Source: Clostridium sp. CAG:413 (GTDB lineage: Bacteria; Bacillota; Clostridia; Oscillospirales; Acutalibacteraceae). From it: a stretch of DNA of 64,000 nt. Positions 1-64,000 of the stretch are shown piece after piece. How positions within the stretch are numbered: position 1 is the first letter of the stretch; each line of letters begins with the position of its first letter. A program made the translations under genes and the position numbers. The stretch lies in the NCBI GenBank assembly GCA_000431775.1, contig FR888240.1, positions 17,327 to 81,326 of the forward strand. The letters run 5' to 3'. The notes below the pieces were generated by a model. That model did not search any database and was not told where the DNA came from. It saw only the letters and a program-made list of their open reading frames with translations.

Positions 1-34
1 TCGGCATAGTCAGATTATGCAGACTGCATCTTTT

Positions 35-110
35 GCCTCTGTAGCTCAGTTGGTAGAGCAGTGGACTGAAAATCCACGTGTCGCTGGTTCGACTCCGGCC
101 GGAGGCACCA
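35..110 (+). tRNA. tRNA-Phe (GAA)
   Basis: The acceptor stem GCCTCTG (35-41) pairs with CGGAGGC (100-106), with one G-U pair. The anticodon loop CTGAAAA between GTGGA and TCCAC gives GAA. The T arm carries GGTTCGACTCC, and the 3' CCA is encoded (108-110). It is first of three closely spaced tRNA genes that probably form one transcript. Confidence 0.96.
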
Positions 111-115
111 ACTTT

Positions 116-191
116 GCGGATGTAGCTCATCTGGTAGAGCGCCACCTTGCCAAGGTGGAGGTAGCGAGTTCGAGCCTCGTCATCCGCTCCA
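116..191 (+). tRNA. tRNA-Gly (GCC)
   Basis: The acceptor stem GCGGATG (116-122) pairs with CATCCGC (181-187). The anticodon loop TTGCCAA between CCACC and GGTGG gives GCC. The CCA end is encoded at 189-191. It lies 5 nt after tRNA-Phe. Confidence 0.96.
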
Positions 192-236
192 TTTTTTTGG
201 TATCATTTTTGTTTACCGCGCATAATTTAATAGTGC

Positions 237-311
<75 letters not shown>

Positions 312-320
312 GAGTGAAAG

Positions 321-358
321 CTCCGAAATCCTTGTATATCAAGGCTTTCGGGGTTTTT
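321..358 (+). terminator. Terminator after the tRNA cluster
   Basis: The arms CCGAAA-CCTTG and CAAGG-TTTCGG enclose a TATAT loop and are followed by GGTTTTTC. It ends the tRNA transcript. Confidence 0.8.
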
Positions 359-572
359 CTTTTGCCTGAACGAAATTTTGCAGCAGTCAAGCAAAATTCT
401 AAATTAGCACCAAAACTACCGAATTTTTGCCGAATTTTAGGCTGTTTTGCGAACTTTGCCGAACTTTTTTTGCACACAACTTCAAACGTCAAACGGTGTA
501 TTCATTATATACCATTTTTATGCATTCGTCAAGTTTCTTTTTATTTCAGTCTTTTTTTACAGAAAAGGCGAT

Positions 573-606
573 AAGAAAGTCCACTGCGTGAGCTGTGGGA
601 GTATCA
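573..606 (+). repeat. Dispersed GTGGGAG hairpin repeat, copy A
   Basis: TCCAC-TGCGTGAGCT-GTGGGA, followed by GTATCAA. Similar to copy B at 2489-2524 and copy C at 54196-54226. Copies A and B bracket the integrase and the next small gene. Confidence 0.55.
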
Positions 607-686
607 ATGGTCCCTTTTTTGAATTCGCATTTTTGATGAGTTCGTAAATTTTGACGAACTTTTGTCAGAAGATTGTCGGAGCTTTG

Positions 687-696
687 GTATGTAAGA
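687..696 (-). promoter_or_regulatory. Element promoter block, copy 1 (leftward)
   Basis: GTATGTAAGA is the complement of TCTTACATAC. It points towards the tRNAs and no gene is visible downstream, so any transcript would cross the putative attL region. Confidence 0.5.
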
Positions 697-756
697 TGTC
701 AAGTAATAAGAATACAATCACAACTAAAGAGATATGTCTATAGAAGGTGATTGTTG

Positions 757-1947
757 ATGATCAAACAGATACTCGGCAAGGGATCTGTCTATGCGAAGAA
801 AAATAAATACGGAAATCGCTATTGGTATCTGGAGGTGCGATATCTCGATGAAAACGATGAGCAGCATAAAAAGTACATCAGGGGCGTTACCAGAAGAGAT
901 GCCTTTGCCAACGGTGATGAGTTCATACAGCAAACCAACGAGGATATAGAGCGGATAAACAAAAATGAAGCTTCTGACTGCAAAAATGTATCTTTCAATG
1001 AGTTCTGCGCCGATTATCTTGAAAAAGTCTGCAAGAGAAAAGTTAAAGACAGCACTTACCTTAGATATGTTACAACCTTTAAGAAAAACCTGTCACCGCA
1101 ATTGGGCGATATGCTGATGAAAGATATAAGCACTTTTGATATTATCGACTGCATTAATAAATTAGTGGATACAGGATTATCCGAATCAACGGTGAAAAAA
1201 GCTTATTTGCTGTTGTCAAAATGTTTTGCTTTTTATAAGACCGTTACAGGAAGCTCGTATAGCCCCTTAGACGGCGTTGAACAGCCAAGGGTAAGAGTAG
1301 ACACCGGCGAACATATAAAGTGCTTTACACCGGCGGAAATGGAGCGAATACGGCTCGCTTCGATGCAATGTTCAGATGATGGTACTTTGAAATACGCCAA
1401 TGCCATTGTGGTTTTAGCTTACAGCGGGCTCAGAGTAGGGGAGCTGCTTGCTCTTACATGGGATGACGTCGATCTCGTAAACAACACTATTCACATCGGC
1501 AAAACGATATCTCAGGGCGTTGTGCAAGAGAACGGTACTGTTGATTACAGTCTCAGGATACAAAATATGCCGAAGTCAAAGAGCGGAGAGCGTACTATCG
1601 TGCTGCATCCTTATGCCAAAGACGCCTTAATCAGGATGCGGAATAAAAGCGATGGTTCGGAATATGTCGTTTCCACTGAAAATCACAACCCGGTTTCTCC
1701 CGGCAGAATTTATAAAACTTTCGGTTCAATTCTTAATAGGTGCGATTTTCAAGTAAATGGCAGGACCGGCGTTCACTCTTTGCGTCATTCGTTTGCTACA
1801 TATTTAATCAAAGCAGGGTTAGACTCGGATTCTGTTGCGGTTTATTTAGGGCATTCGACTGACGCCATTACGAAAAAATTCTACATTCACGACAAAGAAA
1901 ATATCGCGAGGAACAAGTGGCTGCAATCTGCTGTTTTTTGCGCTTAA
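757..1947 (+). CDS. int: Tyrosine recombinase / ICE integrase
   Basis: Site-specific tyrosine recombinase, expected to integrate and excise the element. About 396 aa, usual for Tn916-type integrases. The N-terminus has an AP2-like arm-binding look (RYWYLEVRYLDENDE), followed by a SAM-like core-binding domain (about 60-170) and the catalytic domain. Visible catalytic residues are Arg in SGLRVGE (about 226), HxxR in HSLRHSF (about 339) and the Tyr nucleophile in KKFYIH (about 375), with GHS before it. ATG 757 was chosen over TTG 751/754 because GAAGGTG at 743-749 sits 7 nt from it. It lies next to tRNA-Cys and reads away from it, typical of tRNA-targeted ICEs. It has no copy of the element promoter block reading into it, so its control differs from the other genes. 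Confidence 0.93.
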   Translation: MIKQILGKGSVYAKKNKYGNRYWYLEVRYLDENDEQHKKYIRGVTRRDAFANGDEFIQQTNEDIERINKNEASDCKNVSFNEFCADYLEKVCKRKVKDSTYLRYVTTFKKNLSPQLGDMLMKDISTFDIIDCINKLVDTGLSESTVKKAYLLLSKCFAFYKTVTGSSYSPLDGVEQPRVRVDTGEHIKCFTPAEMERIRLASMQCSDDGTLKYANAIVVLAYSGLRVGELLALTWDDVDLVNNTIHIGKTISQGVVQENGTVDYSLRIQNMPKSKSGERTIVLHPYAKDALIRMRNKSDGSEYVVSTENHNPVSPGRIYKTFGSILNRCDFQVNGRTGVHSLRHSFATYLIKAGLDSDSVAVYLGHSTDAITKKFYIHDKENIARNKWLQSAVFCA

Positions 1948-1969
1948 TAAAGTATGACCAATCAAAACG

Positions 1970-2020
1970 GTGCTTCTTATCATCGGATACTTTCCAATGA
2001 TAAGGGGCACTTTTGTTTTT
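1970..2020 (+). terminator. Terminator after integrase
   Basis: A long stem with arms GTGC-TTCTTATCAT and ATGATAAGGG-GCAC (with G-U pairs), followed by TTTTGTTTTTTT. Confidence 0.85.
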
Positions 2021-2111
2021 TTAAAATACAATCTTGTACAGAAATAACCATCCCATTTAATATCTTACATATTTTATGTGCCGAATAATCACCCCGCTTT
2101 TTCCGCTGCAT

Positions 2112-2121
2112 TCTTACATAC
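2112..2121 (+). promoter_or_regulatory. Element promoter block, copy 2
   Basis: TCTTACATAC followed by TTTC, directly upstream of the small gene at 2146. Confidence 0.6.
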
Positions 2122-2145
2122 TTTCTATGAAACGAAACAAAAGAG

Positions 2146-2490
2146 GTGATTATTATAGGCGAGTTGTATAAAGAGTTTTCTGAACATATGCAAAAGAAAG
2201 GAACGTACTCTGGCGATGCCGTTGAAGAAGCACTGGCTCTCCATTTTTCGCATCCAAAATTAACAGAAAGGTTGGCGAATTTATCCAAGCAAGGGGTGCG
2301 CTTGAAATCGCGAGATGAAAATCCTTGGCACACGGAAATGAAGCAGCATAATGTCTCAGAAAAACAAATCGAAATTATCAAAGAATACGTTCGTTTTAAG
2401 GAAAAGAATCATCGAGAGATTATGGATGATTTCAAGAGACGCTCGGCGGATATAGGGGCATTTTCCCCTAATTACAGAAAAGAACGATAA
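2146..2490 (+). CDS. Small hypothetical protein, possibly frameshifted at its end
   Basis: I do not recognise this protein of at most 114 aa. It is charged and mostly helical, with no membrane segment. The start is uncertain: GTG 2146 lies inside the AAGAGGTG ribosome binding site, so a non-ATG start a little downstream (for example TTG 2164) may be used. The last codons fall in a repeat also found at 573-606. In a different frame that repeat continues as DKKAYCVSCGSVKRS, a zinc-knuckle-like string. One extra base relative to the upstream copy separates the frames, so the gene may have lost a CxxC tail. It shares a transcription unit with the next gene. Confidence 0.5.
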   Translation: MIIIGELYKEFSEHMQKKGTYSGDAVEEALALHFSHPKLTERLANLSKQGVRLKSRDENPWHTEMKQHNVSEKQIEIIKEYVRFKEKNHREIMDDFKRRSADIGAFSPNYRKER

Positions 2491-2524
2491 GAAAGCCTAC
2501 TGCGTAAGCTGTGGGAGTGTCAAA
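2489..2524 (+). repeat. Dispersed GTGGGAG hairpin repeat, copy B
   Basis: Contains CCTAC-TGCGTAAGCT-GTGGG. The arms can pair through a G-U, a compensated variant of the CCCAC/GTGGG hairpin in copy C (54196-54226). Copy A is at 573-606. Similarity to copy A extends upstream to about 2474. Confidence 0.55.
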
Positions 2525-2554
2525 AGAAGTTTATGTTTTAAGTGAGGGTGGTAA

Positions 2555-3001
2555 ATGTCAGTATCTTTTATAATTAATTCTTCCGGCAGACCGAAAGAAC
2601 TGTACGACATGAGTGACAGCGAGATAAACAATTTATCAACATTGCTATCGGGACCAATCAATAATCTTAATAAATCAAGAGTGAGTGTTATAAAGAACAG
2701 AGAAAACCCCATTAAGCTGTCAGACTTATCAGTCGATTCGCTTGCCGTCTTAAAAGCATCTGTGAACAGTTACAAAAACGGTCGGATCAAAGAAGTTCAT
2801 ATGTATTACAGTGTCAGCGAAACCGAACTTATTTCTGCCTTGATAAAGTGTAACATGAATGTATCAATGACGGCTCGTGAACTACATACTACTCGTGACA
2901 AAGTACGGGAAGCCATAAAGCGCTTCCGACTGAGATGGGGGATCGACCTCACCACTTACGCAGGACTCAGCAAAGCATATACATTTTCTCTGGGAAGCTG
3001 A
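2555..3001 (+). CDS. HTH protein, Fis/PucR-type C-terminus
   Basis: A 148-aa protein. The N-terminal half is unrecognised. Residues about 95-140 form a Fis-like helix-turn-helix (NVSMTARELHTTRDKVREAI) of the kind found at the end of PucR/CdaR-type regulators, so a DNA-binding role is likely. The ATG is preceded by GAGGGTGG. It is the second gene of the unit that begins at the promoter block at 2112 and it ends at a strong terminator. Target unknown. It could regulate the neighbouring integrase or replication genes, but nothing in the sequence shows that directly. Confidence 0.6.
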   Translation: MSVSFIINSSGRPKELYDMSDSEINNLSTLLSGPINNLNKSRVSVIKNRENPIKLSDLSVDSLAVLKASVNSYKNGRIKEVHMYYSVSETELISALIKCNMNVSMTARELHTTRDKVREAIKRFRLRWGIDLTTYAGLSKAYTFSLGS

Positions 3002-3010
3002 TTTTCGAAT

Positions 3011-3038
3011 AGGTCCGCTGAATAAGCGGACCTTTTTT
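3011..3038 (+). terminator. Terminator
   Basis: AGGTCCGCT-GAATA-AGCGGACCT followed by TTTTT. Confidence 0.92.
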
Positions 3039-3051
3039 GCATCCCTCGTGT

Positions 3052-3061
3052 TCTTACATAC
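3052..3061 (+). promoter_or_regulatory. Element promoter block, copy 3 (dnaE)
   Basis: TCTTACATAC followed by TTTC, 37 nt before the dnaE start codon and just after a terminator. Confidence 0.62.
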
Positions 3062-3098
3062 TTTCGTTGATATCTAAAAGAAAAAAGGAGGTAAAACA

Positions 3099-6000
3099 AT
3101 GTTTAGTGGTTCTATTCATACTCATAGCGAAAACTCATTAACCGATTCCGTTGCGAGTGTCGAAGAGCTCGTTGCTCGTGCAAAAGAAATGGGTGCGCCA
3201 GCTATGGCTTTGACTGATCACGGCACTTTAATAGGTACATGGGATTTCCTTGATGCCTGTAATTCGGCTGGGATAAAAGGCATAGTCGGAGTTGAGTTTT
3301 ATGTTGGTAATAACGGTCAAAGAGAGCATTTGATAGTATTACCTAAAAACGAGCAGGGCTTTCGGGCAATATCAAAAGCTGTGACGGAAAGCAACTACAA
3401 CATCATCGGAGGTAAACCTATCGCAAATGCCGAAATCCTGAAAAAATGGTTTGGGAAAGGTTCTATCGGTTACGACAATGTGATAGCTACATCGGCCTGT
3501 GTTGCAGGAGTGCTCGCAAGCGCTTTTTTGAGTAACGAAAATCTTGAAAAAGAACAAGAACAGCTCTTAAAAAAGAAAAATAAGGAAAGCGATCCCAATA
3601 GCCCATTGTACAAGCAATTCCTCGACAACTACGAAAAGATTGAACAGGAATTTGAACAGCTTAAGTCGAACAAGGCAGAAAAGAAAACGATCGCTGCCAA
3701 AAAGTATATTCAGCGTATCAAAAGGGCGACTCAGAAAAATGATGAGGCGGAACTTGCTCGTATAAAAGAAGAGGAAGAAGAATCCCGTAAGTGCCAAGAA
3801 GAGTTACCGAAGCTGGAGTTGACCTTAAAGACCAAACAAAAGCAGCTCACTGAACAACGCAAAAGAAAAAGGGATATCGAAGCGTCACACGCCAAATACT
3901 GTGCTTTGCAATCAGAGATTGAAGAAATCGAATGTCGAAAAAAATCAGAAGAGCAGATGCTTGATGATTGTTATGTTAAACTACAAGAATATCAAGAGCT
4001 TTTCGGTGCTGATAATTTTTACATCGAACTACAATATCACGGCATACCGAATGAAGCTAAAATCATGCCCATCTTAGCAGATTTGGCTGAAGCTCAGGGC
4101 GTACCGATAGTAGCGTCTAACGATATACATTGTGTATATCGGGAAGATGCAGAAGGCAGAGCCGTAAATTTCGCACAGAAATATTGGTGGACCGGCATTG
4201 AAGATTCCGATTGGGAACTCTATATGAAAAGTGACGAAGAATTGTCTGAGTGGCTTGCTAAAATATTACCAAGCCATATCGTTCGTGAAGCTATCGCAAA
4301 CATAGGCAATATCTTCGAAAAATGTGATGTTGAATTCCGTTCGGAAACACACTATCCCAAATTTGATTGTCCTGAAGGCGCAAAGACACGACTGAGAAAT
4401 CTTGTTGAACAAGGAAAGAAGAAAATTTCAGAGTGGACGACAACATATGAAGAACGAGTCCAATACGAACTTTCCGTAATTGAAAAATTGGGTTTCTCCG
4501 ATTATCTTTGTGTTGTTGAAGATTTCCTGACCTATGCGAGACTCGTTGGAAAAATTGACATTAACAATCCCGAATTTCTTGCAGATCCATTCAACCTGAC
4601 CTTGCTTGAGAAACTTGCTAAGGACGGAGTAGGCGAAGGTGCAGGACCCGGAAGAGGCTCCGGTGCGGGAAGTTTAGTGTGCTACCTCATAGGCATAACA
4701 GATATTGATCCTCTTAAATACGACTTGCTGTTTGAGCGCTTTCTGAATCCTGAAAGAGTAACCATGCCCGATATAGATTCGGATATAGCCATCGATATAC
4801 GTCAGTATGTTATTGACTATATAAGGCACAAATACGGCAAAAATGCTGTCTGTCAGATCATGACGAGAAATTATTTCTTGTCGAAGAACGCCATAAAAGC
4901 AGCAGGCAGAGCGTATTCGCAGAAAGTCAATGACGGAAGGAAATTCTATGAGATAACTGACGCAATGTCAAAGATGATCACAGAAAAAATGTCTCTATCT
5001 GATATTGAAGGTTTGGTCAATGACACATACGGAAAAGCAGCCGGCGAATCATACAACCCGGATGCTCTTGAGATTTTCCGCTTTGCCAAGCTGCTTGAAG
5101 GAAAACTCAGCAATATAGGTACGCATGCCGCCGGAGTCGTCATATCCGACACACCCGACATATCAGATCATTTGCCGCTTATTTGTGTGGAAGGTACAAT
5201 GTCATGTCAATGCGACAAGAATCGCGTTGAAGCTCTCGGATGCTTAAAGATGGACGCTCTCGGATTGAGAAATCTTTCTGTTATTACGGATTGTGAAAGA
5301 ACGATCCAAAAAGTGTATAATAAAAAGATATCAATGCACGATATACCTATCGAATCGGCAGTGTTCAAGAAGGTATTCCAGACAGCAAAAACCAATAGCG
5401 TCTTTCAGTTTGAGTCGGATGGCATGAAAAAAGTTCTTTTAGGTTTCCGTCCTGATAAGTTCGAAGACCTGATATTACTCAATGCAGTGTTTCGTCCGGG
5501 TCCTTTACAGTACATCGACGAAATCACTGCGGTGAAAAACGGTGAAAAAGAACCCGAATATGTCATTCCGGAAATGGCAGAAGTGCTCAGTGAAACTTAC
5601 GGAAAACCGGTTTATCAGGAACAATTGATGGCCATCTTCTCGCGATTTGCAGGCTTTACGCTCGGTGAAGCGGATATAATAAGGCGTTACATGTCAAAAA
5701 AGAAAACGGATAAGTTTATTAAGTACAAGGATAAGTTTATTGACGGACTTGTGGATCATGGCGCAGAGCGTAAGAAAGCAGAGGACTTTTGGATGGAGCT
5801 CGTTAAGTTTTCCGAGTACGCTTTTAATAAAAGCCATTCTACCGCATATGCTTGGGTAGCTTATGTCACGGCATACCTTAAACTGCATTATCCGGAGGCT
5901 TATGCCGTTGGTTCGCTCAATTATCCTGCTACAGATAAATTCGAGTCCGTTCTCAATGAGTTTCTTTCAATGGGTATCGATTTCTCTGTTCCTGATGTTA

Positions 6001-6953
6001 ACAAAGCATATAGCGGTTTTGCACTATCATCAAATAAAATAGTCTATGGATTAAGCTCGATTGCCGGAATAAAAAAAGCAGCTGAAAAGATAGTTCAAGA
6101 GCGAAACGATAATGGCAAATATTTATCGTTCGAGAATTTCTTGATGCGTACTCGCATGTCTAAAAATGTCACAAAAAACATGATAAAGGCCGGTTGCTTT
6201 GATGGATTACATGATAATCGCAAGGAATTGCTGGAGTCCTGTGATTTTATTGCTGACATGGTTACAAAAATACGTAAGAAGCAGGACGAGCTCGAAGCCG
6301 AAGCAGATCCCGTAAGACGTAAAAAGCTGACCGAGTCAATCGAGAGTTACAAAGAAAAGCTCGAAAACCGTTACGAGCCTGTTCGCGAAGATAAATGGCA
6401 GCGCTTAAGGGACGAGCAAGAAGTGCTTGGACATTTTATCTCTGAGCATCCACTTGATGTAATAACCGTACCTCAAAACCTTAAGCTAAACAGCATCAGC
6501 AACCTCAAAAAGTATGACAATACGATTTTGGCGTATGCGACCAATATACAGATTCGTCACAAAAAAGCCGATGGCAAAGAGTTCGCATACTTCGATATCG
6601 AGGACAAAACAGGGAAAATATCCTGTGCATGCTTTAGCAAGGACTATGAAAGCTGCGGGTGCAATATTAAATCTGAGGCTATTTTAGTGGTTAAAGGCGA
6701 TCAGAGGTATGATAGAGATCGCGATGAAGTATTTCTGTGCGTTAAAGATGTGCAGCCGTTCGTTGAAGAACCCAAATCCGTTGCGATATCGGTCCCTTCA
6801 TTAAAAGCTTGGGAAGACGGCCAATCGAAGGTTTTGCCTTATTGCGATCAAAATGGCGATAAATTAGTCGTATTCTTAGCGGACGAAGGCCGCTACATAA
6901 AAACCGACTATATCGTCAGTGCCGACATAACATCCGCCGATTTTTCGTGGTAA
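3099..6953 (+). CDS. dnaE: DNA polymerase III alpha subunit (DnaE-type), element-encoded
   Basis: Replicative C-family DNA polymerase, 1284 aa against about 1100-1160 for usual DnaE. The N-terminal PHP domain shows HTHSENSLTDS, ALTDHG, GVEFYV and SNDIHC. A Lys/Glu-rich coiled coil of about 130 residues (about 145-290) is inserted in the PHP domain between CVAGVLASA and FYIELQ, which accounts for the extra length. The palm has GPGRGSGAGSL and the catalytic PDIDSD motif, followed by the finger region with AFNKSHSTAYA. The C-terminus carries an OB fold (ILAYATNIQIRHKKADGKEF). AAAGGAGG lies 7 nt before the ATG. It is alone between the promoter block and a terminator. It would let the element replicate with its own polymerase after excision. 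The PHP zinc ligands look largely retained, so proofreading may be possible. Confidence 0.95.
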   Translation: MFSGSIHTHSENSLTDSVASVEELVARAKEMGAPAMALTDHGTLIGTWDFLDACNSAGIKGIVGVEFYVGNNGQREHLIVLPKNEQGFRAISKAVTESNYNIIGGKPIANAEILKKWFGKGSIGYDNVIATSACVAGVLASAFLSNENLEKEQEQLLKKKNKESDPNSPLYKQFLDNYEKIEQEFEQLKSNKAEKKTIAAKKYIQRIKRATQKNDEAELARIKEEEEESRKCQEELPKLELTLKTKQKQLTEQRKRKRDIEASHAKYCALQSEIEEIECRKKSEEQMLDDCYVKLQEYQELFGADNFYIELQYHGIPNEAKIMPILADLAEAQGVPIVASNDIHCVYREDAEGRAVNFAQKYWWTGIEDSDWELYMKSDEELSEWLAKILPSHIVREAIANIGNIFEKCDVEFRSETHYPKFDCPEGAKTRLRNLVEQGKKKISEWTTTYEERVQYELSVIEKLGFSDYLCVVEDFLTYARLVGKIDINNPEFLADPFNLTLLEKLAKDGVGEGAGPGRGSGAGSLVCYLIGITDIDPLKYDLLFERFLNPERVTMPDIDSDIAIDIRQYVIDYIRHKYGKNAVCQIMTRNYFLSKNAIKAAGRAYSQKVNDGRKFYEITDAMSKMITEKMSLSDIEGLVNDTYGKAAGESYNPDALEIFRFAKLLEGKLSNIGTHAAGVVISDTPDISDHLPLICVEGTMSCQCDKNRVEALGCLKMDALGLRNLSVITDCERTIQKVYNKKISMHDIPIESAVFKKVFQTAKTNSVFQFESDGMKKVLLGFRPDKFEDLILLNAVFRPGPLQYIDEITAVKNGEKEPEYVIPEMAEVLSETYGKPVYQEQLMAIFSRFAGFTLGEADIIRRYMSKKKTDKFIKYKDKFIDGLVDHGAERKKAEDFWMELVKFSEYAFNKSHSTAYAWVAYVTAYLKLHYPEAYAVGSLNYPATDKFESVLNEFLSMGIDFSVPDVNKAYSGFALSSNKIVYGLSSIAGIKKAAEKIVQERNDNGKYLSFENFLMRTRMSKNVTKNMIKAGCFDGLHDNRKELLESCDFIADMVTKIRKKQDELEAEADPVRRKKLTESIESYKEKLENRYEPVREDKWQRLRDEQEVLGHFISEHPLDVITVPQNLKLNSISNLKKYDNTILAYATNIQIRHKKADGKEFAYFDIEDKTGKISCACFSKDYESCGCNIKSEAILVVKGDQRYDRDRDEVFLCVKDVQPFVEEPKSVAISVPSLKAWEDGQSKVLPYCDQNGDKLVVFLADEGRYIKTDYIVSADITSADFSW

Positions 6954-6966
6954 AAACATTGTTTTA

Positions 6967-6993
6967 AGAGTCGCCTTTTAGGCGGCTCTTTTT
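6967..6993 (+). terminator. Terminator after dnaE
   Basis: AGAGTCGCC-TTTTA-GGCGGCTCT followed by TTTT. Confidence 0.92.
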
Positions 6994-7027
6994 CCGTTGA
7001 TTCCAAAAGCATGAAAAAATAATCAAA

Positions 7028-7037
7028 TCTTACATAC
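7028..7037 (+). promoter_or_regulatory. Element promoter block, copy 4
   Basis: TCTTACATAC followed by TTTTC, upstream of the OB-fold gene at 7096. Confidence 0.6.
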
Positions 7038-7095
7038 TTTTCAAGAGATACAAATTTGAGTCTTGTGAAAGAAGAATGTTAGGAGCTGAAGTAGT

Positions 7096-8061
7096 TTGAA
7101 ACATAATAATGTTTTTATATGCGGATGGGTCAGAGAATTACCTAAGGTCGTAAAAAATGATGCGACCGGTGAGTATGTTTTTGCCATGGGCAGAATCGTA
7201 ACGCTGAGAGGCTTGCGAAAATTTGGAGTCAGAACAAGCAGAATTAAATATGATGAGCCTTTGATATACACGCAGAATCCGGAAATGTGCAAGGAAATAG
7301 CGTCATGGAGCATCGGAGATATTGTTGAAGTGAAGGGTGCTTTGACCACAAAAGACATCAATAAAGTAACTACTTGTCCCGAATGCAAACATAAAAACGC
7401 ACAGCCGGGCAATGCAGCATATGTGACCCCGATACATTGTTATGTTCGAGAGAGCAATGGGTATGACAAAGACGAAGCTTATGAGGCGCTTAGGCGACTC
7501 TGCGAAATATCGAATAATGTAACACTTATAGGAGTCGTTTGCCGAGAGCCGGAGCTGTACCGAAAAAACAAAGTCAAAATAACATCATATCAGTTGGCGG
7601 TTCGAAGGAAATACCGAATAGCCGAAGATGCTTTGGAAACAAAAACCGATTTTCCGTGGGTCAAATCCTTTGGCGGTATAGGGGAGAATGATGCGTTGGT
7701 TCTCAGAAAAGGTTCGTACCTATTTTTAGATGGTTGGATACAAACTCGCAAATTTCCTCGCGAAACAGTCTGCGAATGTTGCGGTCATCCGTACAAATGG
7801 AACGACTGGTCTCTCGAAGTTGTGCCGTATGCAAGCGAATATGTGCGAAACTGCCGCACCCGCGAAGAATTACAGGCAGAGGAAAAAGCACGAATTGAAA
7901 AAAGCTACAAAGAGTTATTTGCAGATGAAGAACCGCCTCAGACCGGCTCAATTGAAAACATCGAAGAAATCGAAAAAGAGCTTGACGAATATAACTCTTT
8001 CGAGGAACACGATCAGGATGCTTTAAGAAAACTCTCATCTTTTGAAGACCTTGATAATTAA
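7096..8061 (+). CDS. Double OB-fold ssDNA-binding-like protein
   Basis: A 321-aa protein that looks like two SSB-type OB folds in tandem. The first (about 1-120) starts HNNVFICGWVRELPKVV and carries CPECKHK. The second (about 135-255) starts NNVTLIGVVCREPELY and carries CECCGHPYKW. The two CxxC pairs suggest bound zinc. The tail (about 260-321) is acidic and ends EDLDN, like the acidic tip of SSB that recruits partner proteins. The start is TTG at 7096, behind AGGAG at 7081-7085. Monocistronic, between dnaE and recJ. Likely role: coating single strands during element replication or transfer. The family match is by pattern only. Confidence 0.68.
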   Translation: MKHNNVFICGWVRELPKVVKNDATGEYVFAMGRIVTLRGLRKFGVRTSRIKYDEPLIYTQNPEMCKEIASWSIGDIVEVKGALTTKDINKVTTCPECKHKNAQPGNAAYVTPIHCYVRESNGYDKDEAYEALRRLCEISNNVTLIGVVCREPELYRKNKVKITSYQLAVRRKYRIAEDALETKTDFPWVKSFGGIGENDALVLRKGSYLFLDGWIQTRKFPRETVCECCGHPYKWNDWSLEVVPYASEYVRNCRTREELQAEEKARIEKSYKELFADEEPPQTGSIENIEEIEKELDEYNSFEEHDQDALRKLSSFEDLDN

Positions 8062-8069
8062 TATTTACA

Positions 8070-8094
8070 AAGACAGGCGATGTGCCTGTCTTTT
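8070..8094 (+). terminator. Terminator
   Basis: AAGACAGGC-GATGT-GCCTGTCTTTT. Confidence 0.9.
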
Positions 8095-8114
8095 GCTTTT
8101 TTCACATACGCTCG

Positions 8115-8124
8115 TCTTACATAC
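8115..8124 (+). promoter_or_regulatory. Element promoter block, copy 5 (recJ)
   Basis: TCTTACATAC followed by TTAC, upstream of recJ. Confidence 0.6.
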
Positions 8125-8178
8125 TTACATTGATATTGTATGACATTTGGAGTGTCTACAGAAAGGAGGAAAACAAGA

Positions 8179-9867
8179 ATGAAGTATGAAAAAAGAAATC
8201 AGTACGCCGACATAGACAGTTTAATGAGAGACAGATTGGCTTACCTCGAACCCGCGATCAACTGCATCAAGGGCGCTGAAAAAGCCATCGAACTTATTAA
8301 AAAAGCCGTTTCGGAAAACCAACATATACACATTGTCGGAGATTACGATGTTGATGGGATCTGCGGCACAACAATTGCGTATAAAGGACTGACAGCATAT
8401 GCAAAAAAAGTTGGTTCCGAAAGCACCATTACGCCGAGATTGCCAAAGCGTCAGACTGAAGGTTACGGTTTGTCTCCTAAAATCGTTGAGGAGATACCCG
8501 AACACTCGCTGTTGCTCACTGTTGATAACGGCATTGTAGCGTTTGACGCCGTCAAACTCGCCAAAAAGAAAAAGATGACCGTCATAGTAACAGACCATCA
8601 TCTTCGTGCAGATTCCGGCGAATTACCGAAAGCTGATGTTCTGATTGATCCCAATGCGGTAGCAAGACAGTGCGTGTTCACAGGATATTGTGGTGCCGGA
8701 ATAGCTCTCAAACTTATGCTCGAACTTGATAAAGATAATACGGAGCTTAACAATGAGCTGTATGTGCTGGCGGCAATAGCTACTGTGGCCGATGTAGTCC
8801 CGTTGAAAAACGAAAACTTTGTAATCGCTCAGTTTTTGAAACAGGCAGATATCAATAAAGGGTTAAAAGCTCTTATGGAACTGTTTGAAATTGTTGATGT
8901 GGACGAAAAGGACTGTGGTTACAAAATCTGTCCGGCGCTTAATGCCTCCGGTCGGCTTTTTGATGCAGGAGCGGAAGATTCAATGAAGCTTTTAATGTCA
9001 GAAACCGATGAGACAGCTTCCCAAATAGCGGAAAAGCTCTTCGTCATAAATGAACAGCGAAAGCTGATGACCGAAGAGGCCGTATATGAAGCAGAGGAAA
9101 TTATTGAACGTCTAAACATGCAAAACGATAACCCGTTATGCGTTCTCGGCGATTTTCACGAAGGTATAATCGGAATTATTGCCGGAAGGCTTGCTGAAAA
9201 ATATCGAGTTCCGTGTTTTGTGTTTACGCCAACTGAGAATTACACAGATAACGGCGATGTCATTATCAAAGGCTCAGGGCGTTCCTACGGAGACAATAAC
9301 CTCAAGGAGATCCTTGACAATTGTAAGGAATTGCTCGGAAAATACGGAGGTCATAAAGCCGCTGCCGGCGTCAGCATGCCGTATTCCAACCTTGATGAAT
9401 TCCGAAAAATGTCTTCGCAATTTGCGGTCAAGACCGAAGATGTCGATGTCATTTATTATGATATCGAAATTGCTCCGGATAAACTAAAAGAGTGCGTCGA
9501 AAAGCAATTGTCTTCTCTCGCAATCTGTGCTCCATACGGTGAAAACAACCCGGAGCCCGTTTATCTTGTTCGCAATGTACAGCTTCTGCCCAAGGACGGC
9601 AAATTGTATAAGCTTATGGGAAACCACCAGCAGCATATTAAACTGTACGGCAAAAACATTGACTTTGTTGCATTTGACCTTGCCGAAAAGTTCCTTGAAT
9701 TAAACCAACCGATAAAGATCGATTTAGTCGGGAAACTCGGCAAAAACTACTTTAACGGTGTAGCTTATTATCAAATAGAGGTCATTGATTTTATGCCTGC
9801 TGAAAAGAAGGAAAATGTATCAGGACTGCGCGAAAAGCTCATGTCCAGAGCAGTTGAAAGGAGTTAA
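8179..9867 (+). CDS. recJ: RecJ-like 5'-3' single-strand exonuclease
   Basis: DHH-family exonuclease of about 562 aa, a usual RecJ length. The DHH domain shows GDYDVDGICGT, TVDNGI, the signature VTDHH and DVLIDPNA. The DHHA1 domain shows the glycine-rich GKYGGHKAAAGVSM, preceded by GSGRSYG. An OB-like C-terminus follows. RecJ degrades 5' ends of single strands in recombination and repair. The start is ATG 8179, 9 nt after AAAGGAGG. A longer frame beginning at 8140 has no ribosome binding site. It is followed after 3 nt by the next gene, with an AAAGGAG site at its own 3' end, so the two are cotranslated. Confidence 0.92.
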   Translation: MKYEKRNQYADIDSLMRDRLAYLEPAINCIKGAEKAIELIKKAVSENQHIHIVGDYDVDGICGTTIAYKGLTAYAKKVGSESTITPRLPKRQTEGYGLSPKIVEEIPEHSLLLTVDNGIVAFDAVKLAKKKKMTVIVTDHHLRADSGELPKADVLIDPNAVARQCVFTGYCGAGIALKLMLELDKDNTELNNELYVLAAIATVADVVPLKNENFVIAQFLKQADINKGLKALMELFEIVDVDEKDCGYKICPALNASGRLFDAGAEDSMKLLMSETDETASQIAEKLFVINEQRKLMTEEAVYEAEEIIERLNMQNDNPLCVLGDFHEGIIGIIAGRLAEKYRVPCFVFTPTENYTDNGDVIIKGSGRSYGDNNLKEILDNCKELLGKYGGHKAAAGVSMPYSNLDEFRKMSSQFAVKTEDVDVIYYDIEIAPDKLKECVEKQLSSLAICAPYGENNPEPVYLVRNVQLLPKDGKLYKLMGNHQQHIKLYGKNIDFVAFDLAEKFLELNQPIKIDLVGKLGKNYFNGVAYYQIEVIDFMPAEKKENVSGLREKLMSRAVERS

Positions 9868-9870
9868 ATA

Positions 9871-10725
9871 ATGGCTAACGAAAAGGAATACTTACCGACT
9901 TCTCAAATCGCGAAAACCGCTTTGCGCTTGCGAAGCGGCGATGTGATTTTGCTTGCAGTGGAACATACCATGCAGCCGTATTTCACAAACGATTATCTTA
10001 AAACAGGAAAGTCGTTGGAATCATCAAATCTGGACCGCTTCATTGTCAAGATGAATAAAAAACCGATTGATGGAACAACGACTTCCGTAAGAGCAAATCT
10101 CCCTGCTGACCAAGTGGTAGGTTTGTGGGTGTTAAGCGAGCAAATATATAAGGATGTACGTCTTGCGCCTATTTCCGCTGCCCAAGCTACGCAGGAAGCC
10201 GTTAAGAACACAATCGCAACATCTCTTAAAAACTCTAATGTGACGCTTTGCCTCGATAAGGCGCTTGCGGCTGCTAAAAAAGCTGGCTCGGATGTCATAT
10301 TGCTCTCGGAAGCGAAAAAAGAACTGTTTGCGCTGCCGGGAGTGATAGCTGCGCCAATTGCTAAAGAATACTTTGAAAAGTATTCTAAGCCTGTGTTTTT
10401 GTATGCGCCGCCGGCTAAATACTTTTCGACCAAAAACGATGACGGTGAAAATGAATGCTACGAAATCAGCGTGTCATATCACGCTACAAACAGGATGCCC
10501 ATACAAATCGTTATCAAGAATTTTTGGGCACCTGTCGATAGGAAACCTGACAACACAACTCAGATAATGATGTCAAAAGCTCACGACACCAAAATGGTGA
10601 CAACTTGGATGTCACTTGATGAGTGGTTCTGCACGATTTCAAAAATCAAAGCATGTTGGGACGAATATGCGACTGCGTCATTTACTTACCGATATCGCAA
10701 AAGTTTGGTTAGAAGTACAGATTGA
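9871..10725 (+). CDS. Hypothetical protein in the recJ operon
   Basis: A 284-aa protein I do not recognise. It is soluble, with no signal peptide. An Ala-rich segment (about 100-150, SAAQATQEAVKNTIATSLKN) resembles a helical hairpin and is followed by a mixed alpha/beta C-terminus. The ATG lies 3 nt after the recJ stop, with AAAGGAG inside recJ, so both are expressed together. Context suggests an accessory DNA-processing protein, which is inference from position alone. Confidence 0.55.
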   Translation: MANEKEYLPTSQIAKTALRLRSGDVILLAVEHTMQPYFTNDYLKTGKSLESSNLDRFIVKMNKKPIDGTTTSVRANLPADQVVGLWVLSEQIYKDVRLAPISAAQATQEAVKNTIATSLKNSNVTLCLDKALAAAKKAGSDVILLSEAKKELFALPGVIAAPIAKEYFEKYSKPVFLYAPPAKYFSTKNDDGENECYEISVSYHATNRMPIQIVIKNFWAPVDRKPDNTTQIMMSKAHDTKMVTTWMSLDEWFCTISKIKACWDEYATASFTYRYRKSLVRSTD

Positions 10726-10738
10726 ACTCTTTTCTGTT

Positions 10739-10770
10739 GCCTCCGCTTATATAAGCGGGGGCTTTTCTTT
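10739..10770 (+). terminator. Terminator
   Basis: GCCTCCGCTT-ATAT-AAGCGGGGGC followed by TTTTCTTTTT. Confidence 0.9.
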
Positions 10771-10776
10771 TTATAA

Positions 10777-10786
10777 TCTTACATAC
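10777..10786 (+). promoter_or_regulatory. Element promoter block, copy 6
   Basis: TCTTACATAC followed by TTTC, immediately behind the terminator's T tract. Confidence 0.62.
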
Positions 10787-10821
10787 TTTCATCGAAAAAA
10801 CAAAATATAGGAGTGAAACAA

Positions 10822-11148
10822 ATGGTACTTAATTTATGGAGAAATACAACACCTTGCTGTGCGAAACATTTGCCCGAGCGTGTAGAAATGCAGTTTGTGA
10901 CAGGAGAAAAAGTGTTATCGTACAAATGCCCCGTATGCGGAAATCAGATTACAAGCACTGATTTCGAGAGAATCCTTAACGCTATATCCAAGATATATGT
11001 GAAGCGCTCGCAAGATGCCGAATGGGGTAAAATCATAGGCGAAAAATTCTACGTCAGCAAGTATATAAAATGCGAAATTATCGATCAAACGGATGATGAA
11101 AAATATTTTGTGTCGATATTGAATCCGAAAGCGGTGACTCGTCATTGA
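10822..11148 (+). CDS. Small zinc-ribbon protein
   Basis: A 108-aa protein with CC at about 10-11 and [10 protein letters not shown] at about 33-42, so a small zinc ribbon is likely. The rest is unrecognised. The start is ATG 10822, 8 nt after TAGGAG. A GTG at 10813 overlaps the ribosome binding site and is unlikely. Its stop overlaps the TTG start of the signal peptidase gene (TTGA), so translation is coupled. Confidence 0.6.
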
Positions 11149-11612
11149 AAAGTATAATTAAAAACTACTGGTTTGTTCCTGTTATTATAGTTCTTATTGT
11201 CGTTGTAAATTTGTTCTTTTTCAGATTTTCTGTTGTGGTCGGCGATTCGATGGAACCGACTCTATCAAACGGAAATGTTTTGCTTGTCGATTTAAGAGCG
11301 GACATTGAGAGATATGATATTGTCGTTTTCAAAAACGAAGGTAAATATTTAGTGAAAAGAGTTATCGGGTGTCCCGGTGAGACCGTGCAGATAATAGAAA
11401 ATGTGATATATATCAACGGAGAACCAATCAAAGACAGCGTTAATACTCAAATTGATATAGACAAATACGGGTTTGCCAAAGAGTCGGTCGTTCTTAAAGA
11501 AGGAGAGTACTTTGTGCTCGGTGACAACAGGAACAATAGTAGCGACAGCCGAGTCTTCGGAGCCATCAAGGAGAAGAATGTTCTCGGAGTAGTTGTCGGT
11601 CAGCACACATAA
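11145..11612 (+). CDS. lepB: Type I signal peptidase
   Basis: S26A signal peptidase, 155 aa. A membrane anchor (about 8-27, [18 protein letters not shown]) is followed by the Ser box VGDSMEPTL with the catalytic Ser, the Lys box [12 protein letters not shown] with the general-base Lys, and [11 protein letters not shown]. It removes signal peptides outside the membrane. The element encodes several secreted proteins and a pilin-like protein, so a dedicated peptidase for the transfer apparatus is plausible (inference). The TTG start overlaps the upstream stop codon. Confidence 0.92.
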
Positions 11613-11613
11613 G

Positions 11614-11652
11614 AAAGAGACCCACGCTAATGCGTGAGTCTCTCTTTTTTTT
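11614..11652. terminator. Bidirectional terminator
   Basis: AGAGACCCACGC-TAAT-GCGTGAGTCTCT with A-rich and T-rich flanks. It serves the convergent signal peptidase and exonuclease genes. Confidence 0.9.
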
Positions 11653-11658
11653 ACGTCC

Positions 11659-12633
11659 TCAAGTTGCAGCCCAAGGCTTTCCGTTAAACCATACAGTTTC
11701 TTTTCCCGGATTAACACGGGATAATTCTGTCTCATCCTTTACGCTTGCAAGCCAGAGCGCATTCTTGATGAACGCTTCCATGTCGATACTCTCAAAGGGA
11801 ACTTTCATTTTATCAGGCGCATGACCCCAACATTTGTTGTAACGATCCCACCAAATGCTGCCGCAGTCGGTATAGAAATACAGTCTGTTATTATTGGCGT
11901 GATGGTACATATGCAGGCACATGCCCTTGATATAAGGCACTCTTTTCGGAAGCTCTGACTTTCTACAATTGATGCTTGCGAGCATTTCCTCGCCTGTTTT
12001 GGGGCGAAGCGTTTGAGGTTTGGCTAATTCAGCCTTTTCTTTGTATTCGTCCAAGAAAATCTGAAGGAGCTTTCCGCAAACATGTACGTCATCTTTTGCT
12101 GTGTGAAAGGTCATACCTTCATCTGCGCCATACAGTTTTGCGATAGTTCCGAGTTTATGGTTCGGTACAGATTTTGAATCAACCAAGTCTCTTGCCGCCT
12201 GAAGGGTGTCAAGCACAAGTCCCGGTCTGAATGTTCTGCCATGCCTTTCAAACATATCGGTCAGAAAGCGATTGTCGAACGGCACATTGTGACCGCAAAC
12301 GATAACGCCGTCGGGAAACCACTCGAACACTTCATCGATAACATCGTCTTCGATCGGCTTGTCTGCAATAAATTCATCGGTGATGCCATGAACTTCCGTA
12401 GAAGCAGGCGGGATTGGAAATTGCGGATTGATAAAGAGCTGAACGCTATCAATAAGATTCAACTCGTAGTCTGTCCCGACAATGAATTTTTCTGCGGACA
12501 GCTCAAGGATTCGGTCGCCCTTTTCACAGGCGAGACCTGTTGTTTCTGTATCGTACACAATAACCGTATTCCCTTCCTTCAGAGAAAGGAAATCGTTTTG
12601 CGTTTTGATACTTCGGTATCCGTTTTTAACCAT
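11659..12633 (-). CDS. DnaQ-like 3'-5' exonuclease
   Basis: DEDDh-type exonuclease of the DNA polymerase III epsilon family, 324 aa. Residues about 20-200 hold Exo I (VYDTETTGL), Exo II (CGHNVPFDNRFL) and Exo III with the final His-Asp (HTAKDDVHV). The C-terminal 120 residues (GEEMLASINCRKSELPKR onwards) are unrecognised. The start is ATG 12633, 7 nt from GAGGAGG. It is second in a leftward operon after the gene at 12645-13481, whose stop is just upstream. With DnaE it could supply proofreading, or act in recombination with the neighbouring possible annealing protein. Confidence 0.88.
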   Translation of the reverse strand: MVKNGYRSIKTQNDFLSLKEGNTVIVYDTETTGLACEKGDRILELSAEKFIVGTDYELNLIDSVQLFINPQFPIPPASTEVHGITDEFIADKPIEDDVIDEVFEWFPDGVIVCGHNVPFDNRFLTDMFERHGRTFRPGLVLDTLQAARDLVDSKSVPNHKLGTIAKLYGADEGMTFHTAKDDVHVCGKLLQIFLDEYKEKAELAKPQTLRPKTGEEMLASINCRKSELPKRVPYIKGMCLHMYHHANNNRLYFYTDCGSIWWDRYNKCWGHAPDKMKVPFESIDMEAFIKNALWLASVKDETELSRVNPGKETVWFNGKPWAAT

Positions 12634-12644
12634 CAAATTCCTCC

Positions 12645-13481
12645 TCACTTTGCGAAACGACTTATGTTGGCGTTGTAATACTCTTTGGCAGTAGCGATAA
12701 ATTTGGCGTCTCCGTCATCAACAGTAAGGCCCCTATTAGCGTAAAAGGCAACTATGGCATCTTTTACTTCCGACTTAACATACTGTCCGCCCAAGCAAAA
12801 ATCAAGCCATGACTTACCGTTTTTATCAGCATAAACTTCATTAAGCGTCTGCCCTTTCTTTTTGCCGGAGCTAAGAACATATTCACCGGGATCCGCAATG
12901 ACCGAAACGGTTTCATCAGCGATCTCAGGAATCACCTCCGCAATCGGCTCCTCAGTAACAACCGGAGTGTCATCCGGGATAATCTCAGGATCTTCAATTG
13001 CGCAAAACTCAGCAGAATCATCTGTTTCGACATTCATCATGTCAACAGGTTCATCATCGGAAAGGACCGTAGATAACTCATCGGCTTTTTCGGCGACTTC
13101 ATATGCTCTGGGTATCTCTGCGTCTGAGTAAAACTTGCCGTCAAATCCAAGCATACGAATCATTGCCCGGTCAAAAGCTCTTGTAGCCGCAGAAGTCACG
13201 GGAAATTCCTTCCCAATCTGAGTATCGGCGGGACTTTTTGTTTTTTCCCCGATTTCTTCAACTCTAAAGCCGCTTTTGACATCTGTAATGACGCATTTAA
13301 CGAGGGCGTGATTGGCGTTGTCTTTGATAACTGTAATCTCGCTTTCAAACATGCCTCTCATTGCAAGGTCGTGGATATCTTGCAGAGACTTGTGAGAGAT
13401 AACATCAAAGGCTTCACCTTCGATTTTCGGGCAAACGGCGACTTCGAACTCTTTTCCGTAGGGTTGTGATTTGAGTAACAT
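12645..13481 (-). CDS. Possible recombination mediator with DUF3820-like tail
   Basis: About 278 aa. The N-terminal region (about 1-140) contains TSAATRAFDRAMIRMLGF, which recalls phage Rad52/Sak-type annealing proteins in which a Lys/Ala-rich helix contacts DNA. This is a pattern impression, not a firm match. An acidic linker (about 150-215) follows. The C-terminal 60 residues (LSSGKKKGQTLNEVYADK) resemble the small DUF3820-type domain. The start is ATG 13481 behind AAAGGAGG. It heads a leftward operon with the exonuclease, and that pairing fits the exonuclease/annealase arrangement of phage recombination modules. Confidence 0.5.
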   Translation of the reverse strand: MLLKSQPYGKEFEVAVCPKIEGEAFDVISHKSLQDIHDLAMRGMFESEITVIKDNANHALVKCVITDVKSGFRVEEIGEKTKSPADTQIGKEFPVTSAATRAFDRAMIRMLGFDGKFYSDAEIPRAYEVAEKADELSTVLSDDEPVDMMNVETDDSAEFCAIEDPEIIPDDTPVVTEEPIAEVIPEIADETVSVIADPGEYVLSSGKKKGQTLNEVYADKNGKSWLDFCLGGQYVKSEVKDAIVAFYANRGLTVDDGDAKFIATAKEYYNANISRFAK

Positions 13482-13549
13482 TTCTTTTCCTCCTTTTATT
13501 GTTGAGCTCGATATGGACTTAACTCCAAATCGTCTCTTTAGCACTCAAA

Positions 13550-13559
13550 GTATGTAAGA
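13550..13559 (-). promoter_or_regulatory. Element promoter block, copy 7 (leftward)
   Basis: The complement reads TCTTACATAC followed by TTTG. It drives the annealase-like/exonuclease operon, back to back with copy 8, 30 nt away. Confidence 0.62.
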
Positions 13560-13588
13560 TTAATTATCGTTGTTTTGTGGTATCTCAA

Positions 13589-13598
13589 TCTTACATAC
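13589..13598 (+). promoter_or_regulatory. Element promoter block, copy 8
   Basis: TCTTACATAC followed by TTAC, 36 nt before ATG 13634. With copy 7 it forms a divergent pair. Confidence 0.62.
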
Positions 13599-13633
13599 TT
13601 ACGGTGATGTAGTTGACAAAAGGAGGGTTGACT

Positions 13634-13909
13634 ATGATAAATAAACATTTTTCCCTTAAAGTGCTTGCAGTAATGCAGGAATTTACGCGCAAGGGAATGC
13701 TCTTGCCGAAAGAAAGAGCGCTAATCGCCGACATGTGTAAAACATATGCACGTAGCGGAGATGATGACGAGTTCTGCGAACGCCTTGACTGGTGCTCAAA
13801 AAATTTGTCACAAAATGTTGTCAAACAAAAATTCAAAGAAATTAAGGAGGAAATCTACAATGACAACGACAGCCAAAATTACTCCGTCCATCGCCAAGAC
13901 AACGCGTGA
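13634..13909 (+). CDS. Small hypothetical protein
   Basis: A 91-aa helical protein that I do not recognise (NKHFSLKVLAVMQEFTRKG). The start is ATG 13634, 7 nt after AGGAGG. Its last 50 nt overlap the next gene, whose ribosome binding site lies inside it, so translation is coupled. First gene of a rightward operon that runs to the terminator at 17655. Confidence 0.55.
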   Translation: MINKHFSLKVLAVMQEFTRKGMLLPKERALIADMCKTYARSGDDDEFCERLDWCSKNLSQNVVKQKFKEIKEEIYNDNDSQNYSVHRQDNA

Positions 13910-15230
13910 CATCCTTGGTGTAGGGTATTTATCGGATTCTTGGGTAAAAACGGGAACCAATGTTGAGGATTTCTTCAAAATTCTCAAGGCTCTCGATGCG
14001 GTTACGACATTTGACAAAACCTTTATTAAGGATATAGTCTTTTGTTCGCCGTACAATCACGAAGAGGACTCGATCTCGTTTAAATGCTTTACAACACCAA
14101 AGCCTTGCGGCAAACGTCTCTCGCAGAACAAATTTACTGCTGCATGTCTCGATATGCTTTACGCAGAACTTGTGAAGCAGAGAGGATGCCTGCTTTGGGA
14201 AGGTGGTCTTGGTAGGGAAAAGCTCTGCAGAGAAAAGGCTCTGCGTGAACTGATGAACACACTTGGGCTGTCAGGCTCTGCAATCGAAAAGCAGTCTCCT
14301 CGCAGGGACGCTTATATTGCAGAACTTATAGCACAGACACCTGAAAAGCGCCAAGTGACACTTGTTAGCCGTACCGAAGGTGATGATACAGCCGCTTTTA
14401 CCAAAGTAATGGCTGTCCGTTCCGATAAGTACTGCCCGGTCCCGTTAACAGAGCTTGAAACCGTGTTCAATGCTATCCTTGATTCGGACATGGGCGAGGT
14501 GGTATGTAAACGCTGGTATGTCGATCACGATTTCGCAGAAATAGATATCGAATTTCCTGCTGCAACAAAAGAATTCAAAGAACTTTGCGGACTTGATGAA
14601 AACATTGAGGCCGGAGTTAGACTTGTGACATCAGGGACAGGATATTCCTGCGTTTGTGCGAAGGAGACATGGCGAGTCAAAAACACCGTGTCCGAACACA
14701 ATATCGTTAAAAACAAACATATCGGAAAATGGAGTACTGAGGACTTCGTCAAGAGAGTCAAGGAAAACATATTTGACGAGTACGCTAAACTCCCGGAGCG
14801 CCTGTGTGAGCTGTTTGATGTGGTTATACTTGACAGCGATGATGTGAAAATCAACGGCGTACCTTATGCCGAAAAAGTGCTGACAGACTGCGCTAAGGAA
14901 GTGTTCAAGTACATCAATCTTGCTTCAGCGTTCAAAATCAAAGCGGATGATGACAAAGAAAGACGCAGAAACCATGTTAATCGAATCACAGAGCTTTTGG
15001 TCCAGTCATTTTCGGTTGAAATGCAGAAGGCTATCGCAAACGGTGAAAATCACATTATTACGGCTTACGATTTTGCACTTGCCGTAATGACGCTTCCCGA
15101 AAGAGTCAAGGGCATACCTCAGAGCTATATGGAGACTTTCGCAAATCTTTGCGGTAAAGCCGCCTATGCTCCGTATTCTTCGGAAGTTAAATCTGCCGAA
15201 GCCGCTTCGGAAATCTCATTTGTCGCTTAA
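13860..15230 (+). CDS. Hypothetical protein, weakly DUF932-like
   Basis: A 456-aa soluble protein. The middle (about 240-300, VRLVTSGTGYSCVCAKETW) has the feel of the plasmid/phage DUF932 family, which is common beside replication genes. I am not sure of this. The C-terminus is helical (NRITELLVQSFSVEMQKAIA). ATG 13860 is 9 nt after AAGGAGG and lies inside the preceding gene. A longer frame from 13746 has no ribosome binding site. It is the second gene of an operon with an OB-fold protein and an SMC-like ATPase. Confidence 0.55.
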   Translation: MTTTAKITPSIAKTTRDILGVGYLSDSWVKTGTNVEDFFKILKALDAVTTFDKTFIKDIVFCSPYNHEEDSISFKCFTTPKPCGKRLSQNKFTAACLDMLYAELVKQRGCLLWEGGLGREKLCREKALRELMNTLGLSGSAIEKQSPRRDAYIAELIAQTPEKRQVTLVSRTEGDDTAAFTKVMAVRSDKYCPVPLTELETVFNAILDSDMGEVVCKRWYVDHDFAEIDIEFPAATKEFKELCGLDENIEAGVRLVTSGTGYSCVCAKETWRVKNTVSEHNIVKNKHIGKWSTEDFVKRVKENIFDEYAKLPERLCELFDVVILDSDDVKINGVPYAEKVLTDCAKEVFKYINLASAFKIKADDDKERRRNHVNRITELLVQSFSVEMQKAIANGENHIITAYDFALAVMTLPERVKGIPQSYMETFANLCGKAAYAPYSSEVKSAEAASEISFVA

Positions 15231-15265
15231 ATTAATTTTTTAAATAAAGAAAGGAAACAAAAATT

Positions 15266-15844
15266 ATGAAAATCGAATCTAAAAAGGGAACTCTTTATCT
15301 TGGAACTATCGTTGCTTACGACGATAAGAGTATCAAAATCAAGGACGAAGAAGCTGTGAATGCTTTCCCGCTGGTCGAAAGAGCTGCCGAACAGCTCAAA
15401 AAATGCCATCTCAAAGAAGGAATGTTCATTAGCCTCTTTGTCGTGAACGGTTTTGTTGAAAACTTTAAATTTAACGGCAGATACAGCCTTGTCGTTGAAC
15501 GCAAGAAAAAAGACTCCGATGAAATATACACGACAAGAATTAACGTATTCATCGGCGTTGCAGCAAGTGTTACCAAGCGCGAAAAGTGCGTAAGCGTTTC
15601 CATGCCCGTAAAGACAAAGGACAATACCGACTGGTATTCCCTCACCTGCTTCTACGGCTCGGACGAAGAGCATCCCGTTGATCTTGGCGAAAAGGCAGAA
15701 CTCGAACTCACTCCTGTCGAGGGAGAACACAAGGTCTGCTTCTGGGCTTTGACCGGAGCGCCGAGAAAGTATAAGGATAAGAACGGTAACGATAGGGAAT
15801 CCTTCGCGGTTCGCAATTTCTCAACTTTTGAGTATGTTCGCTAA
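15266..15844 (+). CDS. OB-fold-like protein
   Basis: A 192-aa beta-rich protein (TLYLGTIVAYDDKSIKIKDEE; NVFIGVAASVTKREKCVSVS; DWYSLTCFYG) resembling an SSB-type OB fold. The core WYSLTCFYG recalls the WfrVvafg strand of SSBs. It is the third such protein in or near the replication block. ATG 15266 follows AAAGAAAGGAA. Probable role: single-strand DNA binding. The assignment rests on pattern only. Confidence 0.5.
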   Translation: MKIESKKGTLYLGTIVAYDDKSIKIKDEEAVNAFPLVERAAEQLKKCHLKEGMFISLFVVNGFVENFKFNGRYSLVVERKKKDSDEIYTTRINVFIGVAASVTKREKCVSVSMPVKTKDNTDWYSLTCFYGSDEEHPVDLGEKAELELTPVEGEHKVCFWALTGAPRKYKDKNGNDRESFAVRNFSTFEYVR

Positions 15845-15862
15845 AAATCATAGTTTCAACAG

Positions 15863-15886
15863 GAGCCATGCAGAAATGCATGGCTC
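15863..15886 (+). other. Intercistronic hairpin
   Basis: Perfect 10-bp stem GAGCCATGCA-GAAA-TGCATGGCTC with only TTTA after it. It sits 7 nt before the ribosome binding site of the ATPase gene, so it may adjust downstream expression or stabilise the upstream mRNA rather than stop transcription. Confidence 0.6.
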
Positions 15887-15906
15887 TTTATCAAGGAGGT
15901 ATTCTT

Positions 15907-17646
15907 ATGGCAAATGTAAGAGAAATTGAAATTGTTAATTTCAAGGGAATCGACCGAATGTCAGAAACTTTTGATTTAATGCCCAAATATATAAGTGGCA
16001 ATAATGGTTACGGAAAAACCTCGTTTTTGGAGGCGATCCGTTACGCTCTCACCGGTAAAACCCCGACCAGAGAACCAATCCTTCGTGAAGGAACAGATTG
16101 CGGATATGTAAGCATAGTGTTTGATGATTCGGACAGCACCGTGGTTCGCAGAGATTTTTATAGAGAAAAAACGACCAAGGTTACAGTAAACGAAAAGACG
16201 ACAACCGCTAAACTCGCACAGAGGTTAATATGTTCCCTTCTCGATATCAACGAGGAGACGCTCAATATTAATACCTCTTCAGATGTGTTTAGGGAAATGT
16301 TTTCGGGAACACTGAGCAAATATCTGCTGGGATTCGTGGAGGAAAGCTTTTCCAGAGAAAAGCTCTTCGGATTAATACAGTTTTCTGAACAGGAAAAAGA
16401 GATGCTGAACAAGCTGCTGCCGCATTCCTTCGGTCTGCCGGAATGTGAAGCCTTGTACAATAGGCTTTACGAACAAAGAGCAGTATTAAAAGCAAAGCTC
16501 AACACATTTACGGCAGCTGAACTGACAAATCCGACAGCGAAGCCCGCAAGAACCGAAGAGGATGTTGATAAGGAACTTAACGCCATTATTGCTTCTGAGT
16601 GCGCTGCAAAGATTTATGCTGAAATGTACAAGCGCTTTCAAACTCAGCTCGCAGCATACAATACAAAGTTGTCGGAAATAAGCTCTCTTGAAAGTGGAAT
16701 CGCCAGTATTGCTACTGCGGACTTCGATCCTCTTGAGAAACTTGAAATAGCAAAGAAAAAACAGGAGGCGCTTACCGCTAAAGCGACAGCGGAGGGAACA
16801 ATCAGAACATTGCGGAAAAACATTGAGGTTTTCAAAAAGACATTGGCAAATCTTAATACGAATGTCTGCCCGATATCCGCAAAGTTGATATGCACCACCG
16901 ACAAAACGGCAGCAAAGCAAGAATTCGAACAGTCGATTGCGGATAGTATTCGAGCGATCGACGGTCAGAACGACATAATTGCATCAGCCGAAATAGAACT
17001 CAATCGCTTGAACTCAAGAGAACAGGAGATATCGATTGCGGAAAAAGCCATACAGCGAAAAGAAAGTCTTATTCTTTCTTTGGCACGAGCCAAAAAGATG
17101 CTTGGTGATGCGCCTGTTGAACCGGATGTTCCGCCTAAGACGGATGTTCCCGCTAAAGAGTCTCTTCTCGCCGAAAAAGAAATGATCCGCAAATATGAAA
17201 CACACAAAGCTCGTAAAGCGGAATACGAAAATACATTAAGACTGCACAATATCTATAATGAGCTTGTCAAAAAGTTTGCGCCTAAAGGAGCTGTTAACGC
17301 TGCAATCGTCGATTATTACTGCGATATATTCAATGACAGTATTAAGCCTTTTGCTGATGCAGTAGGGTACGGCGTGACCTTTGTTGCAGGAAACGGACTG
17401 ACCGTTTTGGTGAGATCTGCCGCAGATAAGTCTTATGTCGGCTTCGACTCGCTTTCTACCGGCGAACAGTTTGTAACGACAATACTCGTGCAACATCTTT
17501 GCAATATTCTTTCAGGATGCAGCATTATGCTGATCGATGATTACAACGAGCTTGACAGCGTAAACGCTTCAAAAACCAAGGAGCTGCTCAATGAGCTCTC
17601 TGTCGAATATTCATTGCTGGTCGTTGCCGGAACTAATTTATCATAG
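15907..17646 (+). CDS. SMC/RecN-like AAA ATPase
   Basis: A 579-aa ABC-type ATPase. The N-terminal half-domain starts REIEIVNFKGIDRMSETFD with Walker A GNNGYGKTS at about 34-42. A coiled-coil middle (about 180-430) follows and contains CPISAKLICTTD, which might be a hook-like turn. The C-terminal half-domain has the signature FDSLSTGEQF and Walker B SIMLIDDYNELDS. This is the layout of SbcC/RecF/SMC proteins, shorter than SbcC. The start is ATG 15907 behind CAAGGAGG. Last gene of its operon. Probably acts in DNA end handling or strand organisation with the OB-fold protein upstream. No SbcD-type nuclease is adjacent. Confidence 0.82.
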   Translation: MANVREIEIVNFKGIDRMSETFDLMPKYISGNNGYGKTSFLEAIRYALTGKTPTREPILREGTDCGYVSIVFDDSDSTVVRRDFYREKTTKVTVNEKTTTAKLAQRLICSLLDINEETLNINTSSDVFREMFSGTLSKYLLGFVEESFSREKLFGLIQFSEQEKEMLNKLLPHSFGLPECEALYNRLYEQRAVLKAKLNTFTAAELTNPTAKPARTEEDVDKELNAIIASECAAKIYAEMYKRFQTQLAAYNTKLSEISSLESGIASIATADFDPLEKLEIAKKKQEALTAKATAEGTIRTLRKNIEVFKKTLANLNTNVCPISAKLICTTDKTAAKQEFEQSIADSIRAIDGQNDIIASAEIELNRLNSREQEISIAEKAIQRKESLILSLARAKKMLGDAPVEPDVPPKTDVPAKESLLAEKEMIRKYETHKARKAEYENTLRLHNIYNELVKKFAPKGAVNAAIVDYYCDIFNDSIKPFADAVGYGVTFVAGNGLTVLVRSAADKSYVGFDSLSTGEQFVTTILVQHLCNILSGCSIMLIDDYNELDSVNASKTKELLNELSVEYSLLVVAGTNLS

Positions 17647-17654
17647 TCTCAAGC

Positions 17655-17682
17655 CTCGCTTTCAGCAGCGAGTCTCTTTTTT
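17655..17682 (+). terminator. Terminator
   Basis: CTCGCT-TTCAGC-AGCGAG followed by TCTCTTTTTT. Confidence 0.8.
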
Positions 17683-17690
17683 ATGTCTAA

Positions 17691-17700
17691 TCTTACATAC
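17691..17700 (+). promoter_or_regulatory. Element promoter block, copy 9
   Basis: TCTTACATAC followed by TTTC, right behind a terminator and 66 nt before ATG 17766. Confidence 0.62.
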
Positions 17701-17765
17701 TTTCTTTGGCGGACACCAAAATGCTCCGGGAACAAACATCAAATAATTAAGTAAGGAGTAAGATT

Positions 17766-18398
17766 ATGTATTATAAAGTTAAAAACTCAGCTCGCCTTGT
17801 TGGAGAGGTGGTAAGCACATACCCGGCAGAAAAAGTCACTATTATGACTATTAAGACTGAAAGAAAAGACGGAGACAGGACTACCTATAGCTTCCCTAAA
17901 GCTGTTTGCTTTGACAAAACAAAAGCACAGGCGGATAAAATCCAAGTCGGAGATCATGTTCTGGTCAACTGCACGATTCAGTCAAATAAACGGGATGAAA
18001 AAATCAAGAACCAGTCGCTCAGAACCATTGCTGTAAATCATATCAGCAGAGTTGACCCGGCAGATGAAAGATATCATTCCGTCAACTCGTTTAGATTTTA
18101 TTGCAGAATTCTCAGGATCAACAGGATCAATAAGCATTTTGCCTCCGCACGAATTACTTTTTACACGAACCGAGTCCACTACATAACGGTCGTCTTTAAG
18201 GATGACGACGAAAAAAAGGTCGATGAATTTTGCAGTTTGCCGTTAAATTCGCCATGTGTTCTGCTCGGTTCAATCGATACCAAAAAGTACATTAGAAAAG
18301 ATGGTACAATAAAATACACCGAAGACTGTACTGTACGAAACTTCTATGAGGTAAGGCCCAAAAAGAATACATCGGAAATTGAAGAAAGCGCAGAATAG
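17766..18398 (+). CDS. OB-fold-like protein
   Basis: A 210-aa protein of two beta-rich halves (ARLVGEVVSTYPAEKVTIMT; SFRFYCRILRINRINKHFA), each with the strand pattern of an SSB-like OB fold, plus an acidic tail (SEIEESAE). The ATG follows TAAGGAG. Monocistronic, with its own promoter block and terminator. With the genes at 7096 and 15266 it makes three OB-fold-like proteins, suggesting separate single-strand binding roles in replication and transfer. Sequence pattern only. Confidence 0.52.
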   Translation: MYYKVKNSARLVGEVVSTYPAEKVTIMTIKTERKDGDRTTYSFPKAVCFDKTKAQADKIQVGDHVLVNCTIQSNKRDEKIKNQSLRTIAVNHISRVDPADERYHSVNSFRFYCRILRINRINKHFASARITFYTNRVHYITVVFKDDDEKKVDEFCSLPLNSPCVLLGSIDTKKYIRKDGTIKYTEDCTVRNFYEVRPKKNTSEIEESAE

Positions 18399-18423
18399 TC
18401 TCAATCCCGGAGCAAATGATCTC

Positions 18424-18452
18424 AGCCACCCTGCAAAATCAGGGTGGCTTTC
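18424..18452 (+). terminator. Terminator
   Basis: AGCCACCCTG-CAAAAT-CAGGGTGGCT followed by a short TTTCCC. Strong stem, weak T tract. Confidence 0.72.
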
Positions 18453-18496
18453 CCATACCCAAATTGGGTGTAATTCGAACGGAAATCACTATAAAA

Positions 18497-18506
18497 TCTT
18501 ACATAC
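18497..18506 (+). promoter_or_regulatory. Element promoter block, copy 10
   Basis: TCTTACATAC followed by TTTC, 30 nt before the TTG start at 18536. It heads a six-gene overlapping operon. Confidence 0.62.
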
Positions 18507-18535
18507 TTTCTACAAAACAAGTGAGGTGATTATTC

Positions 18536-18913
18536 TTGAAGCTGACAGTGAGACTCTATAAGCGGCATGATTTGGATCTGTTGTTTTTGTATAAACAAAA
18601 TTCAGATTTTAACTTCAAGTCGCAAATGAAGGCCGCACTCAAAGCTCATGTTCGAAATGAGATGGTGCGGAATGAAATCCCATCCGGTGAGTGTCAGGCA
18701 GTGTCAAAGCTGCCAAGTGTCGTGCAGCTGCACATTATGCTCGATTTGCCCGATGACGAAGATATTGCGAAATGGGTCAAAAGCATTACAAGAGGACGAA
18801 GAAACAATCTTATCAAGAATGTCTTTCGCAACACGTTTCCTCCGATTGAAGCTCCGTATAGACTGTATGCTGAAACAAACAAATTTGATGAAAGAGGTAA
18901 GAGTAATGATTGA
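18536..18913 (+). CDS. Hypothetical protein
   Basis: A 125-aa basic protein that I do not recognise (KLTVRLYKRHDLDLLFLYKQ). TTG start at 18536 behind GTGAGGTG. The conserved-looking RGRRNNLIKNVFRNTFP stretch could bind nucleic acid. The stop overlaps the ATG of the next gene. Confidence 0.52.
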   Translation: MKLTVRLYKRHDLDLLFLYKQNSDFNFKSQMKAALKAHVRNEMVRNEIPSGECQAVSKLPSVVQLHIMLDLPDDEDIAKWVKSITRGRRNNLIKNVFRNTFPPIEAPYRLYAETNKFDERGKSND

Positions 18914-19208
18914 GAACGAAAACACAATTCACGCATTTGACAAGACGGAAGCATACCAGATGGTCAAACCCCTTATCCGAAAAGTGATCGATATTTGCTC
19001 CGCCAATGATATACCGATGTTCTTTACGGCATGCGTCAAGGATGACGGACATCAAAGCAAATATGTTAACGAGAGCGTTACTCCGAAGAGTCACGGCGTT
19101 GTTCTTTCACAAGACAGATTTTCCGACCACATTGCGGTAACGATCGGCTTCAACACCGTTCCTCCCGTTGAAAGACCTGACATAAGCTATGATGACGCAG
19201 AAGAATAA
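18906..19208 (+). CDS. Hypothetical protein
   Basis: A 100-aa acidic protein of unknown function (YQMVKPLIRKVIDICSANDI). ATG 18906 overlaps the end of the previous gene (ATGATTGA), and its own last 20 nt overlap the next gene. Coupled translation within a tight operon. Confidence 0.52.
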   Translation: MIENENTIHAFDKTEAYQMVKPLIRKVIDICSANDIPMFFTACVKDDGHQSKYVNESVTPKSHGVVLSQDRFSDHIAVTIGFNTVPPVERPDISYDDAEE

Positions 19209-20178
19209 AGCCGATATTATTAAAGATTATCAAAATCCCACGGTTACGATACGCAGTATTTGCGACAAATACGCCGTATCGTCGAAGACCGTAAGCAAAA
19301 TAATTGCCGAAGCGGGCCTTAAACCAAGAACCAAAACGAAAAGCTTGCGCACAGAGTATGCTGATATATACGCGGATTTTCTGAATGGTGAAGCCACAAC
19401 AGAGCTCGCTCGAAAATACAAGCTATCTCAAAAACAGATCAATAACGCCATCCGTGACTGGAGAGGTAAGAATGTTGTTAAACAATATTGTAACGGGATA
19501 AAGGTCGAAAGGATAGCGGAGGATAATGGACTGAGTGTATCACGGGTATACCAAATTCTCAAAAACCGTTCAGTGCCTCTTATGCAGCCTAAAAAAGCAG
19601 TAAGATTTTCTTCGGCTGAACCAATCAATATAGGAACGATCATTTGCGAATACAATGACAAAGATATTCCGGTATCTGAGATATGCGAAAGATATCATGT
19701 AAGCTCCGCAACGCTTCAGAAGATCCTTATAAAAAACAACATACCTTTCAGAGAAACTAATAAGATACCTGAGAATAAACGTAATGCGATAATAAAAGAG
19801 ATGTCCGAAAACAAAGAAGAAATTGAAGAAATCGCAAGACGTTATCGCCTGAATGTAGCTACTATACAGAAGATAATGAGCGATACAGAAAAAGAGAATT
19901 TTCCTTTTCGGGATGAAACTCTTGCGAGCTTCGTCAACGATTACTCGTTGTCAGCTAAGAGCCTGACTCAGCTTTGTCGTAAATACAAAATCAACAGAGA
20001 AGAAGCACTGAGCGCTATTGCGAAAAACGATGCCATAATCAAAAGAAAGAAAACAATTAAAAATGCCGTGCAGAAGTACAAGAGGGGAACGAGTGCGGAT
20101 ATGATCGCCGCAGAGCTTGGAGTGTCTCGTGCTACTTTTTATCGGATAGTGAATAGGAAAGGAAGATATAATGACTGA
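19189..20178 (+). CDS. Seven tandem helix-turn-helix units
   Basis: A 329-aa protein that reads almost entirely as HTH units of the resolvase/homeodomain-like kind. The units I see start near VTIRSICDKYAVSSKTVSKI, EATTELARKYKLSQKQINNA, VERIAEDNGLSVSRVYQILK, VSEICERYHVSSATLQKILI, IEEIARRYRLNVATIQKIMS, LTQLCRKYKINREEALSAI and ADMIAAELGVSRATFYRIV. Spacing is about 40-50 residues. Such a string could read a long or repeated DNA site, for example direct repeats at an origin. It has no catalytic domain. ATG 19189 lies inside the preceding gene, and the next gene overlaps its end. Function unknown beyond likely DNA binding. Confidence 0.75.
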   Translation: MMTQKNKADIIKDYQNPTVTIRSICDKYAVSSKTVSKIIAEAGLKPRTKTKSLRTEYADIYADFLNGEATTELARKYKLSQKQINNAIRDWRGKNVVKQYCNGIKVERIAEDNGLSVSRVYQILKNRSVPLMQPKKAVRFSSAEPINIGTIICEYNDKDIPVSEICERYHVSSATLQKILIKNNIPFRETNKIPENKRNAIIKEMSENKEEIEEIARRYRLNVATIQKIMSDTEKENFPFRDETLASFVNDYSLSAKSLTQLCRKYKINREEALSAIAKNDAIIKRKKTIKNAVQKYKRGTSADMIAAELGVSRATFYRIVNRKGRYND

Positions 20179-20761
20179 ACTTATTGAATTTATTAATTGG
20201 GACAAAGAGCGATTGACAAAAGAACTGGAAGAAATCGAAGCTCGTACCGATATCGGTAAATTCCATGTAACAAAAGAGGAGCAAAAGAGATTTTGGTTTA
20301 CTGTGTTTCTTCCAGCGATGATCGCTCTTGCTTTTACCATTTTTGCATTCATCTGTGCAGGAGCAATAGAAAGCTACGGTATGCGCGTTACAGTTAAAAT
20401 ACTCACACTCATTATCGGCGGTTTCGCAATCGCTCTGCAAACATTTAAGATTTTTTCTTTTGATTCTTGGAGAAATCTTTTAATTCCTCCGGTAATAACT
20501 CCCGAAATGAACTTCCACAAATGCATATACGGCAAAACTGTAAAAGACATATCTCTTGAAAACTACCCGTTTCACGACAAGTTGATCGTGCGCCCGAAAT
20601 ATCTCGTCCTTTCCGATGAGGAAGGAAATGAAACTAAATATTGGTTTACTGAGGAAGATTGGTCATTTGTTGCCACCGATAAAAATAAGCCGGTGGTAGA
20701 CTTAGAGGATATGGTCGTGTTTTGCCCTTTGGCAAAAGCTGACAGGGACGGTGAAGAATAA
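20171..20761 (+). CDS. Two-helix membrane protein
   Basis: A 196-aa protein of unknown function. A charged N-terminal helix (about 1-38) is followed by two membrane segments (about 41-65, FWFTVFLPAMIALAFTIFAF, and 72-94, VTVKILTLIIGGFAIALQTF) and a soluble C-terminal domain of about 100 residues, probably cytoplasmic. Start ATG 20171 overlaps the HTH gene. It may tether a step of DNA processing to the membrane, which is inference from context. Confidence 0.6.
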   Translation: MTELIEFINWDKERLTKELEEIEARTDIGKFHVTKEEQKRFWFTVFLPAMIALAFTIFAFICAGAIESYGMRVTVKILTLIIGGFAIALQTFKIFSFDSWRNLLIPPVITPEMNFHKCIYGKTVKDISLENYPFHDKLIVRPKYLVLSDEEGNETKYWFTEEDWSFVATDKNKPVVDLEDMVVFCPLAKADRDGEE

Positions 20762-20763
20762 AA

Positions 20764-21270
20764 ATGTTTATGAGCGAAAAGGACTTTCGAAAGCTCGTTG
20801 AAAAAGACCCCAGCCTTGTCAAATCCTATTCGTTAGCTATGGGAAAGGTACCGAGAACGAACAAATACAGAAATGTTAAACTGTACGAATATGCCGATGG
20901 GCTGGTCTCGGAAACGAAGGGCTTAAGCGAACACGGATCGGTTATTAACATATTTGATTCGATGAAAGAATACGACAGATGGATGCAGCTGAAACTTCTG
21001 GAAAAGAGCGGAGAGATATCAGAGCTTGAGCGGCAAAAAACAATGCTTATCCAAGGCGAATTCACATACCGCGACTTACAGGGTGAACACAAGATAGGCA
21101 AGATAACATACAAGGCTGATTTCTTTTACCTTCACAACGGAAATTATATCGTAGAAGATGTGAAGCCCTTTGATAACAATACAGGGAGATACAGACTCAC
21201 AAAGGACTTTACCCTCAAATGGAAGCTGCTTATGAACAAATATCCGTCATTTCAATTTGTGATTATTTGA
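20764..21270 (+). CDS. DUF1064-like nuclease
   Basis: A 168-aa protein. The C-terminal half has FTYRDLQGEHKIGKITYKAD, FFYLHNGNYIVEDVKP and the terminal helical part, matching the layout of DUF1064, a phage family related to PD-(D/E)xK nucleases. In that pattern the Asp of KADF and Glu-Asp-Val-Lys of VEDVK would be the active site. Candidate Holliday-junction or structure-specific endonuclease. ATG 20764 is directly after the previous stop. Part of the 18.5-21.8 kb operon. Confidence 0.68.
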   Translation: MFMSEKDFRKLVEKDPSLVKSYSLAMGKVPRTNKYRNVKLYEYADGLVSETKGLSEHGSVINIFDSMKEYDRWMQLKLLEKSGEISELERQKTMLIQGEFTYRDLQGEHKIGKITYKADFFYLHNGNYIVEDVKPFDNNTGRYRLTKDFTLKWKLLMNKYPSFQFVII

Positions 21271-21282
21271 GAGGTATACATA

Positions 21283-21780
21283 ATGGATATTACAACAGTA
21301 CTGAGCGAGTCGATGCGCGATGTCTCTATTTCGCAGGACGAGATTTCCGATATATTTTCGTCTGTTTGGCAAGAAAGCGGGCTTACAATAATAGTATCTT
21401 TGATTCTGCTTATTCTGTCAGCGATATTTATCGTTCGGAATATGAGGAAAAGCAAAGTGAAAAATTCAATTAAAAATGAAATCAGGGGGTATATGAAAGA
21501 GAAATATGAGTATAGCGGAAATGTTTGCGTAGTAAGAAACGGCATTTCCTATTCACGCGGAAACAGGAGTGTGGTATTCGACATACCGATCGACAGAGTG
21601 ACCTACCTTGCTCCGCGGATGGTGGACGAATGGTTCGATGAGCGCAACTACAGTGCCCGCGAAGCGAATATCGTTCTTGCGGATATCGCTGAATACTTGC
21701 GAACGGCTAATCTGTGCAAAACTGTCAACATTATTAGCGATGAAGATTACGAAAAAATGTTCGGCGAAGAAGAGGCTTAA
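21283..21780 (+). CDS. Single-pass membrane protein
   Basis: A 165-aa protein of unknown function. One membrane helix (about 33-52, GLTIIVSLILLILSAIFIV) is followed by a basic stretch and a soluble domain (residues 70-165) that ends in an acidic tail (EEEA). ATG 21283 follows GAGAGGT. Last gene of the operon. A weak inverted repeat (CTGTT/AACAG) follows without a T tract. Confidence 0.55.
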   Translation: MDITTVLSESMRDVSISQDEISDIFSSVWQESGLTIIVSLILLILSAIFIVRNMRKSKVKNSIKNEIRGYMKEKYEYSGNVCVVRNGISYSRGNRSVVFDIPIDRVTYLAPRMVDEWFDERNYSAREANIVLADIAEYLRTANLCKTVNIISDEDYEKMFGEEEA

Positions 21781-21812
21781 TTTCTGTTCAGAAACAGATA
21801 GCGCACCTAAAA

Positions 21813-21822
21813 CCTTACATAC
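21813..21822 (+). promoter_or_regulatory. Element promoter block, copy 11 (recD2-like)
   Basis: CCTTACATAC followed by TTTT, with one change in the first base. It is only about 12 nt from the GGGAGGG ribosome binding site, so it cannot be a -35 element and acts as a -10-like or overlapping site. Confidence 0.6.
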
Positions 21823-21846
21823 TTTTTAAACGAAGGGAGGGCGAGT

Positions 21847-24027
21847 ATGGAGATTTTCGGTACATACACTAAAACGATCTTCCGAAACGAAGTTGATGGA
21901 TTTACAATTTTTAAGTTTAGATTAAGCAAACCTATTATTGATAATCCGCTGACAGAAGTGACTTGTAAAGGGAACATGCAGTCCGCACTACTTTGTACTC
22001 CTATGAGACTTTCGGGAAAGATACTGCATGATGATTACGGCTCCACTTTCGTTGTTGAGAAAGCCGAGCCGTTTTCCGACAGTGAGTCGGTAACAATAGA
22101 GTATCTTAGTTCAAAGCTCTTTTGCGGGATCGCGGAAACTACGGCTGCAAGAATCGTTGCCGTAAGCGGCCCCGACATATTTACTTATGTTCAACAGGAG
22201 GACGCCAGAGAAAAACTACTGAAAATAAAAGGAATGACCGAAGAGAAAGTAGATTCACTTATCGACTTGGTTTGTCATTCGAAATTCCAAAAGGAAATAC
22301 TCGATTATATAACCGTTTACGGCGGAAACTTTTCTCAAGCCGAGAATCTTTTTGACGCCTACGGGGTTAATGCGTTGGAATATCTCAAAGCTAAACCATA
22401 CGAAATAGGGGACTTTGTCGATTTACCTTTCCAAATTTGTGACTGCATAGCAAAGGAGAACGGCATAAAGTACGATGATATAACAAGGATAAAGGCTCTG
22501 ATACTAAATGTTATAAAACGATGCTATTATTCGGGCGGGGATATGTACGTTCCGCTTGAGAGGGTATTTAGGGGAGTGGAGTACACAGCAAAAAATCTTT
22601 CGGCTTTTCCCGGAAATCCCATATCTTGCGGTCTTATCGTGGCGGCACTCGGCGAAATGAAGAAAATAGTATCTGAGGTCAAACTTAATAACGATATGAC
22701 GGATATTCCAGATATTCGCTATTATCTTAAAAGAGCTTTTTTTGATGAAAAGAGCGTTGCCGATAATGTTAAAAGGCTACAGCGTTGTCGCACCAATTTA
22801 AACATTGAAAGTGAGTGCGCTGCCACTATTGCGGAAAACAAATTGGGAATTAAATACAGTGATACTCAGAAATCATGCTTCAAATTTCTCGAATCAAGCG
22901 GCATAAAAATTATAACGGGTGGTCCGGGGACAGGGAAATCAACCGTTATTAATGGGCTGATATACGCCTATACGGCAGTGTATCCGGATAACTCAATCGG
23001 GATAATGGCTCCTACTGGACGTGCGGCACAGAGAATAAGCGAAATAACAGGCCGTGAAGCCGGAACCATACATCGGTCGCTTAATATTTTACCATACGGA
23101 AATGATATGCTTGATTCGGCGTATGATACGGATTACCCTGCGGATCTTATAATAATAGACGAAGCGTCTATGGTAGATACATCACTTATGGCATTGTTGC
23201 TTAAATCGCTCAAGAGCTCTTCGCTTGTGATTTTCTGCGGTGACATTGACCAGCTACCTTCGGTTGGAGCCGGTAATGTGCTGCATGAGCTTATTGCTTC
23301 ACAGAAAATAGAGACAGTACAACTTGACACAAATTTCAGGCAAAAGGATAAGTCAACGATTATTGATAATGCGCTCAAGGTTAATGCAGGAGAGATTGAT
23401 TTGAACACAGATGTGAGTTTCCAAATAATCGAATGCGACAGTGAAGAGGAAATAAAGCGTGTAGTTACAAAGGAATTCATTAATATATATGACACCAATC
23501 ATCCGTATGACATACAGGTTCTCTCCTCAACAAGAAAAGGGCAGGCAGGAATCTATTCGCTGAACAAAAGCATACAAAATATCATCAATGACAGAAAAAC
23601 CGTAACCGCTCATGCAAATAGCAAATTCAGACTAAAAGATAAGATAATGACTACGCACAACAACTATGATATAGGATACTTCAACGGCGATGTCGGAATA
23701 ATCGATGATGCGGATGAAGAAAATGTCTATGTAAAATTTCTCAAGGAGGAAATCGCTATTCCTAAGAAATGCGTACAGGATATGGAGCTCGCTTACGCCT
23801 GCACGATCCATAAATCGCAAGGCTCAGAGTACGACACCGTCATTATCGCTTTGCCAGCGCAGCCATCAGTTATGCTGCGCAGAAATTTGATATATACTGC
23901 GATAACAAGAGCAAAGCAACGAATATTGATCGTTGCACAAAAAGGATGCATTAACCAATCTATTATTACTGCCGTTGATAATTGCAGGAAAAGCGCATTG
24001 TGCGAAAAAATCAGAATTGGAGCGTGA
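21847..24027 (+). CDS. RecD2-like DNA helicase
   Basis: SF1B 5'-3' helicase, 726 aa, close to bacterial RecD2. An N-terminal OB-like region is followed by HhH-like segments (DAREKLLKIKGMTEEKVDSL), Walker A GGPGTGKSTVI (about 358-368), GIMAPTGRAAQRI, Walker B LIIIDEASMVD, GDIDQLPSVGAG, and the C-terminal UvrD-like motif ACTIHKSQGSEYD and TAITRAK. Start ATG 21847 behind AAGGGAGGG. Heads the operon with a small gene and topoisomerase III, a pairing suited to unwinding and unlinking DNA in replication or transfer. Confidence 0.92.
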   Translation: MEIFGTYTKTIFRNEVDGFTIFKFRLSKPIIDNPLTEVTCKGNMQSALLCTPMRLSGKILHDDYGSTFVVEKAEPFSDSESVTIEYLSSKLFCGIAETTAARIVAVSGPDIFTYVQQEDAREKLLKIKGMTEEKVDSLIDLVCHSKFQKEILDYITVYGGNFSQAENLFDAYGVNALEYLKAKPYEIGDFVDLPFQICDCIAKENGIKYDDITRIKALILNVIKRCYYSGGDMYVPLERVFRGVEYTAKNLSAFPGNPISCGLIVAALGEMKKIVSEVKLNNDMTDIPDIRYYLKRAFFDEKSVADNVKRLQRCRTNLNIESECAATIAENKLGIKYSDTQKSCFKFLESSGIKIITGGPGTGKSTVINGLIYAYTAVYPDNSIGIMAPTGRAAQRISEITGREAGTIHRSLNILPYGNDMLDSAYDTDYPADLIIIDEASMVDTSLMALLLKSLKSSSLVIFCGDIDQLPSVGAGNVLHELIASQKIETVQLDTNFRQKDKSTIIDNALKVNAGEIDLNTDVSFQIIECDSEEEIKRVVTKEFINIYDTNHPYDIQVLSSTRKGQAGIYSLNKSIQNIINDRKTVTAHANSKFRLKDKIMTTHNNYDIGYFNGDVGIIDDADEENVYVKFLKEEIAIPKKCVQDMELAYACTIHKSQGSEYDTVIIALPAQPSVMLRRNLIYTAITRAKQRILIVAQKGCINQSIITAVDNCRKSALCEKIRIGA

Positions 24028-24283
24028 TTTTACGAAAAAGAACTTCATTACTTATGATGAGCTTGACGCAGTCGAAGAGGAAGTATCCGCATACCCTTGG
24101 AAACCGGATGATATCTTTTATTGTATTGATGATGTAAAAGAACATATTGAACCTGATATTAAAAATAATATCCGCTTTGCTGTTTGGCTGCTGCAAAAAA
24201 AGCCAAAAACCGAGTACGAAAAAGAATCCAGACGCTATTTAATGAATGTAGTTAACGGGTTCGTGAAGGAGGCAGACGAATGA
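24017..24283 (+). CDS. Small hypothetical protein between helicase and topoisomerase
   Basis: About 88 aa, acidic, unrecognised (ITYDELDAVEEEVSAYPWKP). There is no in-frame ATG. TTG 24017 overlaps the helicase stop and is my preferred start, though no strong ribosome binding site is seen. A TTG at 23933 would overlap the helicase by 95 nt. The stop overlaps the topoisomerase ATG (ATGA), which supports it as a real coupled gene. Confidence 0.5.
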   Translation: MERDFTKKNFITYDELDAVEEEVSAYPWKPDDIFYCIDDVKEHIEPDIKNNIRFAVWLLQKKPKTEYEKESRRYLMNVVNGFVKEADE

Positions 24284-26403
24284 TTACAATACTTGTTGAA
24301 AAACCTGACATGGCAAGAAAAATTGCCGCCGCATTAGATGGTATTAAACTTTCCGATGGAACGGTGGTTACTTTCAGTCAGCTTTCAAAATACGAAAAAG
24401 CAGTTATGTCTATTCAAACTAAAAACGGTTACATACCGATAAAATTTAAGGGGCAGGACTGCGCCGTAACTCATAGTTACGGACATCTGTTTTCTTTGTG
24501 TGCTCTGACCGACTATGACGAAGATTACAAACAATGGAAAAACGTAGATTTGCCTTTTATTCCGAAGCATTACAGACTTAAGGGCCTGCCGAACACGGCA
24601 AAACAGTTCGCTGTTATTAAAGGATTATTTAATAAGAGTGATTTGATTATTAATGCTACTGACTGGGACCGTGAAGGTGAGGCTATATTTTCATATATTT
24701 ACGAAAAGGCCGAATGTAAGACGCCGTATAAAAGAGCATATTATCATTCTATGACTGAAGAAGAGTTCGACCATGCTTTCAATAACCTCAAAGATTCGGC
24801 GGACGCGAAACCCGGCGAAAGCGCCGGCAGATGCAGGGCTATCGCCGACTGGCTTATCGGTATTAATTGCACAGTCGCAGCAACACTGCATTCGAACGCT
24901 AATTCCGTTGTGAGTGTTGGCAGGGTCCAAACGCCTACACTTGCGATGATCGTTCAACGCGAGAAATCTATACGAGACTTTGTGAGCAAAACATATTATG
25001 TGCCAAAAGCGACATTCACGACACCCGACGGTCAAACCTATATCGGAACAAACGATACAAAATTCGATTCGGAAAAAGACGCCGAGCTTTTCCTAAAAGA
25101 GTTGTCAGGTCGTGGAACCGTTACCGATATAAAAAGTGAAATAAAGAAAGTCGATGCTCCGTCTTTATACAGCTTAAGTATATTACAGATAGAGGCTAAC
25201 TCTAAATTCGGATATTCGGCAAATCAGACTCTTGAAATTGCACAGTCTCTATATGAAAAGGGGTATACAACATATCCGAGAACAAATAGTGCCTATTTAC
25301 CAGAAGACTATAAGGCCGCAGCCGATAGGGCATTGACTGCAATATCGGTCCTTCCCGAATACGGCCCTTTCATCATCGGCAGACCTAAAACATACAATAA
25401 GAAGTATTTTAATGACGCTAAGATCGAGAGCCACTTCGCTATTGTTCCGACTCATGTTGTTCCAGAAAAACTTACCGAAAGTGAACGCAATATTTATGAC
25501 ATGATTTGTCGTTCGCTCATAATGACGATCTATCCTCCTGCAAAAGTCGAAAAGGTAAAGATAATTACTTCAGACAGCGGTAATGACTTTGTAACCAGAG
25601 GCTCCGCTGTAATAGAAAAGGGCTGGATGGAAGTGAGTGGAGTGCCAAAAGATAAGAATATCCCCGTTCTTAGTGAAGGGGATAAGGTTAAAGGTTCTTA
25701 TGAAGTTGTTGAGAAAAAGACCGAACCGCCTAAAAGATATACGCAAGGTGATCTCATTAAAGCAATGGTAGCCGCCGACAAAGATGCTGACGCCATGGAT
25801 TGCAAAAGTCTTGCCGAACTCGGCGTTGAAGGCATCGGTCGGGAATCCACCAGAGCGTCCATTATAGAGACATTGTACAAGAGAGGGTATATCGAGAATT
25901 CTAAAAAGTCCATAATGCCCACACCAAAAGGGATTGCCCTTATTGACGGATTGCCGCTCGAAGAAATCAAATCCGCTCACTTAACAGCAATGTGGGAAAG
26001 TAAGCTCAGTGACATAGAAAGAAAAAAGGAAGATCCTGATGCTTTCGTTAAGGATATCGAGAGCCTGACGAAAAAATGGTGCGACATAATCCGAAACGAG
26101 ATGAAAGGAGATTTTCGCGCTCCTTCTGTTCTGGAAAAAAGTGATTTGAAATGTCCCGTATGTGGAAATGCAGTCAGAAAGACTCCGTGGGGTTATGGAT
26201 GCTCAAACTATAAAGCAGGATGCAAATTCGGTATTAACCGGAATATTTGCGATAAAAAACTGACGGATAAACAAATCGAAACATTAATAACCAAAGGTGA
26301 AACGAAGGAAATAAAGGGCTTTAAGAGTAAGAAAACAGGAAAAGAATTTTCTGCAAAGCTTACGATGGATAAGGCTGGCAAGGTTTCGTTCAGCTTCAAA
26401 TAA
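24280..26403 (+). CDS. topB: DNA topoisomerase III (type IA)
   Basis: Type IA topoisomerase, 707 aa, the size common for plasmid/ICE TopB. The Toprim domain shows ILVEKPDMARK and NATDWDREGEAIF. SVGRVQTPTLAM and the active-site region TTYPRTNSAYLPEDY (Tyr about 332) follow, then GIGRESTRASIIETL. The C-terminus has a four-Cys zinc ribbon (CPVCGN ... CSN..AGC) and a small basic tail. It relaxes and decatenates DNA using single-strand passage. ATG 24280 overlaps the upstream stop and is preceded by GAAGGAGG. Confidence 0.94.
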   Translation: MITILVEKPDMARKIAAALDGIKLSDGTVVTFSQLSKYEKAVMSIQTKNGYIPIKFKGQDCAVTHSYGHLFSLCALTDYDEDYKQWKNVDLPFIPKHYRLKGLPNTAKQFAVIKGLFNKSDLIINATDWDREGEAIFSYIYEKAECKTPYKRAYYHSMTEEEFDHAFNNLKDSADAKPGESAGRCRAIADWLIGINCTVAATLHSNANSVVSVGRVQTPTLAMIVQREKSIRDFVSKTYYVPKATFTTPDGQTYIGTNDTKFDSEKDAELFLKELSGRGTVTDIKSEIKKVDAPSLYSLSILQIEANSKFGYSANQTLEIAQSLYEKGYTTYPRTNSAYLPEDYKAAADRALTAISVLPEYGPFIIGRPKTYNKKYFNDAKIESHFAIVPTHVVPEKLTESERNIYDMICRSLIMTIYPPAKVEKVKIITSDSGNDFVTRGSAVIEKGWMEVSGVPKDKNIPVLSEGDKVKGSYEVVEKKTEPPKRYTQGDLIKAMVAADKDADAMDCKSLAELGVEGIGRESTRASIIETLYKRGYIENSKKSIMPTPKGIALIDGLPLEEIKSAHLTAMWESKLSDIERKKEDPDAFVKDIESLTKKWCDIIRNEMKGDFRAPSVLEKSDLKCPVCGNAVRKTPWGYGCSNYKAGCKFGINRNICDKKLTDKQIETLITKGETKEIKGFKSKKTGKEFSAKLTMDKAGKVSFSFK

Positions 26404-26405
26404 TG

Positions 26406-26446
26406 AAAACAGCCAAGAGATCTGCTTGATCCCTTGGCTGTTTTTT
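26406..26446. terminator. Bidirectional terminator
   Basis: AAAACAGCCAAG and CTTGGCTGTTTT around a 15-nt loop. It serves topB and the convergent gene at 26460. Confidence 0.88.
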
Positions 26447-26459
26447 GTGAATAAATAGA

Positions 26460-27209
26460 TTAAAAAAACAAATTAATGATAATAAAAAGAGCAGAAAGGA
26501 TACTGGTTGCACCTAAAACATATTTTGCCTTGTCAAGCACAATATCGCCTAAAGCGTCTTTTGTATAAACCAAAAAGCGCTCAGATATAAACGCAGCAAG
26601 ACTCGCAAAGAAGAAGAACACTTCAATGAAATCACAATTTTTGTTATAGAATTGCGGATTCATATCAACGTATGAGAATAAAGCTACACATGCAATTTCA
26701 ATTGCAAGAGCGGAGTAAAGGATAACTCTCAGTATTCTTTTTCGCCTTTTCAACTTGGCGATTGCTTGGGCACATGCTTCCTTTTCTTTCTTGCCGATTT
26801 CAATATAATGCGCTTTTTCTTCGCCTTCGGCGAATTTAACGGCAGTTTGATAATTAATATCTTCGGTGATATCTATCAACTGTTCGGAGAGCTTTAGCGG
26901 GTCCTTAATCCAGAAATGACAATGCATCTTTCCCCAATAAGCTCTTGCACATCTTGGAGATATTTCTAACACCCGCTCATAAAGAGATGAGGCCTTTTGA
27001 TATTCGCCGTGGTCTATAAGTATAGCCGCTCTGTCGAGCATAGCGTCAACACCGGCGATGCCGTCAATTGTTATTGTGCCAGATACCTCGTGATATACCT
27101 TATCGACCATCATCTTTGAGCCGCAGTATTCGCAGAAATATGTATCTCTGTCATCACTTTTTTCTAACACTGCTCCGCATGACGGACATTTTAATGCTAC
27201 AAGCCCCAT
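26460..27209 (-). CDS. Zinc-ribbon, TPR-like membrane protein
   Basis: A 249-aa protein. The N-terminal zinc ribbon (CPSCG ... CEYCG, about 8-29) is followed by a TPR-like pair (EYQKASSLYERVLEISPRC) and three membrane helices (about 158-180, 193-214, 230-249). Function unknown. Membrane zinc-ribbon/TPR proteins of this layout are common in Clostridia. ATG behind TAGGAGG. It is the only transcription unit in the replication/surface block with an ordinary sigma-A promoter instead of the element block. Confidence 0.62.
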   Translation of the reverse strand: MGLVALKCPSCGAVLEKSDDRDTYFCEYCGSKMMVDKVYHEVSGTITIDGIAGVDAMLDRAAILIDHGEYQKASSLYERVLEISPRCARAYWGKMHCHFWIKDPLKLSEQLIDITEDINYQTAVKFAEGEEKAHYIEIGKKEKEACAQAIAKLKRRKRILRVILYSALAIEIACVALFSYVDMNPQFYNKNCDFIEVFFFFASLAAFISERFLVYTKDALGDIVLDKAKYVLGATSILSALFIIINLFF

Positions 27210-27237
27210 AATACTACCTCCTAATCCACATATTTAC

Positions 27238-27266
27238 AGTATAACATCGATTGCTTTGTTTTTCAA
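27238..27266 (-). promoter_or_regulatory. Sigma-A promoter for the zinc-ribbon gene
   Basis: On the minus strand, TTGAAA (27266-27261), 17-nt spacer, TATACT (27243-27238). Close to consensus. Confidence 0.8.
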
Positions 27267-27323
27267 TAGAAAATTATAAATTCTCTTTCATTTGATTGAT
27301 TTGTATTTTACCATTGGCAACTA

Positions 27324-27333
27324 TCTTACATAC
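27324..27333 (+). promoter_or_regulatory. Element promoter block, copy 12
   Basis: TCTTACATAC followed by TTACATTGAT. The downstream bases resemble copy 5. It serves the leader ORF and surface-protein gene. Confidence 0.6.
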
Positions 27334-27405
27334 TTACATTGATTATACGACAATAGGAGCATTAAGTTATGTGTCTTGTTTCGTGTTTTCAGAAAGGAGT
27401 CAACA

Positions 27406-27489
27406 ATGAAGTTCGTAAATATCAATACGAACAAAGAAGGAAAACAAAAATGTGATGTGCGCACATCACAGGAAAGAAAGGATCCTTAA
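27406..27489 (+). CDS. 27-codon leader peptide ORF
   Basis: ATG 27406 has a good AGAAAGGAG site 6-7 nt upstream, and the frame runs 27 codons to TAA 27487. The next gene starts 4 nt later. The ORF contains a perfect 20-bp palindrome (27451-27470), so ribosomes on this ORF would melt a hairpin that lies just before the next gene's ribosome binding site. This looks like a translational control leader. No family is recognisable. Confidence 0.5.
   Translation: MKFVNINTNKEGKQKCDVRTSQERKDP
27451..27470. promoter_or_regulatory. Perfect 20-bp palindrome in the leader
   Basis: TGTGATGTGCGCACATCACA is its own reverse complement. In RNA it folds as a 10-bp arm hairpin. The GGAAAGAAAGG ribosome binding site of the next gene follows directly. 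It could be an RNA control hairpin or a DNA operator. Confidence 0.6.
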
Positions 27490-27492
27490 AAC

Positions 27493-28254
27493 ATGAAAAA
27501 ACGTCTCAATCAAAAAATCATCGCAATCGCTCTGTCCTTACTCGCAATCATATTGATAGCTGTTCCTGCTTTTGCAGCAAAAGCCCCGCAGATGGAAAAC
27601 AATTATCGTTGTCCTGCATGCGGCAGCGTCTTTACCAATGCGAAGAAATGGGAAAAACACAGAGAAAAGTGTTTTTATGAGGCTGATGGACCGGCGTATT
27701 ACACGTATGGTGATGATAAAATGACCACAGAAGATCCCGACGCCGAAGAAACCACAACCGAAACCACAACAGAACGCACTACCGTTACCGAGACCACTGT
27801 TCCTGAGATAACCGTTACCGAAACGGCTGCTTCAACAGAGGCTCCGTCGCAAACTACTACAACAGAGGCAACAACTCACATTGATGCAACAACAGAAGCG
27901 ACAACTCGCATCGTCGCCACGACAGTTAAGAAAACAGAGGCGGCAACAGTAAATAGAACTCCTGTTATGTTTGTGCCGGAAGTAACAGAAGCAACAGTAA
28001 TTAAAACGCTCGATGATGAGAGCGCAAAGGTGACAGTTGCTGTGAAAGTCTCCGAATCGGTAGCAGATGATTTTGAGACTGAAAGTAATGTTGATGATGA
28101 GTTCTTCTATTCGGAATACCCTGAAGCTGTTTCGGACGATACGATACCCAGCACGGGTTCATCAAAAGGTGTTGTAGTAGCTCTTACTCTTGTGATTATC
28201 GCAAGTGCCGCTATTATAGCTGTGAAACGAAAAGACGACAACATAAGCGCATAA
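27493..28254 (+). CDS. Surface protein: zinc-finger motif, Thr-rich stalk, sortase-like end
   Basis: A 253-aa exported protein. The signal peptide (about 1-29) ends VPAFA. A C2H2-like segment follows, CPACGSVFTNAKKWEKH with Cys after REK, which is unusual outside the cell. Residues about 80-165 are a Thr/Glu-rich stalk (ETTTETTTERTTVTE). The end reads IPSTG, a hydrophobic helix and KRKDD, a cell-wall-sorting arrangement of the [LI]PxTG kind. Probably displayed on the donor surface during transfer, which is inference. Translation may be governed by the leader ORF upstream. Confidence 0.72.
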   Translation: MKKRLNQKIIAIALSLLAIILIAVPAFAAKAPQMENNYRCPACGSVFTNAKKWEKHREKCFYEADGPAYYTYGDDKMTTEDPDAEETTTETTTERTTVTETTVPEITVTETAASTEAPSQTTTTEATTHIDATTEATTRIVATTVKKTEAATVNRTPVMFVPEVTEATVIKTLDDESAKVTVAVKVSESVADDFETESNVDDEFFYSEYPEAVSDDTIPSTGSSKGVVVALTLVIIASAAIIAVKRKDDNISA

Positions 28255-28263
28255 CCCTCAAAA

Positions 28264-28293
28264 GCCGTCTGTCTGTATTGACAGGCGGTTTTT
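28264..28293 (+). terminator. Terminator
   Basis: CCGTCTGTC-TGTATT-GACAGGCGG followed by TTTTTC. Confidence 0.88.
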
Positions 28294-28427
28294 CTTTATT
28301 ATATCAAGGCTATAACACGAGATGCAAGCTAACTCCATTAAAAACAATTGACAATCTTAACAATCGGCATATACTATAAGAAAAGTGTTTCATTTTCGTT
28401 GTGCAGAAACTTTTACGCGATTAAAAT

Positions 28428-28437
28428 TCTTACATAT
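28428..28437 (+). promoter_or_regulatory. Element promoter block, copy 13
   Basis: TCTTACATAT followed by TTTT, with one change in the last base. It lies 69 nt before ATG 28507. Confidence 0.55.
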
Positions 28438-28506
28438 TTTTTTCAAGAAAAGCCTGCGCTGTAAACCGTGTGAGTGCTAAATATTCTGGTCAAAGGAGCA
28501 AATCGT

Positions 28507-29241
28507 ATGAAAAAAATTTTTGCAATAATTGGTATTCTTGCCGTTTTGTCCGGACTCTCAGCGTGTAGAGTTGCCGAAGCTAAAGAAACTGTAAGTGCCG
28601 AGATAACTGCCGCATCAGTCTCTTCGGTCACGGAAGAAAGCATAACGGAAGAAGAAACAACAACGGAAGTCGAAACAACCACAGCTATAGCGGATATTGT
28701 TGCGTCAACGAAATCATATTTGGAAACAACTTTCGGCACTACAAAAGAACGCTCATCAAAAAGCACTACAAAAACTTTCAAAGAGACTACTTCTTATTCT
28801 GTCATATCAACCACAGAACGTACTACTCGAAAACTCAAAAAACTTCCAAATTACAAAGCAGATGCGCAGGCGATCGATCTCTTTAATGCGGTAAATGAAC
28901 ACAGGGAGAAGAACGGAGTAAAGCCTGTTGAATGGGACGACGAATTAGCAGCGCTTGCGTATATAAGAGCAAAAGAGCAGGTTGAGGTGAGAGGACACGA
29001 AAGACCTGATGGAGCCGGCTTTTATGAGATTGCAGATGAATACGGTTATTCATTCGTCAGTATCAGCGAAAACATTGCTATCGGTAAGGAAGCAACCACA
29101 GAAAGAATGCTTGATGGCTGGATTACCTCAAAAAAAGGACACGGTCAGAACATGATAAACGGTAAATGGGTCAAAAGCGGTATGGGTCATTACAGAGATG
29201 AGAATAATATAGACTATTTTGTGCAGCTGTTTGCCAACTGA
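28507..29241 (+). CDS. CAP-domain lipoprotein
   Basis: About 244 aa. The lipobox LSGLSAC puts the lipidated Cys at about 19. A Thr/Ser/Glu-rich linker (about 25-115) has the same style as the stalk of the preceding surface protein. The C-terminal 125 residues form a CAP/SCP domain (LFNAVNEHREKNGVKPVEWD, HERPDG, SENIAIG, GHGQNMI). Bacterial CAP proteins are extracellular and mostly of unknown activity. ATG 28507 follows AAAGGAG. Its 5' leader contains a Cys-codon-rich string loosely like the GTGGGAG repeat. Confidence 0.85.
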   Translation: MKKIFAIIGILAVLSGLSACRVAEAKETVSAEITAASVSSVTEESITEEETTTEVETTTAIADIVASTKSYLETTFGTTKERSSKSTTKTFKETTSYSVISTTERTTRKLKKLPNYKADAQAIDLFNAVNEHREKNGVKPVEWDDELAALAYIRAKEQVEVRGHERPDGAGFYEIADEYGYSFVSISENIAIGKEATTERMLDGWITSKKGHGQNMINGKWVKSGMGHYRDENNIDYFVQLFAN

Positions 29242-29276
29242 TTATCTGTACAGAAACGGTTTTCTAAATATAGTTC

Positions 29277-29313
29277 GCCCTTTGCGCGGGAATACCTGCG
29301 CAAAGGGCTTTTT
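29277..29313 (+). terminator. Terminator
   Basis: GCCCTTTGCGC and GCGCAAAGGGC followed by TTTTT. Confidence 0.93.
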
Positions 29314-29330
29314 GCGTTTTATGGGCATGA

Positions 29331-29340
29331 TCTTACATAC
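29331..29340 (+). promoter_or_regulatory. Element promoter block, copy 14 (methyltransferase)
   Basis: TCTTACATAC followed by TTTTTTC, 33 nt before GTG 29373. Confidence 0.62.
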
Positions 29341-29372
29341 TTTTTTCGATTAACTCGAAAGAAGGTGATTGT

Positions 29373-30143
29373 GTGAGTACTCCGAGAACCGTATACAGAT
29401 CATCTGTTTCTGAACTTGTTTGCGGTGACGCCTTTGAGGTGTTATCGAAAATGGAAGCCGGAAGTGTAGATGTTATATTTGCCGATCCTCCGTATTTTCT
29501 GAGCGACGGCGGAATATCGTGCAAAAACGGAAAGATGGTTTCTGTTGACAAAGGGGATTGGGACAAACCGATGTCGGCAGAGGGTATACACCTCTTTAAT
29601 AGAAAATGGCTCGCTCTTTGCTACGAAGTGCTTAAACCTGACGGCACAATCTGGATAACCGGTACATTTCATAATATATATTCGATTGGTGTCGCACTTG
29701 AACAGGAAGGGTATGAAATTATAAACAACATAACTTGGCAAAAGCCAAATCCTCCTCCCAATCTTGCCTGCAAGTGCTTCACTCATTCTACGGAAACTGT
29801 TATCTGGGCAAAGAAAAAGAGCGCAAAACCGTATTTCAACTACCAATTGATGAAGGAGCTTAACGGCGGGAAACAAATGAAGGATGTCTGGGTTGGAACG
29901 GCTCCAAAGGCTTCCGAAAAGAAATACGGAAAACACGAAACTCAAAAACCCGAATGGCTTTTAGAAAGAATCGTTCTCGCTTCGACCAAGCCAAATGAAT
30001 GCGTGTTGGATCCGTTTATGGGCAGCGGAACCACGGGAGTATCTGCAATTAAAAACGGCAGGCGGTTTATTGGTATTGAAAAAGAAGAAAGATACTTTGA
30101 TATTTCTTTGCCGAGAATTAAAGAGACGGAAAGCTTTATCTAA
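29373..30143 (+). CDS. Orphan DNA methyltransferase (N6-A or N4-C)
   Basis: A 256-aa amino-methyltransferase of the D12/N4-N6 type. Motif IV DPPYFLSDGG is at about 34-43, before the central target-recognition region, and the AdoMet-binding motif DPFMGSGTTG is near the end (about 211-220), a beta-class order. No restriction enzyme gene is adjacent. Likely role: modify element DNA to escape restriction in a new host, or mark newly made DNA. GTG start behind GAAGGTG. Own promoter block and terminator. Confidence 0.92.
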   Translation: MSTPRTVYRSSVSELVCGDAFEVLSKMEAGSVDVIFADPPYFLSDGGISCKNGKMVSVDKGDWDKPMSAEGIHLFNRKWLALCYEVLKPDGTIWITGTFHNIYSIGVALEQEGYEIINNITWQKPNPPPNLACKCFTHSTETVIWAKKKSAKPYFNYQLMKELNGGKQMKDVWVGTAPKASEKKYGKHETQKPEWLLERIVLASTKPNECVLDPFMGSGTTGVSAIKNGRRFIGIEKEERYFDISLPRIKETESFI

Positions 30144-30147
30144 CAGA

Positions 30148-30175
30148 AGGACTCGCTTAGTGCGGGTCCTTTTTT
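30148..30175 (+). terminator. Terminator
   Basis: AGGACTCGC-TTAG-GCGGGTCCT followed by TTTTT. Confidence 0.88.
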
Positions 30176-30183
30176 ATATGCAA

Positions 30184-30193
30184 TCTTACATAC
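30184..30193 (+). promoter_or_regulatory. Element promoter block, copy 15
   Basis: TCTTACATAC followed by TTTC, upstream of the coupling-protein operon. Confidence 0.62.
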
Positions 30194-30227
30194 TTTCAGA
30201 AAAGAAACAAAAAAGGGGGAGTTTACA

Positions 30228-31610
30228 GTGGCTATATCGAATCAATGGAACGGCCGCAAGGTGATGCAATTGACTCAGGCCGCGAGATTTATGACCGCCG
30301 CACTGAAAATGATGACTGCTGCATTGGTACAACACGAGGAAAATGTGCGGGTGAAACAGGAAGAGAGGCTTCGAGAAGAAGTTTTCAAAGAAAGACCTGA
30401 CATCAAAGCTATAGAGAACCTCATGGGGCGTTCTTGCGTTCGTTTTGCTGATGATGGAATTCATTTTGACGATCATATAAGTGTCAGACTGCTTAAAAAC
30501 TACACGCCGGCTGAGTTTTCGGTCGCAATGGCGGAACACAATGTCGGCTGCATCAGGTTGGTTAGCAATGAGAGCGGATTGACGGCGGTTCTGTACTCTT
30601 CGCTTGATGAGGACAAGATGACTGCCGCGCTTAAAAACATGGAAATGGCTTTGGGTGCATCACCGGTTGTAAGCGGGGAGACATTGCAAAAAATGTGCGA
30701 TGCAAGAGGGAATTCGAAAATATTTGAATTTACCAATCTTACTTTCGCCGATACAAAAAGGTTTGAGTTCGCAGCAGGCAAGAATTCAATTAACATTGCG
30801 GTTGAAAAATCCAATGACGCTTCGGCTAAAGAAGTCTCATACCGAGTAAAAGTTCTTTCAAGTGACAAGTCGAAAATTGTAAAGGCTCTGCGCGATGTTG
30901 CAATTTACAAAACAAAAGACGGAGCGGATGCGACCGATAGACACTACACAATGCTTGAAAAGTCAGCCGAAGAAGCCGCTAAAAAAGTTGTGAACAATGA
31001 AACCTTTTATATATGCAGTCCGGCAAGACGGAATTCATATATCGAGGTAACTTCAAAAGGCTACAACGTCATAAATCAAAACAACGGTATTCCCAAAATT
31101 GCAAAAGCTGTTGAAGGGAAAATGAGCGATTCTCAGAAGTTTACAGAGCTGTGTGAAGAAATGTCGTCTTTTGAAAATCCAACGATACTTTCAAAAAATG
31201 AGTTTTCCCAAGACCCAGACGAAAGACTGATGACGGTTGTCGCAAATCTTACAACGCTTGAACAGAAAGACGAAGGCAAAGCCTATGTATCGGATTTGGC
31301 TATGCGGGTCGTAAGTGCCGCTAACGCCTGTGATTATCAAATCAGAAATGTTGCCGACCTAACATCAGGAGCTCTTAGAGCTGCGATATCAAAAACTGAT
31401 ATACCGGAAAAAGAATCGACAATTGTTGCTATCGAACACTTGCGAAACCTTCCGAAAGAAATGGTCAATGAGGCACTGACAGAGTATAGAGATAATGCAG
31501 CTGCGCTTGAAAAAACGATCAGAGAAACCGAAAGAGAATACGAAATCTCTATCGAAGAGGAAAGAGACTCGCAGGATATCGACATCAGAAATCCCGAAGA
31601 GAAGGAGTGA
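30228..31610 (+). CDS. Hypothetical protein upstream of VirD4
   Basis: A 460-aa soluble protein that I do not recognise. The N-terminal 60 residues are helical and include LTQAARFMTAALKMMTAALV. Two copies of a mixed fold may follow (about 60-140 and 160-240), and the C-terminus is acidic and helical (REYEISIEEERDSQD). GTG start behind AAAAGGGGGAG. It is 6 nt upstream of the coupling protein. In other Gram-positive systems the gene before VirD4 can encode an accessory such as PcfB, so an accessory or relaxosome-linking role is possible, by position only. Confidence 0.55.
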   Translation: MAISNQWNGRKVMQLTQAARFMTAALKMMTAALVQHEENVRVKQEERLREEVFKERPDIKAIENLMGRSCVRFADDGIHFDDHISVRLLKNYTPAEFSVAMAEHNVGCIRLVSNESGLTAVLYSSLDEDKMTAALKNMEMALGASPVVSGETLQKMCDARGNSKIFEFTNLTFADTKRFEFAAGKNSINIAVEKSNDASAKEVSYRVKVLSSDKSKIVKALRDVAIYKTKDGADATDRHYTMLEKSAEEAAKKVVNNETFYICSPARRNSYIEVTSKGYNVINQNNGIPKIAKAVEGKMSDSQKFTELCEEMSSFENPTILSKNEFSQDPDERLMTVVANLTTLEQKDEGKAYVSDLAMRVVSAANACDYQIRNVADLTSGALRAAISKTDIPEKESTIVAIEHLRNLPKEMVNEALTEYRDNAAALEKTIRETEREYEISIEEERDSQDIDIRNPEEKE

Positions 31611-31616
31611 ATATAA

Positions 31617-33806
31617 GTGCCCACTAAAAAAGTTGATAAAAATCTGTATTATGTCTTCGGATTAGTCGGCATCATATTTGCTCTATTTTACGCTTGTCAC
31701 GCGGGCAGATACGCATATCAGCACTCGGATGCGGGAGTGTTTGCCGGATTGATCAATGCATTTTCCCATATGACTCAAAATCCTTTGGATATTTTTCCTT
31801 TGTCTCAGTATACCGTTCAAGCTATCGGAATTATAGGAGCGGCAGCGCTGTTTGTTTTCCTGTTCGTTAAATCGGATAAAGAAAAAACAAAAGGTATGAT
31901 GCCGGGAAAAGAAAGCGGGTCCGCAAAGTGGTATACCGATATGGACGATTTTAACAAAAAATACAGTGATCCAAAAGGAAGCAAAGAACACAACGGCCCG
32001 AATAATGCCATTTTGTCACAAGATGTGTTTCTTAATATGGATACAAGAACAACTCGTTTTAACAACAACGTGCTTGTTATAGGTGGCTCAGGTTCCGGTA
32101 AATCTCGCTTTTATGTTAAGCCGAACATATTGCAGGCAAACAGTAATTATGTTATTACCGACCCGGCGGGCGAATTGCTTATAAGCACAGGAAAGTTTCT
32201 TGAATCGCAAGGATATGAAATAAAGATATTTAACCTTGTCGAGATGGCTAAAAGTTATTGCTACAATCCGTTCAACTATATTAGGGACGATGAAGGCGTT
32301 CTAACAATGATCGACTGTCTCATAACCAACACTACGCCGCCTAATACCAAAGGCGGAGATCAGTTTTGGGTAAAGTCAGAAACAGCACTTCTACAGGCTC
32401 TATGTTTTTATCTTGTAAAATACAGACCAAAAGAAGAACAGAACTTTCACCAAGTTATGAGATTGCTGAGAGCCGCTGAAATCGATGAAAACAATCCCGA
32501 TAAACACTCTCGACTCGACGACCTGTTTGAGAGAGTCAGACTGCAGGATCCAGACTCTATAGCATATAAACAATATATGACGTTTAAGATGGGCGCGGGC
32601 AAAACCCTGAAAAGCATATTGATTTCTTGTGCGGTACGGCTTACGGTCTTTAACTTACCTCAAATATCGGCCCTTACAAGCGTTGACACAATCGACCTTG
32701 CGTCAATGAGCACGGGCAAAAAAGCTCTCTTCGTTATAACGCCTCAGGCTTCGGATACTTACAACTTCCTCGTTTCGATGCTGTATTCTCAACTGTTTGA
32801 AACGCTCTATCACGAGGGGAATGTGAGAGCACAGACACAAGGTACATCAATGTTGGAAAGAGATATTCGTTTCCTCCTTGATGAATTTGTAAACATAGGA
32901 CAGATACCGGCTTTTACCAAAAAACTTGCGACCATGCGTAAATACGGTATAAGCTGCGCAGTCATCATTCAGAACATTGCGCAGTTAAAACCATTGTACG
33001 AGGATTGGGAAACTATTATCGGAAACTGCGATTCCATTCTGTTTTTGGGCGGACACGAATACTCAACGTTGGAATATTTGAGTAACATCTTAGGAATCAC
33101 TACGATCACCGTCAGAAACTCATCGCGTTCAAGAGGCAAATCAAACAACTCTTCACAGAGCTGGAATCGCTCACAGCGAAAATTGCTCAATCCAGACGAA
33201 CTCGGAAACATTGACAACAAGATGTGCGTCATAAAAATCAGGTCGCTTGATCCGTTTATGACTCCTAAATACGACTATCCTAAACATCCCAACTATAAAT
33301 TTACAGGAGATGCCGATCCGAAAAACGAGTACGTTAATACACTCAACAATAATAAACCGCCTAACTCAGCCGAAGCGTTATTGAGAGCTGAAGAAACAAA
33401 GCGCAGGATAGCAAAGCGTTCAAATGAGAGCATCTTGAAGAAAGACAAGCTCTACAGTGAACCGATACCGTTCTCCGTCTTCGTTAACACATTTAATGTC
33501 CAAAACGCCGAAGCATTGTTCGACAGATTCTCGTTTGTTGAAACATACAACCTGAATGTTGCTCCCGAAATAAGTAGAGCGGCGGAGAAAACAGTCATCA
33601 AGCGGGTTACATCTGCCGTTGCAAGAGAAAACATCGAAAGGGCAATTGAAACAACAAAGACGGAATCTGACAAGCTTCAAAACAACAATAAGCCCAATCC
33701 TGTCATTAACGACAAACGTACAGAGCGCTCATCGCTTGCCGAGAATATAGCTGAAGTGTCTCCCGAAGAGGTTAAAGAGAGTATGAAAAACTGGGCGTTC
33801 GATTAA
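31617..33806 (+). CDS. virD4: VirD4/TraG-type coupling protein
   Basis: Type IV coupling ATPase, 729 aa, which brings the relaxase-DNA complex to the secretion channel. Two N-terminal membrane helices (about 10-28 and 60-81) are followed by Walker A GGSGSGKSRF (about 155-164), ITDPAGELL, Walker B FLLDEFVNIGQIP and the TraG motif ATMRKYGIS..VIIQN. The C-terminal 130 residues are charged and disordered. GTG start at 31617 after GAAGGAGTG. Second gene of the unit that starts at 30184. Confidence 0.95.
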   Translation: MPTKKVDKNLYYVFGLVGIIFALFYACHAGRYAYQHSDAGVFAGLINAFSHMTQNPLDIFPLSQYTVQAIGIIGAAALFVFLFVKSDKEKTKGMMPGKESGSAKWYTDMDDFNKKYSDPKGSKEHNGPNNAILSQDVFLNMDTRTTRFNNNVLVIGGSGSGKSRFYVKPNILQANSNYVITDPAGELLISTGKFLESQGYEIKIFNLVEMAKSYCYNPFNYIRDDEGVLTMIDCLITNTTPPNTKGGDQFWVKSETALLQALCFYLVKYRPKEEQNFHQVMRLLRAAEIDENNPDKHSRLDDLFERVRLQDPDSIAYKQYMTFKMGAGKTLKSILISCAVRLTVFNLPQISALTSVDTIDLASMSTGKKALFVITPQASDTYNFLVSMLYSQLFETLYHEGNVRAQTQGTSMLERDIRFLLDEFVNIGQIPAFTKKLATMRKYGISCAVIIQNIAQLKPLYEDWETIIGNCDSILFLGGHEYSTLEYLSNILGITTITVRNSSRSRGKSNNSSQSWNRSQRKLLNPDELGNIDNKMCVIKIRSLDPFMTPKYDYPKHPNYKFTGDADPKNEYVNTLNNNKPPNSAEALLRAEETKRRIAKRSNESILKKDKLYSEPIPFSVFVNTFNVQNAEALFDRFSFVETYNLNVAPEISRAAEKTVIKRVTSAVARENIERAIETTKTESDKLQNNNKPNPVINDKRTERSSLAENIAEVSPEEVKESMKNWAFD

Positions 33807-33826
33807 CATCGAAAACGCAAAGCAAA

Positions 33827-33836
33827 TCTTACATAC
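33827..33836 (+). promoter_or_regulatory. Element promoter block, copy 16 (transfer operon)
   Basis: TCTTACATAC followed by TTTATTCG, 53 nt before ATG 33889. It heads the pilin/VirB6/PrgI/VirB4 operon. Confidence 0.62.
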
Positions 33837-33888
33837 TTTATTCGAAAGTTAAAACACTTTCAAAAAATCAGGAAAGGAGAAAGGCTAC

Positions 33889-34266
33889 ATGAACACAATG
33901 ATTAGTCGTTTTGCAAATCCCGGAAAGAAAGAGAAGTTCATTGCCGCTGCCGGTACTTCCGCTGCTGCGCTCATGCCGTTTATCCCTATGGCGTTTGCTG
34001 CCCCTGCCGGCAGCACTACCGCTAAGGATCTGATAAGCAAGGTTCTCGGCATCATATGCGATATCTTTCTCGGCATTGGTGTGCTGCTTCTCGCATGGTC
34101 GGTTGGTATGCTGTTCTTAGCATTTAAGAATGACGATGCCGATTCTAAATCGAGAGCAATGATGATGATGATCGTATCCATCGTACTTATCGCGTTTAAG
34201 ACAATCCTTGGCGGCGTACTTAAAAGTGCGGGCACAGGATTCACCATCGGCGAAGGCATTTTCTAA
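33889..34266 (+). CDS. Pilin-like protein (VirB2/TrbC or Maff2 type)
   Basis: A 125-aa protein. The signal-like N-terminus (AAALMPFIPMAFAAPA, cleavage after AFA near residue 38) is followed by two hydrophobic helices (about 50-78 and 88-110) separated by a short charged loop (KNDDADSKSR). This is the size and layout of VirB2-type subunits and of the Maff2 family in Firmicutes ICEs. First gene of the transfer operon. A strong hairpin right after it could keep this gene more abundant than those downstream. AAAGGAGAAAGG precedes the ATG. Confidence 0.78.
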   Translation: MNTMISRFANPGKKEKFIAAAGTSAAALMPFIPMAFAAPAGSTTAKDLISKVLGIICDIFLGIGVLLLAWSVGMLFLAFKNDDADSKSRAMMMMIVSIVLIAFKTILGGVLKSAGTGFTIGEGIF

Positions 34267-34281
34267 TCAGTTCTTTCCGCA

Positions 34282-34318
34282 AAAGGGAGGCTTCGTTAAC
34301 GCTGCCTCCCTTTCTCCT
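34282..34318 (+). terminator. Partial terminator after the pilin gene
   Basis: Perfect 10-bp stem AAAGGGAGGC/GCCTCCCTTT followed by CTCCTT. It lies inside an operon, so it is probably leaky. Confidence 0.65.
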
Positions 34319-34377
34319 TAAATAATCTTTCATTGAGAAATTCATATATACAATAACTACTGAAAGGGGGCCAAGTC

Positions 34378-35409
34378 ATGACGCTTGCTATCGGCAAGTC
34401 GCCGCCTCGTCCGCTGACATCTTTGGAAATGCAAAGATATGCCGCGTTCAGAAATAACTGTATAAAAAAACTGATTTTCGTTTTGCTGATAATTTCAGCG
34501 ATAATACTTGTTGTTCCGGCTTTTGCTGAAACAAGAGATGAATCGTTCACACTTGGAAGCACAACTTGGAAAAAATCGGATCTATCCGGCACAAAAACTC
34601 AAGGGTTTCGCTGGCTTGTGTTTAGTATGGCATACTATGTGTACGGAGCGTTGCCGCAAATTGTTGAAAACGGTGGCGCTTTGACGCTCGACCCAAACGC
34701 GGAATATATGAATGTATTTAACACGATCTACGAAAGCATGGCTGCGGTCGGAATGGGCCTCGCTGTAATGTGGGTAATGCTCGATCTGATTGAAAAGGCT
34801 CAAATGGATCAAATGACGCCTGAAGTTCTGATACGTTGGTGCATCAAGCTGGTGGTCGCTATTATTGTTGTTGATAACGGCGCGGATTTAGCCAAGGCGC
34901 TCATGCAAGTCGGCAATGATTTTGTTAATCAGTTAAGCGTTGCCTCCGCCGAAAACGGACCGAGCGTTGAAATATTAAACGACTTTTTTGACCGTATTAA
35001 AACGAGCTTTTGGACGGGAACTTTAACTATTTTTTTGGAGCTAATTGTTCCCGGAATAGCCATGATCTTTTGTCTCCTTATGATGTTCGTGCAAGTGTTT
35101 GGGCGAATCATTGAAGCGGGAGTCCGGTTTGCGTTTATCCCGATCGGTATTTCGGACGCCTTCACACATGGAATCAATTCACCCGGAATGCGATATATCA
35201 AAAAGTTCTTCGCAGTGTGCCTGCAAGGTGCGGTGCTGCTTGCAATTATGATTGCCGGAACGAACATGATGGCGTTAATAACAGCGGGAGATGACGGTTT
35301 CGGTATTGCCGGAAATCTCGGAGTAGTTTCGCAGCTGGTTATTGGATTTACCATGATCGGCGCAATGATGAAATCACAACAGCTTGTCAATGATATTGTC
35401 GGCGCATGA
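34378..35409 (+). CDS. VirB6/TrbL-like channel protein
   Basis: A 343-aa polytopic membrane protein. The first hydrophobic segment (about 30-50, LIFVLLIISAIILVVPAFA) is followed by at least five more helices, including AAVGMGLAVMWVMLDLIEKA, TIFLELIVPGIAMIFCLLMM and VCLQGAVLLAIMIAGTNMM. Its place between pilin and PrgI/VirB4 is typical of the VirB6-like inner channel of Gram-positive conjugation systems. ATG 34378 after AAAGGGGG. Confidence 0.82.
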   Translation: MTLAIGKSPPRPLTSLEMQRYAAFRNNCIKKLIFVLLIISAIILVVPAFAETRDESFTLGSTTWKKSDLSGTKTQGFRWLVFSMAYYVYGALPQIVENGGALTLDPNAEYMNVFNTIYESMAAVGMGLAVMWVMLDLIEKAQMDQMTPEVLIRWCIKLVVAIIVVDNGADLAKALMQVGNDFVNQLSVASAENGPSVEILNDFFDRIKTSFWTGTLTIFLELIVPGIAMIFCLLMMFVQVFGRIIEAGVRFAFIPIGISDAFTHGINSPGMRYIKKFFAVCLQGAVLLAIMIAGTNMMALITAGDDGFGIAGNLGVVSQLVIGFTMIGAMMKSQQLVNDIVGA

Positions 35410-35428
35410 TTGAGAAAGGATGAAACAA

Positions 35429-35848
35429 ATGATTGAAATAGAAATACCTCAGGATATAAGTAAATACGAATCAAAACTCATCGGGCCTTTTACAACAAGG
35501 CAGACTATTTGTGTCGTAGGATTAGCGGTGGGCTGCATCTCTTCCTTTTTTGCTGTTTCCTCCGCATTTGGCGAAGATACACCTCTTAGGTTGTTAGTGC
35601 CTATGATAATCGCAATACCATTTGCCCTTATCGGATGGTATAAGCCTTACGGTATGCACTTTGAAAAATTTGCCAAATCAGTTTTTGTATCGCTCATATT
35701 AGCGCCAGCAAAGCGTTTGTATAAGATTGACAATGTTTATGACCGATTTGACAAGATGATCGATGCGGAAGAGAAAGCAAAACTCGCTAAAGAATCTCAA
35801 CAGAATACTAAAAAAAGTAAAAGTAAAAAACGGAAAGGAGCCGGATAA
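35429..35848 (+). CDS. prgI: PrgI-family (VirB3-like) protein
   Basis: About 139 aa. The opening IEIEIPQDISKYESKLIGPF followed by TTRQ and two membrane helices (about 30-50 and 57-77) is the PrgI pattern. The C-terminus is Lys-rich. ATG 35429 sits 8 nt from AGAAAGGA. ATG 35420 overlaps that site. It is 3 nt upstream of virB4, its usual partner. Confidence 0.87.
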   Translation: MIEIEIPQDISKYESKLIGPFTTRQTICVVGLAVGCISSFFAVSSAFGEDTPLRLLVPMIIAIPFALIGWYKPYGMHFEKFAKSVFVSLILAPAKRLYKIDNVYDRFDKMIDAEEKAKLAKESQQNTKKSKSKKRKGAG

Positions 35849-35851
35849 GCA

Positions 35852-38344
35852 ATGGCAGAACCAAATAAGAACTTTTTGTCTTTCGTTTTCGGCAGTAAAA
35901 ACGGAAATACGAATAAAACCGGCAAGCAACCGCAGAGTGGCGGCAAAGTGCCCAAGACTTCACAGAGTACAATACCATACAGAGCCGCCTACGATAACGG
36001 AATCATAGAGATAGAGCAGGGAATATTCTCAAAAAGCTATTTTATTGATGATGTGAATTTTAAAATAGCCTCTCAAAACGATCAGGATGACATATTCCTT
36101 AAATACGGCGATATGCTTAATATGTTCGATCACAACGAAAAGATTGAAGTTACGGTGTTTAATCGTTCGGTTGTTAGGGAGAAGTTTGAGCAAGAGGTGC
36201 TCATGGAGAACAAATATGACGGATTAGACGAGTACCGTCAGGAATCTAATGAGATACTGCTTGAAAAGATGTCGGAAGGCAAAAACAACATCACAAAGGA
36301 AAGATATTTGACTCTTACTATTGAAGCGAAGGATTATGACGATGCAGTCAACACCTTTGTGCATCGGGACGCAGAGATCTCAGCCGCTATAAAAAGAATC
36401 AACGGAAGTGAAACGTCGCCTCTTAATCTTACCGAAAGACTCAGTGTGCTTTACGATATCTATAATCCAAACGCCTCAGAGCCCCTTGCGCAGCAAAAGG
36501 TTATCAAGGGAAAAACCGTAAGCAGCTTTGATGTCGAAGAGCTGAAAAAGCAAGGGTTGACCACTAAAGATGCCATTGCTCCTACCGTTATCCGTTTTAA
36601 TAACGATAATACGCTGTTGGGAGAAACATATGCCCAAACACTTTTTTTGCAGGGTTTGCCTTCGTTTTTGTCAACAGATTTTATGTCTGAGCTCAATGAT
36701 TTGCCTTTTAATTTGCTTACAACGGTGCATTTTAATTCGATGCGCCAAGATAAGGCTATGAGTCTTATTAAGCGTCAAATTGTCAACATAAACTCCAATG
36801 TTATTGATAAACAAAAAAGAGCGTCAAAATCCGGATATTCGGCAGATCTTATATCTCCGGAATTGTTAAGGGCAAAAGATGAGGCCGACAAGACCCTCAG
36901 TGATATGACATCAAGAAATCAAAAGATGTTCTACGTGACTTTTGTTTTAACGCATTTTGCGGACGACATCGAGATGCTAAAGGAACAGCTCACACAAATA
37001 CTGACAGTAAGCCAAAAGCATATGGTCCGTCTTGCTAAACTCAATATGCAGCAGGAAGTTGGTTTTAACGCTTCGCTGCCTTTAGGAGTTAATAAGCTCG
37101 AAACAAAAAGACTTCTCACGACTGAGACAGCATCGCTGTTTATCCCGTTTTCCGCTCAGGAACTTTCACAAAACGGCGGAATATATTACGGCCTTAATGC
37201 CGTTTCTCATAATCTCATTTTATTTGACCGTACAAAGTCGCAAAACGCAAACGGCATAATACTCGGTACGCCGGGTAGTGGTAAGAGCTTTTCGGCAAAG
37301 CGTGAGATAATCAGCGTATTGCTCAACACAAACGATGATGTGTACATAGTTGACCCCGAAAGGGAATATGCTCCGCTCGCAGAACTTTTTGGCGGAGAGG
37401 TAGTAAGGATCGCCGCCGGCTCCAAGGTATATTTAAACCCAATGGACATGGACCTTAACTATGCAAACGACGATGACCCCGTAACTCTTAAAGCGGATTT
37501 CATATGTTCGCTTTGCGAGACGATTCTGGGCGGAAAGTATGGCCTGTCGCAATCTCAGAATTCTATCATAGACCGTTGCGTGAGACAGATATATCAACCA
37601 TATCTTAATTGGCTGAATCAACACCCGGAGAAAGGCTCTTGCGACTTGAAGCATATGCCGACATTAAGACTTTTGTATGATGTCTTGCTGCGCCAACCAG
37701 AACCGGAAGCTAAACAGATCGCGCTTGCCCTCGAACGGTACGCAACCGGATCTTTGGATACATTCGCGCACACCACCAATGTTGATGTTAAAAAGAGGTT
37801 TGTCGTTTACGATATAAAAGATGTCGGTTCGGGAATGAAAGAGATGGGACTTCAAATATGTCTCAATGATATCTGGAACAGGACTATCTCTAATAAACAA
37901 AAATACAATAAGCGAACATGGTTTTACATTGACGAATTCTATCTGTTAACACAAACGGACAGCTCCGCTAAGTTTTTACAGGAAATCTTTAAGCGAACAC
38001 GTAAGTGGGGCGGTGTTCCTACGGGCATCACCCAAAATGTCGAAGATATGTTGGTCAGCAAGGAAGCACGAAGCATTATAGCCAACTGCCAATTTGTGAT
38101 GATGCTGAATCAAGCACCGACTGATAAACAGGAACTCGCTAAGATGTTTAACATAAGTCCTGCACAACTGTCCTACATAACAAATGCAGATACAGGTCAG
38201 GGACTGATTTATACGGGCAAGTCCATTGTTCCGTTTATCGACAAATACCCGACGAATACTAAAACATATGCCGCGATGACCACAAAGTTGGACGATGCCG
38301 CGTTGGCAAACAAGGCAAATGACCAACATAACGTTCCTCAATGA
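35852..38344 (+). CDS. virB4: VirB4 conjugation ATPase
   Basis: An 830-aa AAA+ ATPase that powers the type IV channel. The N-terminal VirB4 domain (about 45-440) shows TLFLQGLPSFLSTDF and ASLPLGVNK. The C-terminal ATPase domain has Walker A GTPGSGKSFSA (about 472-482), VDPEREYAPL, Walker B TWFYIDEFYLL and motif KWGGVPTGITQNVEDM. ATG 35852 behind GGAAAGGAG. Directly follows prgI. Confidence 0.96.
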   Translation: MAEPNKNFLSFVFGSKNGNTNKTGKQPQSGGKVPKTSQSTIPYRAAYDNGIIEIEQGIFSKSYFIDDVNFKIASQNDQDDIFLKYGDMLNMFDHNEKIEVTVFNRSVVREKFEQEVLMENKYDGLDEYRQESNEILLEKMSEGKNNITKERYLTLTIEAKDYDDAVNTFVHRDAEISAAIKRINGSETSPLNLTERLSVLYDIYNPNASEPLAQQKVIKGKTVSSFDVEELKKQGLTTKDAIAPTVIRFNNDNTLLGETYAQTLFLQGLPSFLSTDFMSELNDLPFNLLTTVHFNSMRQDKAMSLIKRQIVNINSNVIDKQKRASKSGYSADLISPELLRAKDEADKTLSDMTSRNQKMFYVTFVLTHFADDIEMLKEQLTQILTVSQKHMVRLAKLNMQQEVGFNASLPLGVNKLETKRLLTTETASLFIPFSAQELSQNGGIYYGLNAVSHNLILFDRTKSQNANGIILGTPGSGKSFSAKREIISVLLNTNDDVYIVDPEREYAPLAELFGGEVVRIAAGSKVYLNPMDMDLNYANDDDPVTLKADFICSLCETILGGKYGLSQSQNSIIDRCVRQIYQPYLNWLNQHPEKGSCDLKHMPTLRLLYDVLLRQPEPEAKQIALALERYATGSLDTFAHTTNVDVKKRFVVYDIKDVGSGMKEMGLQICLNDIWNRTISNKQKYNKRTWFYIDEFYLLTQTDSSAKFLQEIFKRTRKWGGVPTGITQNVEDMLVSKEARSIIANCQFVMMLNQAPTDKQELAKMFNISPAQLSYITNADTGQGLIYTGKSIVPFIDKYPTNTKTYAAMTTKLDDAALANKANDQHNVPQ

Positions 38345-38355
38345 TTTAACCGCAA

Positions 38356-38383
38356 GAGGAGCGGTTTCCGCTCCTCTGTTTTT
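38356..38383 (+). terminator. Terminator-like hairpin after virB4
   Basis: GAGGAGCGG-TTT-CCGCTCCTC followed by TGTTTTT. The next gene has no promoter block of its own, so read-through is likely. Confidence 0.75.
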
Positions 38384-38403
38384 AAGGAAAAGGAGTGAAG
38401 CTA

Positions 38404-39105
38404 ATGTTAGATATAACAATTAAAGAAATAAAGGAAGCAGCCTGCGGAACAGACGAGGCGGGAAATGCGAAATCAATAGTTATAATCGGCGTACAAAAAT
38501 TCGATGTTAATGATACATCAAAAGAGCCGGAAACAATAATGGAAATATCAACCATTGACGCGATTGTCGATATAAAGACAATAGGCAGTTTTTCGTATAT
38601 TAATCTTAAATTTCCCGGTTCCGGGAATTCAGACTTATCGCTGTCTTACAGAGCGCTCGAACGCTATTATGACACTGCCGATTCTACCGAAGACGGGTAT
38701 GAAACGGTAGCGTTTATCAGCATTATCCCTATGGAACTTGAGGGCCAATATACGATAAATGCGCTTTATCCGATTTTTTGGTCACTTGAGCCTGATATTG
38801 TGGGCGATCCCGCTCGCACTCTCAGAATCGTCCATCTCCCTGAAGATATACAGTTTATCAGAACAGACCTTAATGACGGTGAATATGAGAGACTTATGAT
38901 GCAGGCGCAAGAAAATGCTGAAATAAGCGAAATCGAGGAATTATATCGCAGAGAAAACGCCGATGATTTCGAAAGCGAATTAGAAGAAAGAAATGCAGCG
39001 TTTACCGATGATAAATACGATTTCAGCAATGGCTCTGACCCATTTGACTACTCAGGAAACGATGATGAGGATTATGATGAAGAAGACGAAGACGAGAATG
39101 AATAA
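38404..39105 (+). CDS. Hypothetical acidic protein
   Basis: About 233 aa, soluble. I do not recognise it. The N-terminal 120 residues look beta-rich (TIMEISTIDAIVDIKTIGSF). The last 60 residues are very acidic (DDEDYDEEDEDENE). ATG 38404 is 9 nt after AAGGAG. Its stop overlaps the next gene. Its place between VirB4 and the envelope proteins suggests a transfer accessory protein, unproven. Confidence 0.55.
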   Translation: MLDITIKEIKEAACGTDEAGNAKSIVIIGVQKFDVNDTSKEPETIMEISTIDAIVDIKTIGSFSYINLKFPGSGNSDLSLSYRALERYYDTADSTEDGYETVAFISIIPMELEGQYTINALYPIFWSLEPDIVGDPARTLRIVHLPEDIQFIRTDLNDGEYERLMMQAQENAEISEIEELYRRENADDFESELEERNAAFTDDKYDFSNGSDPFDYSGNDDEDYDEEDEDENE

Positions 39106-39820
39106 GAAAACTATCATAACATTTTTTCTTGTTGCCGCCTTGATAACATGTTCACTTTTTCCCGCTGTTGCAGCAGAAAACACCACTACAAACGAAATCT
39201 CCACCACGAAGGCGGAGGAAAGGTATCTGCTTACTATTGTGTGTGAACCGCAAATGGAACTTACGGAATATGACACTGTAATACTGAGGGTGTATCGGGT
39301 AACATCAGGAGAGTCTTATTCATTTAAGCTGTATGGCTACAATCACTTTTCGGACAAATTTGTTATGCCGACAGGCGATTATCTTATAACCGAGATCGCT
39401 TTGCAAGACAGACCGGATGTAGTCTTGATCAATACGAAGCCGGAATTTACTATAACCGGAACAGACTCACTTATTGTCCCCATTACCAATTCCTTAATCG
39501 TTCATTCCGAAACTACTGTGAGTGCAACAGAAACTTCCGAAATAACAACATTTCACAATCCGTTTGCTGTCGAGCCAGATGAATCAAGCGGAAGTGATAG
39601 TAGCAGCAACAGCGTTACGGTCGAACCAGACGGTTCGGAGTCCTTTACAAATTTATCAACTTCTTCGTTCGCATATACAGAACTAACCGAAGAACGTACA
39701 GGAGACGAGCCTAACATACTCGAAAAAAGCAGTAAGATCATTCTCGTAATTATTTCCGCTATCATTCTTATCGGTGTTGCTATTTTCGTAATATTGAGGA
39801 AGAGATTCAAAGAAGAATGA
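39098..39820 (+). CDS. Exported, membrane-anchored protein (CD1107/DUF4366-like layout)
   Basis: About 240 aa. The signal peptide (about 1-26, TIITFFLVAALITCSLFPAVAA) is followed by a beta-rich domain (about 40-130, LLTIVCEPQMELTEYDTVIL), a Ser/Thr-rich linker, a C-terminal membrane helix (about 213-234) and RKRFKEE. The order signal peptide, ectodomain, C-terminal anchor just after virB4 resembles the CD1107-type proteins of Tn1549-like elements, but I cannot confirm the family. ATG 39098 overlaps the previous stop. Confidence 0.62.
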   Translation: MNKKTIITFFLVAALITCSLFPAVAAENTTTNEISTTKAEERYLLTIVCEPQMELTEYDTVILRVYRVTSGESYSFKLYGYNHFSDKFVMPTGDYLITEIALQDRPDVVLINTKPEFTITGTDSLIVPITNSLIVHSETTVSATETSEITTFHNPFAVEPDESSGSDSSSNSVTVEPDGSESFTNLSTSSFAYTELTEERTGDEPNILEKSSKIILVIISAIILIGVAIFVILRKRFKEE

Positions 39821-39823
39821 TCT

Positions 39824-39857
39824 AAGGCTTCGTCTTCTGACGGAGCCTTATTTTTTT
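39824..39857 (+). terminator. Terminator
   Basis: AAGGCTTCGTC-TTCT-GACGGAGCCTT followed by ATTTTTTT. No promoter block follows, so the giant gene downstream depends on read-through or an unseen promoter. Confidence 0.85.
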
Positions 39858-39873
39858 GAAAGGAGAGAAGATT

Positions 39874-42800
39874 ATGTCGTTAAAATCTATAACGCAACTT
39901 AAAGAACTTGCTGCACAGAAACACTATCCCATCACGGATAAAGATGTAGAATTGATGTGTGGCAGGGGCTTTTTGATACCACAAAGCACTGACAGTTTCG
40001 GTAACGATCTTTATGATGAATATTTCATTGAAGACGAAAAGACATTTGAACGGATCCTGCTCCAGTATAATGACACAAAAGCGTATTACACTCCTTCCGA
40101 AATGTATCAACTCTTAGTTGCGAGAGGTATAACAGATGTTTCGGAAGGCGCTATAGAGAGACTTGCTAAAGGCGGGTACATTGACAGCTATCGTATAAAC
40201 GACAGGTTTCTGTTCAACCCGGATACGCTCGATAATATTGAAGACATAAAACGAGCCTTTGCGGAAATGGAAAGAGACGAGGAGCTTGCCGAGTTTGAAG
40301 AGGATGAGCTTAGTCTTATTAACAATGACGCCGAACCGGACGAAGAGTTGGCTCAAGAGAATGACGATGAAGTCAAAGAAAACGATATTGGAGAAGAAGA
40401 ATTCTTTGAGGAAGATTTTGCTGTTGATAACGACAGAAAGCCGAAGAAAAAGAGGGTTGAGCACAGTAAGGAGACGACAAGCAGATCTGATTATCATATA
40501 GACGCTCCATATGAAAATAACAGCGACTATAATGATGTAATGCCGCCAAAGGACAGCTCGGTTGATAGCCTCAACAATACTGTTAAAACGCCAGAAAAAG
40601 AAGAACATTATGACGCATTCGCAAAATACAACGCAGAAGAAGCAAAAAGGCGCGAAGAGAGACTTCGATTCGAGGAAGAGGACCGAAGTCGATATGAAAG
40701 TGTTCCGTATACCGTTGACCATTCTCCGTCACCGGAAACTCACGCACCGTTGAAAGATGAACAGGGCCATATAACTTTTACCGGATACAATTCCGGTGCA
40801 AACGAACCGGCTCGTGAAAAAACGCCAACCGATTCTGACGACTACTCGTCTCGTCCATATCAGTCATCCGAAGAAAGAGTTGACGACTTCGCAACCAAGG
40901 CGAAAATCTCGGAGATCGCAACAGCGAATGTTCTTTCACAGAGCGGTATCAATGAAATTATAAACTATGCAAGGAGCCACAGTACAGAAATTAAGGTTCC
41001 GATGAAAGACGGCTCATATCTTCAAGTTGAATCTATGAGCAAAACGAACGACTATACCGTCAGCGTTATTAAAGCCGAAAACGACTCTGCTGCTGTTAGG
41101 AAAGAGGTGCTGTATTCTTCGCAGCCTGATGACAGCAGGCGTGACTTTGCTGCCATAACAGAGACGTATGCGGAAAGCATGGGCGTTGACAGCTTAAAGT
41201 CGGGTTATCAGGACAAAGAGCAGGAAACGATAGATAACAAGGTTTTGTACGCAGTCGGTGTAGTTCCGCAAAGCCAAACCTTTGCCCCCATCAATGGCTC
41301 CGAATCGGAAAAAGACTATACTTCGGTTGTTGTTCCGAACAATGTGGAGTTTGTTAATCCTTCAATAATATCAGAATTTGAGCGTAAAGGGATCAAGAGC
41401 TTTTCAACGGAGAGCGGTAAAGTTAAGCTTGATGAATTTAATAATGCCAAAGTCAATGAAAATGCGATAGTTGCTTCTGCATATTTAGGAAGCGATGAGC
41501 ACATCGCAAAAGAGCTCTCTAAAAGTGAACCGGCTACATACATATCGAATGCGGCTTCTGAGAGTGAACGTAAAGATTTTGCAGAAAAGGTCCGGGTCTC
41601 GGAGATCGCAGAAAATACGGTGTTATCCGAAACATCCATAAATCACATTGCCGAAGTGGTTAAAAGCGATGGTGGCAGAGTCGATTTGCCGCTGCAAAAC
41701 GGTAATCTTCTGGCGTTTGAAGCTGTAAAAAACGATGAAGGAAAAAATGATTTTAAGGTAACTCTATATTCGCCCGATGATAAGGACTATTCATCTCCAA
41801 AATCGCAATTGCTTTATTCCTCCGTAACAACTGAAGAAAACGCCGTGAAATTTGGCGACGTCTATTCCGCTTACGCGGCGGGAATGAATGTCGAAAGACT
41901 TGAATCGTATAACAAAGAACCCGATAAAGTTGCTGATGAAAAACGCGTCTTATATGCGATTGGAGCTGTCACAACAAACGAGCTGTTGTCTGCAACTCGC
42001 GGAGAAACTTTTCACGCTCCCAAAGGGGTGGACTGCGTTAGCTCAAGTTTAATTGACAAACTCCAAAGAGAAGGCGTGGCATCTATTGACGCAGATAGAC
42101 AAACACAGACGATATCCGAGTATCGTAGTAAGATCGCGAATATCAACGCCGAAGTGCCGGAGTCTGTGTACCTTGGTGATTACAAAAACATCGAAAGATT
42201 GACCCGCAAAGACGAGATAACGGACGCATTCAAAGAAAGATACAATGTCAGAACTGAAAACTATTATAATGGACGGAAAACCAAACAAGAAGCTTTAGGC
42301 TCTCTCAAAACAGAGGAGTCATATACTCGAAAGCGTGACTTTTCTGCCGCGATAGCCACGGGTGTTTCCACAGCGGTTAAAACAGCTGTTGCTACCGGTG
42401 ACATCGCATCGCTTCATATCGGAAATCTTACTGATACCGAAAGAGACACATCTTCTGCGGAAAAGCGTCTTGTAAACAGTATTCTCAAAAACGGAATGCT
42501 GTCTGAAAACGGTTTCTATGCTCTTGTAGACGCGGCGGAAAATCAAAACATTGAACTCCCTCTAAAGAACGGCGACCGTATTTCTTTAGAAGCAGTAGAG
42601 CAAGACGACGGCGGCAGGTCGGTTCAAGCAACGCTTTTGAACAATAAAGGCGAAGCAAAGCAACTTACCGAAAACGCAGCACTCGAAGGGGCTTCGTTGT
42701 ATTCTATGTATATCAACGCCAATGGAAACGCGCCTATTAATGAAGAGAAAATGCTGTTTGCATTGGGAGCGGTTCCCGATGGCAGGATAAACGAACTGAT

Positions 42801-45800
42801 AAGCGGCGAAACAGCTAATGTTCCTAAAGGTATTTCATATGTTAATCCAAATATCATAAGCAAATTTGAAAAATTCGGTGCGAAAAAAATAGTAATAGGC
42901 GAAAGCAGAGCAGTTTCATTTGATGATTACAAAAGAGCCGTAGATAGCGCGCTTGACCGTAGCATTTTTCGCAAAGAAAAAGTCAATGACGGACGCTTGG
43001 TGAGTCCTAAATCCACAATTATAACCGCGACCCAAAAGGGTGCTGCTGATAAAACGGTACTTATCCCAACCGAAAAGGGATTCCGCCTTTCATATATGGA
43101 CGGTGGGCATAGGGTAAACGTAGCTGTTATAGGCAGCTTGAAAGACGATGCGACAGCATTTAAGCCTGCACAGACTTTTGGTATTGAAAGACAGATAGCA
43201 CAGGCAAACAGTAGGATAATGTCAGCCATGCCGGGCGTCAGAACCGTAACCGGAGAAGACAGAAGAGTACATATTCGGCTTGATGCCGACACGGTGCAGC
43301 AAAGACATCAGGCGACAGTTCTTACAAATGCTCAAAAAGAGATCATAAGACTTGCGGAAAAGCAAGGAAACAATTCGATTTTTGCCCGCAACGCTATGGC
43401 TGTTGCACGTGGCAACGAAACGCTCTTTGATGCGCTGAACTCTCCGAAAACACCTGCGGATATGTATTCGGCAGTGTTAGAGCTGACGAAAGAAAAAAAT
43501 CAGGATACCGCCGAACAACTCAAAGAAGACGAAAAGCCTGTTATCGAAAAGGGCTTACGCCAAAAGGAACTTGAAAAGAATCAAAACAGAATAGCGGCAT
43601 CGGGAATGAGAAGCGTAGTTAGACAGCTCGGAAGAATGTCGGGACTTACACAGAGCAGAGATTACTTCACGACCGGTGCTAAGGCTTTGCTCGGATATAA
43701 TTCCCCAATTAATGTCGTTGGCGATTTAACCATGATTTCGCAGGTTAAACGGAGACGGTTTGACTTTGAAGAGGACCTGAGACGAGATCTGTTGGTTGAA
43801 GATTTACAAGCGCTCGGATACGGCGAGTTTAGTGGATTAAGCGGTCACGATTCAAGAAGAGCGGCCGGCATAGAGATTCGGCGCTTGAATAAAAACATAA
43901 GCGCATCTTCCAAAGAGCTGTTTAACGGTAAAGATATTACTCGTTTCTCAACTTATAGAATGAAACAAGTTCTAAAACAGGGTAAGTTTGACGGAGAAAA
44001 ACTGACTGCAGAACAAAGGAAAATGTTGCTGGCGGCTCTTAAAGTCAAGAGCCATAGAATATCGGACATGTCCGCTTTCAACATTGCGGACAATTTAAAA
44101 AGGAAAAACATCGTTCTCCCTCGAAACGACTATAATCTCAATAAGTCCAAAGATGTGCGAGCTTTGCTCAGGGACTTGGATGACGTCTCTGCATCTGTCG
44201 CTTTCAGCAAATTACTCAACGGAAATAGATTGTCCAGTCTAAGCACTAAGCAAATTAAAGACTTGGCTCGAAATGTCGGCGGCAATATACCCGTTCAGGT
44301 GCAAGAGCTTGCTAAAGCGTATACGACTGGAAAAATGATCCTGAAAAACAAAACCGAAAAAAAGGCAGCGAAGAGAAGAAGCTTTTCGAGAGCATCAATA
44401 ATAGTAAGACGTGCGTTTTCCTCAACTGAATTCATGTCAGGTTTCAACGCCGTCCTCCTGCCAGTGGAATACGCTCGATTGGCTAAATCCTACGCTCAAT
44501 TTACGATAGCCCTTAATAAAAGCATCTTCTATTCGGTGCGAAGAATGTACAGGGCTACTCTTCAAAAAATTTGGCGTAAAACTCCGCTCGGAAAGCTAAA
44601 CCAAAAGGTGTATAATAAATTCACGAATAATAAGTTCACGAATTGGAGAAGGACAAAAAAAGCGGAGAGGCTGCGGGAAAAAGCCGTTAAGCGCACCGCA
44701 AAGACTTCAAAACGAAATGCCGAGTTGCAGCGAATGAGAAACCTCCGAAATAAACTCGGCAACAAAATCAATAAACGCGTTCCCGGAATCAATAAGGTCA
44801 ATAAAAAAATAGGGAAAGTCGCGGACAAAGGCAAGCGCTTTACTTCTAAGCTTTCAAACACCTTCGGAAGACTTAAAAAGATTGAAAACATTATAGCAAA
44901 ACCGTTCCGATTGCTGACTGCTCCGTTTGATGCACTAAACAGATTAAAGCAAAAAGCCATAGAGAAATTACTCATCCCGATCGTTAAATGGGTGGTAATA
45001 GCATTGATCGCTATCTCACTCCTCGAAGGGTCAATCGCCGTTGTCAATTTGGTGCTTACAAATATCCAGAGCACTGTTTGGACTCAGGGCGAAACGGAAA
45101 ATGAAGAGGATACGCAGGATGATCTTGATTTGGATCCGAGAGTATCTCTTACCAGAGATAGGGTCGATCTTTGTTTAGGTTTGGATTCGGCACTGAAAAT
45201 CTACACCGAAGTAATGTGTGACGCAGACAGTTATGATGAAAGCTGGGGCGAAACCTCTAACACTGCCATCAAGAGCGTCCTTGAAAGTGAAAAGGTCAAA
45301 GGAGAACTCAACAATTGGTTTGACCCGAATGCGAATAAGTACGGCAATATTGTAAATCTCGGACATAAGATAAATGGAATACAGACTGGTATACATTACT
45401 CTTACTATGACGGAGACGGAAACGTGGTCGGCTTGAAGAGTAATGCCAAAGATATAATGTCAGTTGCGAGCAGTTGGATGTGGGAAAACTATCAAGCTAA
45501 GGGATTGTTTAAGTCCTATGTAGAGAAGCTATGGAACTACTCTCACGCCGTTGCGTATGAGCCGAGAGAGATCTACGGAAATCCTGACGGCAAGTATCTG
45601 TACCGCTGCGATCCAACAAATCCGCAAGAGCCGTGTCATGGTAATGTTTATACTTACAGGTGTAATGATTCCGGTGCTACGGTTTATGAAAAACAGGGTG
45701 ACAGCTATGTCACGAAATCCGTAAAGGTGGGCAATGGGGAGACGATTGAGCCTTACAATGTAAAAGGCTGCAACGAACACACCGTAACCTATCACGGCGG

Positions 45801-45879
45801 AAAAGGTGCGATTTATAACGCCGAAGCATCTTTAAGAAGTCAAGGCTGCAAGAGTATCGGAACAGTTTCGGAAGAGTAG
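39874..45879 (+). CDS. Giant envelope-spanning transfer protein, 5' part (frame broken at the end)
   Basis: 2001 aa as it stands. Residues about 1-125 look like winged-helix units (YTPSEMYQLLVARGITDVSE). A charged linker runs to about 340. Three diverged repeats of about 210 residues follow, starting near 342, 574 and 863 (SEIATANVLSQSGINEI; SEIAENTVLSETSINHI; VNSILKNGMLSENGFYAL), each with a VLYAVGVVP/VLYAIGAV/MLFALGAVP strand. A Lys/Arg-rich region precedes one membrane helix at about 1703-1728. After it comes a Cys/His-rich outer part. A basic region, helix and extracellular hydrolase is the layout of CD1108-like proteins, here with an unusually long inner part. The stop at 45877 comes from a 22-bp insertion. 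Without it the frame continues into the next entry. Confidence 0.72.
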   Translation: MSLKSITQLKELAAQKHYPITDKDVELMCGRGFLIPQSTDSFGNDLYDEYFIEDEKTFERILLQYNDTKAYYTPSEMYQLLVARGITDVSEGAIERLAKGGYIDSYRINDRFLFNPDTLDNIEDIKRAFAEMERDEELAEFEEDELSLINNDAEPDEELAQENDDEVKENDIGEEEFFEEDFAVDNDRKPKKKRVEHSKETTSRSDYHIDAPYENNSDYNDVMPPKDSSVDSLNNTVKTPEKEEHYDAFAKYNAEEAKRREERLRFEEEDRSRYESVPYTVDHSPSPETHAPLKDEQGHITFTGYNSGANEPAREKTPTDSDDYSSRPYQSSEERVDDFATKAKISEIATANVLSQSGINEIINYARSHSTEIKVPMKDGSYLQVESMSKTNDYTVSVIKAENDSAAVRKEVLYSSQPDDSRRDFAAITETYAESMGVDSLKSGYQDKEQETIDNKVLYAVGVVPQSQTFAPINGSESEKDYTSVVVPNNVEFVNPSIISEFERKGIKSFSTESGKVKLDEFNNAKVNENAIVASAYLGSDEHIAKELSKSEPATYISNAASESERKDFAEKVRVSEIAENTVLSETSINHIAEVVKSDGGRVDLPLQNGNLLAFEAVKNDEGKNDFKVTLYSPDDKDYSSPKSQLLYSSVTTEENAVKFGDVYSAYAAGMNVERLESYNKEPDKVADEKRVLYAIGAVTTNELLSATRGETFHAPKGVDCVSSSLIDKLQREGVASIDADRQTQTISEYRSKIANINAEVPESVYLGDYKNIERLTRKDEITDAFKERYNVRTENYYNGRKTKQEALGSLKTEESYTRKRDFSAAIATGVSTAVKTAVATGDIASLHIGNLTDTERDTSSAEKRLVNSILKNGMLSENGFYALVDAAENQNIELPLKNGDRISLEAVEQDDGGRSVQATLLNNKGEAKQLTENAALEGASLYSMYINANGNAPINEEKMLFALGAVPDGRINELISGETANVPKGISYVNPNIISKFEKFGAKKIVIGESRAVSFDDYKRAVDSALDRSIFRKEKVNDGRLVSPKSTIITATQKGAADKTVLIPTEKGFRLSYMDGGHRVNVAVIGSLKDDATAFKPAQTFGIERQIAQANSRIMSAMPGVRTVTGEDRRVHIRLDADTVQQRHQATVLTNAQKEIIRLAEKQGNNSIFARNAMAVARGNETLFDALNSPKTPADMYSAVLELTKEKNQDTAEQLKEDEKPVIEKGLRQKELEKNQNRIAASGMRSVVRQLGRMSGLTQSRDYFTTGAKALLGYNSPINVVGDLTMISQVKRRRFDFEEDLRRDLLVEDLQALGYGEFSGLSGHDSRRAAGIEIRRLNKNISASSKELFNGKDITRFSTYRMKQVLKQGKFDGEKLTAEQRKMLLAALKVKSHRISDMSAFNIADNLKRKNIVLPRNDYNLNKSKDVRALLRDLDDVSASVAFSKLLNGNRLSSLSTKQIKDLARNVGGNIPVQVQELAKAYTTGKMILKNKTEKKAAKRRSFSRASIIVRRAFSSTEFMSGFNAVLLPVEYARLAKSYAQFTIALNKSIFYSVRRMYRATLQKIWRKTPLGKLNQKVYNKFTNNKFTNWRRTKKAERLREKAVKRTAKTSKRNAELQRMRNLRNKLGNKINKRVPGINKVNKKIGKVADKGKRFTSKLSNTFGRLKKIENIIAKPFRLLTAPFDALNRLKQKAIEKLLIPIVKWVVIALIAISLLEGSIAVVNLVLTNIQSTVWTQGETENEEDTQDDLDLDPRVSLTRDRVDLCLGLDSALKIYTEVMCDADSYDESWGETSNTAIKSVLESEKVKGELNNWFDPNANKYGNIVNLGHKINGIQTGIHYSYYDGDGNVVGLKSNAKDIMSVASSWMWENYQAKGLFKSYVEKLWNYSHAVAYEPREIYGNPDGKYLYRCDPTNPQEPCHGNVYTYRCNDSGATVYEKQGDSYVTKSVKVGNGETIEPYNVKGCNEHTVTYHGGKGAIYNAEASLRSQGCKSIGTVSEE

Positions 45880-45892
45880 CGGAAGAGTTTCG
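45871..45892. other. 22-bp insertion (two 11-bp units) that breaks the giant gene
   Basis: The stretch is flanked by GTTTCG at 45865-45870 and 45887-45892 and reads as 11-bp units TTCGGAAGAGT and AGCGGAAGAGT. Removing these 22 nt joins TCG to GTG in frame (SIGTVSVPYGTNG) and gives one frame of 2568 codons. Confidence 0.7.
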
Positions 45893-47602
45893 GTGCCTTA
45901 TGGTACGAACGGTTCGAAAACGGTCTTTTATTGTAAGGGCTGTTGCGACTGTACTTCCAAATGCTCCGGAACCGAAACGACAATAGTAACAGAATACCAT
46001 ACGGGTTATTCCGAAACCCCATGCAGCAATTCGCAAATTGTTGGGTCGGGAACGTCTTATCATTCAAAAGAAGAAGTTAACTATTATTGCCTATACAGCT
46101 TTTACGATACCGAACAAAAATGCCGCGACGCAGGATGTACGAATCCATACTATTATCCATATGTTACATTAAATGGCACAACGGGATGGTACGGATGTGG
46201 CGGACACAAGAAACCGTTTGCGTCCTGCGATAATTGCTATTTTAATTACTCTCCTTTTGAACCGGGCTATGAATGTTATGGACATACGAAATATTATTAC
46301 GGATGTAAAGGTCATACTATCACGCTGACCTTTAATACATGCAAGGGCTACTGTGACGGTCACAGCTTCCATTATTGCACCGGTCATGTTGATCTCGATA
46401 TTTCAATGGTAACGCTGTTTCTTGATGATGAAAACGGACTTACTAAACTCGGTATGCCGAAATCTGTTACAACCGAAATCAAAACATTTAAGGATAAGGA
46501 TGACGTGGAGTACCAATTGGAAATCCAAGAGCCTATACTTCCGTTTGTTACGCTTTATAATAGTGTTCCCGCTTTCCAAAACATTGACGCAACGCTGCCG
46601 TTGCCCGATTCTGATGCGATCAAAAAAGAAGTGAAAATGAAATTGGAAGGTATCGACAATATCGAAATTGCGTCTAACCTTACAGTTGATACCTTGCGGT
46701 TCTTCTGGATGTTTAAGGATGGAAAGAGTCCATACGAAGATAGCAATAAAGATATCACTACCATGGATGAGCTTGTGAAACAGTACTTTATCCAATTTGA
46801 AACTTGCGAATGGCAGGATACAAACGATGCCGGTACATTGGACGCTTCCGGTGTGTTAACTTATGGCAATTTTGATATCGGTCATCTTGCAGGCGTATAC
46901 AAAAAGTTCGGAAAAACAAATAAATTCGAAGGCTGGTATAGCTACGGCGATGATGGAAACATCGAAACTGTTGAAAAAACTGAAGACGGAATCACTTCTA
47001 CAATGTATGTTGACGCCGGAAGTGTAGGTAGGGCTGTAGCTATGATGGATGACAATTGGAAGGAACTGTACGATATAGACTTTCCCGGCTCTTTCGAAGG
47101 CACAATTACCGATAAGGACAAAGCGCTGCTTATAAGCAAAGCTCAAGAACTGCACGGTAGGGGAGAAATGGCCGAGAAGATACTTGATCGCATCGGAAAC
47201 GATGATTATGATTCGGGACCGAGAGGCTGTGTTGATTATGCCGAAACGCTCTATCAGTCCGGTTTTGGTAAACTGCCGGGTTGGGGTCATGTCCCGGATT
47301 CCATCTCAGACAACGATGCCGTTAAGTGGATATACAGCAACAATAATGCCACACCTATTACTTCCGAAGAACAGGTCAAAGGCCTCAGCACAGGTGACTG
47401 TGTCCTTATCGGAGACGAAATCTATGTTGTGCTTTATAACAACTACAACGAGATAAGTCAAATAACCGGTAAGCCGAAAGGTATAACCGCTGAAGGTCGT
47501 ATAGTCTTTGCCACAGTTGCAGGTGGTGGAGCATCACGACTTGTAGCCTTTAATACCGAAACGCTCACAAAACAAATCGGTTTTGGTCTTGTAAAATACT
47601 GA
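45893..47602 (+). CDS. Giant transfer protein, 3' part: Cys/His-rich and hydrolase-like end
   Basis: 569 codons from GTG 45893, which lacks a ribosome binding site, so this is best read as the displaced C-terminus of the gene at 39874. Residues about 1-170 are Cys/His/Tyr-rich with repeated CxGH patterns (FYCKGCCDC, WYGCGGH, YYGCKGH, YCTGH), continuing the style of the upstream end. Residues about 430-569 resemble an NlpC/CHAP-type cysteine peptidase (RGCVDYAETLYQSGFG, GWGHVPDS, LSTGDCVLIGD), with Cys about 446 as possible nucleophile. Expected outside the cell, cutting peptidoglycan for the channel. Domain calls are by pattern. Confidence 0.65.
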   Translation: MPYGTNGSKTVFYCKGCCDCTSKCSGTETTIVTEYHTGYSETPCSNSQIVGSGTSYHSKEEVNYYCLYSFYDTEQKCRDAGCTNPYYYPYVTLNGTTGWYGCGGHKKPFASCDNCYFNYSPFEPGYECYGHTKYYYGCKGHTITLTFNTCKGYCDGHSFHYCTGHVDLDISMVTLFLDDENGLTKLGMPKSVTTEIKTFKDKDDVEYQLEIQEPILPFVTLYNSVPAFQNIDATLPLPDSDAIKKEVKMKLEGIDNIEIASNLTVDTLRFFWMFKDGKSPYEDSNKDITTMDELVKQYFIQFETCEWQDTNDAGTLDASGVLTYGNFDIGHLAGVYKKFGKTNKFEGWYSYGDDGNIETVEKTEDGITSTMYVDAGSVGRAVAMMDDNWKELYDIDFPGSFEGTITDKDKALLISKAQELHGRGEMAEKILDRIGNDDYDSGPRGCVDYAETLYQSGFGKLPGWGHVPDSISDNDAVKWIYSNNNATPITSEEQVKGLSTGDCVLIGDEIYVVLYNNYNEISQITGKPKGITAEGRIVFATVAGGGASRLVAFNTETLTKQIGFGLVKY

Positions 47603-47610
47603 TACCGACA

Positions 47611-47647
47611 AAAGCCCTTGCGGCGCAAACCGTAGGGGCTTTCTTTT
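47611..47647 (+). terminator. Terminator of the transfer operon
   Basis: AAAGCCCTTGCGG and CCGTAGGGGCTTT followed by CTTTT. Confidence 0.85.
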
Positions 47648-47952
47648 AGCCTACAAGCCGTCAAAAAAGCGCTTTGATGCTTCGGCGCGTTCCTACTCGC
47701 AATAAACGCTAACAGGCTGTTTTTGACGCAAATCCGCTAACTGTGACTTTGTTAAATGATGGTAGAATGAAATTATCAAAATACAGAGATAACTCTGCAA
47801 AATTGCTTAATTCAAACTTTTCGTTTCACTAATTGCAGATTTTTCACTTAAAGGTGCAAAAAACAATTCGATATTATTTGCAGATTGCTTCTTAAATGTG
47901 CAATTGAGACTCTGCTTCTAATTAAATCTTTCTCACAATGGAGGTTGATTTC
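47648..47952. other. Gap before the XRE regulator
   Basis: No gene seen. A 9-bp inverted repeat CGTCAAAAA/TTTTTGACG (47659-47667 and 47720-47728) brackets a GC-rich segment. From about 47795 there are scattered TGCAAAATTGC, AATTGCAGATTTTT and GTGCAATTG half-sites, possible operators of the regulator that follows. Confidence 0.45.
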
Positions 47953-48333
47953 TTGGAATTAAATGATAAGATTAAAGCGCTCCGAGCGCGAAAAGGACTC
48001 ACTCAAAAGGCTCTTTCAGAGCTTACGGGAATATCGATAAGAACGATAATCAATTACGAGACATATGGAAAAGTTCCTAAAAACCGAAAGGCTTTGGAAG
48101 CCTTGGCAAAGGCTCTTGATGTTGATGTGTCATATCTGGCTCAAGACAAAAAGGATTGTGCGTTGTCAACTGACGACCGCATAAGCGAAGAAACTAAAAC
48201 CTCTTTGCTTCTCTATGACGCTACATCATTTATATCAAATACCAATATCTCTGATAAACGAAAAGAGCAATTTGTTCTGTCGATAAACGAAGCTTATTGG
48301 AAATTCCTCAGTAAGCAAAGAAAAGGCAAATAA
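47953..48333 (+). CDS. XRE-family repressor (second ImmR-like)
   Basis: About 126 aa. The N-terminal XRE HTH (KIKALRARKGLTQKALSELT, RTIINYETYGKVPKN) is followed by a helical C-terminus ending FVLSINEAYWKFLSK. The EAYW tail and overall pattern match the regulator at 52455-52865, so the two are paralogs. TTG 47953 is 8 nt after GGAGG. An upstream ATG contains the ribosome binding site. Lies convergent to the relaxase gene. It may compete with its paralog or control the relaxase region. Confidence 0.82.
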   Translation: MELNDKIKALRARKGLTQKALSELTGISIRTIINYETYGKVPKNRKALEALAKALDVDVSYLAQDKKDCALSTDDRISEETKTSLLLYDATSFISNTNISDKRKEQFVLSINEAYWKFLSKQRKGK

Positions 48334-48343
48334 CGGAAATAAC

Positions 48344-48384
48344 AAAAGCGACTGCCCTCTGAAATGAGGTTGCAGTCGCTTCTT
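48344..48384. terminator. Bidirectional terminator
   Basis: AAGCGACTGC and GCAGTCGCTT between the convergent regulator and relaxase genes. Confidence 0.82.
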
Positions 48385-48400
48385 CGTTTTGCAGTACAAT

Positions 48401-49507
48401 TTACTTTTCTTCAATGGTTACATTTTCGATTTCTAAGCCGTTCTCTCTGTTATCCATGCGTCCGCCGCGTTCTCTCTGAACTTTTTCATAGGCGGCAAGA
48501 GCTTCATTCATAATCGTAAACATTTCCTTTTGCTTTATGTCGTTCTCTTCGCCCAACAGCTTTTGCTTGAAGGCTGAAACAACTTTGTTGAGGTTGCTTA
48601 GATTAATGTAATCGTTATTTGACATGCCGTGCTCGACCAATCTGTCATTAAGTGTTCGTTGAAGAGATTCTATTATCTGCCCCTGTCCGGACAGCACCTT
48701 CTGCATCTCTTTGCTTTGCAGCTGAAGCGTCTCGCCCATCTGATTTTTACTCTTTTCGGCTGACTCGGCTATGCGCTTATATTCTTCAACAGACTTCTCG
48801 GCCTGTCTCATAATATCGGTTTGTTTCCTGTAGTTAGCAAGGCGCTCTGATTTGTAATGTTCGTTGGCCCTTGCATAATAGTCTTCAAGATTCTCTCCTT
48901 TTGTCGGAGCCGGAAGGTTTTCCTGTGCGACCTTTTGTGTCGCATTTCTAAGCTGCTGCATGGTCTTGTAAGATACAGGAGTACTTTCCATTCCTCTTTC
49001 AAGTCCCAACTTTTTAACTGATTCCGCATAAGACGTCTGCATGGCCACGCAGCGTTCGCGTCCGTTAATATATTCGGATGCATACAAGCGCCCGTCAACA
49101 ATCGGAACAACGACCGCATGAATATGCGGCGACGATTCGTCTCCGTGATAAATAGCCGATATGACATTGTCTTTGCCGAAGTAGTTCCTTACCCATTCTA
49201 CGCTTCGTTTCTTCCACTCTTCAAGATCAACTTCGCTTTGCTTTCCGGTAAATGTCATCATAACTTCGAGCGCCTTGATGCACCCCTTTTTGGGCTGGAT
49301 ATTTTGCTCGGCGAGCTTGTTCTTGTAAGCGTCAATATAATCTTGACTTTCCAGTTTGATCAACTCTTCATTCAAATACGCTTTTGCAGGATCCGCATTG
49401 TCGGGTTGTTCTTTGCGGAAATTGTGTGCAGCCGAAGCTGCCATTTCGCCGGTCGTTTTCAGCTTGGCAAATTTTACGACTGCATAATTCGTTTTGTTTT
49501 CAAACAT
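48401..49507 (-). CDS. mob: MOBV-type relaxase (Mob_Pre)
   Basis: About 368 aa. It nicks DNA at oriT and leads the strand into the recipient. The N-terminal relaxase domain shows NYAVVKFAKLKTTGEMAASA, an EVMMTFTGKQ strand and the metal-binding IYHGDESSPHIHAVVVPI. The following segment with GRERCVAMQTSYAESVKKLG is typical of the family. The C-terminal half is coiled coil. ATG 49507 is about 7 nt from AAGGAGT on the minus strand. Transcribed leftward from its own copy of the element promoter block, so mobilisation should be switched on with the transfer genes. Confidence 0.93.
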   Translation of the reverse strand: MFENKTNYAVVKFAKLKTTGEMAASAAHNFRKEQPDNADPAKAYLNEELIKLESQDYIDAYKNKLAEQNIQPKKGCIKALEVMMTFTGKQSEVDLEEWKKRSVEWVRNYFGKDNVISAIYHGDESSPHIHAVVVPIVDGRLYASEYINGRERCVAMQTSYAESVKKLGLERGMESTPVSYKTMQQLRNATQKVAQENLPAPTKGENLEDYYARANEHYKSERLANYRKQTDIMRQAEKSVEEYKRIAESAEKSKNQMGETLQLQSKEMQKVLSGQGQIIESLQRTLNDRLVEHGMSNNDYINLSNLNKVVSAFKQKLLGEENDIKQKEMFTIMNEALAAYEKVQRERGGRMDNRENGLEIENVTIEEK

Positions 49508-49540
49508 ACCATCACTCCTTTGTTGGTTTAGTCGAGTAAA

Positions 49541-49550
49541 GTATGTAAGA
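49541..49550 (-). promoter_or_regulatory. Element promoter block, copy 17 (leftward, relaxase)
   Basis: The complement reads TCTTACATAC followed by TTTAC, 33 nt from the relaxase start. Confidence 0.62.
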
Positions 49551-49693
49551 TGGGCGGGAACGTTTTGAGGGTTATCTCTTGATGCTAACAAAGAAAAGAA
49601 ATGATGAAACTTTTTGACACAATTTTTTTCTCTCCGAAAACGGTCGTCATAACCTGTAATGACAACATATCGTCATATGACAACATAACAGAC

Positions 49694-49714
49694 AAAACGC
49701 CCTCTCGGCGTTTT
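49694..49714. other. Inverted repeat near the relaxase, possible oriT part
   Basis: AAAACGCC-CTCTC-GGCGTTTT, a perfect 8-bp stem about 190 bp upstream of the relaxase start. A second small palindromic patch (CATATCGTCATATG) lies at 49668-49681. MOBV oriT sites lie upstream of the relaxase gene and contain an inverted repeat next to nic. It does not match a known oriT that I can recall. Confidence 0.35.
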
Positions 49715-50931
49715 CCATACAGGACACAAAAAGAAATCAAACGGTCATCCGAACTGCCTAACGAAACATATCCGTTTATCAATCTTTTCGCTCATCTGTA
49801 TTAACAGAACGAACATTAAACGGTCCCTTTGCGAGAACATATTCAGACGTTCAGAATCACAAAATCATCAGCTGAACACGCTCACGCGACAATAAACAGA
49901 ACAATACCAGAACATCAAACGGAAAAACTCGCAAACAATGAAGAAAAAGAAAGACCCACCTCAAAACCGAATGCAACAATCCAAATTTGACCTACAACAT
50001 CACGATAAACAGACCAATCCAAACCTCCACACAATCACTCCCATCAAAATCTCTCTCTGAACAACCAAAATCAATCAAACTGTTTTCCAACAAAAAATCT
50101 CACACAAAAATCCGTCAGAATAATAAATGAAGTCAGAATAACGGAGAGGAAAACGAAACAAAAAAAGAAACGCATGACAGAAGTTTCGAATAGAAAAAGC
50201 GCATGAACGACTTTGAATATAGCCCGTCCATATATCGTTTATCATCCTCTCATATATTCATCTTTCTATATGTGAAAATGAGCGGAATGTAAAAAGAGAT
50301 GAAGTCGATTTTTTTGAAAGACAGATATGGGAAACGATAAGGAGTGTCTACGCGCCTTCTGAAAGCCACAGTCGTGATTGCTTACTAACGCCCGGTAATC
50401 CATCAAAAGGAAATCAAAAAGAGGGTATGAAAAGAGAAAAGAGAAACAAACGGAAAACAACGATGTTTTCCTATTAGACATCGTACAATGTCCTGACATC
50501 ACTCCACCTTCTGAATAAACGATAAAACCTCTCTTAATAAGTCGCAAGTCTGAACTGCGACTTTTGCTCCGACATATAAAACTGATCATTTTATGTTCCT
50601 CAATGTCCCGCTTTCTGAATAACGGTTCTCGTATAAATCTTTCTGTATAGTGTCTCCCAATTTCCATTCAGAAACATCAGTAAAACAAAAGTGAGACGGT
50701 CGTGACCTTCTGACGAATAAGTTGAGGAATAGGTTGAAAATTCAGATGCAAATATCAGTGTGCCGGAACGCGCCGTTCTTCTGTATGGAAAACTATATTG
50801 TTCCGCGATAAACAAATTCAAAAAAAACTAAAAAAAGATTCAAATCTGTGATTTTATGATGTGAGCAACCATATACTATCAATAGAGGGAAAAATATGTC
50901 GAATAGGGAATTTGATATGCGTGTTTTGTCA

Positions 50932-51312
50932 AATACCATAAAGCTGAGAATTGGGATACGAGATCGACTGATAAATGCGCTGCGATTGATATCCGATAGT
51001 TAACCATTTCTCCGTATATGCCGTGAACTTAATTTTTGCTTTGCTCGTGATATGCGCATGGTTCAGTTTACGAAGGAAGAAGCTCGAATATATAAATGAA
51101 ACGCAGTAGCCTGAGCATTGTTCCGAATACCGTTTTGCCTTGCTTGTTTGCCTTGCTTGTATAAATACCATAAAGCTGAGAAATGAGATGTCTGAGAGAT
51201 AAAATACCAAATATACCTGAGAAATTGATGTGATTGATAATGTGGAAATGAGTGATACCAAATATGCTGAGATATATAACCGAAAAGGATGATAATACCA
51301 AACATAGTGATA
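50932..51312. repeat. Five iteron-like direct repeats (ATACCAWAWA..CTGAG)
   Basis: Units start at about 50932 (AATACCATAAAGCTGAGAAT), 51164 (AATACCATAAAGCTGAGAAA), 51203 (AATACCAAATATACCTGAGA), 51255 (ATACCAAATATGCTGAGATA) and 51295 (ATACCAAACATAGTGATAC). The last four are spaced about 40-52 bp. Such an array could be a replication initiation site or regulator binding region. Confidence 0.6.
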
Positions 51313-51517
51313 CAGTGGGTCTAGGGACGGAAAACAGGAAAACGGAAAACAGTGTCAGAAAGAAAAGAAGGGGAGCGCGGGCGGAGACAACTGCAATTTT
51401 CACTTCCTGCAAAACTGCAATTTTGCACCTGCAACGGATCTGCGACTGCAAATGTGCAATGTGAAGACGGAAACAAAAAAGAGCAGCCGAAACTGACTGC
51501 TCTCTGAAACGGTTCAA

Positions 51518-52045
51518 TTAAATGAATTCCGGCATGTTGTTAAAAAAGTCTCTGTCGTATTCTACTGATAAAGGAATCTCATATCCGAGCTTGTTCATTT
51601 CCCGTACCTTAATGAGGAGTAAGTTCGGATTAACGCACAGCAACTGAGCTGCCTTGCTCAGGTCATTGACCTGTCTGATGAGATTAAGGACTTCATCGTT
51701 GCTCAATAGCAAATGAGCGGCAAATGCATTGGCTTCGTATTCTGTGATATCTTTGATGTTCAAAAGACCGAATTCCTTAAACTCATTGTTTTGAGCCAAT
51801 GCTCTGTGCAGCCTGTCGTGACCTATCTCGTGCGCTGTCACGAGTTGCTCGGTATGATAACTCAGACCGTCGTTGAGAATGATTATTCGATTTCTCCAAC
51901 GATATGTGTAGAGACCCAGCAAAGTGTCAAAATCATGATATAAGACCTTAATACCGATTTCTCTTGCGATCTGAGCAGCGTCCCTTGTATCGCATCGATC
52001 GATAAGCTCCTCTGCTTTTCTGTATATCCCAACAGAATCAATCAA
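51518..52045 (-). CDS. immA: ImmA/IrrE-type metalloprotease
   Basis: About 175 aa. Zinc-metalloprotease motif HEIGH within VTAHEIGHDRLHRAL, with the following EYEANAFAAHLLL as third-ligand helix, the ImmA/IrrE (DUF955) pattern. In ICEBs1 the ImmA protease cuts the repressor ImmR to induce the element. The XRE gene two positions upstream is the natural target here. TTG 52045 is 8 nt from AAGGAGG. A GTG at 52054 would overlap that site. Confidence 0.9.
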   Translation of the reverse strand: MIDSVGIYRKAEELIDRCDTRDAAQIAREIGIKVLYHDFDTLLGLYTYRWRNRIIILNDGLSYHTEQLVTAHEIGHDRLHRALAQNNEFKEFGLLNIKDITEYEANAFAAHLLLSNDEVLNLIRQVNDLSKAAQLLCVNPNLLLIKVREMNKLGYEIPLSVEYDRDFFNNMPEFI

Positions 52046-52078
52046 TGCCGCCACCTCCTTATTTCTATATACCCCAAC

Positions 52079-52447
52079 TTATCTCCTGACAAAGAATTCT
52101 TCCTTAATAAGTTCTCTTCGCCCGCTCTCAAACGAGTCGGATTTTATGAGAAACCGGTTGCGAAGATTCTCGGAATAATCCGCCTCGCCCTTGTATCTGT
52201 AAAGAATAACCATTTCGATCCGATCTTCGTGTTTGCAAATATCGTCAATTGACGTAGTGAAGCAAAAATCATCTTTAGCAGCTTCGGACATATACTCATC
52301 TGAAATATTTAAGTGATCGGACGGATAATTGTCAAACATCTCTCTTGATTCGGAGCTTATCCATAAAGCTGCTTTGGAGGAAAGCTGCAATATTCGTTCG
52401 ATGACTTCACAATTGCAATCTGTTTCTGAACAGCAAAAAACCGTCAT
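52079..52447 (-). CDS. Hypothetical protein between ImmR- and ImmA-like genes
   Basis: About 122 aa, unrecognised. It begins TVFCCSETDCNCEVIERI and ends with FESGRRELIKEEFFVRR. ATG 52447 is 7 nt inside the spacing from the repressor stop, behind AAGGATG. The position between repressor and protease genes suggests a modulator of that switch, for example an adaptor or inhibitor, but nothing in the sequence proves it. Confidence 0.5.
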   Translation of the reverse strand: MTVFCCSETDCNCEVIERILQLSSKAALWISSESREMFDNYPSDHLNISDEYMSEAAKDDFCFTTSIDDICKHEDRIEMVILYRYKGEADYSENLRNRFLIKSDSFESGRRELIKEEFFVRR

Positions 52448-52454
52448 GTCTATA

Positions 52455-52865
52455 TCATCCTTGTTCTTTATTCTTGCGTCCGAATTTCTCTGAATTCTCT
52501 TTTTTGCAGAGCCAGTAAGCCTCCTGTAAGGCGAGCATAACACCTTCTTTGTCGGCGTCTGAAAGCTCACCGCCCGCGAAAAGCGCATGTGCGTCTCTTA
52601 TGAGACTTTCGGCCTGAGCTGCTCCTCTTGTACCGTATTTCGCTTTTGCTTCGAAAACGAAATCTTCGCCCTCGTTCTTGAGCTCACAGACATCGACCTT
52701 CAACACTCTGGCGAGATCGGAATATACCTGTCTGTTCTTCGGATATGTCTTCCCGTGTTCGTAATTGTTAATGGTGTTTCTGCCTACACCGGATTTCTCG
52801 GCAAGCTCGGCCTGCGTCATGTTTTGTTCAGTTCGATACAAACGTAATTTTTCACCGAACGTCAT
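52455..52865 (-). CDS. immR: XRE repressor, ImmR-like
   Basis: About 136 aa. XRE HTH at about 5-60 (KLRLYRTEQNMTQAELAEKS, NTINNYEHGKTYPKN), then a helical C-terminus with LALQEAYWLCKK. Paralogous to the regulator at 47953. ATG 52865 behind GGGAGG on the minus strand. It faces the 53074 operon across about 200 bp that contain three GCACAA-N5-TTGTGC-like operators, one lying inside a sigma-A promoter spacer. Paired with the ImmA-like protease it should be the master repressor of the element. Confidence 0.87.
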   Translation of the reverse strand: MTFGEKLRLYRTEQNMTQAELAEKSGVGRNTINNYEHGKTYPKNRQVYSDLARVLKVDVCELKNEGEDFVFEAKAKYGTRGAAQAESLIRDAHALFAGGELSDADKEGVMLALQEAYWLCKKENSEKFGRKNKEQG

Positions 52866-52904
52866 TGGTAAAACCTCCCTTGGGACGATAAATGCGAGCA
52901 AAAT

Positions 52905-52921
52905 GCACAAATAAATTGAGC
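52905..52921. promoter_or_regulatory. Operator O3 (GCACAAATAAATTGAGC)
   Basis: Imperfect GCACAA/TTGAGC dyad 40 bp upstream of the repressor start, so it probably mediates autoregulation. Confidence 0.55.
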
Positions 52922-52939
52922 AAAGTCCGTTTTATTGGC

Positions 52940-52968
52940 TTGACAAGCACAAATTAATTGTGTATAAT
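52940..52968 (+). promoter_or_regulatory. Sigma-A promoter with operator in its spacer
   Basis: TTGACA (52940-52945), 17-nt spacer, TATAAT (52963-52968), both perfect consensus. Operator O1, GCACAAATTAATTGTGT (52947-52963), fills the spacer. It would drive 53074-53913 when the repressor is gone. Confidence 0.85.
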
Positions 52969-52977
52969 CTGGATAAC

Positions 52978-52994
52978 GCACAAGTAAATTGTGC
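52978..52994. promoter_or_regulatory. Operator O2 (GCACAAGTAAATTGTGC)
   Basis: A dyad with perfect GCACAA/TTGTGC arms just downstream of the -10 box. A further half-site TTGTGC lies at 53021-53026. Confidence 0.65.
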
Positions 52995-53073
52995 ATTTGA
53001 TGGCTATATTTTATACCAACTTGTGCAAAAAGTCAATAGGGTAATTAAAAAAATTATATAAGGAGGATAAATA

Positions 53074-53376
53074 ATGAACAGGGTGATGTTATCAGGACGG
53101 CATGAGCCGTGTATAAGGGAAGGAGTTGTCGGATGCGATGGTTATGCATATAAATTTGATTGTTTGTACTGTCTCATCGTCAGTGAGAGCAGAAGGCACG
53201 TCAATGACGGCATAGTCGAAAATTCAATCATTTATGTTGATAGCAGTATTCCTTATGAGAAGGACAAGCTTAATATCTTTGTTAACGACATGGGCGAGTT
53301 TGAATTATCGGCGAACCGTGAAAATGACAAAGACTACTCAGGCAGAGTTATTATGACCATTAATCAATATGACTGA
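53074..53376 (+). CDS. Hypothetical protein, first gene of the derepressed operon
   Basis: 100 aa, unrecognised (YAYKFDCLYCLIVSESRRHV; IIYVDSSIPYEKDKLNIFVN). ATG behind AAGGAGG. First gene after the operator-controlled sigma-A promoter, cotranscribed with the ArpU-like gene 21 nt downstream. As an early gene of the switch it may be an excision, anti-repressor or defence-evasion factor. No evidence separates these. Confidence 0.55.
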   Translation: MNRVMLSGRHEPCIREGVVGCDGYAYKFDCLYCLIVSESRRHVNDGIVENSIIYVDSSIPYEKDKLNIFVNDMGEFELSANRENDKDYSGRVIMTINQYD

Positions 53377-53397
53377 AATGAGAAAGGAGTCCCATAA

Positions 53398-53913
53398 ATG
53401 AAAAAGAACGCCTACGGACCTAAGACAAAAGAAGAAGCCCTTGATAAAAACACACTTGAACTGCTCAAAAACTATCGTGAGATAAAATGGAGCATAGAGA
53501 TCGCCGGCGCTGAATTGAAACAGGATGTTGAACAGCGGTACTTTATGCCCGTCGGAGATTATCTCGACGCTCTTTACGGTGCGGGCGTAGAGCAGAGATA
53601 TGACCGCCGAATTGAGTCGCTTGCTAAAAGCGCGGAAATGTCGGTGCGGATGTTATCGGTACTTCATTTGGCTTTAGAAAAAATAAAGGACAAGCACGAG
53701 AGAGGCGAAGAGTATTACTATGTACTCTATTATTCGTTTCTGTACAAATCGAAGCTTTCTCTTGCTCAGATCATTTCGTGTTTAGCCGCAAAAGGCTTTG
53801 TATATGAAGACAGAACATATTATCGCAGAAGGAATGAAGCAATCGAGGTCCTTTCGGTAGTTCTTTGGGGATGCACGGCAAATCACTTGAAATTAATGCC
53901 GGATGAGCATTAA
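53398..53913 (+). CDS. ArpU / sigma-region-4-like regulator, candidate activator
   Basis: 171 aa. The C-terminal 60 residues (YYYVLYYSFLYKSKLSLAQI ... RTYYRRRNEAIEVLSVVLWG) have the arrangement of ArpU/RinA-type phage late activators and sigma region 4: a Y-rich helix, an HTH in which TYYRRRNEAI would be the recognition helix, and an ALS..LWG end. The N-terminal 100 residues are helical. AAAGGAG before the ATG. Cotranscribed with the preceding gene from the repressor-controlled promoter and located 31 bp upstream of copy 18 of the element block. Best candidate for the protein that recognises the 18 blocks (inference). Confidence 0.6.
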   Translation: MKKNAYGPKTKEEALDKNTLELLKNYREIKWSIEIAGAELKQDVEQRYFMPVGDYLDALYGAGVEQRYDRRIESLAKSAEMSVRMLSVLHLALEKIKDKHERGEEYYYVLYYSFLYKSKLSLAQIISCLAAKGFVYEDRTYYRRRNEAIEVLSVVLWGCTANHLKLMPDEH

Positions 53914-53943
53914 AACCCCAAACCGCTTGATTTTTAATTTCAA

Positions 53944-53953
53944 TCTTACATAT
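53944..53953 (+). promoter_or_regulatory. Element promoter block, copy 18 (structured RNA)
   Basis: TCTTACATAT followed by TTTC, 31 bp after the ArpU-like gene. No protein gene follows for 1.6 kb. The structured-RNA candidate starts here. Confidence 0.62.
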
Positions 53954-54195
53954 TTTCTTTGCCGACAAGCAAAAGTCGTTAAAACAATCTGTGCTCTGTG
54001 TAACTGCTCTGTTGCACAGAGACATCGTTGGTGCAATGAACATTTGCAACGCCAACTGAGGCAAGCGGTAACAGTTTGCCTGCCTACGGAACTATACGTT
54101 CTGCCGTAGGACGGGGTAATGACATACCCTTAGCTTGAGGTTGAAGGCAGCAGAAATGTATTGTCGTTGCGGCTTAACAGCCGACCTCACTCAAG

Positions 54196-54226
54196 AATCC
54201 CACTGCGTAAGCTGTGGGAGTGTCAA
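54196..54226 (+). repeat. Dispersed GTGGGAG hairpin repeat, copy C (inside the RNA candidate)
   Basis: TCCCAC-TGCGTAAGCT-GTGGGA followed by GTGTCAAA. Nearly identical to copy B at 2489-2524 and similar to copy A. Confidence 0.55.
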
Positions 54227-54988
54227 ATACTTTTTCCGTCAAGTGCGAGACAAGAACATGGAGTTCCTGTCAAACGCTTCCGCTGCACAGTGAACGCTAC
54301 AACAAACGGACGATTTCAAATCATGATCGTCACAGGTGAAAACAGCCACCGAAAAACGCCACTTCGGATAAATCCGTCGGGGATAAAAGTCTTATGTTTC
54401 CACATAACGACCGGGCGTTTGGAAAGCCGCCGTATACAGATGGCGCAATTGTTGTTCAGAATGTTTTGGGTCTGCGGACCGGTTTATCAAGAAAACCTCA
54501 TGCAGCGATACTGTGCGGCATTGCAGATTGTTGCGCTGCAAAATCGAATATAGCCCTGACATTCTGTTGTTGCTCGGCGCAATGACAGAGGGAGAGGTCT
54601 TAGAAGCGGTAGTTCCCTCTCAGTAAACAAGAACTCTCGGTGAGCCTCAGCCGCTGCGGACAAATTGGGGTGGCACGTCAATTGCAATGGGTAACTGTGA
54701 TTGACGGACGTCAGAGAGTTGGCACCTACTCTTCCTCCGGCAACAGCGGAGGTCAGGCAAACAAAATAAAAGGTGCGGAGTGGTTGAACCGCGTAAATCG
54801 CTTTTACCGGTTCCTTGGGCTGTGGCTTATGCCGGGCGCTTGTTCTCTTGTAATCGTTGATTACAGCTCTTCAGGGCAGCTATTGGAGAGGCGAGGACTC
54901 GTATCCCGTTACCTGCTGAACGATCTTCCTGATACCTCAGGGGTTTGATTCTTTTAGTTCGGAATGTTCAAAGTGTAACAGTAAACCC

Positions 54989-55013
54989 AAAAGGGGGCAG
55001 TGCGCCCTTTTTT
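54989..55013 (+). terminator. Terminator of the structured RNA
   Basis: AAAAGGG(G)GC-AGT-GC(G)CCCTTTT followed by TT, with one G-G mismatch. Confidence 0.72.
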
Positions 55014-55602
55014 GAAAAACGCTGTTGCACTATGGGGCATTCCCAGCTTCACTCCCAAAGCCTAACGTTCCTTGGGGTTTGGGTTTTGAGGCAGCGTTTC
55101 AGTTAGCTGCTGAGAAACACAAACAAGACAAACAAATACAGACATAAGCAAACAGAATGCAGATAGATGCAAAACAAATCAAAACTGTTTAATCAACTGT
55201 ATCACTACTGTTAACATCTCTCAAAACAAGCAGAGAGAGTACAGAAAGCTAACAGATATATATAACATACAATAGCATAACAGATACATCGTACACTTTC
55301 CTTCTTCATAACAGTAAAACATATAATGACATAACTAAAAAATATTATTATATTTTGTCCAATTATTGATATCTGTTACGTTATAACTTATAGGTGGATA
55401 GATTGAAGGGAGGCTTTAGTTAAAAAGCAACGATAGATGCACAATATTTTAAATTAGTTGCATTCACCATATCTGATTTGAAAGGACGGCCGATTAAAAG
55501 AAGAGTAAAATAACGCAAAGTTAAGTTACTATCACAAAGGAGATTACACGAACAAATTCAAAACTACATTATGAACAACTAAATCAGGAAAGGAAAGATA
55601 CG
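55014..55602. other. Gap between the RNA and the Rhs gene
   Basis: A terminator-like inverted repeat around 55054-55085 (CCCAAAGCC/GGGGTTTGGG). A purine/CA-rich stretch (about 55110-55300) with recurring AACAGA/AAACA words and no gene follows, then an AT-rich segment (55325-55410) that probably holds the Rhs promoter, although no clear -35/-10 pair stands out. No copy of the element promoter block here. Confidence 0.5.
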
Positions 55603-58600
55603 ATGGAACGCTCAAATAAAACTAAAGTGGTGTGTTTTTTGATTTCCGTATTGCTTGTAATGCAAATTGTTCCTTTTTCATCTTTTGCGATTCAAAGCGA
55701 AGTTGCCTACAAGGACTCCATAACCAACTTGTCCGAAAACACTCTTGGAACCGAACCTGAAATCCTTTATGAAATTGTTGATGAAAGAGATGAATTCACG
55801 AAAGTCTACAAACTTTCAAATGGCTCGTACTGCGAAATAATATCCAACACGCCGATTCATAGATACAGCAACGGCACTTGGGACGAACCAATGTCGGGCA
55901 ATTTTAATGAACCGACTACGATCAATGATGCTACGAACGGTATGACTGCGGCAGCTCAATCAATTTCTAATGTTGATGCAGTATCTTCAATAACCTCGAA
56001 TATCAGTACCGAAACTAAAAGCAGTTTTTCAGTTTATCCGTTAGAGGTAAGCCTGACAGACCCGGATTACATGGTTGCCTCTAACGAAAACAAAGTTAAC
56101 TCAGAGAGAGCGATAATTGCCGTTCCTAAAGGTATTGATTCCTATGTCGGGAAAATGCGAGGAATTATTTCTGTACAGATAAAGGTAAACTGCAATGATA
56201 ATGCTAAGACGGGAGTCGGAGGTATAGAAATACACCGGAATTTATTACCTTGGAATGGCGCTGCCGATGCACTATACAGTATAAGTGATTCTTTCGCCGA
56301 CCGAAAATACGGTTACAATACAATTAATGGTTCCGGCACATATAGTTGGGACATAACAGATTTGTATTATTGCTGGGAAAACGGTATTGAAGATAATTAC
56401 GGCGTCGTTTTTATGACTATGGATGGAGCCGATGCTACTTTTCTTAATCAGTTTTTGGTAATCCAATATAAAGACATCGAAACATTCGATGAAAGCTTTG
56501 AGTATACATCGATCAATAACGGCAGAGCGGGTGAAATATTCATAAATGAATTTACGCATTTGCCGTCGTTAAAGTTTGACCTCTTTTCGTCTGAGAGCGA
56601 AATTTTGCCGGTGGCCATAAAAATGATGTACAGCCGAAATTTCTATAATACACCTATCCAATATGGATATAACTGGGGTATTAACTACTTGGGGACGCTT
56701 GAATACAAAAACACAGCGTTCGTGTGGGATAATTTTGACGGAAGCACTATTGTTTTCCAAGCAACAAACCCTCAACAGAAAGATAGTTTGGGCAGAGTTA
56801 AATGGACGGAGCCAACAAACAGTTTCGTTTTATGGGTCGACTCGCTAAAAAGTTTTGACGCAGATCCTGATTTTTCAAATAACCTTATCGTGTCATCAGA
56901 AGATGAATTGAAATACGAGTTTAATAAGGGGCAGGGTCGAGTTGCAAATGCGAGCAAAATAATCAACAAATACGGAAACAAAATAGAAATAGGTTATACT
57001 GCCGGACAACTCATTTCATATATTAAAGACGGCGCGGGTCAGAAGTATGTGTTTGAGTATGCTCCGCATAAGACTAACGGTATAGATAGTTTGAATAGAA
57101 TCGTTTTGGTCGATTCAAATAATTCGGATGTTGTTTTGGGAGGAAAAACTCAGGACATTGAATTTATTTACAGCAATTTGGCAGACCTTAAGAATACAAT
57201 GCAAGAACTGGTGGATCAGCCCAATAACAGCGGATTATCTGATGAAAACATGCTTCTACTGACTTCTGTTAAATTTCCGGATGATAAAAGTGTACGCTTT
57301 GGATATAACAGTTTAGGTTGGCTGACGAGCTCCGTTAATATTGACAATCAGAAAGTTGAATTGACCTACGGTTTAAAAAATGAAGTGTCAGAGAATAGTC
57401 AGTCTTCGAATAGCACGGAAGTTTCCATGACAAACGGAGTAAAAAAGGGTGTTAAAACTAACGGCAACACGGTGGTTGAAGACGTGAGTTTTGAAGCGCC
57501 TTTTTCACACGAAAGGGGAACTTCATGGTGGGATAAGGACGCTCGAAGAACTGCGAAGGGTACATCATTTTATAACACCAACTTGCAACGAGTTGCATAC
57601 GTCGATAAAGACGGTAGCAAGTTCTATTATTGTTACAGCATTAATTCAGATCAGAGCGCCTATGAAATACCCCAATCAGATGGCGTTAACCTTGTGCTGA
57701 ATTCAAGCTTTGAAAGCCGTGTAGGATTTAATCCCAAAAAAGCCGCAAATTGGGATGCATCCAGTGCCGTAGTGTTTCGCGATAAAAGACCCAATGAAAC
57801 GCCATACTGTATGCGAATAAAAGATGGAAATGAAAATAACGAGTATTATGCGGAACAGACAATTGATATATCAAGCGTCGAAAATATATCGACCGGTGAC
57901 ATTCTGGCAATTGGCGGAGAAGGGTATTGCTCAGGAACGATTCCGGAAAGCAGCAGATTTTTCGGAATAAAAGTTTATGGTGTTTATTCGACTTCGGGAA
58001 TGAGAGAGATTTGCTCTGTCGCTTTTGACAATTCTCTGTACGGAGAGTGGCAGTCTCGCTTATCTGCATTTAGAATTGACATGGGCAATGCTGAGAATTC
58101 ATTGGAATCCTTGGTCGTCAAATGTGTTCTGTCACATCAAAGTGGTGAGTTTTATTTTGATGATATCTCTTTGAGCTTAGTGTATGACAGCGATGCAACA
58201 CAAGGAGACTCGTGCAACTGCGGTGATCTTTGCAAGTATGAGCTTGGCATATGCCCTTGCGAATGTATTGTTGAAGAAGGAACCGTTTGTTCCTGTGTGA
58301 GCTGTAATGCAAATACGAGCTATCATATTTCCGACATTAACGGAAATATAACCAGCTTAACTAAAACCGATGGAATCAAGAGCATGATCACTAACTTTAA
58401 TTATGATGATTCCGGTACACATATCACGTCTGTTGTTGATGAGAATGGACAGACGACAAATTATTCATATGACAATGCGACCGGGCTTCTGACATCGGTT
58501 AGTGACAGCAACGGCAGCACAAATTATGCATACGACTCAATGGGCGCTCTTAAAGCGGTTTCAAGAGCCGTTGACAATTTGTCATCCGATAGTGTGGTTT

Positions 58601-61005
58601 ATACCACAAACTACGGCTATACAAATGACAGAATTTCTGAGATCACGCACAATGGTTTTACTTACTATTTTGAATATGATTCTTTCGGAAACTGTACAAA
58701 AGTATGTGTCGGTCAACCTGCGGAAGGCGGAAGTAAATCTCTGCTTGTTAATTACGAATACTCAGACAATACGCATTCGCAGAATCTTAATAAAATTACA
58801 TATGCCAACGGAGATACCATCACCTATTCATATGCTAACAATCTTATCAATTGGATTTCATTCGATGACGGAGAAACGAAGGCTTATGAATATGAGTATG
58901 ACTCGAGCGGTAATATAAAAACGGTTATCGACACATTGAGTGATATCACGACCAGATATAACTATATCGTAATAAATGCTGATAACACTACAACGACATA
59001 TGAGGCTTATGTTTACAGGACTTCCGATCCTAACACCGTAAAGTACTGCAGAAAAACCGTTGACGGAATTACATACGACATATTTGCCGATGTAACGTTT
59101 TCGGAAAGTGAACCTACCAATAACTATTACGGTCAGACCGGAATAACAGTAACCTCTAATAACGTTAGTTATCATAAGAGACAGTTTGTCACCGCTAATG
59201 CTACCGACTATTTCGGGAGAAAAATAAACACTCCTGCTAATACCTCGATAACAAAAGATGAAAATAGTGACACAATGTCTTCAAGCAGCGTAATAATCGA
59301 AAAAGACCTACAGGGTAATAGCATCGCCAAAAGTGAAATGTTCTATTATTATGACGACACAGAGAGTTCAGCATTTTCGCGGGTCTCCGGCTTCAAGAAT
59401 CATATTTCTGAAATCGTTGACGAGAATTCATCATCCGGTTGGAGTGATAACAACGAGTATAGATATGAATATGATGACTGCGGCAATATAACTCATATTT
59501 ATAGTGTATCCGGCGAAAACCAGTCTTTGCGATATAGGTATGCCTACAATGCTGCCAATCAGCTTGTCCGAGAGGACAATCAGCCTCTTAACAAGACATA
59601 TGTTTTCGAATACGATGCGGGCGGAAATCTGTCCGCCAAAAAAACATATGCATATACCTTGGAGGAACCCGAAAACATCGTTGACAATATTGGATTGTCG
59701 TATGACTCCGTTTGGAAAGATAAGCTGACCTCGTTCGGCGATTCCGTTATTACATATGATAGTCTCGGGAATCCTACAAGTTGTGATGGAAAAACACTTG
59801 AGTGGAGGGGCAGGCAGCTGATTTCACTCAAAAAGGAAAATCAAAAAATCTATTATACATACGATAGTGAGGGCAATTGCACATCAAAGACATATTATAA
59901 TCTCGGGACTGATGACAACGGTAATGAAACCGAAACCTTTGCTTCAAGAACGGATTTTGTCTGGAAAGATGGCAAACTCATATATCAGTATACAAACACT
60001 AATTTTACTCTTAAATATCTCTACGACTCAAAGGGCGAACCGTATGGGTTTATAACCAAAGGGGAAGGCGTTTTTGACACAGTTTGTGTTTTTTACTATG
60101 TGAAAAACATGCAGGGAGATATTGAAAGAATTATCGGCGGCAATACAAGCAATACCTTTGTGCGTTATAAATATGATGCTTGGGGTAATGTTGATATGAG
60201 CTTTTCAACATCAGACTTTTCGTTGATGCTTGCAGGCTTAATTGTTTCCGGCAATAATATGCTGACATATAGAGGTTATTTCTATGATATGGATGCAGAT
60301 ATGTATCTGCTTAAATCAAGATATTATAATCCCAAATGGGGACGCTTTATCAGCCTTGATTTAACCGAAACAGCACAAAGCGCTCAGACTGATGTCCTAA
60401 GCGCAAACCTCTACTTATATTGCTTGAACAACCCGGTAAACTTTACAGATCCGAGCGGATTGGCTTCTCAGAAAAATGTTTTCATCGTCTATAGTAAGCG
60501 TGGTAGCGATTTTATTGAACAGGCCAATTGGATGAAACGCTATGCGTATAGTAATAAAAACTGTCTCACACGCTATGTCGAAAAAGTTTCAGATTTTGAG
60601 AAAGAATGGAACACTTTATCGAGCTATAGCGTAAAAGATATACATCTATATTTTCACGGTGGAGCAGGAAAGCTATATTTTAATAACGAGAGTATGTCTG
60701 TCGGAAGAATAAAAAGGCTGAAAAAGTTAAATATTTCAGGTAAGGTATATTTGTACTCTTGCCATGGAGGAACAAACAATAGCAGTCGAGAGAGCGCAGC
60801 TGGTGCGGTATCAACTTTGGTGTTTGGTTCACGGGTTAGAGCGGTAGTGAACGGAAATGTTTATTACAGAAGTTGGTATCAGATTTTTCAACGCAAACCA
60901 TTGACTAAAGAGAAAAATGCATATTGGGCCGATTTCTACTGTGATGAGTTTAGAGGTAAAATGAAAGTTTATGCGAATTCAATAGGGAAAACATGGAGGC
61001 TCTAA
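55603..61005 (+). CDS. Rhs/YD-repeat polymorphic toxin
   Basis: 1800 aa, secreted. Signal peptide (about 1-29, ending SSFA). A DNRLRE-like domain (about 145-295), a carbohydrate-binding-like domain (about 700-860, NLVLNSSFESRVGFNP) and a Cys-rich patch (about 868-905, CNCGDLCKYELGICPC) come before the YD repeats (about 915-1560). The Rhs core ends YYNPKWGRFISLD and PVNFTDPSG (about 1617). The last 180 residues are the variable tip. It contains IHLYFHGG (His about 1685) and VYLYSCHGG (Cys about 1720), the spacing and Gly context of clan CD (caspase/CHAT-like) peptidases, so a protease toxin is possible. Start behind AGGAAAGG. The next gene, 1 nt away, is the likely immunity gene. Confidence 0.85.
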   Translation: MERSNKTKVVCFLISVLLVMQIVPFSSFAIQSEVAYKDSITNLSENTLGTEPEILYEIVDERDEFTKVYKLSNGSYCEIISNTPIHRYSNGTWDEPMSGNFNEPTTINDATNGMTAAAQSISNVDAVSSITSNISTETKSSFSVYPLEVSLTDPDYMVASNENKVNSERAIIAVPKGIDSYVGKMRGIISVQIKVNCNDNAKTGVGGIEIHRNLLPWNGAADALYSISDSFADRKYGYNTINGSGTYSWDITDLYYCWENGIEDNYGVVFMTMDGADATFLNQFLVIQYKDIETFDESFEYTSINNGRAGEIFINEFTHLPSLKFDLFSSESEILPVAIKMMYSRNFYNTPIQYGYNWGINYLGTLEYKNTAFVWDNFDGSTIVFQATNPQQKDSLGRVKWTEPTNSFVLWVDSLKSFDADPDFSNNLIVSSEDELKYEFNKGQGRVANASKIINKYGNKIEIGYTAGQLISYIKDGAGQKYVFEYAPHKTNGIDSLNRIVLVDSNNSDVVLGGKTQDIEFIYSNLADLKNTMQELVDQPNNSGLSDENMLLLTSVKFPDDKSVRFGYNSLGWLTSSVNIDNQKVELTYGLKNEVSENSQSSNSTEVSMTNGVKKGVKTNGNTVVEDVSFEAPFSHERGTSWWDKDARRTAKGTSFYNTNLQRVAYVDKDGSKFYYCYSINSDQSAYEIPQSDGVNLVLNSSFESRVGFNPKKAANWDASSAVVFRDKRPNETPYCMRIKDGNENNEYYAEQTIDISSVENISTGDILAIGGEGYCSGTIPESSRFFGIKVYGVYSTSGMREICSVAFDNSLYGEWQSRLSAFRIDMGNAENSLESLVVKCVLSHQSGEFYFDDISLSLVYDSDATQGDSCNCGDLCKYELGICPCECIVEEGTVCSCVSCNANTSYHISDINGNITSLTKTDGIKSMITNFNYDDSGTHITSVVDENGQTTNYSYDNATGLLTSVSDSNGSTNYAYDSMGALKAVSRAVDNLSSDSVVYTTNYGYTNDRISEITHNGFTYYFEYDSFGNCTKVCVGQPAEGGSKSLLVNYEYSDNTHSQNLNKITYANGDTITYSYANNLINWISFDDGETKAYEYEYDSSGNIKTVIDTLSDITTRYNYIVINADNTTTTYEAYVYRTSDPNTVKYCRKTVDGITYDIFADVTFSESEPTNNYYGQTGITVTSNNVSYHKRQFVTANATDYFGRKINTPANTSITKDENSDTMSSSSVIIEKDLQGNSIAKSEMFYYYDDTESSAFSRVSGFKNHISEIVDENSSSGWSDNNEYRYEYDDCGNITHIYSVSGENQSLRYRYAYNAANQLVREDNQPLNKTYVFEYDAGGNLSAKKTYAYTLEEPENIVDNIGLSYDSVWKDKLTSFGDSVITYDSLGNPTSCDGKTLEWRGRQLISLKKENQKIYYTYDSEGNCTSKTYYNLGTDDNGNETETFASRTDFVWKDGKLIYQYTNTNFTLKYLYDSKGEPYGFITKGEGVFDTVCVFYYVKNMQGDIERIIGGNTSNTFVRYKYDAWGNVDMSFSTSDFSLMLAGLIVSGNNMLTYRGYFYDMDADMYLLKSRYYNPKWGRFISLDLTETAQSAQTDVLSANLYLYCLNNPVNFTDPSGLASQKNVFIVYSKRGSDFIEQANWMKRYAYSNKNCLTRYVEKVSDFEKEWNTLSSYSVKDIHLYFHGGAGKLYFNNESMSVGRIKRLKKLNISGKVYLYSCHGGTNNSSRESAAGAVSTLVFGSRVRAVVNGNVYYRSWYQIFQRKPLTKEKNAYWADFYCDEFRGKMKVYANSIGKTWRL

Positions 61006-61006
61006 T

Positions 61007-61477
61007 ATGGAAAAATTGTTAAAATTCGCAATTCTGTTTCTGCTTGTTGTTTTACTTTCAGTTTCTTGTGTGGCCCTATACAATGTAAAATTTAATCTGC
61101 CGTTTGAGCCTGTGGAGCGCATAGCGGTCAAAGATATCCCGGATTCCGAGCTCGCGTGGTTCTCGCTGAGAGATGAAAAATACAGCGGATTTTTCACCCT
61201 TGAGAAGCTGACCGAATACGGCGCAGAGGCGAGCGATTTGAGCTTTGATTTTTCACATTACACCTATATCGTGACCTGCGGGCATGAGCTGAGGAGCATT
61301 AAATACAGCCTCTCGCAAACCAAAAACCGCAGATTTCTTTTCATCCCTAAGCAGTTTGTCGGTATAGTTGAGCTGCAATATGATCCCTCGCCGTATGTGT
61401 ATATATACAGAGTCAAAAAACTTGATATTGACTGCGATTACCACGAACGCAGTAAAAACGTGTACTATGTAAAATGA
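61007..61477 (+). CDS. Probable membrane-anchored immunity protein
   Basis: 156 aa. N-terminal hydrophobic anchor (about 5-25, LKFAILFLLVVLLSVSCVAL) with a Cys at about 21 that could be a lipobox (SVSC). The rest is a soluble outer domain, unrecognised. The start lies 1 nt after the Rhs stop, the classic place of a toxin's immunity gene, and an outward-facing anchor suits protection against a secreted toxin. From about 61090 the sequence becomes visibly more GC-rich than the Rhs gene, hinting at a recombination junction within the gene. Confidence 0.62.
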   Translation: MEKLLKFAILFLLVVLLSVSCVALYNVKFNLPFEPVERIAVKDIPDSELAWFSLRDEKYSGFFTLEKLTEYGAEASDLSFDFSHYTYIVTCGHELRSIKYSLSQTKNRRFLFIPKQFVGIVELQYDPSPYVYIYRVKKLDIDCDYHERSKNVYYVK

Positions 61478-61585
61478 TTTGCAAACGGGGCAATGGGAAA
61501 CCGTTGCCCCAACCAAAGAATCTTTTGTTGGAAAATTTGCCGATAGTGCTATTAAAACTAATCGGTGATTAAATGAGGTGAACTT

Positions 61586-64000
61586 ATGAAAAAAATTCTC
61601 AGTTGTTTAATAGCATTATTGATAGCGTTAAGCTCTTTGTCGCTGATCAGCTTCAGCTCTTTCGGCACCGAAAGCGACACTATGGATATCGACGAATTCT
61701 CGAAGCAGATCCGGAAGATGGTGGCTGAATATAAGCCCGATAACAATTCAGCTATTCAAACCTATTCTGTTGAGGCGGGAGAGGATTTGTCTGAATTTGA
61801 AACCATGCGTTTGATCGTCAAATCGGATGAGGAAATTGACACTCTGAATGCCGCTTCGGTCATTTCGGGCTACCGCGATCTGTGGGTCTTACAGTTTGAG
61901 TCCGCCAATGACGCAGCGGAAGCTTTTGAATATTACTCAGCGCTTGACAAGGTTGAATATGTTGAGCCTGACCGTATTGTAACTTTGGATACATCCGAGC
62001 CTTCTGCACCCGAGACCCACGAGAACGGCCATCTGTCATGGGGATCTGAGGTGATCGGAAGCGATGAGGTATTAAAATATCTGACCGACAACTCCGTTGA
62101 GCTTGCGGAAGTCAAGGTCGGCGTCCTCGACAGCGGGATTGACAATAATCATGAGTTTCTGAAAGGCAGATTAATAGACGAAGGATTGAATTTCAGCGCA
62201 TCCGGCGACGATACCGGTATGACCGATGACCACGATTCGCACGGGACACATGTCGCAGGTATAATTGTGGATAATTCTCCCTCTTCGGTTAAACTCAGAA
62301 GTTACAAAGTGTTTGACTCCGAAGGCAATTCGAGTGTGTCTATTATCATACCGGCTATTGACAAGGCTGCCGCCGACGGCATGGATGTTATCAACTGCAG
62401 TTTCACTTACTATAATTCCGATATCTTCACAGAAACCTTGCTCAACGCTTACAACAGCGGTTTGACGGTTGTCGCGTCTGTCGGTAATGAAAATGTGCCT
62501 TTTGTGTCTCTTTCGCCGGCCTCAATTAATGAAGTAATTGCGGTGGGGGCAGCCGGCAGAGATCTGCTGCCGACCGACTATTCAAACTTTGGCAGTTCGC
62601 TTGATATCATCGCTCCCGGAGATGATATATACAGTACATATAACGATAATGGATACGGTCTGATGTCAGGCACTTCGATGGCAGCACCGTTTGTCGTGGC
62701 AAGCGCAGCGACCCTGATCGGAATGGAGCCGGATCTGACTCCGGCACAGATCGAGAAAAGACTTAAAGACAACGCAGTCCCGATCGACGCTCCGTGCCCG
62801 ACGATTAAATGCGGAAGCGGAATGCTGAATATTCTGCAGGCGGTGAACACAGAGCATGTTCCTAACGCAGAGATAAACATTAAAAGCAGAATATATCAGG
62901 ACAGTGTTACGGTGGAATTCACTGCCACCCCTAATACAAAGGTATATTATACCACCGACAACTCCCTCCCTACAGAGTTTGACGGAACCCTGTATGCCGA
63001 ACCGTTCACAGTTACCGAAACATGTGATTTAAAGTGGAGAACATATTCCGATGACCCAAAAATCCTCAGCAGCGGTACCGATAATATCAAAGTGCAGGTA
63101 TTCAGTTACGCCAATGAATCCGAGTTCACCGTTTCGGAGAGCGGAGATTTGACGGGATACGCCGGAACAAAAAGCTCTGTTATCGTCCCCGAGACCGTCG
63201 GCGGTGTCACAGTTACCTCTGTCGGCGAGAACGCATTCAACAGCGAAAGCGGCGCTGCTTTCAAAGAGATAATACTGCCGGATACAGTCGTTGAAATAAA
63301 GGATAATGCCTTTAACTCAAACACTGCTATTGAGTATGTCGCCGCAAAAGGCGCTGAGACCGTCGGAGCAAGTGCGTTTTTGAATTGCAAGGCTTTCACG
63401 GCTTTTGACGCACCGAAAGTTAAAGTTATAAAAGCCAGTGCATTCCAAAAATGCGAGAAATTTTCAGGCTTCAATTCTTTTGATGTTGAGTTGATCTACG
63501 ACCTCGCTTTTGAAAGTGTTAAAGGAATAAAAGAGCTGAAACTTGATAAACTGACCGGCTTTGGAATAGAGGCATTTAAAAACAGTTATCTTGAAAAGGT
63601 GACTCTTTCATCACTTCAAAGCTTTGGAACAATAGATAAACCTTCAAAATACAGCAACGCGTTCAGATATTGCGAATTTTTAGAGGAATTGTATCTGCCC
63701 GAAGTAGTGACTTTGAGCGGAACCGGTTGGAATAAAACAAGCGGACATTTTCAGAGGCTTGGAAGTCTACGCGTTTTCAGTGCGCCCAAACTGAAAACGC
63801 TTCCAGAGCTTGCTCTTGATGATTGTTACAATCTTGAAAAAGTGAATCTTGAAAGCGTCGAGTCAATAGGCAACCGGGCGCTTCGGTCTTGCACCCCATT
63901 GAAATACTTATATTTGCCGAAGGTAAAAACGGTCGGCTATGGCGCTTTGTCGCGCTGCAATCTCGAATTCGTCTATTTCGGCGCGCTGGAGAAATGTTGG
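61586..64000 (+). CDS. Subtilisin-like (S8) protease with leucine-rich repeats, cut by the window edge
   Basis: At least 805 aa, open to the window end. Signal peptide (about 1-28, ALLIALSSLSLISFSSFG). Pro-region to about 165. The S8 domain shows VGVLDSGID (Asp about 181), DSHGTHVAG (His about 219) and SGTSMAAPFV (Ser about 364). A CHB_HEX-like stretch (about 440-500, VYYTTDNSLPTEFDG) and BspA-type LRR_5 repeats from about 520 (SVGENAFNS, VVEIKDNAFNSNTAIEYV) follow. Secreted proteases with this ending are typical of gut Clostridia. ATG 61586 follows GAGGTG. No element promoter block is present. Likely host gene or cargo beyond the ICE. Confidence 0.92.
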   Translation, partial: MKKILSCLIALLIALSSLSLISFSSFGTESDTMDIDEFSKQIRKMVAEYKPDNNSAIQTYSVEAGEDLSEFETMRLIVKSDEEIDTLNAASVISGYRDLWVLQFESANDAAEAFEYYSALDKVEYVEPDRIVTLDTSEPSAPETHENGHLSWGSEVIGSDEVLKYLTDNSVELAEVKVGVLDSGIDNNHEFLKGRLIDEGLNFSASGDDTGMTDDHDSHGTHVAGIIVDNSPSSVKLRSYKVFDSEGNSSVSIIIPAIDKAAADGMDVINCSFTYYNSDIFTETLLNAYNSGLTVVASVGNENVPFVSLSPASINEVIAVGAAGRDLLPTDYSNFGSSLDIIAPGDDIYSTYNDNGYGLMSGTSMAAPFVVASAATLIGMEPDLTPAQIEKRLKDNAVPIDAPCPTIKCGSGMLNILQAVNTEHVPNAEINIKSRIYQDSVTVEFTATPNTKVYYTTDNSLPTEFDGTLYAEPFTVTETCDLKWRTYSDDPKILSSGTDNIKVQVFSYANESEFTVSESGDLTGYAGTKSSVIVPETVGGVTVTSVGENAFNSESGAAFKEIILPDTVVEIKDNAFNSNTAIEYVAAKGAETVGASAFLNCKAFTAFDAPKVKVIKASAFQKCEKFSGFNSFDVELIYDLAFESVKGIKELKLDKLTGFGIEAFKNSYLEKVTLSSLQSFGTIDKPSKYSNAFRYCEFLEELYLPEVVTLSGTGWNKTSGHFQRLGSLRVFSAPKLKTLPELALDDCYNLEKVNLESVESIGNRALRSCTPLKYLYLPKVKTVGYGALSRCNLEFVYFGALEKCW

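Follow-up and report, generated by a model that had tools for sequence, protein, structure and literature searches.

What reads a short sequence that recurs before most gene units of a conjugative element (ICE), and is that sequence confined to the element? The window, meaning the whole 64,000-nt stretch of DNA that was analysed, contains the integrase, relaxase, coupling protein and VirB4 that define an ICE. The main point lies beyond the window, in satellite elements that have this promoter too. The tyrosine integrase of the ICE (751-1947, +) does not stand behind a motif. No exact terminal (att) repeat of at least 13 nt was found; 581-607 and 54200-54226, near-repeats of each other over 27 nt (93%), may represent the element ends or IS remnants. 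Rfam returned three tRNAs at the gathering threshold, and nothing at E <= 1 across 47400-55650.

The motif core TCTTACATAC occurs in 15 exact copies in the window against 0.06 expected, the mean of 100 dinucleotide shuffles, none of which held more than one copy; a chance origin is thereby rejected. With up to one mismatch, 22 matches were found where 3.55 were expected; the one-mismatch matches at 4712, 24712 and 28959 are intragenic and were set aside as chance. A sequence-only reading had listed 18 copies, and all were recovered at their coordinates and strands: 15 are exact, those at 28428 and 53944 end in T, and that at 21813 starts with C. A further copy absent from that list, TCTTACATAT at 2063, lies 49 nt upstream of the one at 2112 and brings the ICE set to 19 sites. 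The literal motif turns up in 21 papers, all unrelated among the matches listed.

Eighteen of the 19 cores lie outside a hand-picked CDS set that spans 89% of 600-54000. The remaining one, at 49541, falls inside owing to a TTG start, which is probably wrong because an RBS and an ATG come after the motif. A same-strand gene lies ahead of 17 cores, and the CDS set holds none for 687..696 (-, leftward) and 53944..53953 (+). On the + strand, cores lie at 2063..2072 and 2112..2121; 2112 precedes 2146-2490 and 2555-3001 (a weak HTH match), 3052..3061 a DnaE-like polymerase (3099-6953) and 7028..7037 an SSB-like gene (7096-8061). The core at 8115..8124 stands before a RecJ-like gene (8140-9867) and that at 10777..10786 before 10813-11148 and a signal peptidase (11145-11612). 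Two divergent cores serve the leftward pair 12645-13544 and 11659-12648, the latter an exonuclease (13550..13559, -), and 13746-17646 (13589..13598, +). Further + strand cores precede 17766-18398 (17691..17700), 18536-21780 with a multi-HTH protein (18497..18506), a RecD2-like helicase and a topoisomerase (21813..21822), 27493-28254, surface-like by reading of the sequence (27324..27333), a CAP-domain protein at 28474-29241 (28428..28437), a DNA methylase at 29373-30143 (29331..29340), 30228-31610 together with VirD4 at 31617-33806 (30184..30193), and a gene run from 33889 that includes PrgI and VirB4 at 35852-38344 (33827..33836). The leftward core at 49541..49550 (-) belongs to a Mob_Pre relaxase (48401-49591). 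Placement before replication, surface and transfer genes, as first proposed, is supported; the proposed "RNA gene" at 53944 is unproven because some of the sequence there matches DNA within tnpB-annotated genes. The proposal that nearly every copy follows a terminator and points at a gene held for orientation (17/19) but was overstated for terminators, since a terminator-like hairpin lies within 60 nt upstream in only six of the 18 sites scanned (all but 49541); at 28428 such a hairpin lies 135 nt upstream.

The promoter is composite: the motif core and the TTTC after it are joined by an initiator G and, in a subset of sites, by a -28 box (TGTTCAGAAA). Counted from the first T of the core, G stands at +17 in 14 of 19 ICE sites and 43 of 45 satellite sites, and A stands at +18 in 13 of the 19. 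The sequence TGTnCAGAAA lies at exactly -28 in three of the 19 ICE sites, as TGTACAGAAA at 2063, as TGTTCAGAAA at 21813 (core CCTTACATAC) and as TGTGCAGAAA at 28428, where the core is TCTTACATAT as it is at 2063 and 53944. If the conserved G is the start site, the block falls in the -10 region, and CATACT, which matches the sigma-A -10 at 4/6, lies at -12..-7. The promoter is element-wide and putatively of -10 type, as had been suggested, but a single block does not strictly describe it, since the sequence-only reading had overlooked both the initiator G and the -28 box. The alignment of the 19 sites carries no column information at -35 distance, in agreement with the sequence-only reading, and no upstream repeat pattern; nor do the motif sites show the sigma-A (sigma-70) arrangement of TTGACA and TATAAT 16-18 nt apart. 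Strings like ACGnnnnGGAG, noticed by eye in the leaders after some starts, were dropped as a motif when a regular expression placed them downstream of six of the 19 ICE sites, in part as plain RBS. The T4 late promoter has a TATAAATA-type octamer and no -35. Its element-wide use and lack of a -35 are shared here, but the core TCTTACATAC, present in 15 of 19 sites, differs from that octamer, and there are an extra box and an initiator. The family scans named no protein resembling gp55, gp33 or the clamp.

Which protein could read such a promoter? The best candidate is a 171-aa protein (53398-53913, +), weakly sigma-4/Ltr-like, with an all-helical model whose C-terminus resembles sigma region 4 at a middling Z. 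Its gene, second after a 100-aa protein (53074-53376, +), lies behind a perfect sigma-A promoter (TTGACA-17-TATAAT, 52940-52968, +). Three operator-like repeats (52905..53000; starts 52905, 52947 and 52978), one overlapped by the promoter, and genes for an ImmR-like HTH_3 repressor (52455-52910, -) and an ImmA-like metallopeptidase (Peptidase_M78; 51518-52054, -) lie beside it. As is typical of Ltr-type regulators, the gene stands directly upstream of a putative target promoter, the core at 53944, which begins 30 nt after its stop codon (53913). All nine members of its family match PHROG 36 and PHROG 1558. In NCBIfam, three of the nine, the candidate itself not among them, touch a model for RNA polymerase sigma factors at E 0.03 at best, and RinA/ArpU models in NCBIfam or Pfam gave no match to the family at E <= 1. 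Two matches in a PDB sequence search with the family profile (E 0.65 and 1.3) were taken as chance. In a co-variation test with the window halves as positive control, the motif was absent from 20 loci with 171-aa homologues and from two plasmid elements; elements carrying distant homologues are thus without it. Homologues at 58-78% (P0012-P0014) are encoded on metagenome contigs.

Is the motif used outside this ICE? A scan of one family (398 genomes) with TCTTACATACTTWC gave 26 matches clustered in six genomes and nine single matches, against 24 single matches for the reversed TCTTACATACTTWC used as control. In the 378 genomes of the family of G002, it matched in G002 only. Outside elements the motif is thus near background, and no general host promoter, in the family of 398 genomes, and host-wide use is rejected on the two scans; the sequence-only reading had named equal abundance in the host chromosome as the outcome that would count against it, and the result, from other genomes only, came out in its favour. 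The clusters belong to small integrative elements that encode integrases of their own (8 of 11 satellite loci). One MobV-type relaxase family is present in three of the 11, with a Mob_Pre match in two of those three, and none was recognised in the others. The satellite loci read lack a T4SS, and the ICE VirB4 and VirD4 had no match in 14 loci (L076-L089). An own recombinase without mating-pore genes is the profile of an IME. Arrays of 2-6 motif copies, 76-130 nt apart, precede SSB-like and AAA-type genes. One promoter motif is therefore common to a conjugative element and integrative satellites, a hint that the large element's own switch protein is what wakes the satellites. The 171-aa candidate was not found in any of 12 satellite genomes.

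Relatives of the ICE itself were sought with the marker protein 30228-31610, which has seven homologues in the protein collection. It was found in none of 11 satellite genomes and none of 391 class genomes, and alignment A1 gave 159 pattern stretches in genome_contigs with no relative confirmed. Related T4SS loci in four satellite genomes (VirB4 38-39%) showed no strong repeated word. A phage origin was also considered and set aside: viral_contigs gave one lone, intragenic match, weak evidence from a stricter pattern that only one window site fits, and no VirD4 was found there.

We favour, at a probability of roughly 0.6, a reading in which a dedicated transcription factor comes from the ICE, and the satellites carry the promoter it uses so as to be woken by a helper. 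Derepression of an ImmR/ImmA-type switch would fire the sigma-A promoter at 52940-52968, which would make the factor, most likely the 171-aa protein. The factor would bring RNA polymerase to all 19 promoters of the TCTTACATAC type, with transcription probably starting at or beside the conserved G 17 nt past the first T of the core; 17 of these putative targets precede genes for replication, DNA processing, the coupling protein, the T4SS, the relaxase and other functions. Small integrative satellites in other hosts have this promoter ahead of genes for replication, relaxase and integrase. Presumably lacking the factor, they would be silent until such an ICE enters, and would afterwards excise and use its transfer machinery to move. 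More tentatively, the ICE may take over transcription by means of a sigma-like factor that it encodes and a private promoter with three fixed parts. Otherwise different satellites in at least two gut Clostridia families carry that promoter, so one ICE could wake many, a Firmicutes helper-satellite network without a classical activator.

Could the block instead be an operator, at which an ICE activator helps sigma-A holoenzyme at a degenerate -10, in the style of Ltr or AcaCD? Satellites would still hijack it, helper activators of such kind are known, and CATACT would be suitably placed if the conserved G is +1. The activator could be the 171-aa protein, the 148-aa protein 2555-3001 or the multi-HTH protein 19189-20178, which has only three homologues in the protein collection. 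We regard this as possible but rather unlikely: a near-invariant core with a fixed initiator resembles polymerase or sigma contacts more, and the multi-HTH and 148-aa genes sit behind motif promoters (18497 and 2112) and therefore would not start the cascade alone. In addition, Ltr proteins are described as binding imperfect repeats that precede a TATA box, and Ltr of Phi13 as acting in this way on promoter P23 with its sigma-A TATA box (PMC13123087); no such repeats stand out here. Like Ltr, RinA and ArpU, the candidate is a small protein encoded directly upstream of its presumed target promoter and a PHROG transcription-regulator relative; Phi13 Ltr, however, acts on P23 with its upstream repeats, whereas here there are 19 promoter copies, each with a single block at -10. 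If the host encoded an alternative sigma factor or regulator that ICE and satellites both tapped, the sharing would need no helper; the genomes scanned were other than the window's own. This is improbable because host targets are missing, the motif being near background outside elements in the 398 genomes and confined to G002 among the 378. Still less credible is an iteron-like repeat for a replication or partition protein, or an architectural site, with the pre-gene position secondary. The satellite arrays have that look, but nearly all their copies retain G at +17 in one orientation, and ICE copies are mostly single and precede varied genes with short leaders.

The favoured reading has its nearest parallel in SGI1 and relatives with IncA/C (IncC) plasmids, in which promoters of the helper-encoded master activator AcaCD occur in helper and integrative satellite and are described as having no obvious -35 box, and in which the satellite is quiescent without the helper (PMC5058578; PMC5704250). 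The likeness is a promoter common to helper and integrative satellite with no obvious -35. AcaCD, which is FlhDC-related (PMC5058578), works in enterobacteria, whereas the hosts here are Clostridia and the candidate is sigma-4/Ltr-like; the promoter has another sequence and a fixed initiator, and satellite activation, demonstrated for AcaCD, is proposed here. No FlhD/FlhC Pfam match was found among the 50 + 6 ORFs scanned (smaller ORFs left out; best 25 of 29 matches for the multi-HTH protein). Similarly, the SXT/R391 ICE activator switches on the integrase and RDF genes of MGIVflInd1 (PMC5704250). Satellite genes under an ICE activator are what we propose, with another activator (there SetCD), sequence and phylum; MGIVflInd1 uses the ICE relaxase, whereas three loci here have their own MobV-type family.

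In one review, with SGI1- and SXT-type systems as cases, most integrative mobilizable elements are expected to time excision by reading the helper's main regulator (PMC5704250). In gut Clostridia, this helper-reading logic is visible from sequence, and the 171-aa protein can be tested as a candidate sigma-like factor of the ICE. The signal is short, nearly exact and searchable, and satellites can therefore be matched to helpers by promoter.

The region at about 0.7-54 kb of the window is an ICE-like element close to a tRNA-Cys gene. It carries genes for replication and DNA processing (tyrosine integrase, DnaE-, SSB-, RecJ- and RecD2-like proteins, topoisomerase, DNA methylase) and for transfer (VirD4, PrgI, VirB4 with a TraG P-loop, Mob_Pre relaxase). 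The ends of the ICE are approximate, since no exact att repeat of at least 13 nt was found, only a 27-nt near-repeat (93%) at 581-607 and 54200-54226, which resembles an IS200/IS605 end. Two ICE proteins are 98% identical to the protein-collection clusters P0001 and P0004; with 85 and 113 sequences in these clusters, the ICE is recurrent. A 329-aa protein (19189-20178) reads by manual count as some seven helix-turn-helix (HTH) units in tandem; a collection of 5.8 billion proteins gave no more than three homologues of it at E <= 0.001. The stretch 50100-51500 has few genes and recurring TACCAAA/TACCATAAAG- and TTCTGAATAA-like words. Beyond the last motif, at 53954-55020, a TnpB-like C-terminal stretch can be read manually, and 54021-54136 matches DNA within tnpB-annotated plasmid genes at 75%. 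Rfam gave no match in this stretch, and the minimum free energy of -365 kcal/mol over 1040 nt is a raw value with no shuffle comparison.

A re-scan of the window recovered all 18 promoter copies of the sequence-only reading as described, plus a 19th core at 2063. The exact core TCTTACATAC occurs 15 times versus 0.06 expected; one-mismatch matches at 4712, 24712 and 28959 are intragenic and were excluded before sites were counted. The 19 aligned ICE sites read AA-TCTTACATAC-TTT(C), with a second conserved spot downstream (G at +17 in 14/19, A at +18 in 13/19; first T of the core = 0). If CATACT is taken as the -10 hexamer, this G would be +1. The promoter had been described as a single block lacking a conserved -35. 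No column signal was seen at -35 distance, so that part stands; one block only does not, since G/A is found at +17/+18 and, in a subset, an upstream box, T(G/A)(T/C)TCAGAAA, which lies at -28 in three of the 19 sites (2063, 21813, 28428). The minus-strand core at 687-696 faces the tRNA-Cys junction without a downstream ORF in the hand-picked CDS set; perhaps it drives a small RNA spanning the attachment region.

The same motif is found in small integrative elements (satellites), for which 14 stretches from 12 genomes were read. In 45 non-redundant sites (out of 49), the flanking parts are stronger than in the ICE alignment: A at -2 (40/45), T at +16 (38/45), G at +17 (43/45) and A at +18 (35/45), with the box at -28 in nine and at -27 in one. 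Because sites were selected by the 10-nt core and many loci by a 16-mer scan, independent evidence here comes from the initiator (G at +17) and the box, not from the core and TTTC. The composite box-N18-core, with at most two mismatches, gave 15 matches in seven of 11 satellite genomes and none for the reversed control.

Is the motif equally common across host chromosomes? The 16-mer scan of species-representative contigs returned 74 stretches, mostly with one match each, many in unrelated phyla and with clusters in gut Clostridia. Two families were then scanned, labelled Oscillospiraceae MAGs and Lachnospiraceae MAGs, with no genome seen common to both samples. For TCTTACATACTTWC, the 398 genomes sampled from G001's family gave 35 matches in 15 genomes, 26 of them clustered in six (G001, G003, G005, G007, G008, G011) that the 16-mer scan had already found. 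The other nine were singles, versus 24 singles in 24 genomes for the reversed control. Two of the nine fall in elements, in G010 (locus L087) and G730 (locus L101), the latter with box and G at +17; among the other seven, G at +17 occurs in one (L093) and the box at -28 in none. G002's family (378 genomes) had TCTTACATACTTTCNNTGA in G002 only (three sites; control 0). Across these 398 + 378 genomes the motif is no general host promoter.

Among 11 satellite loci compared, eight carry tyrosine integrases of one family (L083 and L085 near-identical), seven of which sit 0.4-2.2 kb 3' of a motif on the same strand. An SSB-like and AAA-type gene pair (AAA_25 in the one member scanned) is found in six loci, and a relaxase family in three. 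Upstream of the SSB-like gene are arrays of 2-6 motif copies spaced 76-130 nt apart; tandem arrays precede the SSB-like/AAA-type genes at L076 13729-13982, L079 13742-14205 and L081 10415-10719. These arrays may double as iterons. Several of their copies have TTTTTGCAA some 6-15 nt upstream. A 140-aa protein family occurs in five loci (including L076 12869-13294), the single member scanned having no Pfam match; several of its genes lie behind a box-bearing motif. By manual reading, L081 and L174 each contain an ORF of 577 aa that looks recombinase-like. More motif sites lie in L174, L176 and L177, the last with an L086-type integrase. The motif in L089 is intragenic and was taken as chance, and no element was seen in the stretch read for L078.

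The only ICE proteins matching satellite loci were the integrase, the relaxase, a CAP-domain protein, a short HTH stretch (matching a gene outside the L085 element) and, at the edge of the window, a surface protein. The 171-aa product of 53398-53913, the proposed reader of the motif, had no match in any of the 12 genomes, including G009 and G012, which lack a recognised element. The ICE marker protein (30228-31610) had none in 11 satellite genomes, and the multi-HTH protein had one weak match with an internal stop, in G002. A related VirB4 (38-39%) was found in four of 11 genomes, on contigs without the motif pattern.

Promoter sharing between ICE and satellites follows the same outline as SGI1/AcaCD (PMC5058578) and MGI/SetCD (PMC5704250). 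The Ltr regulators of Staphylococcus phages resemble the 171-aa candidate in size class and gene position but differ in promoter type (PMC13123087). A published case of a helper-satellite promoter shared in Firmicutes turned up neither in titles and abstract openings nor in passages of PMC11389934 and PMC7563843, which does not prove that none exists, since most subscription journals lie outside the search. The motif marks a genuine and specific promoter, composite in build and restricted to an ICE and to satellites. The finding here is that satellites share it, and the 171-aa factor is a candidate.
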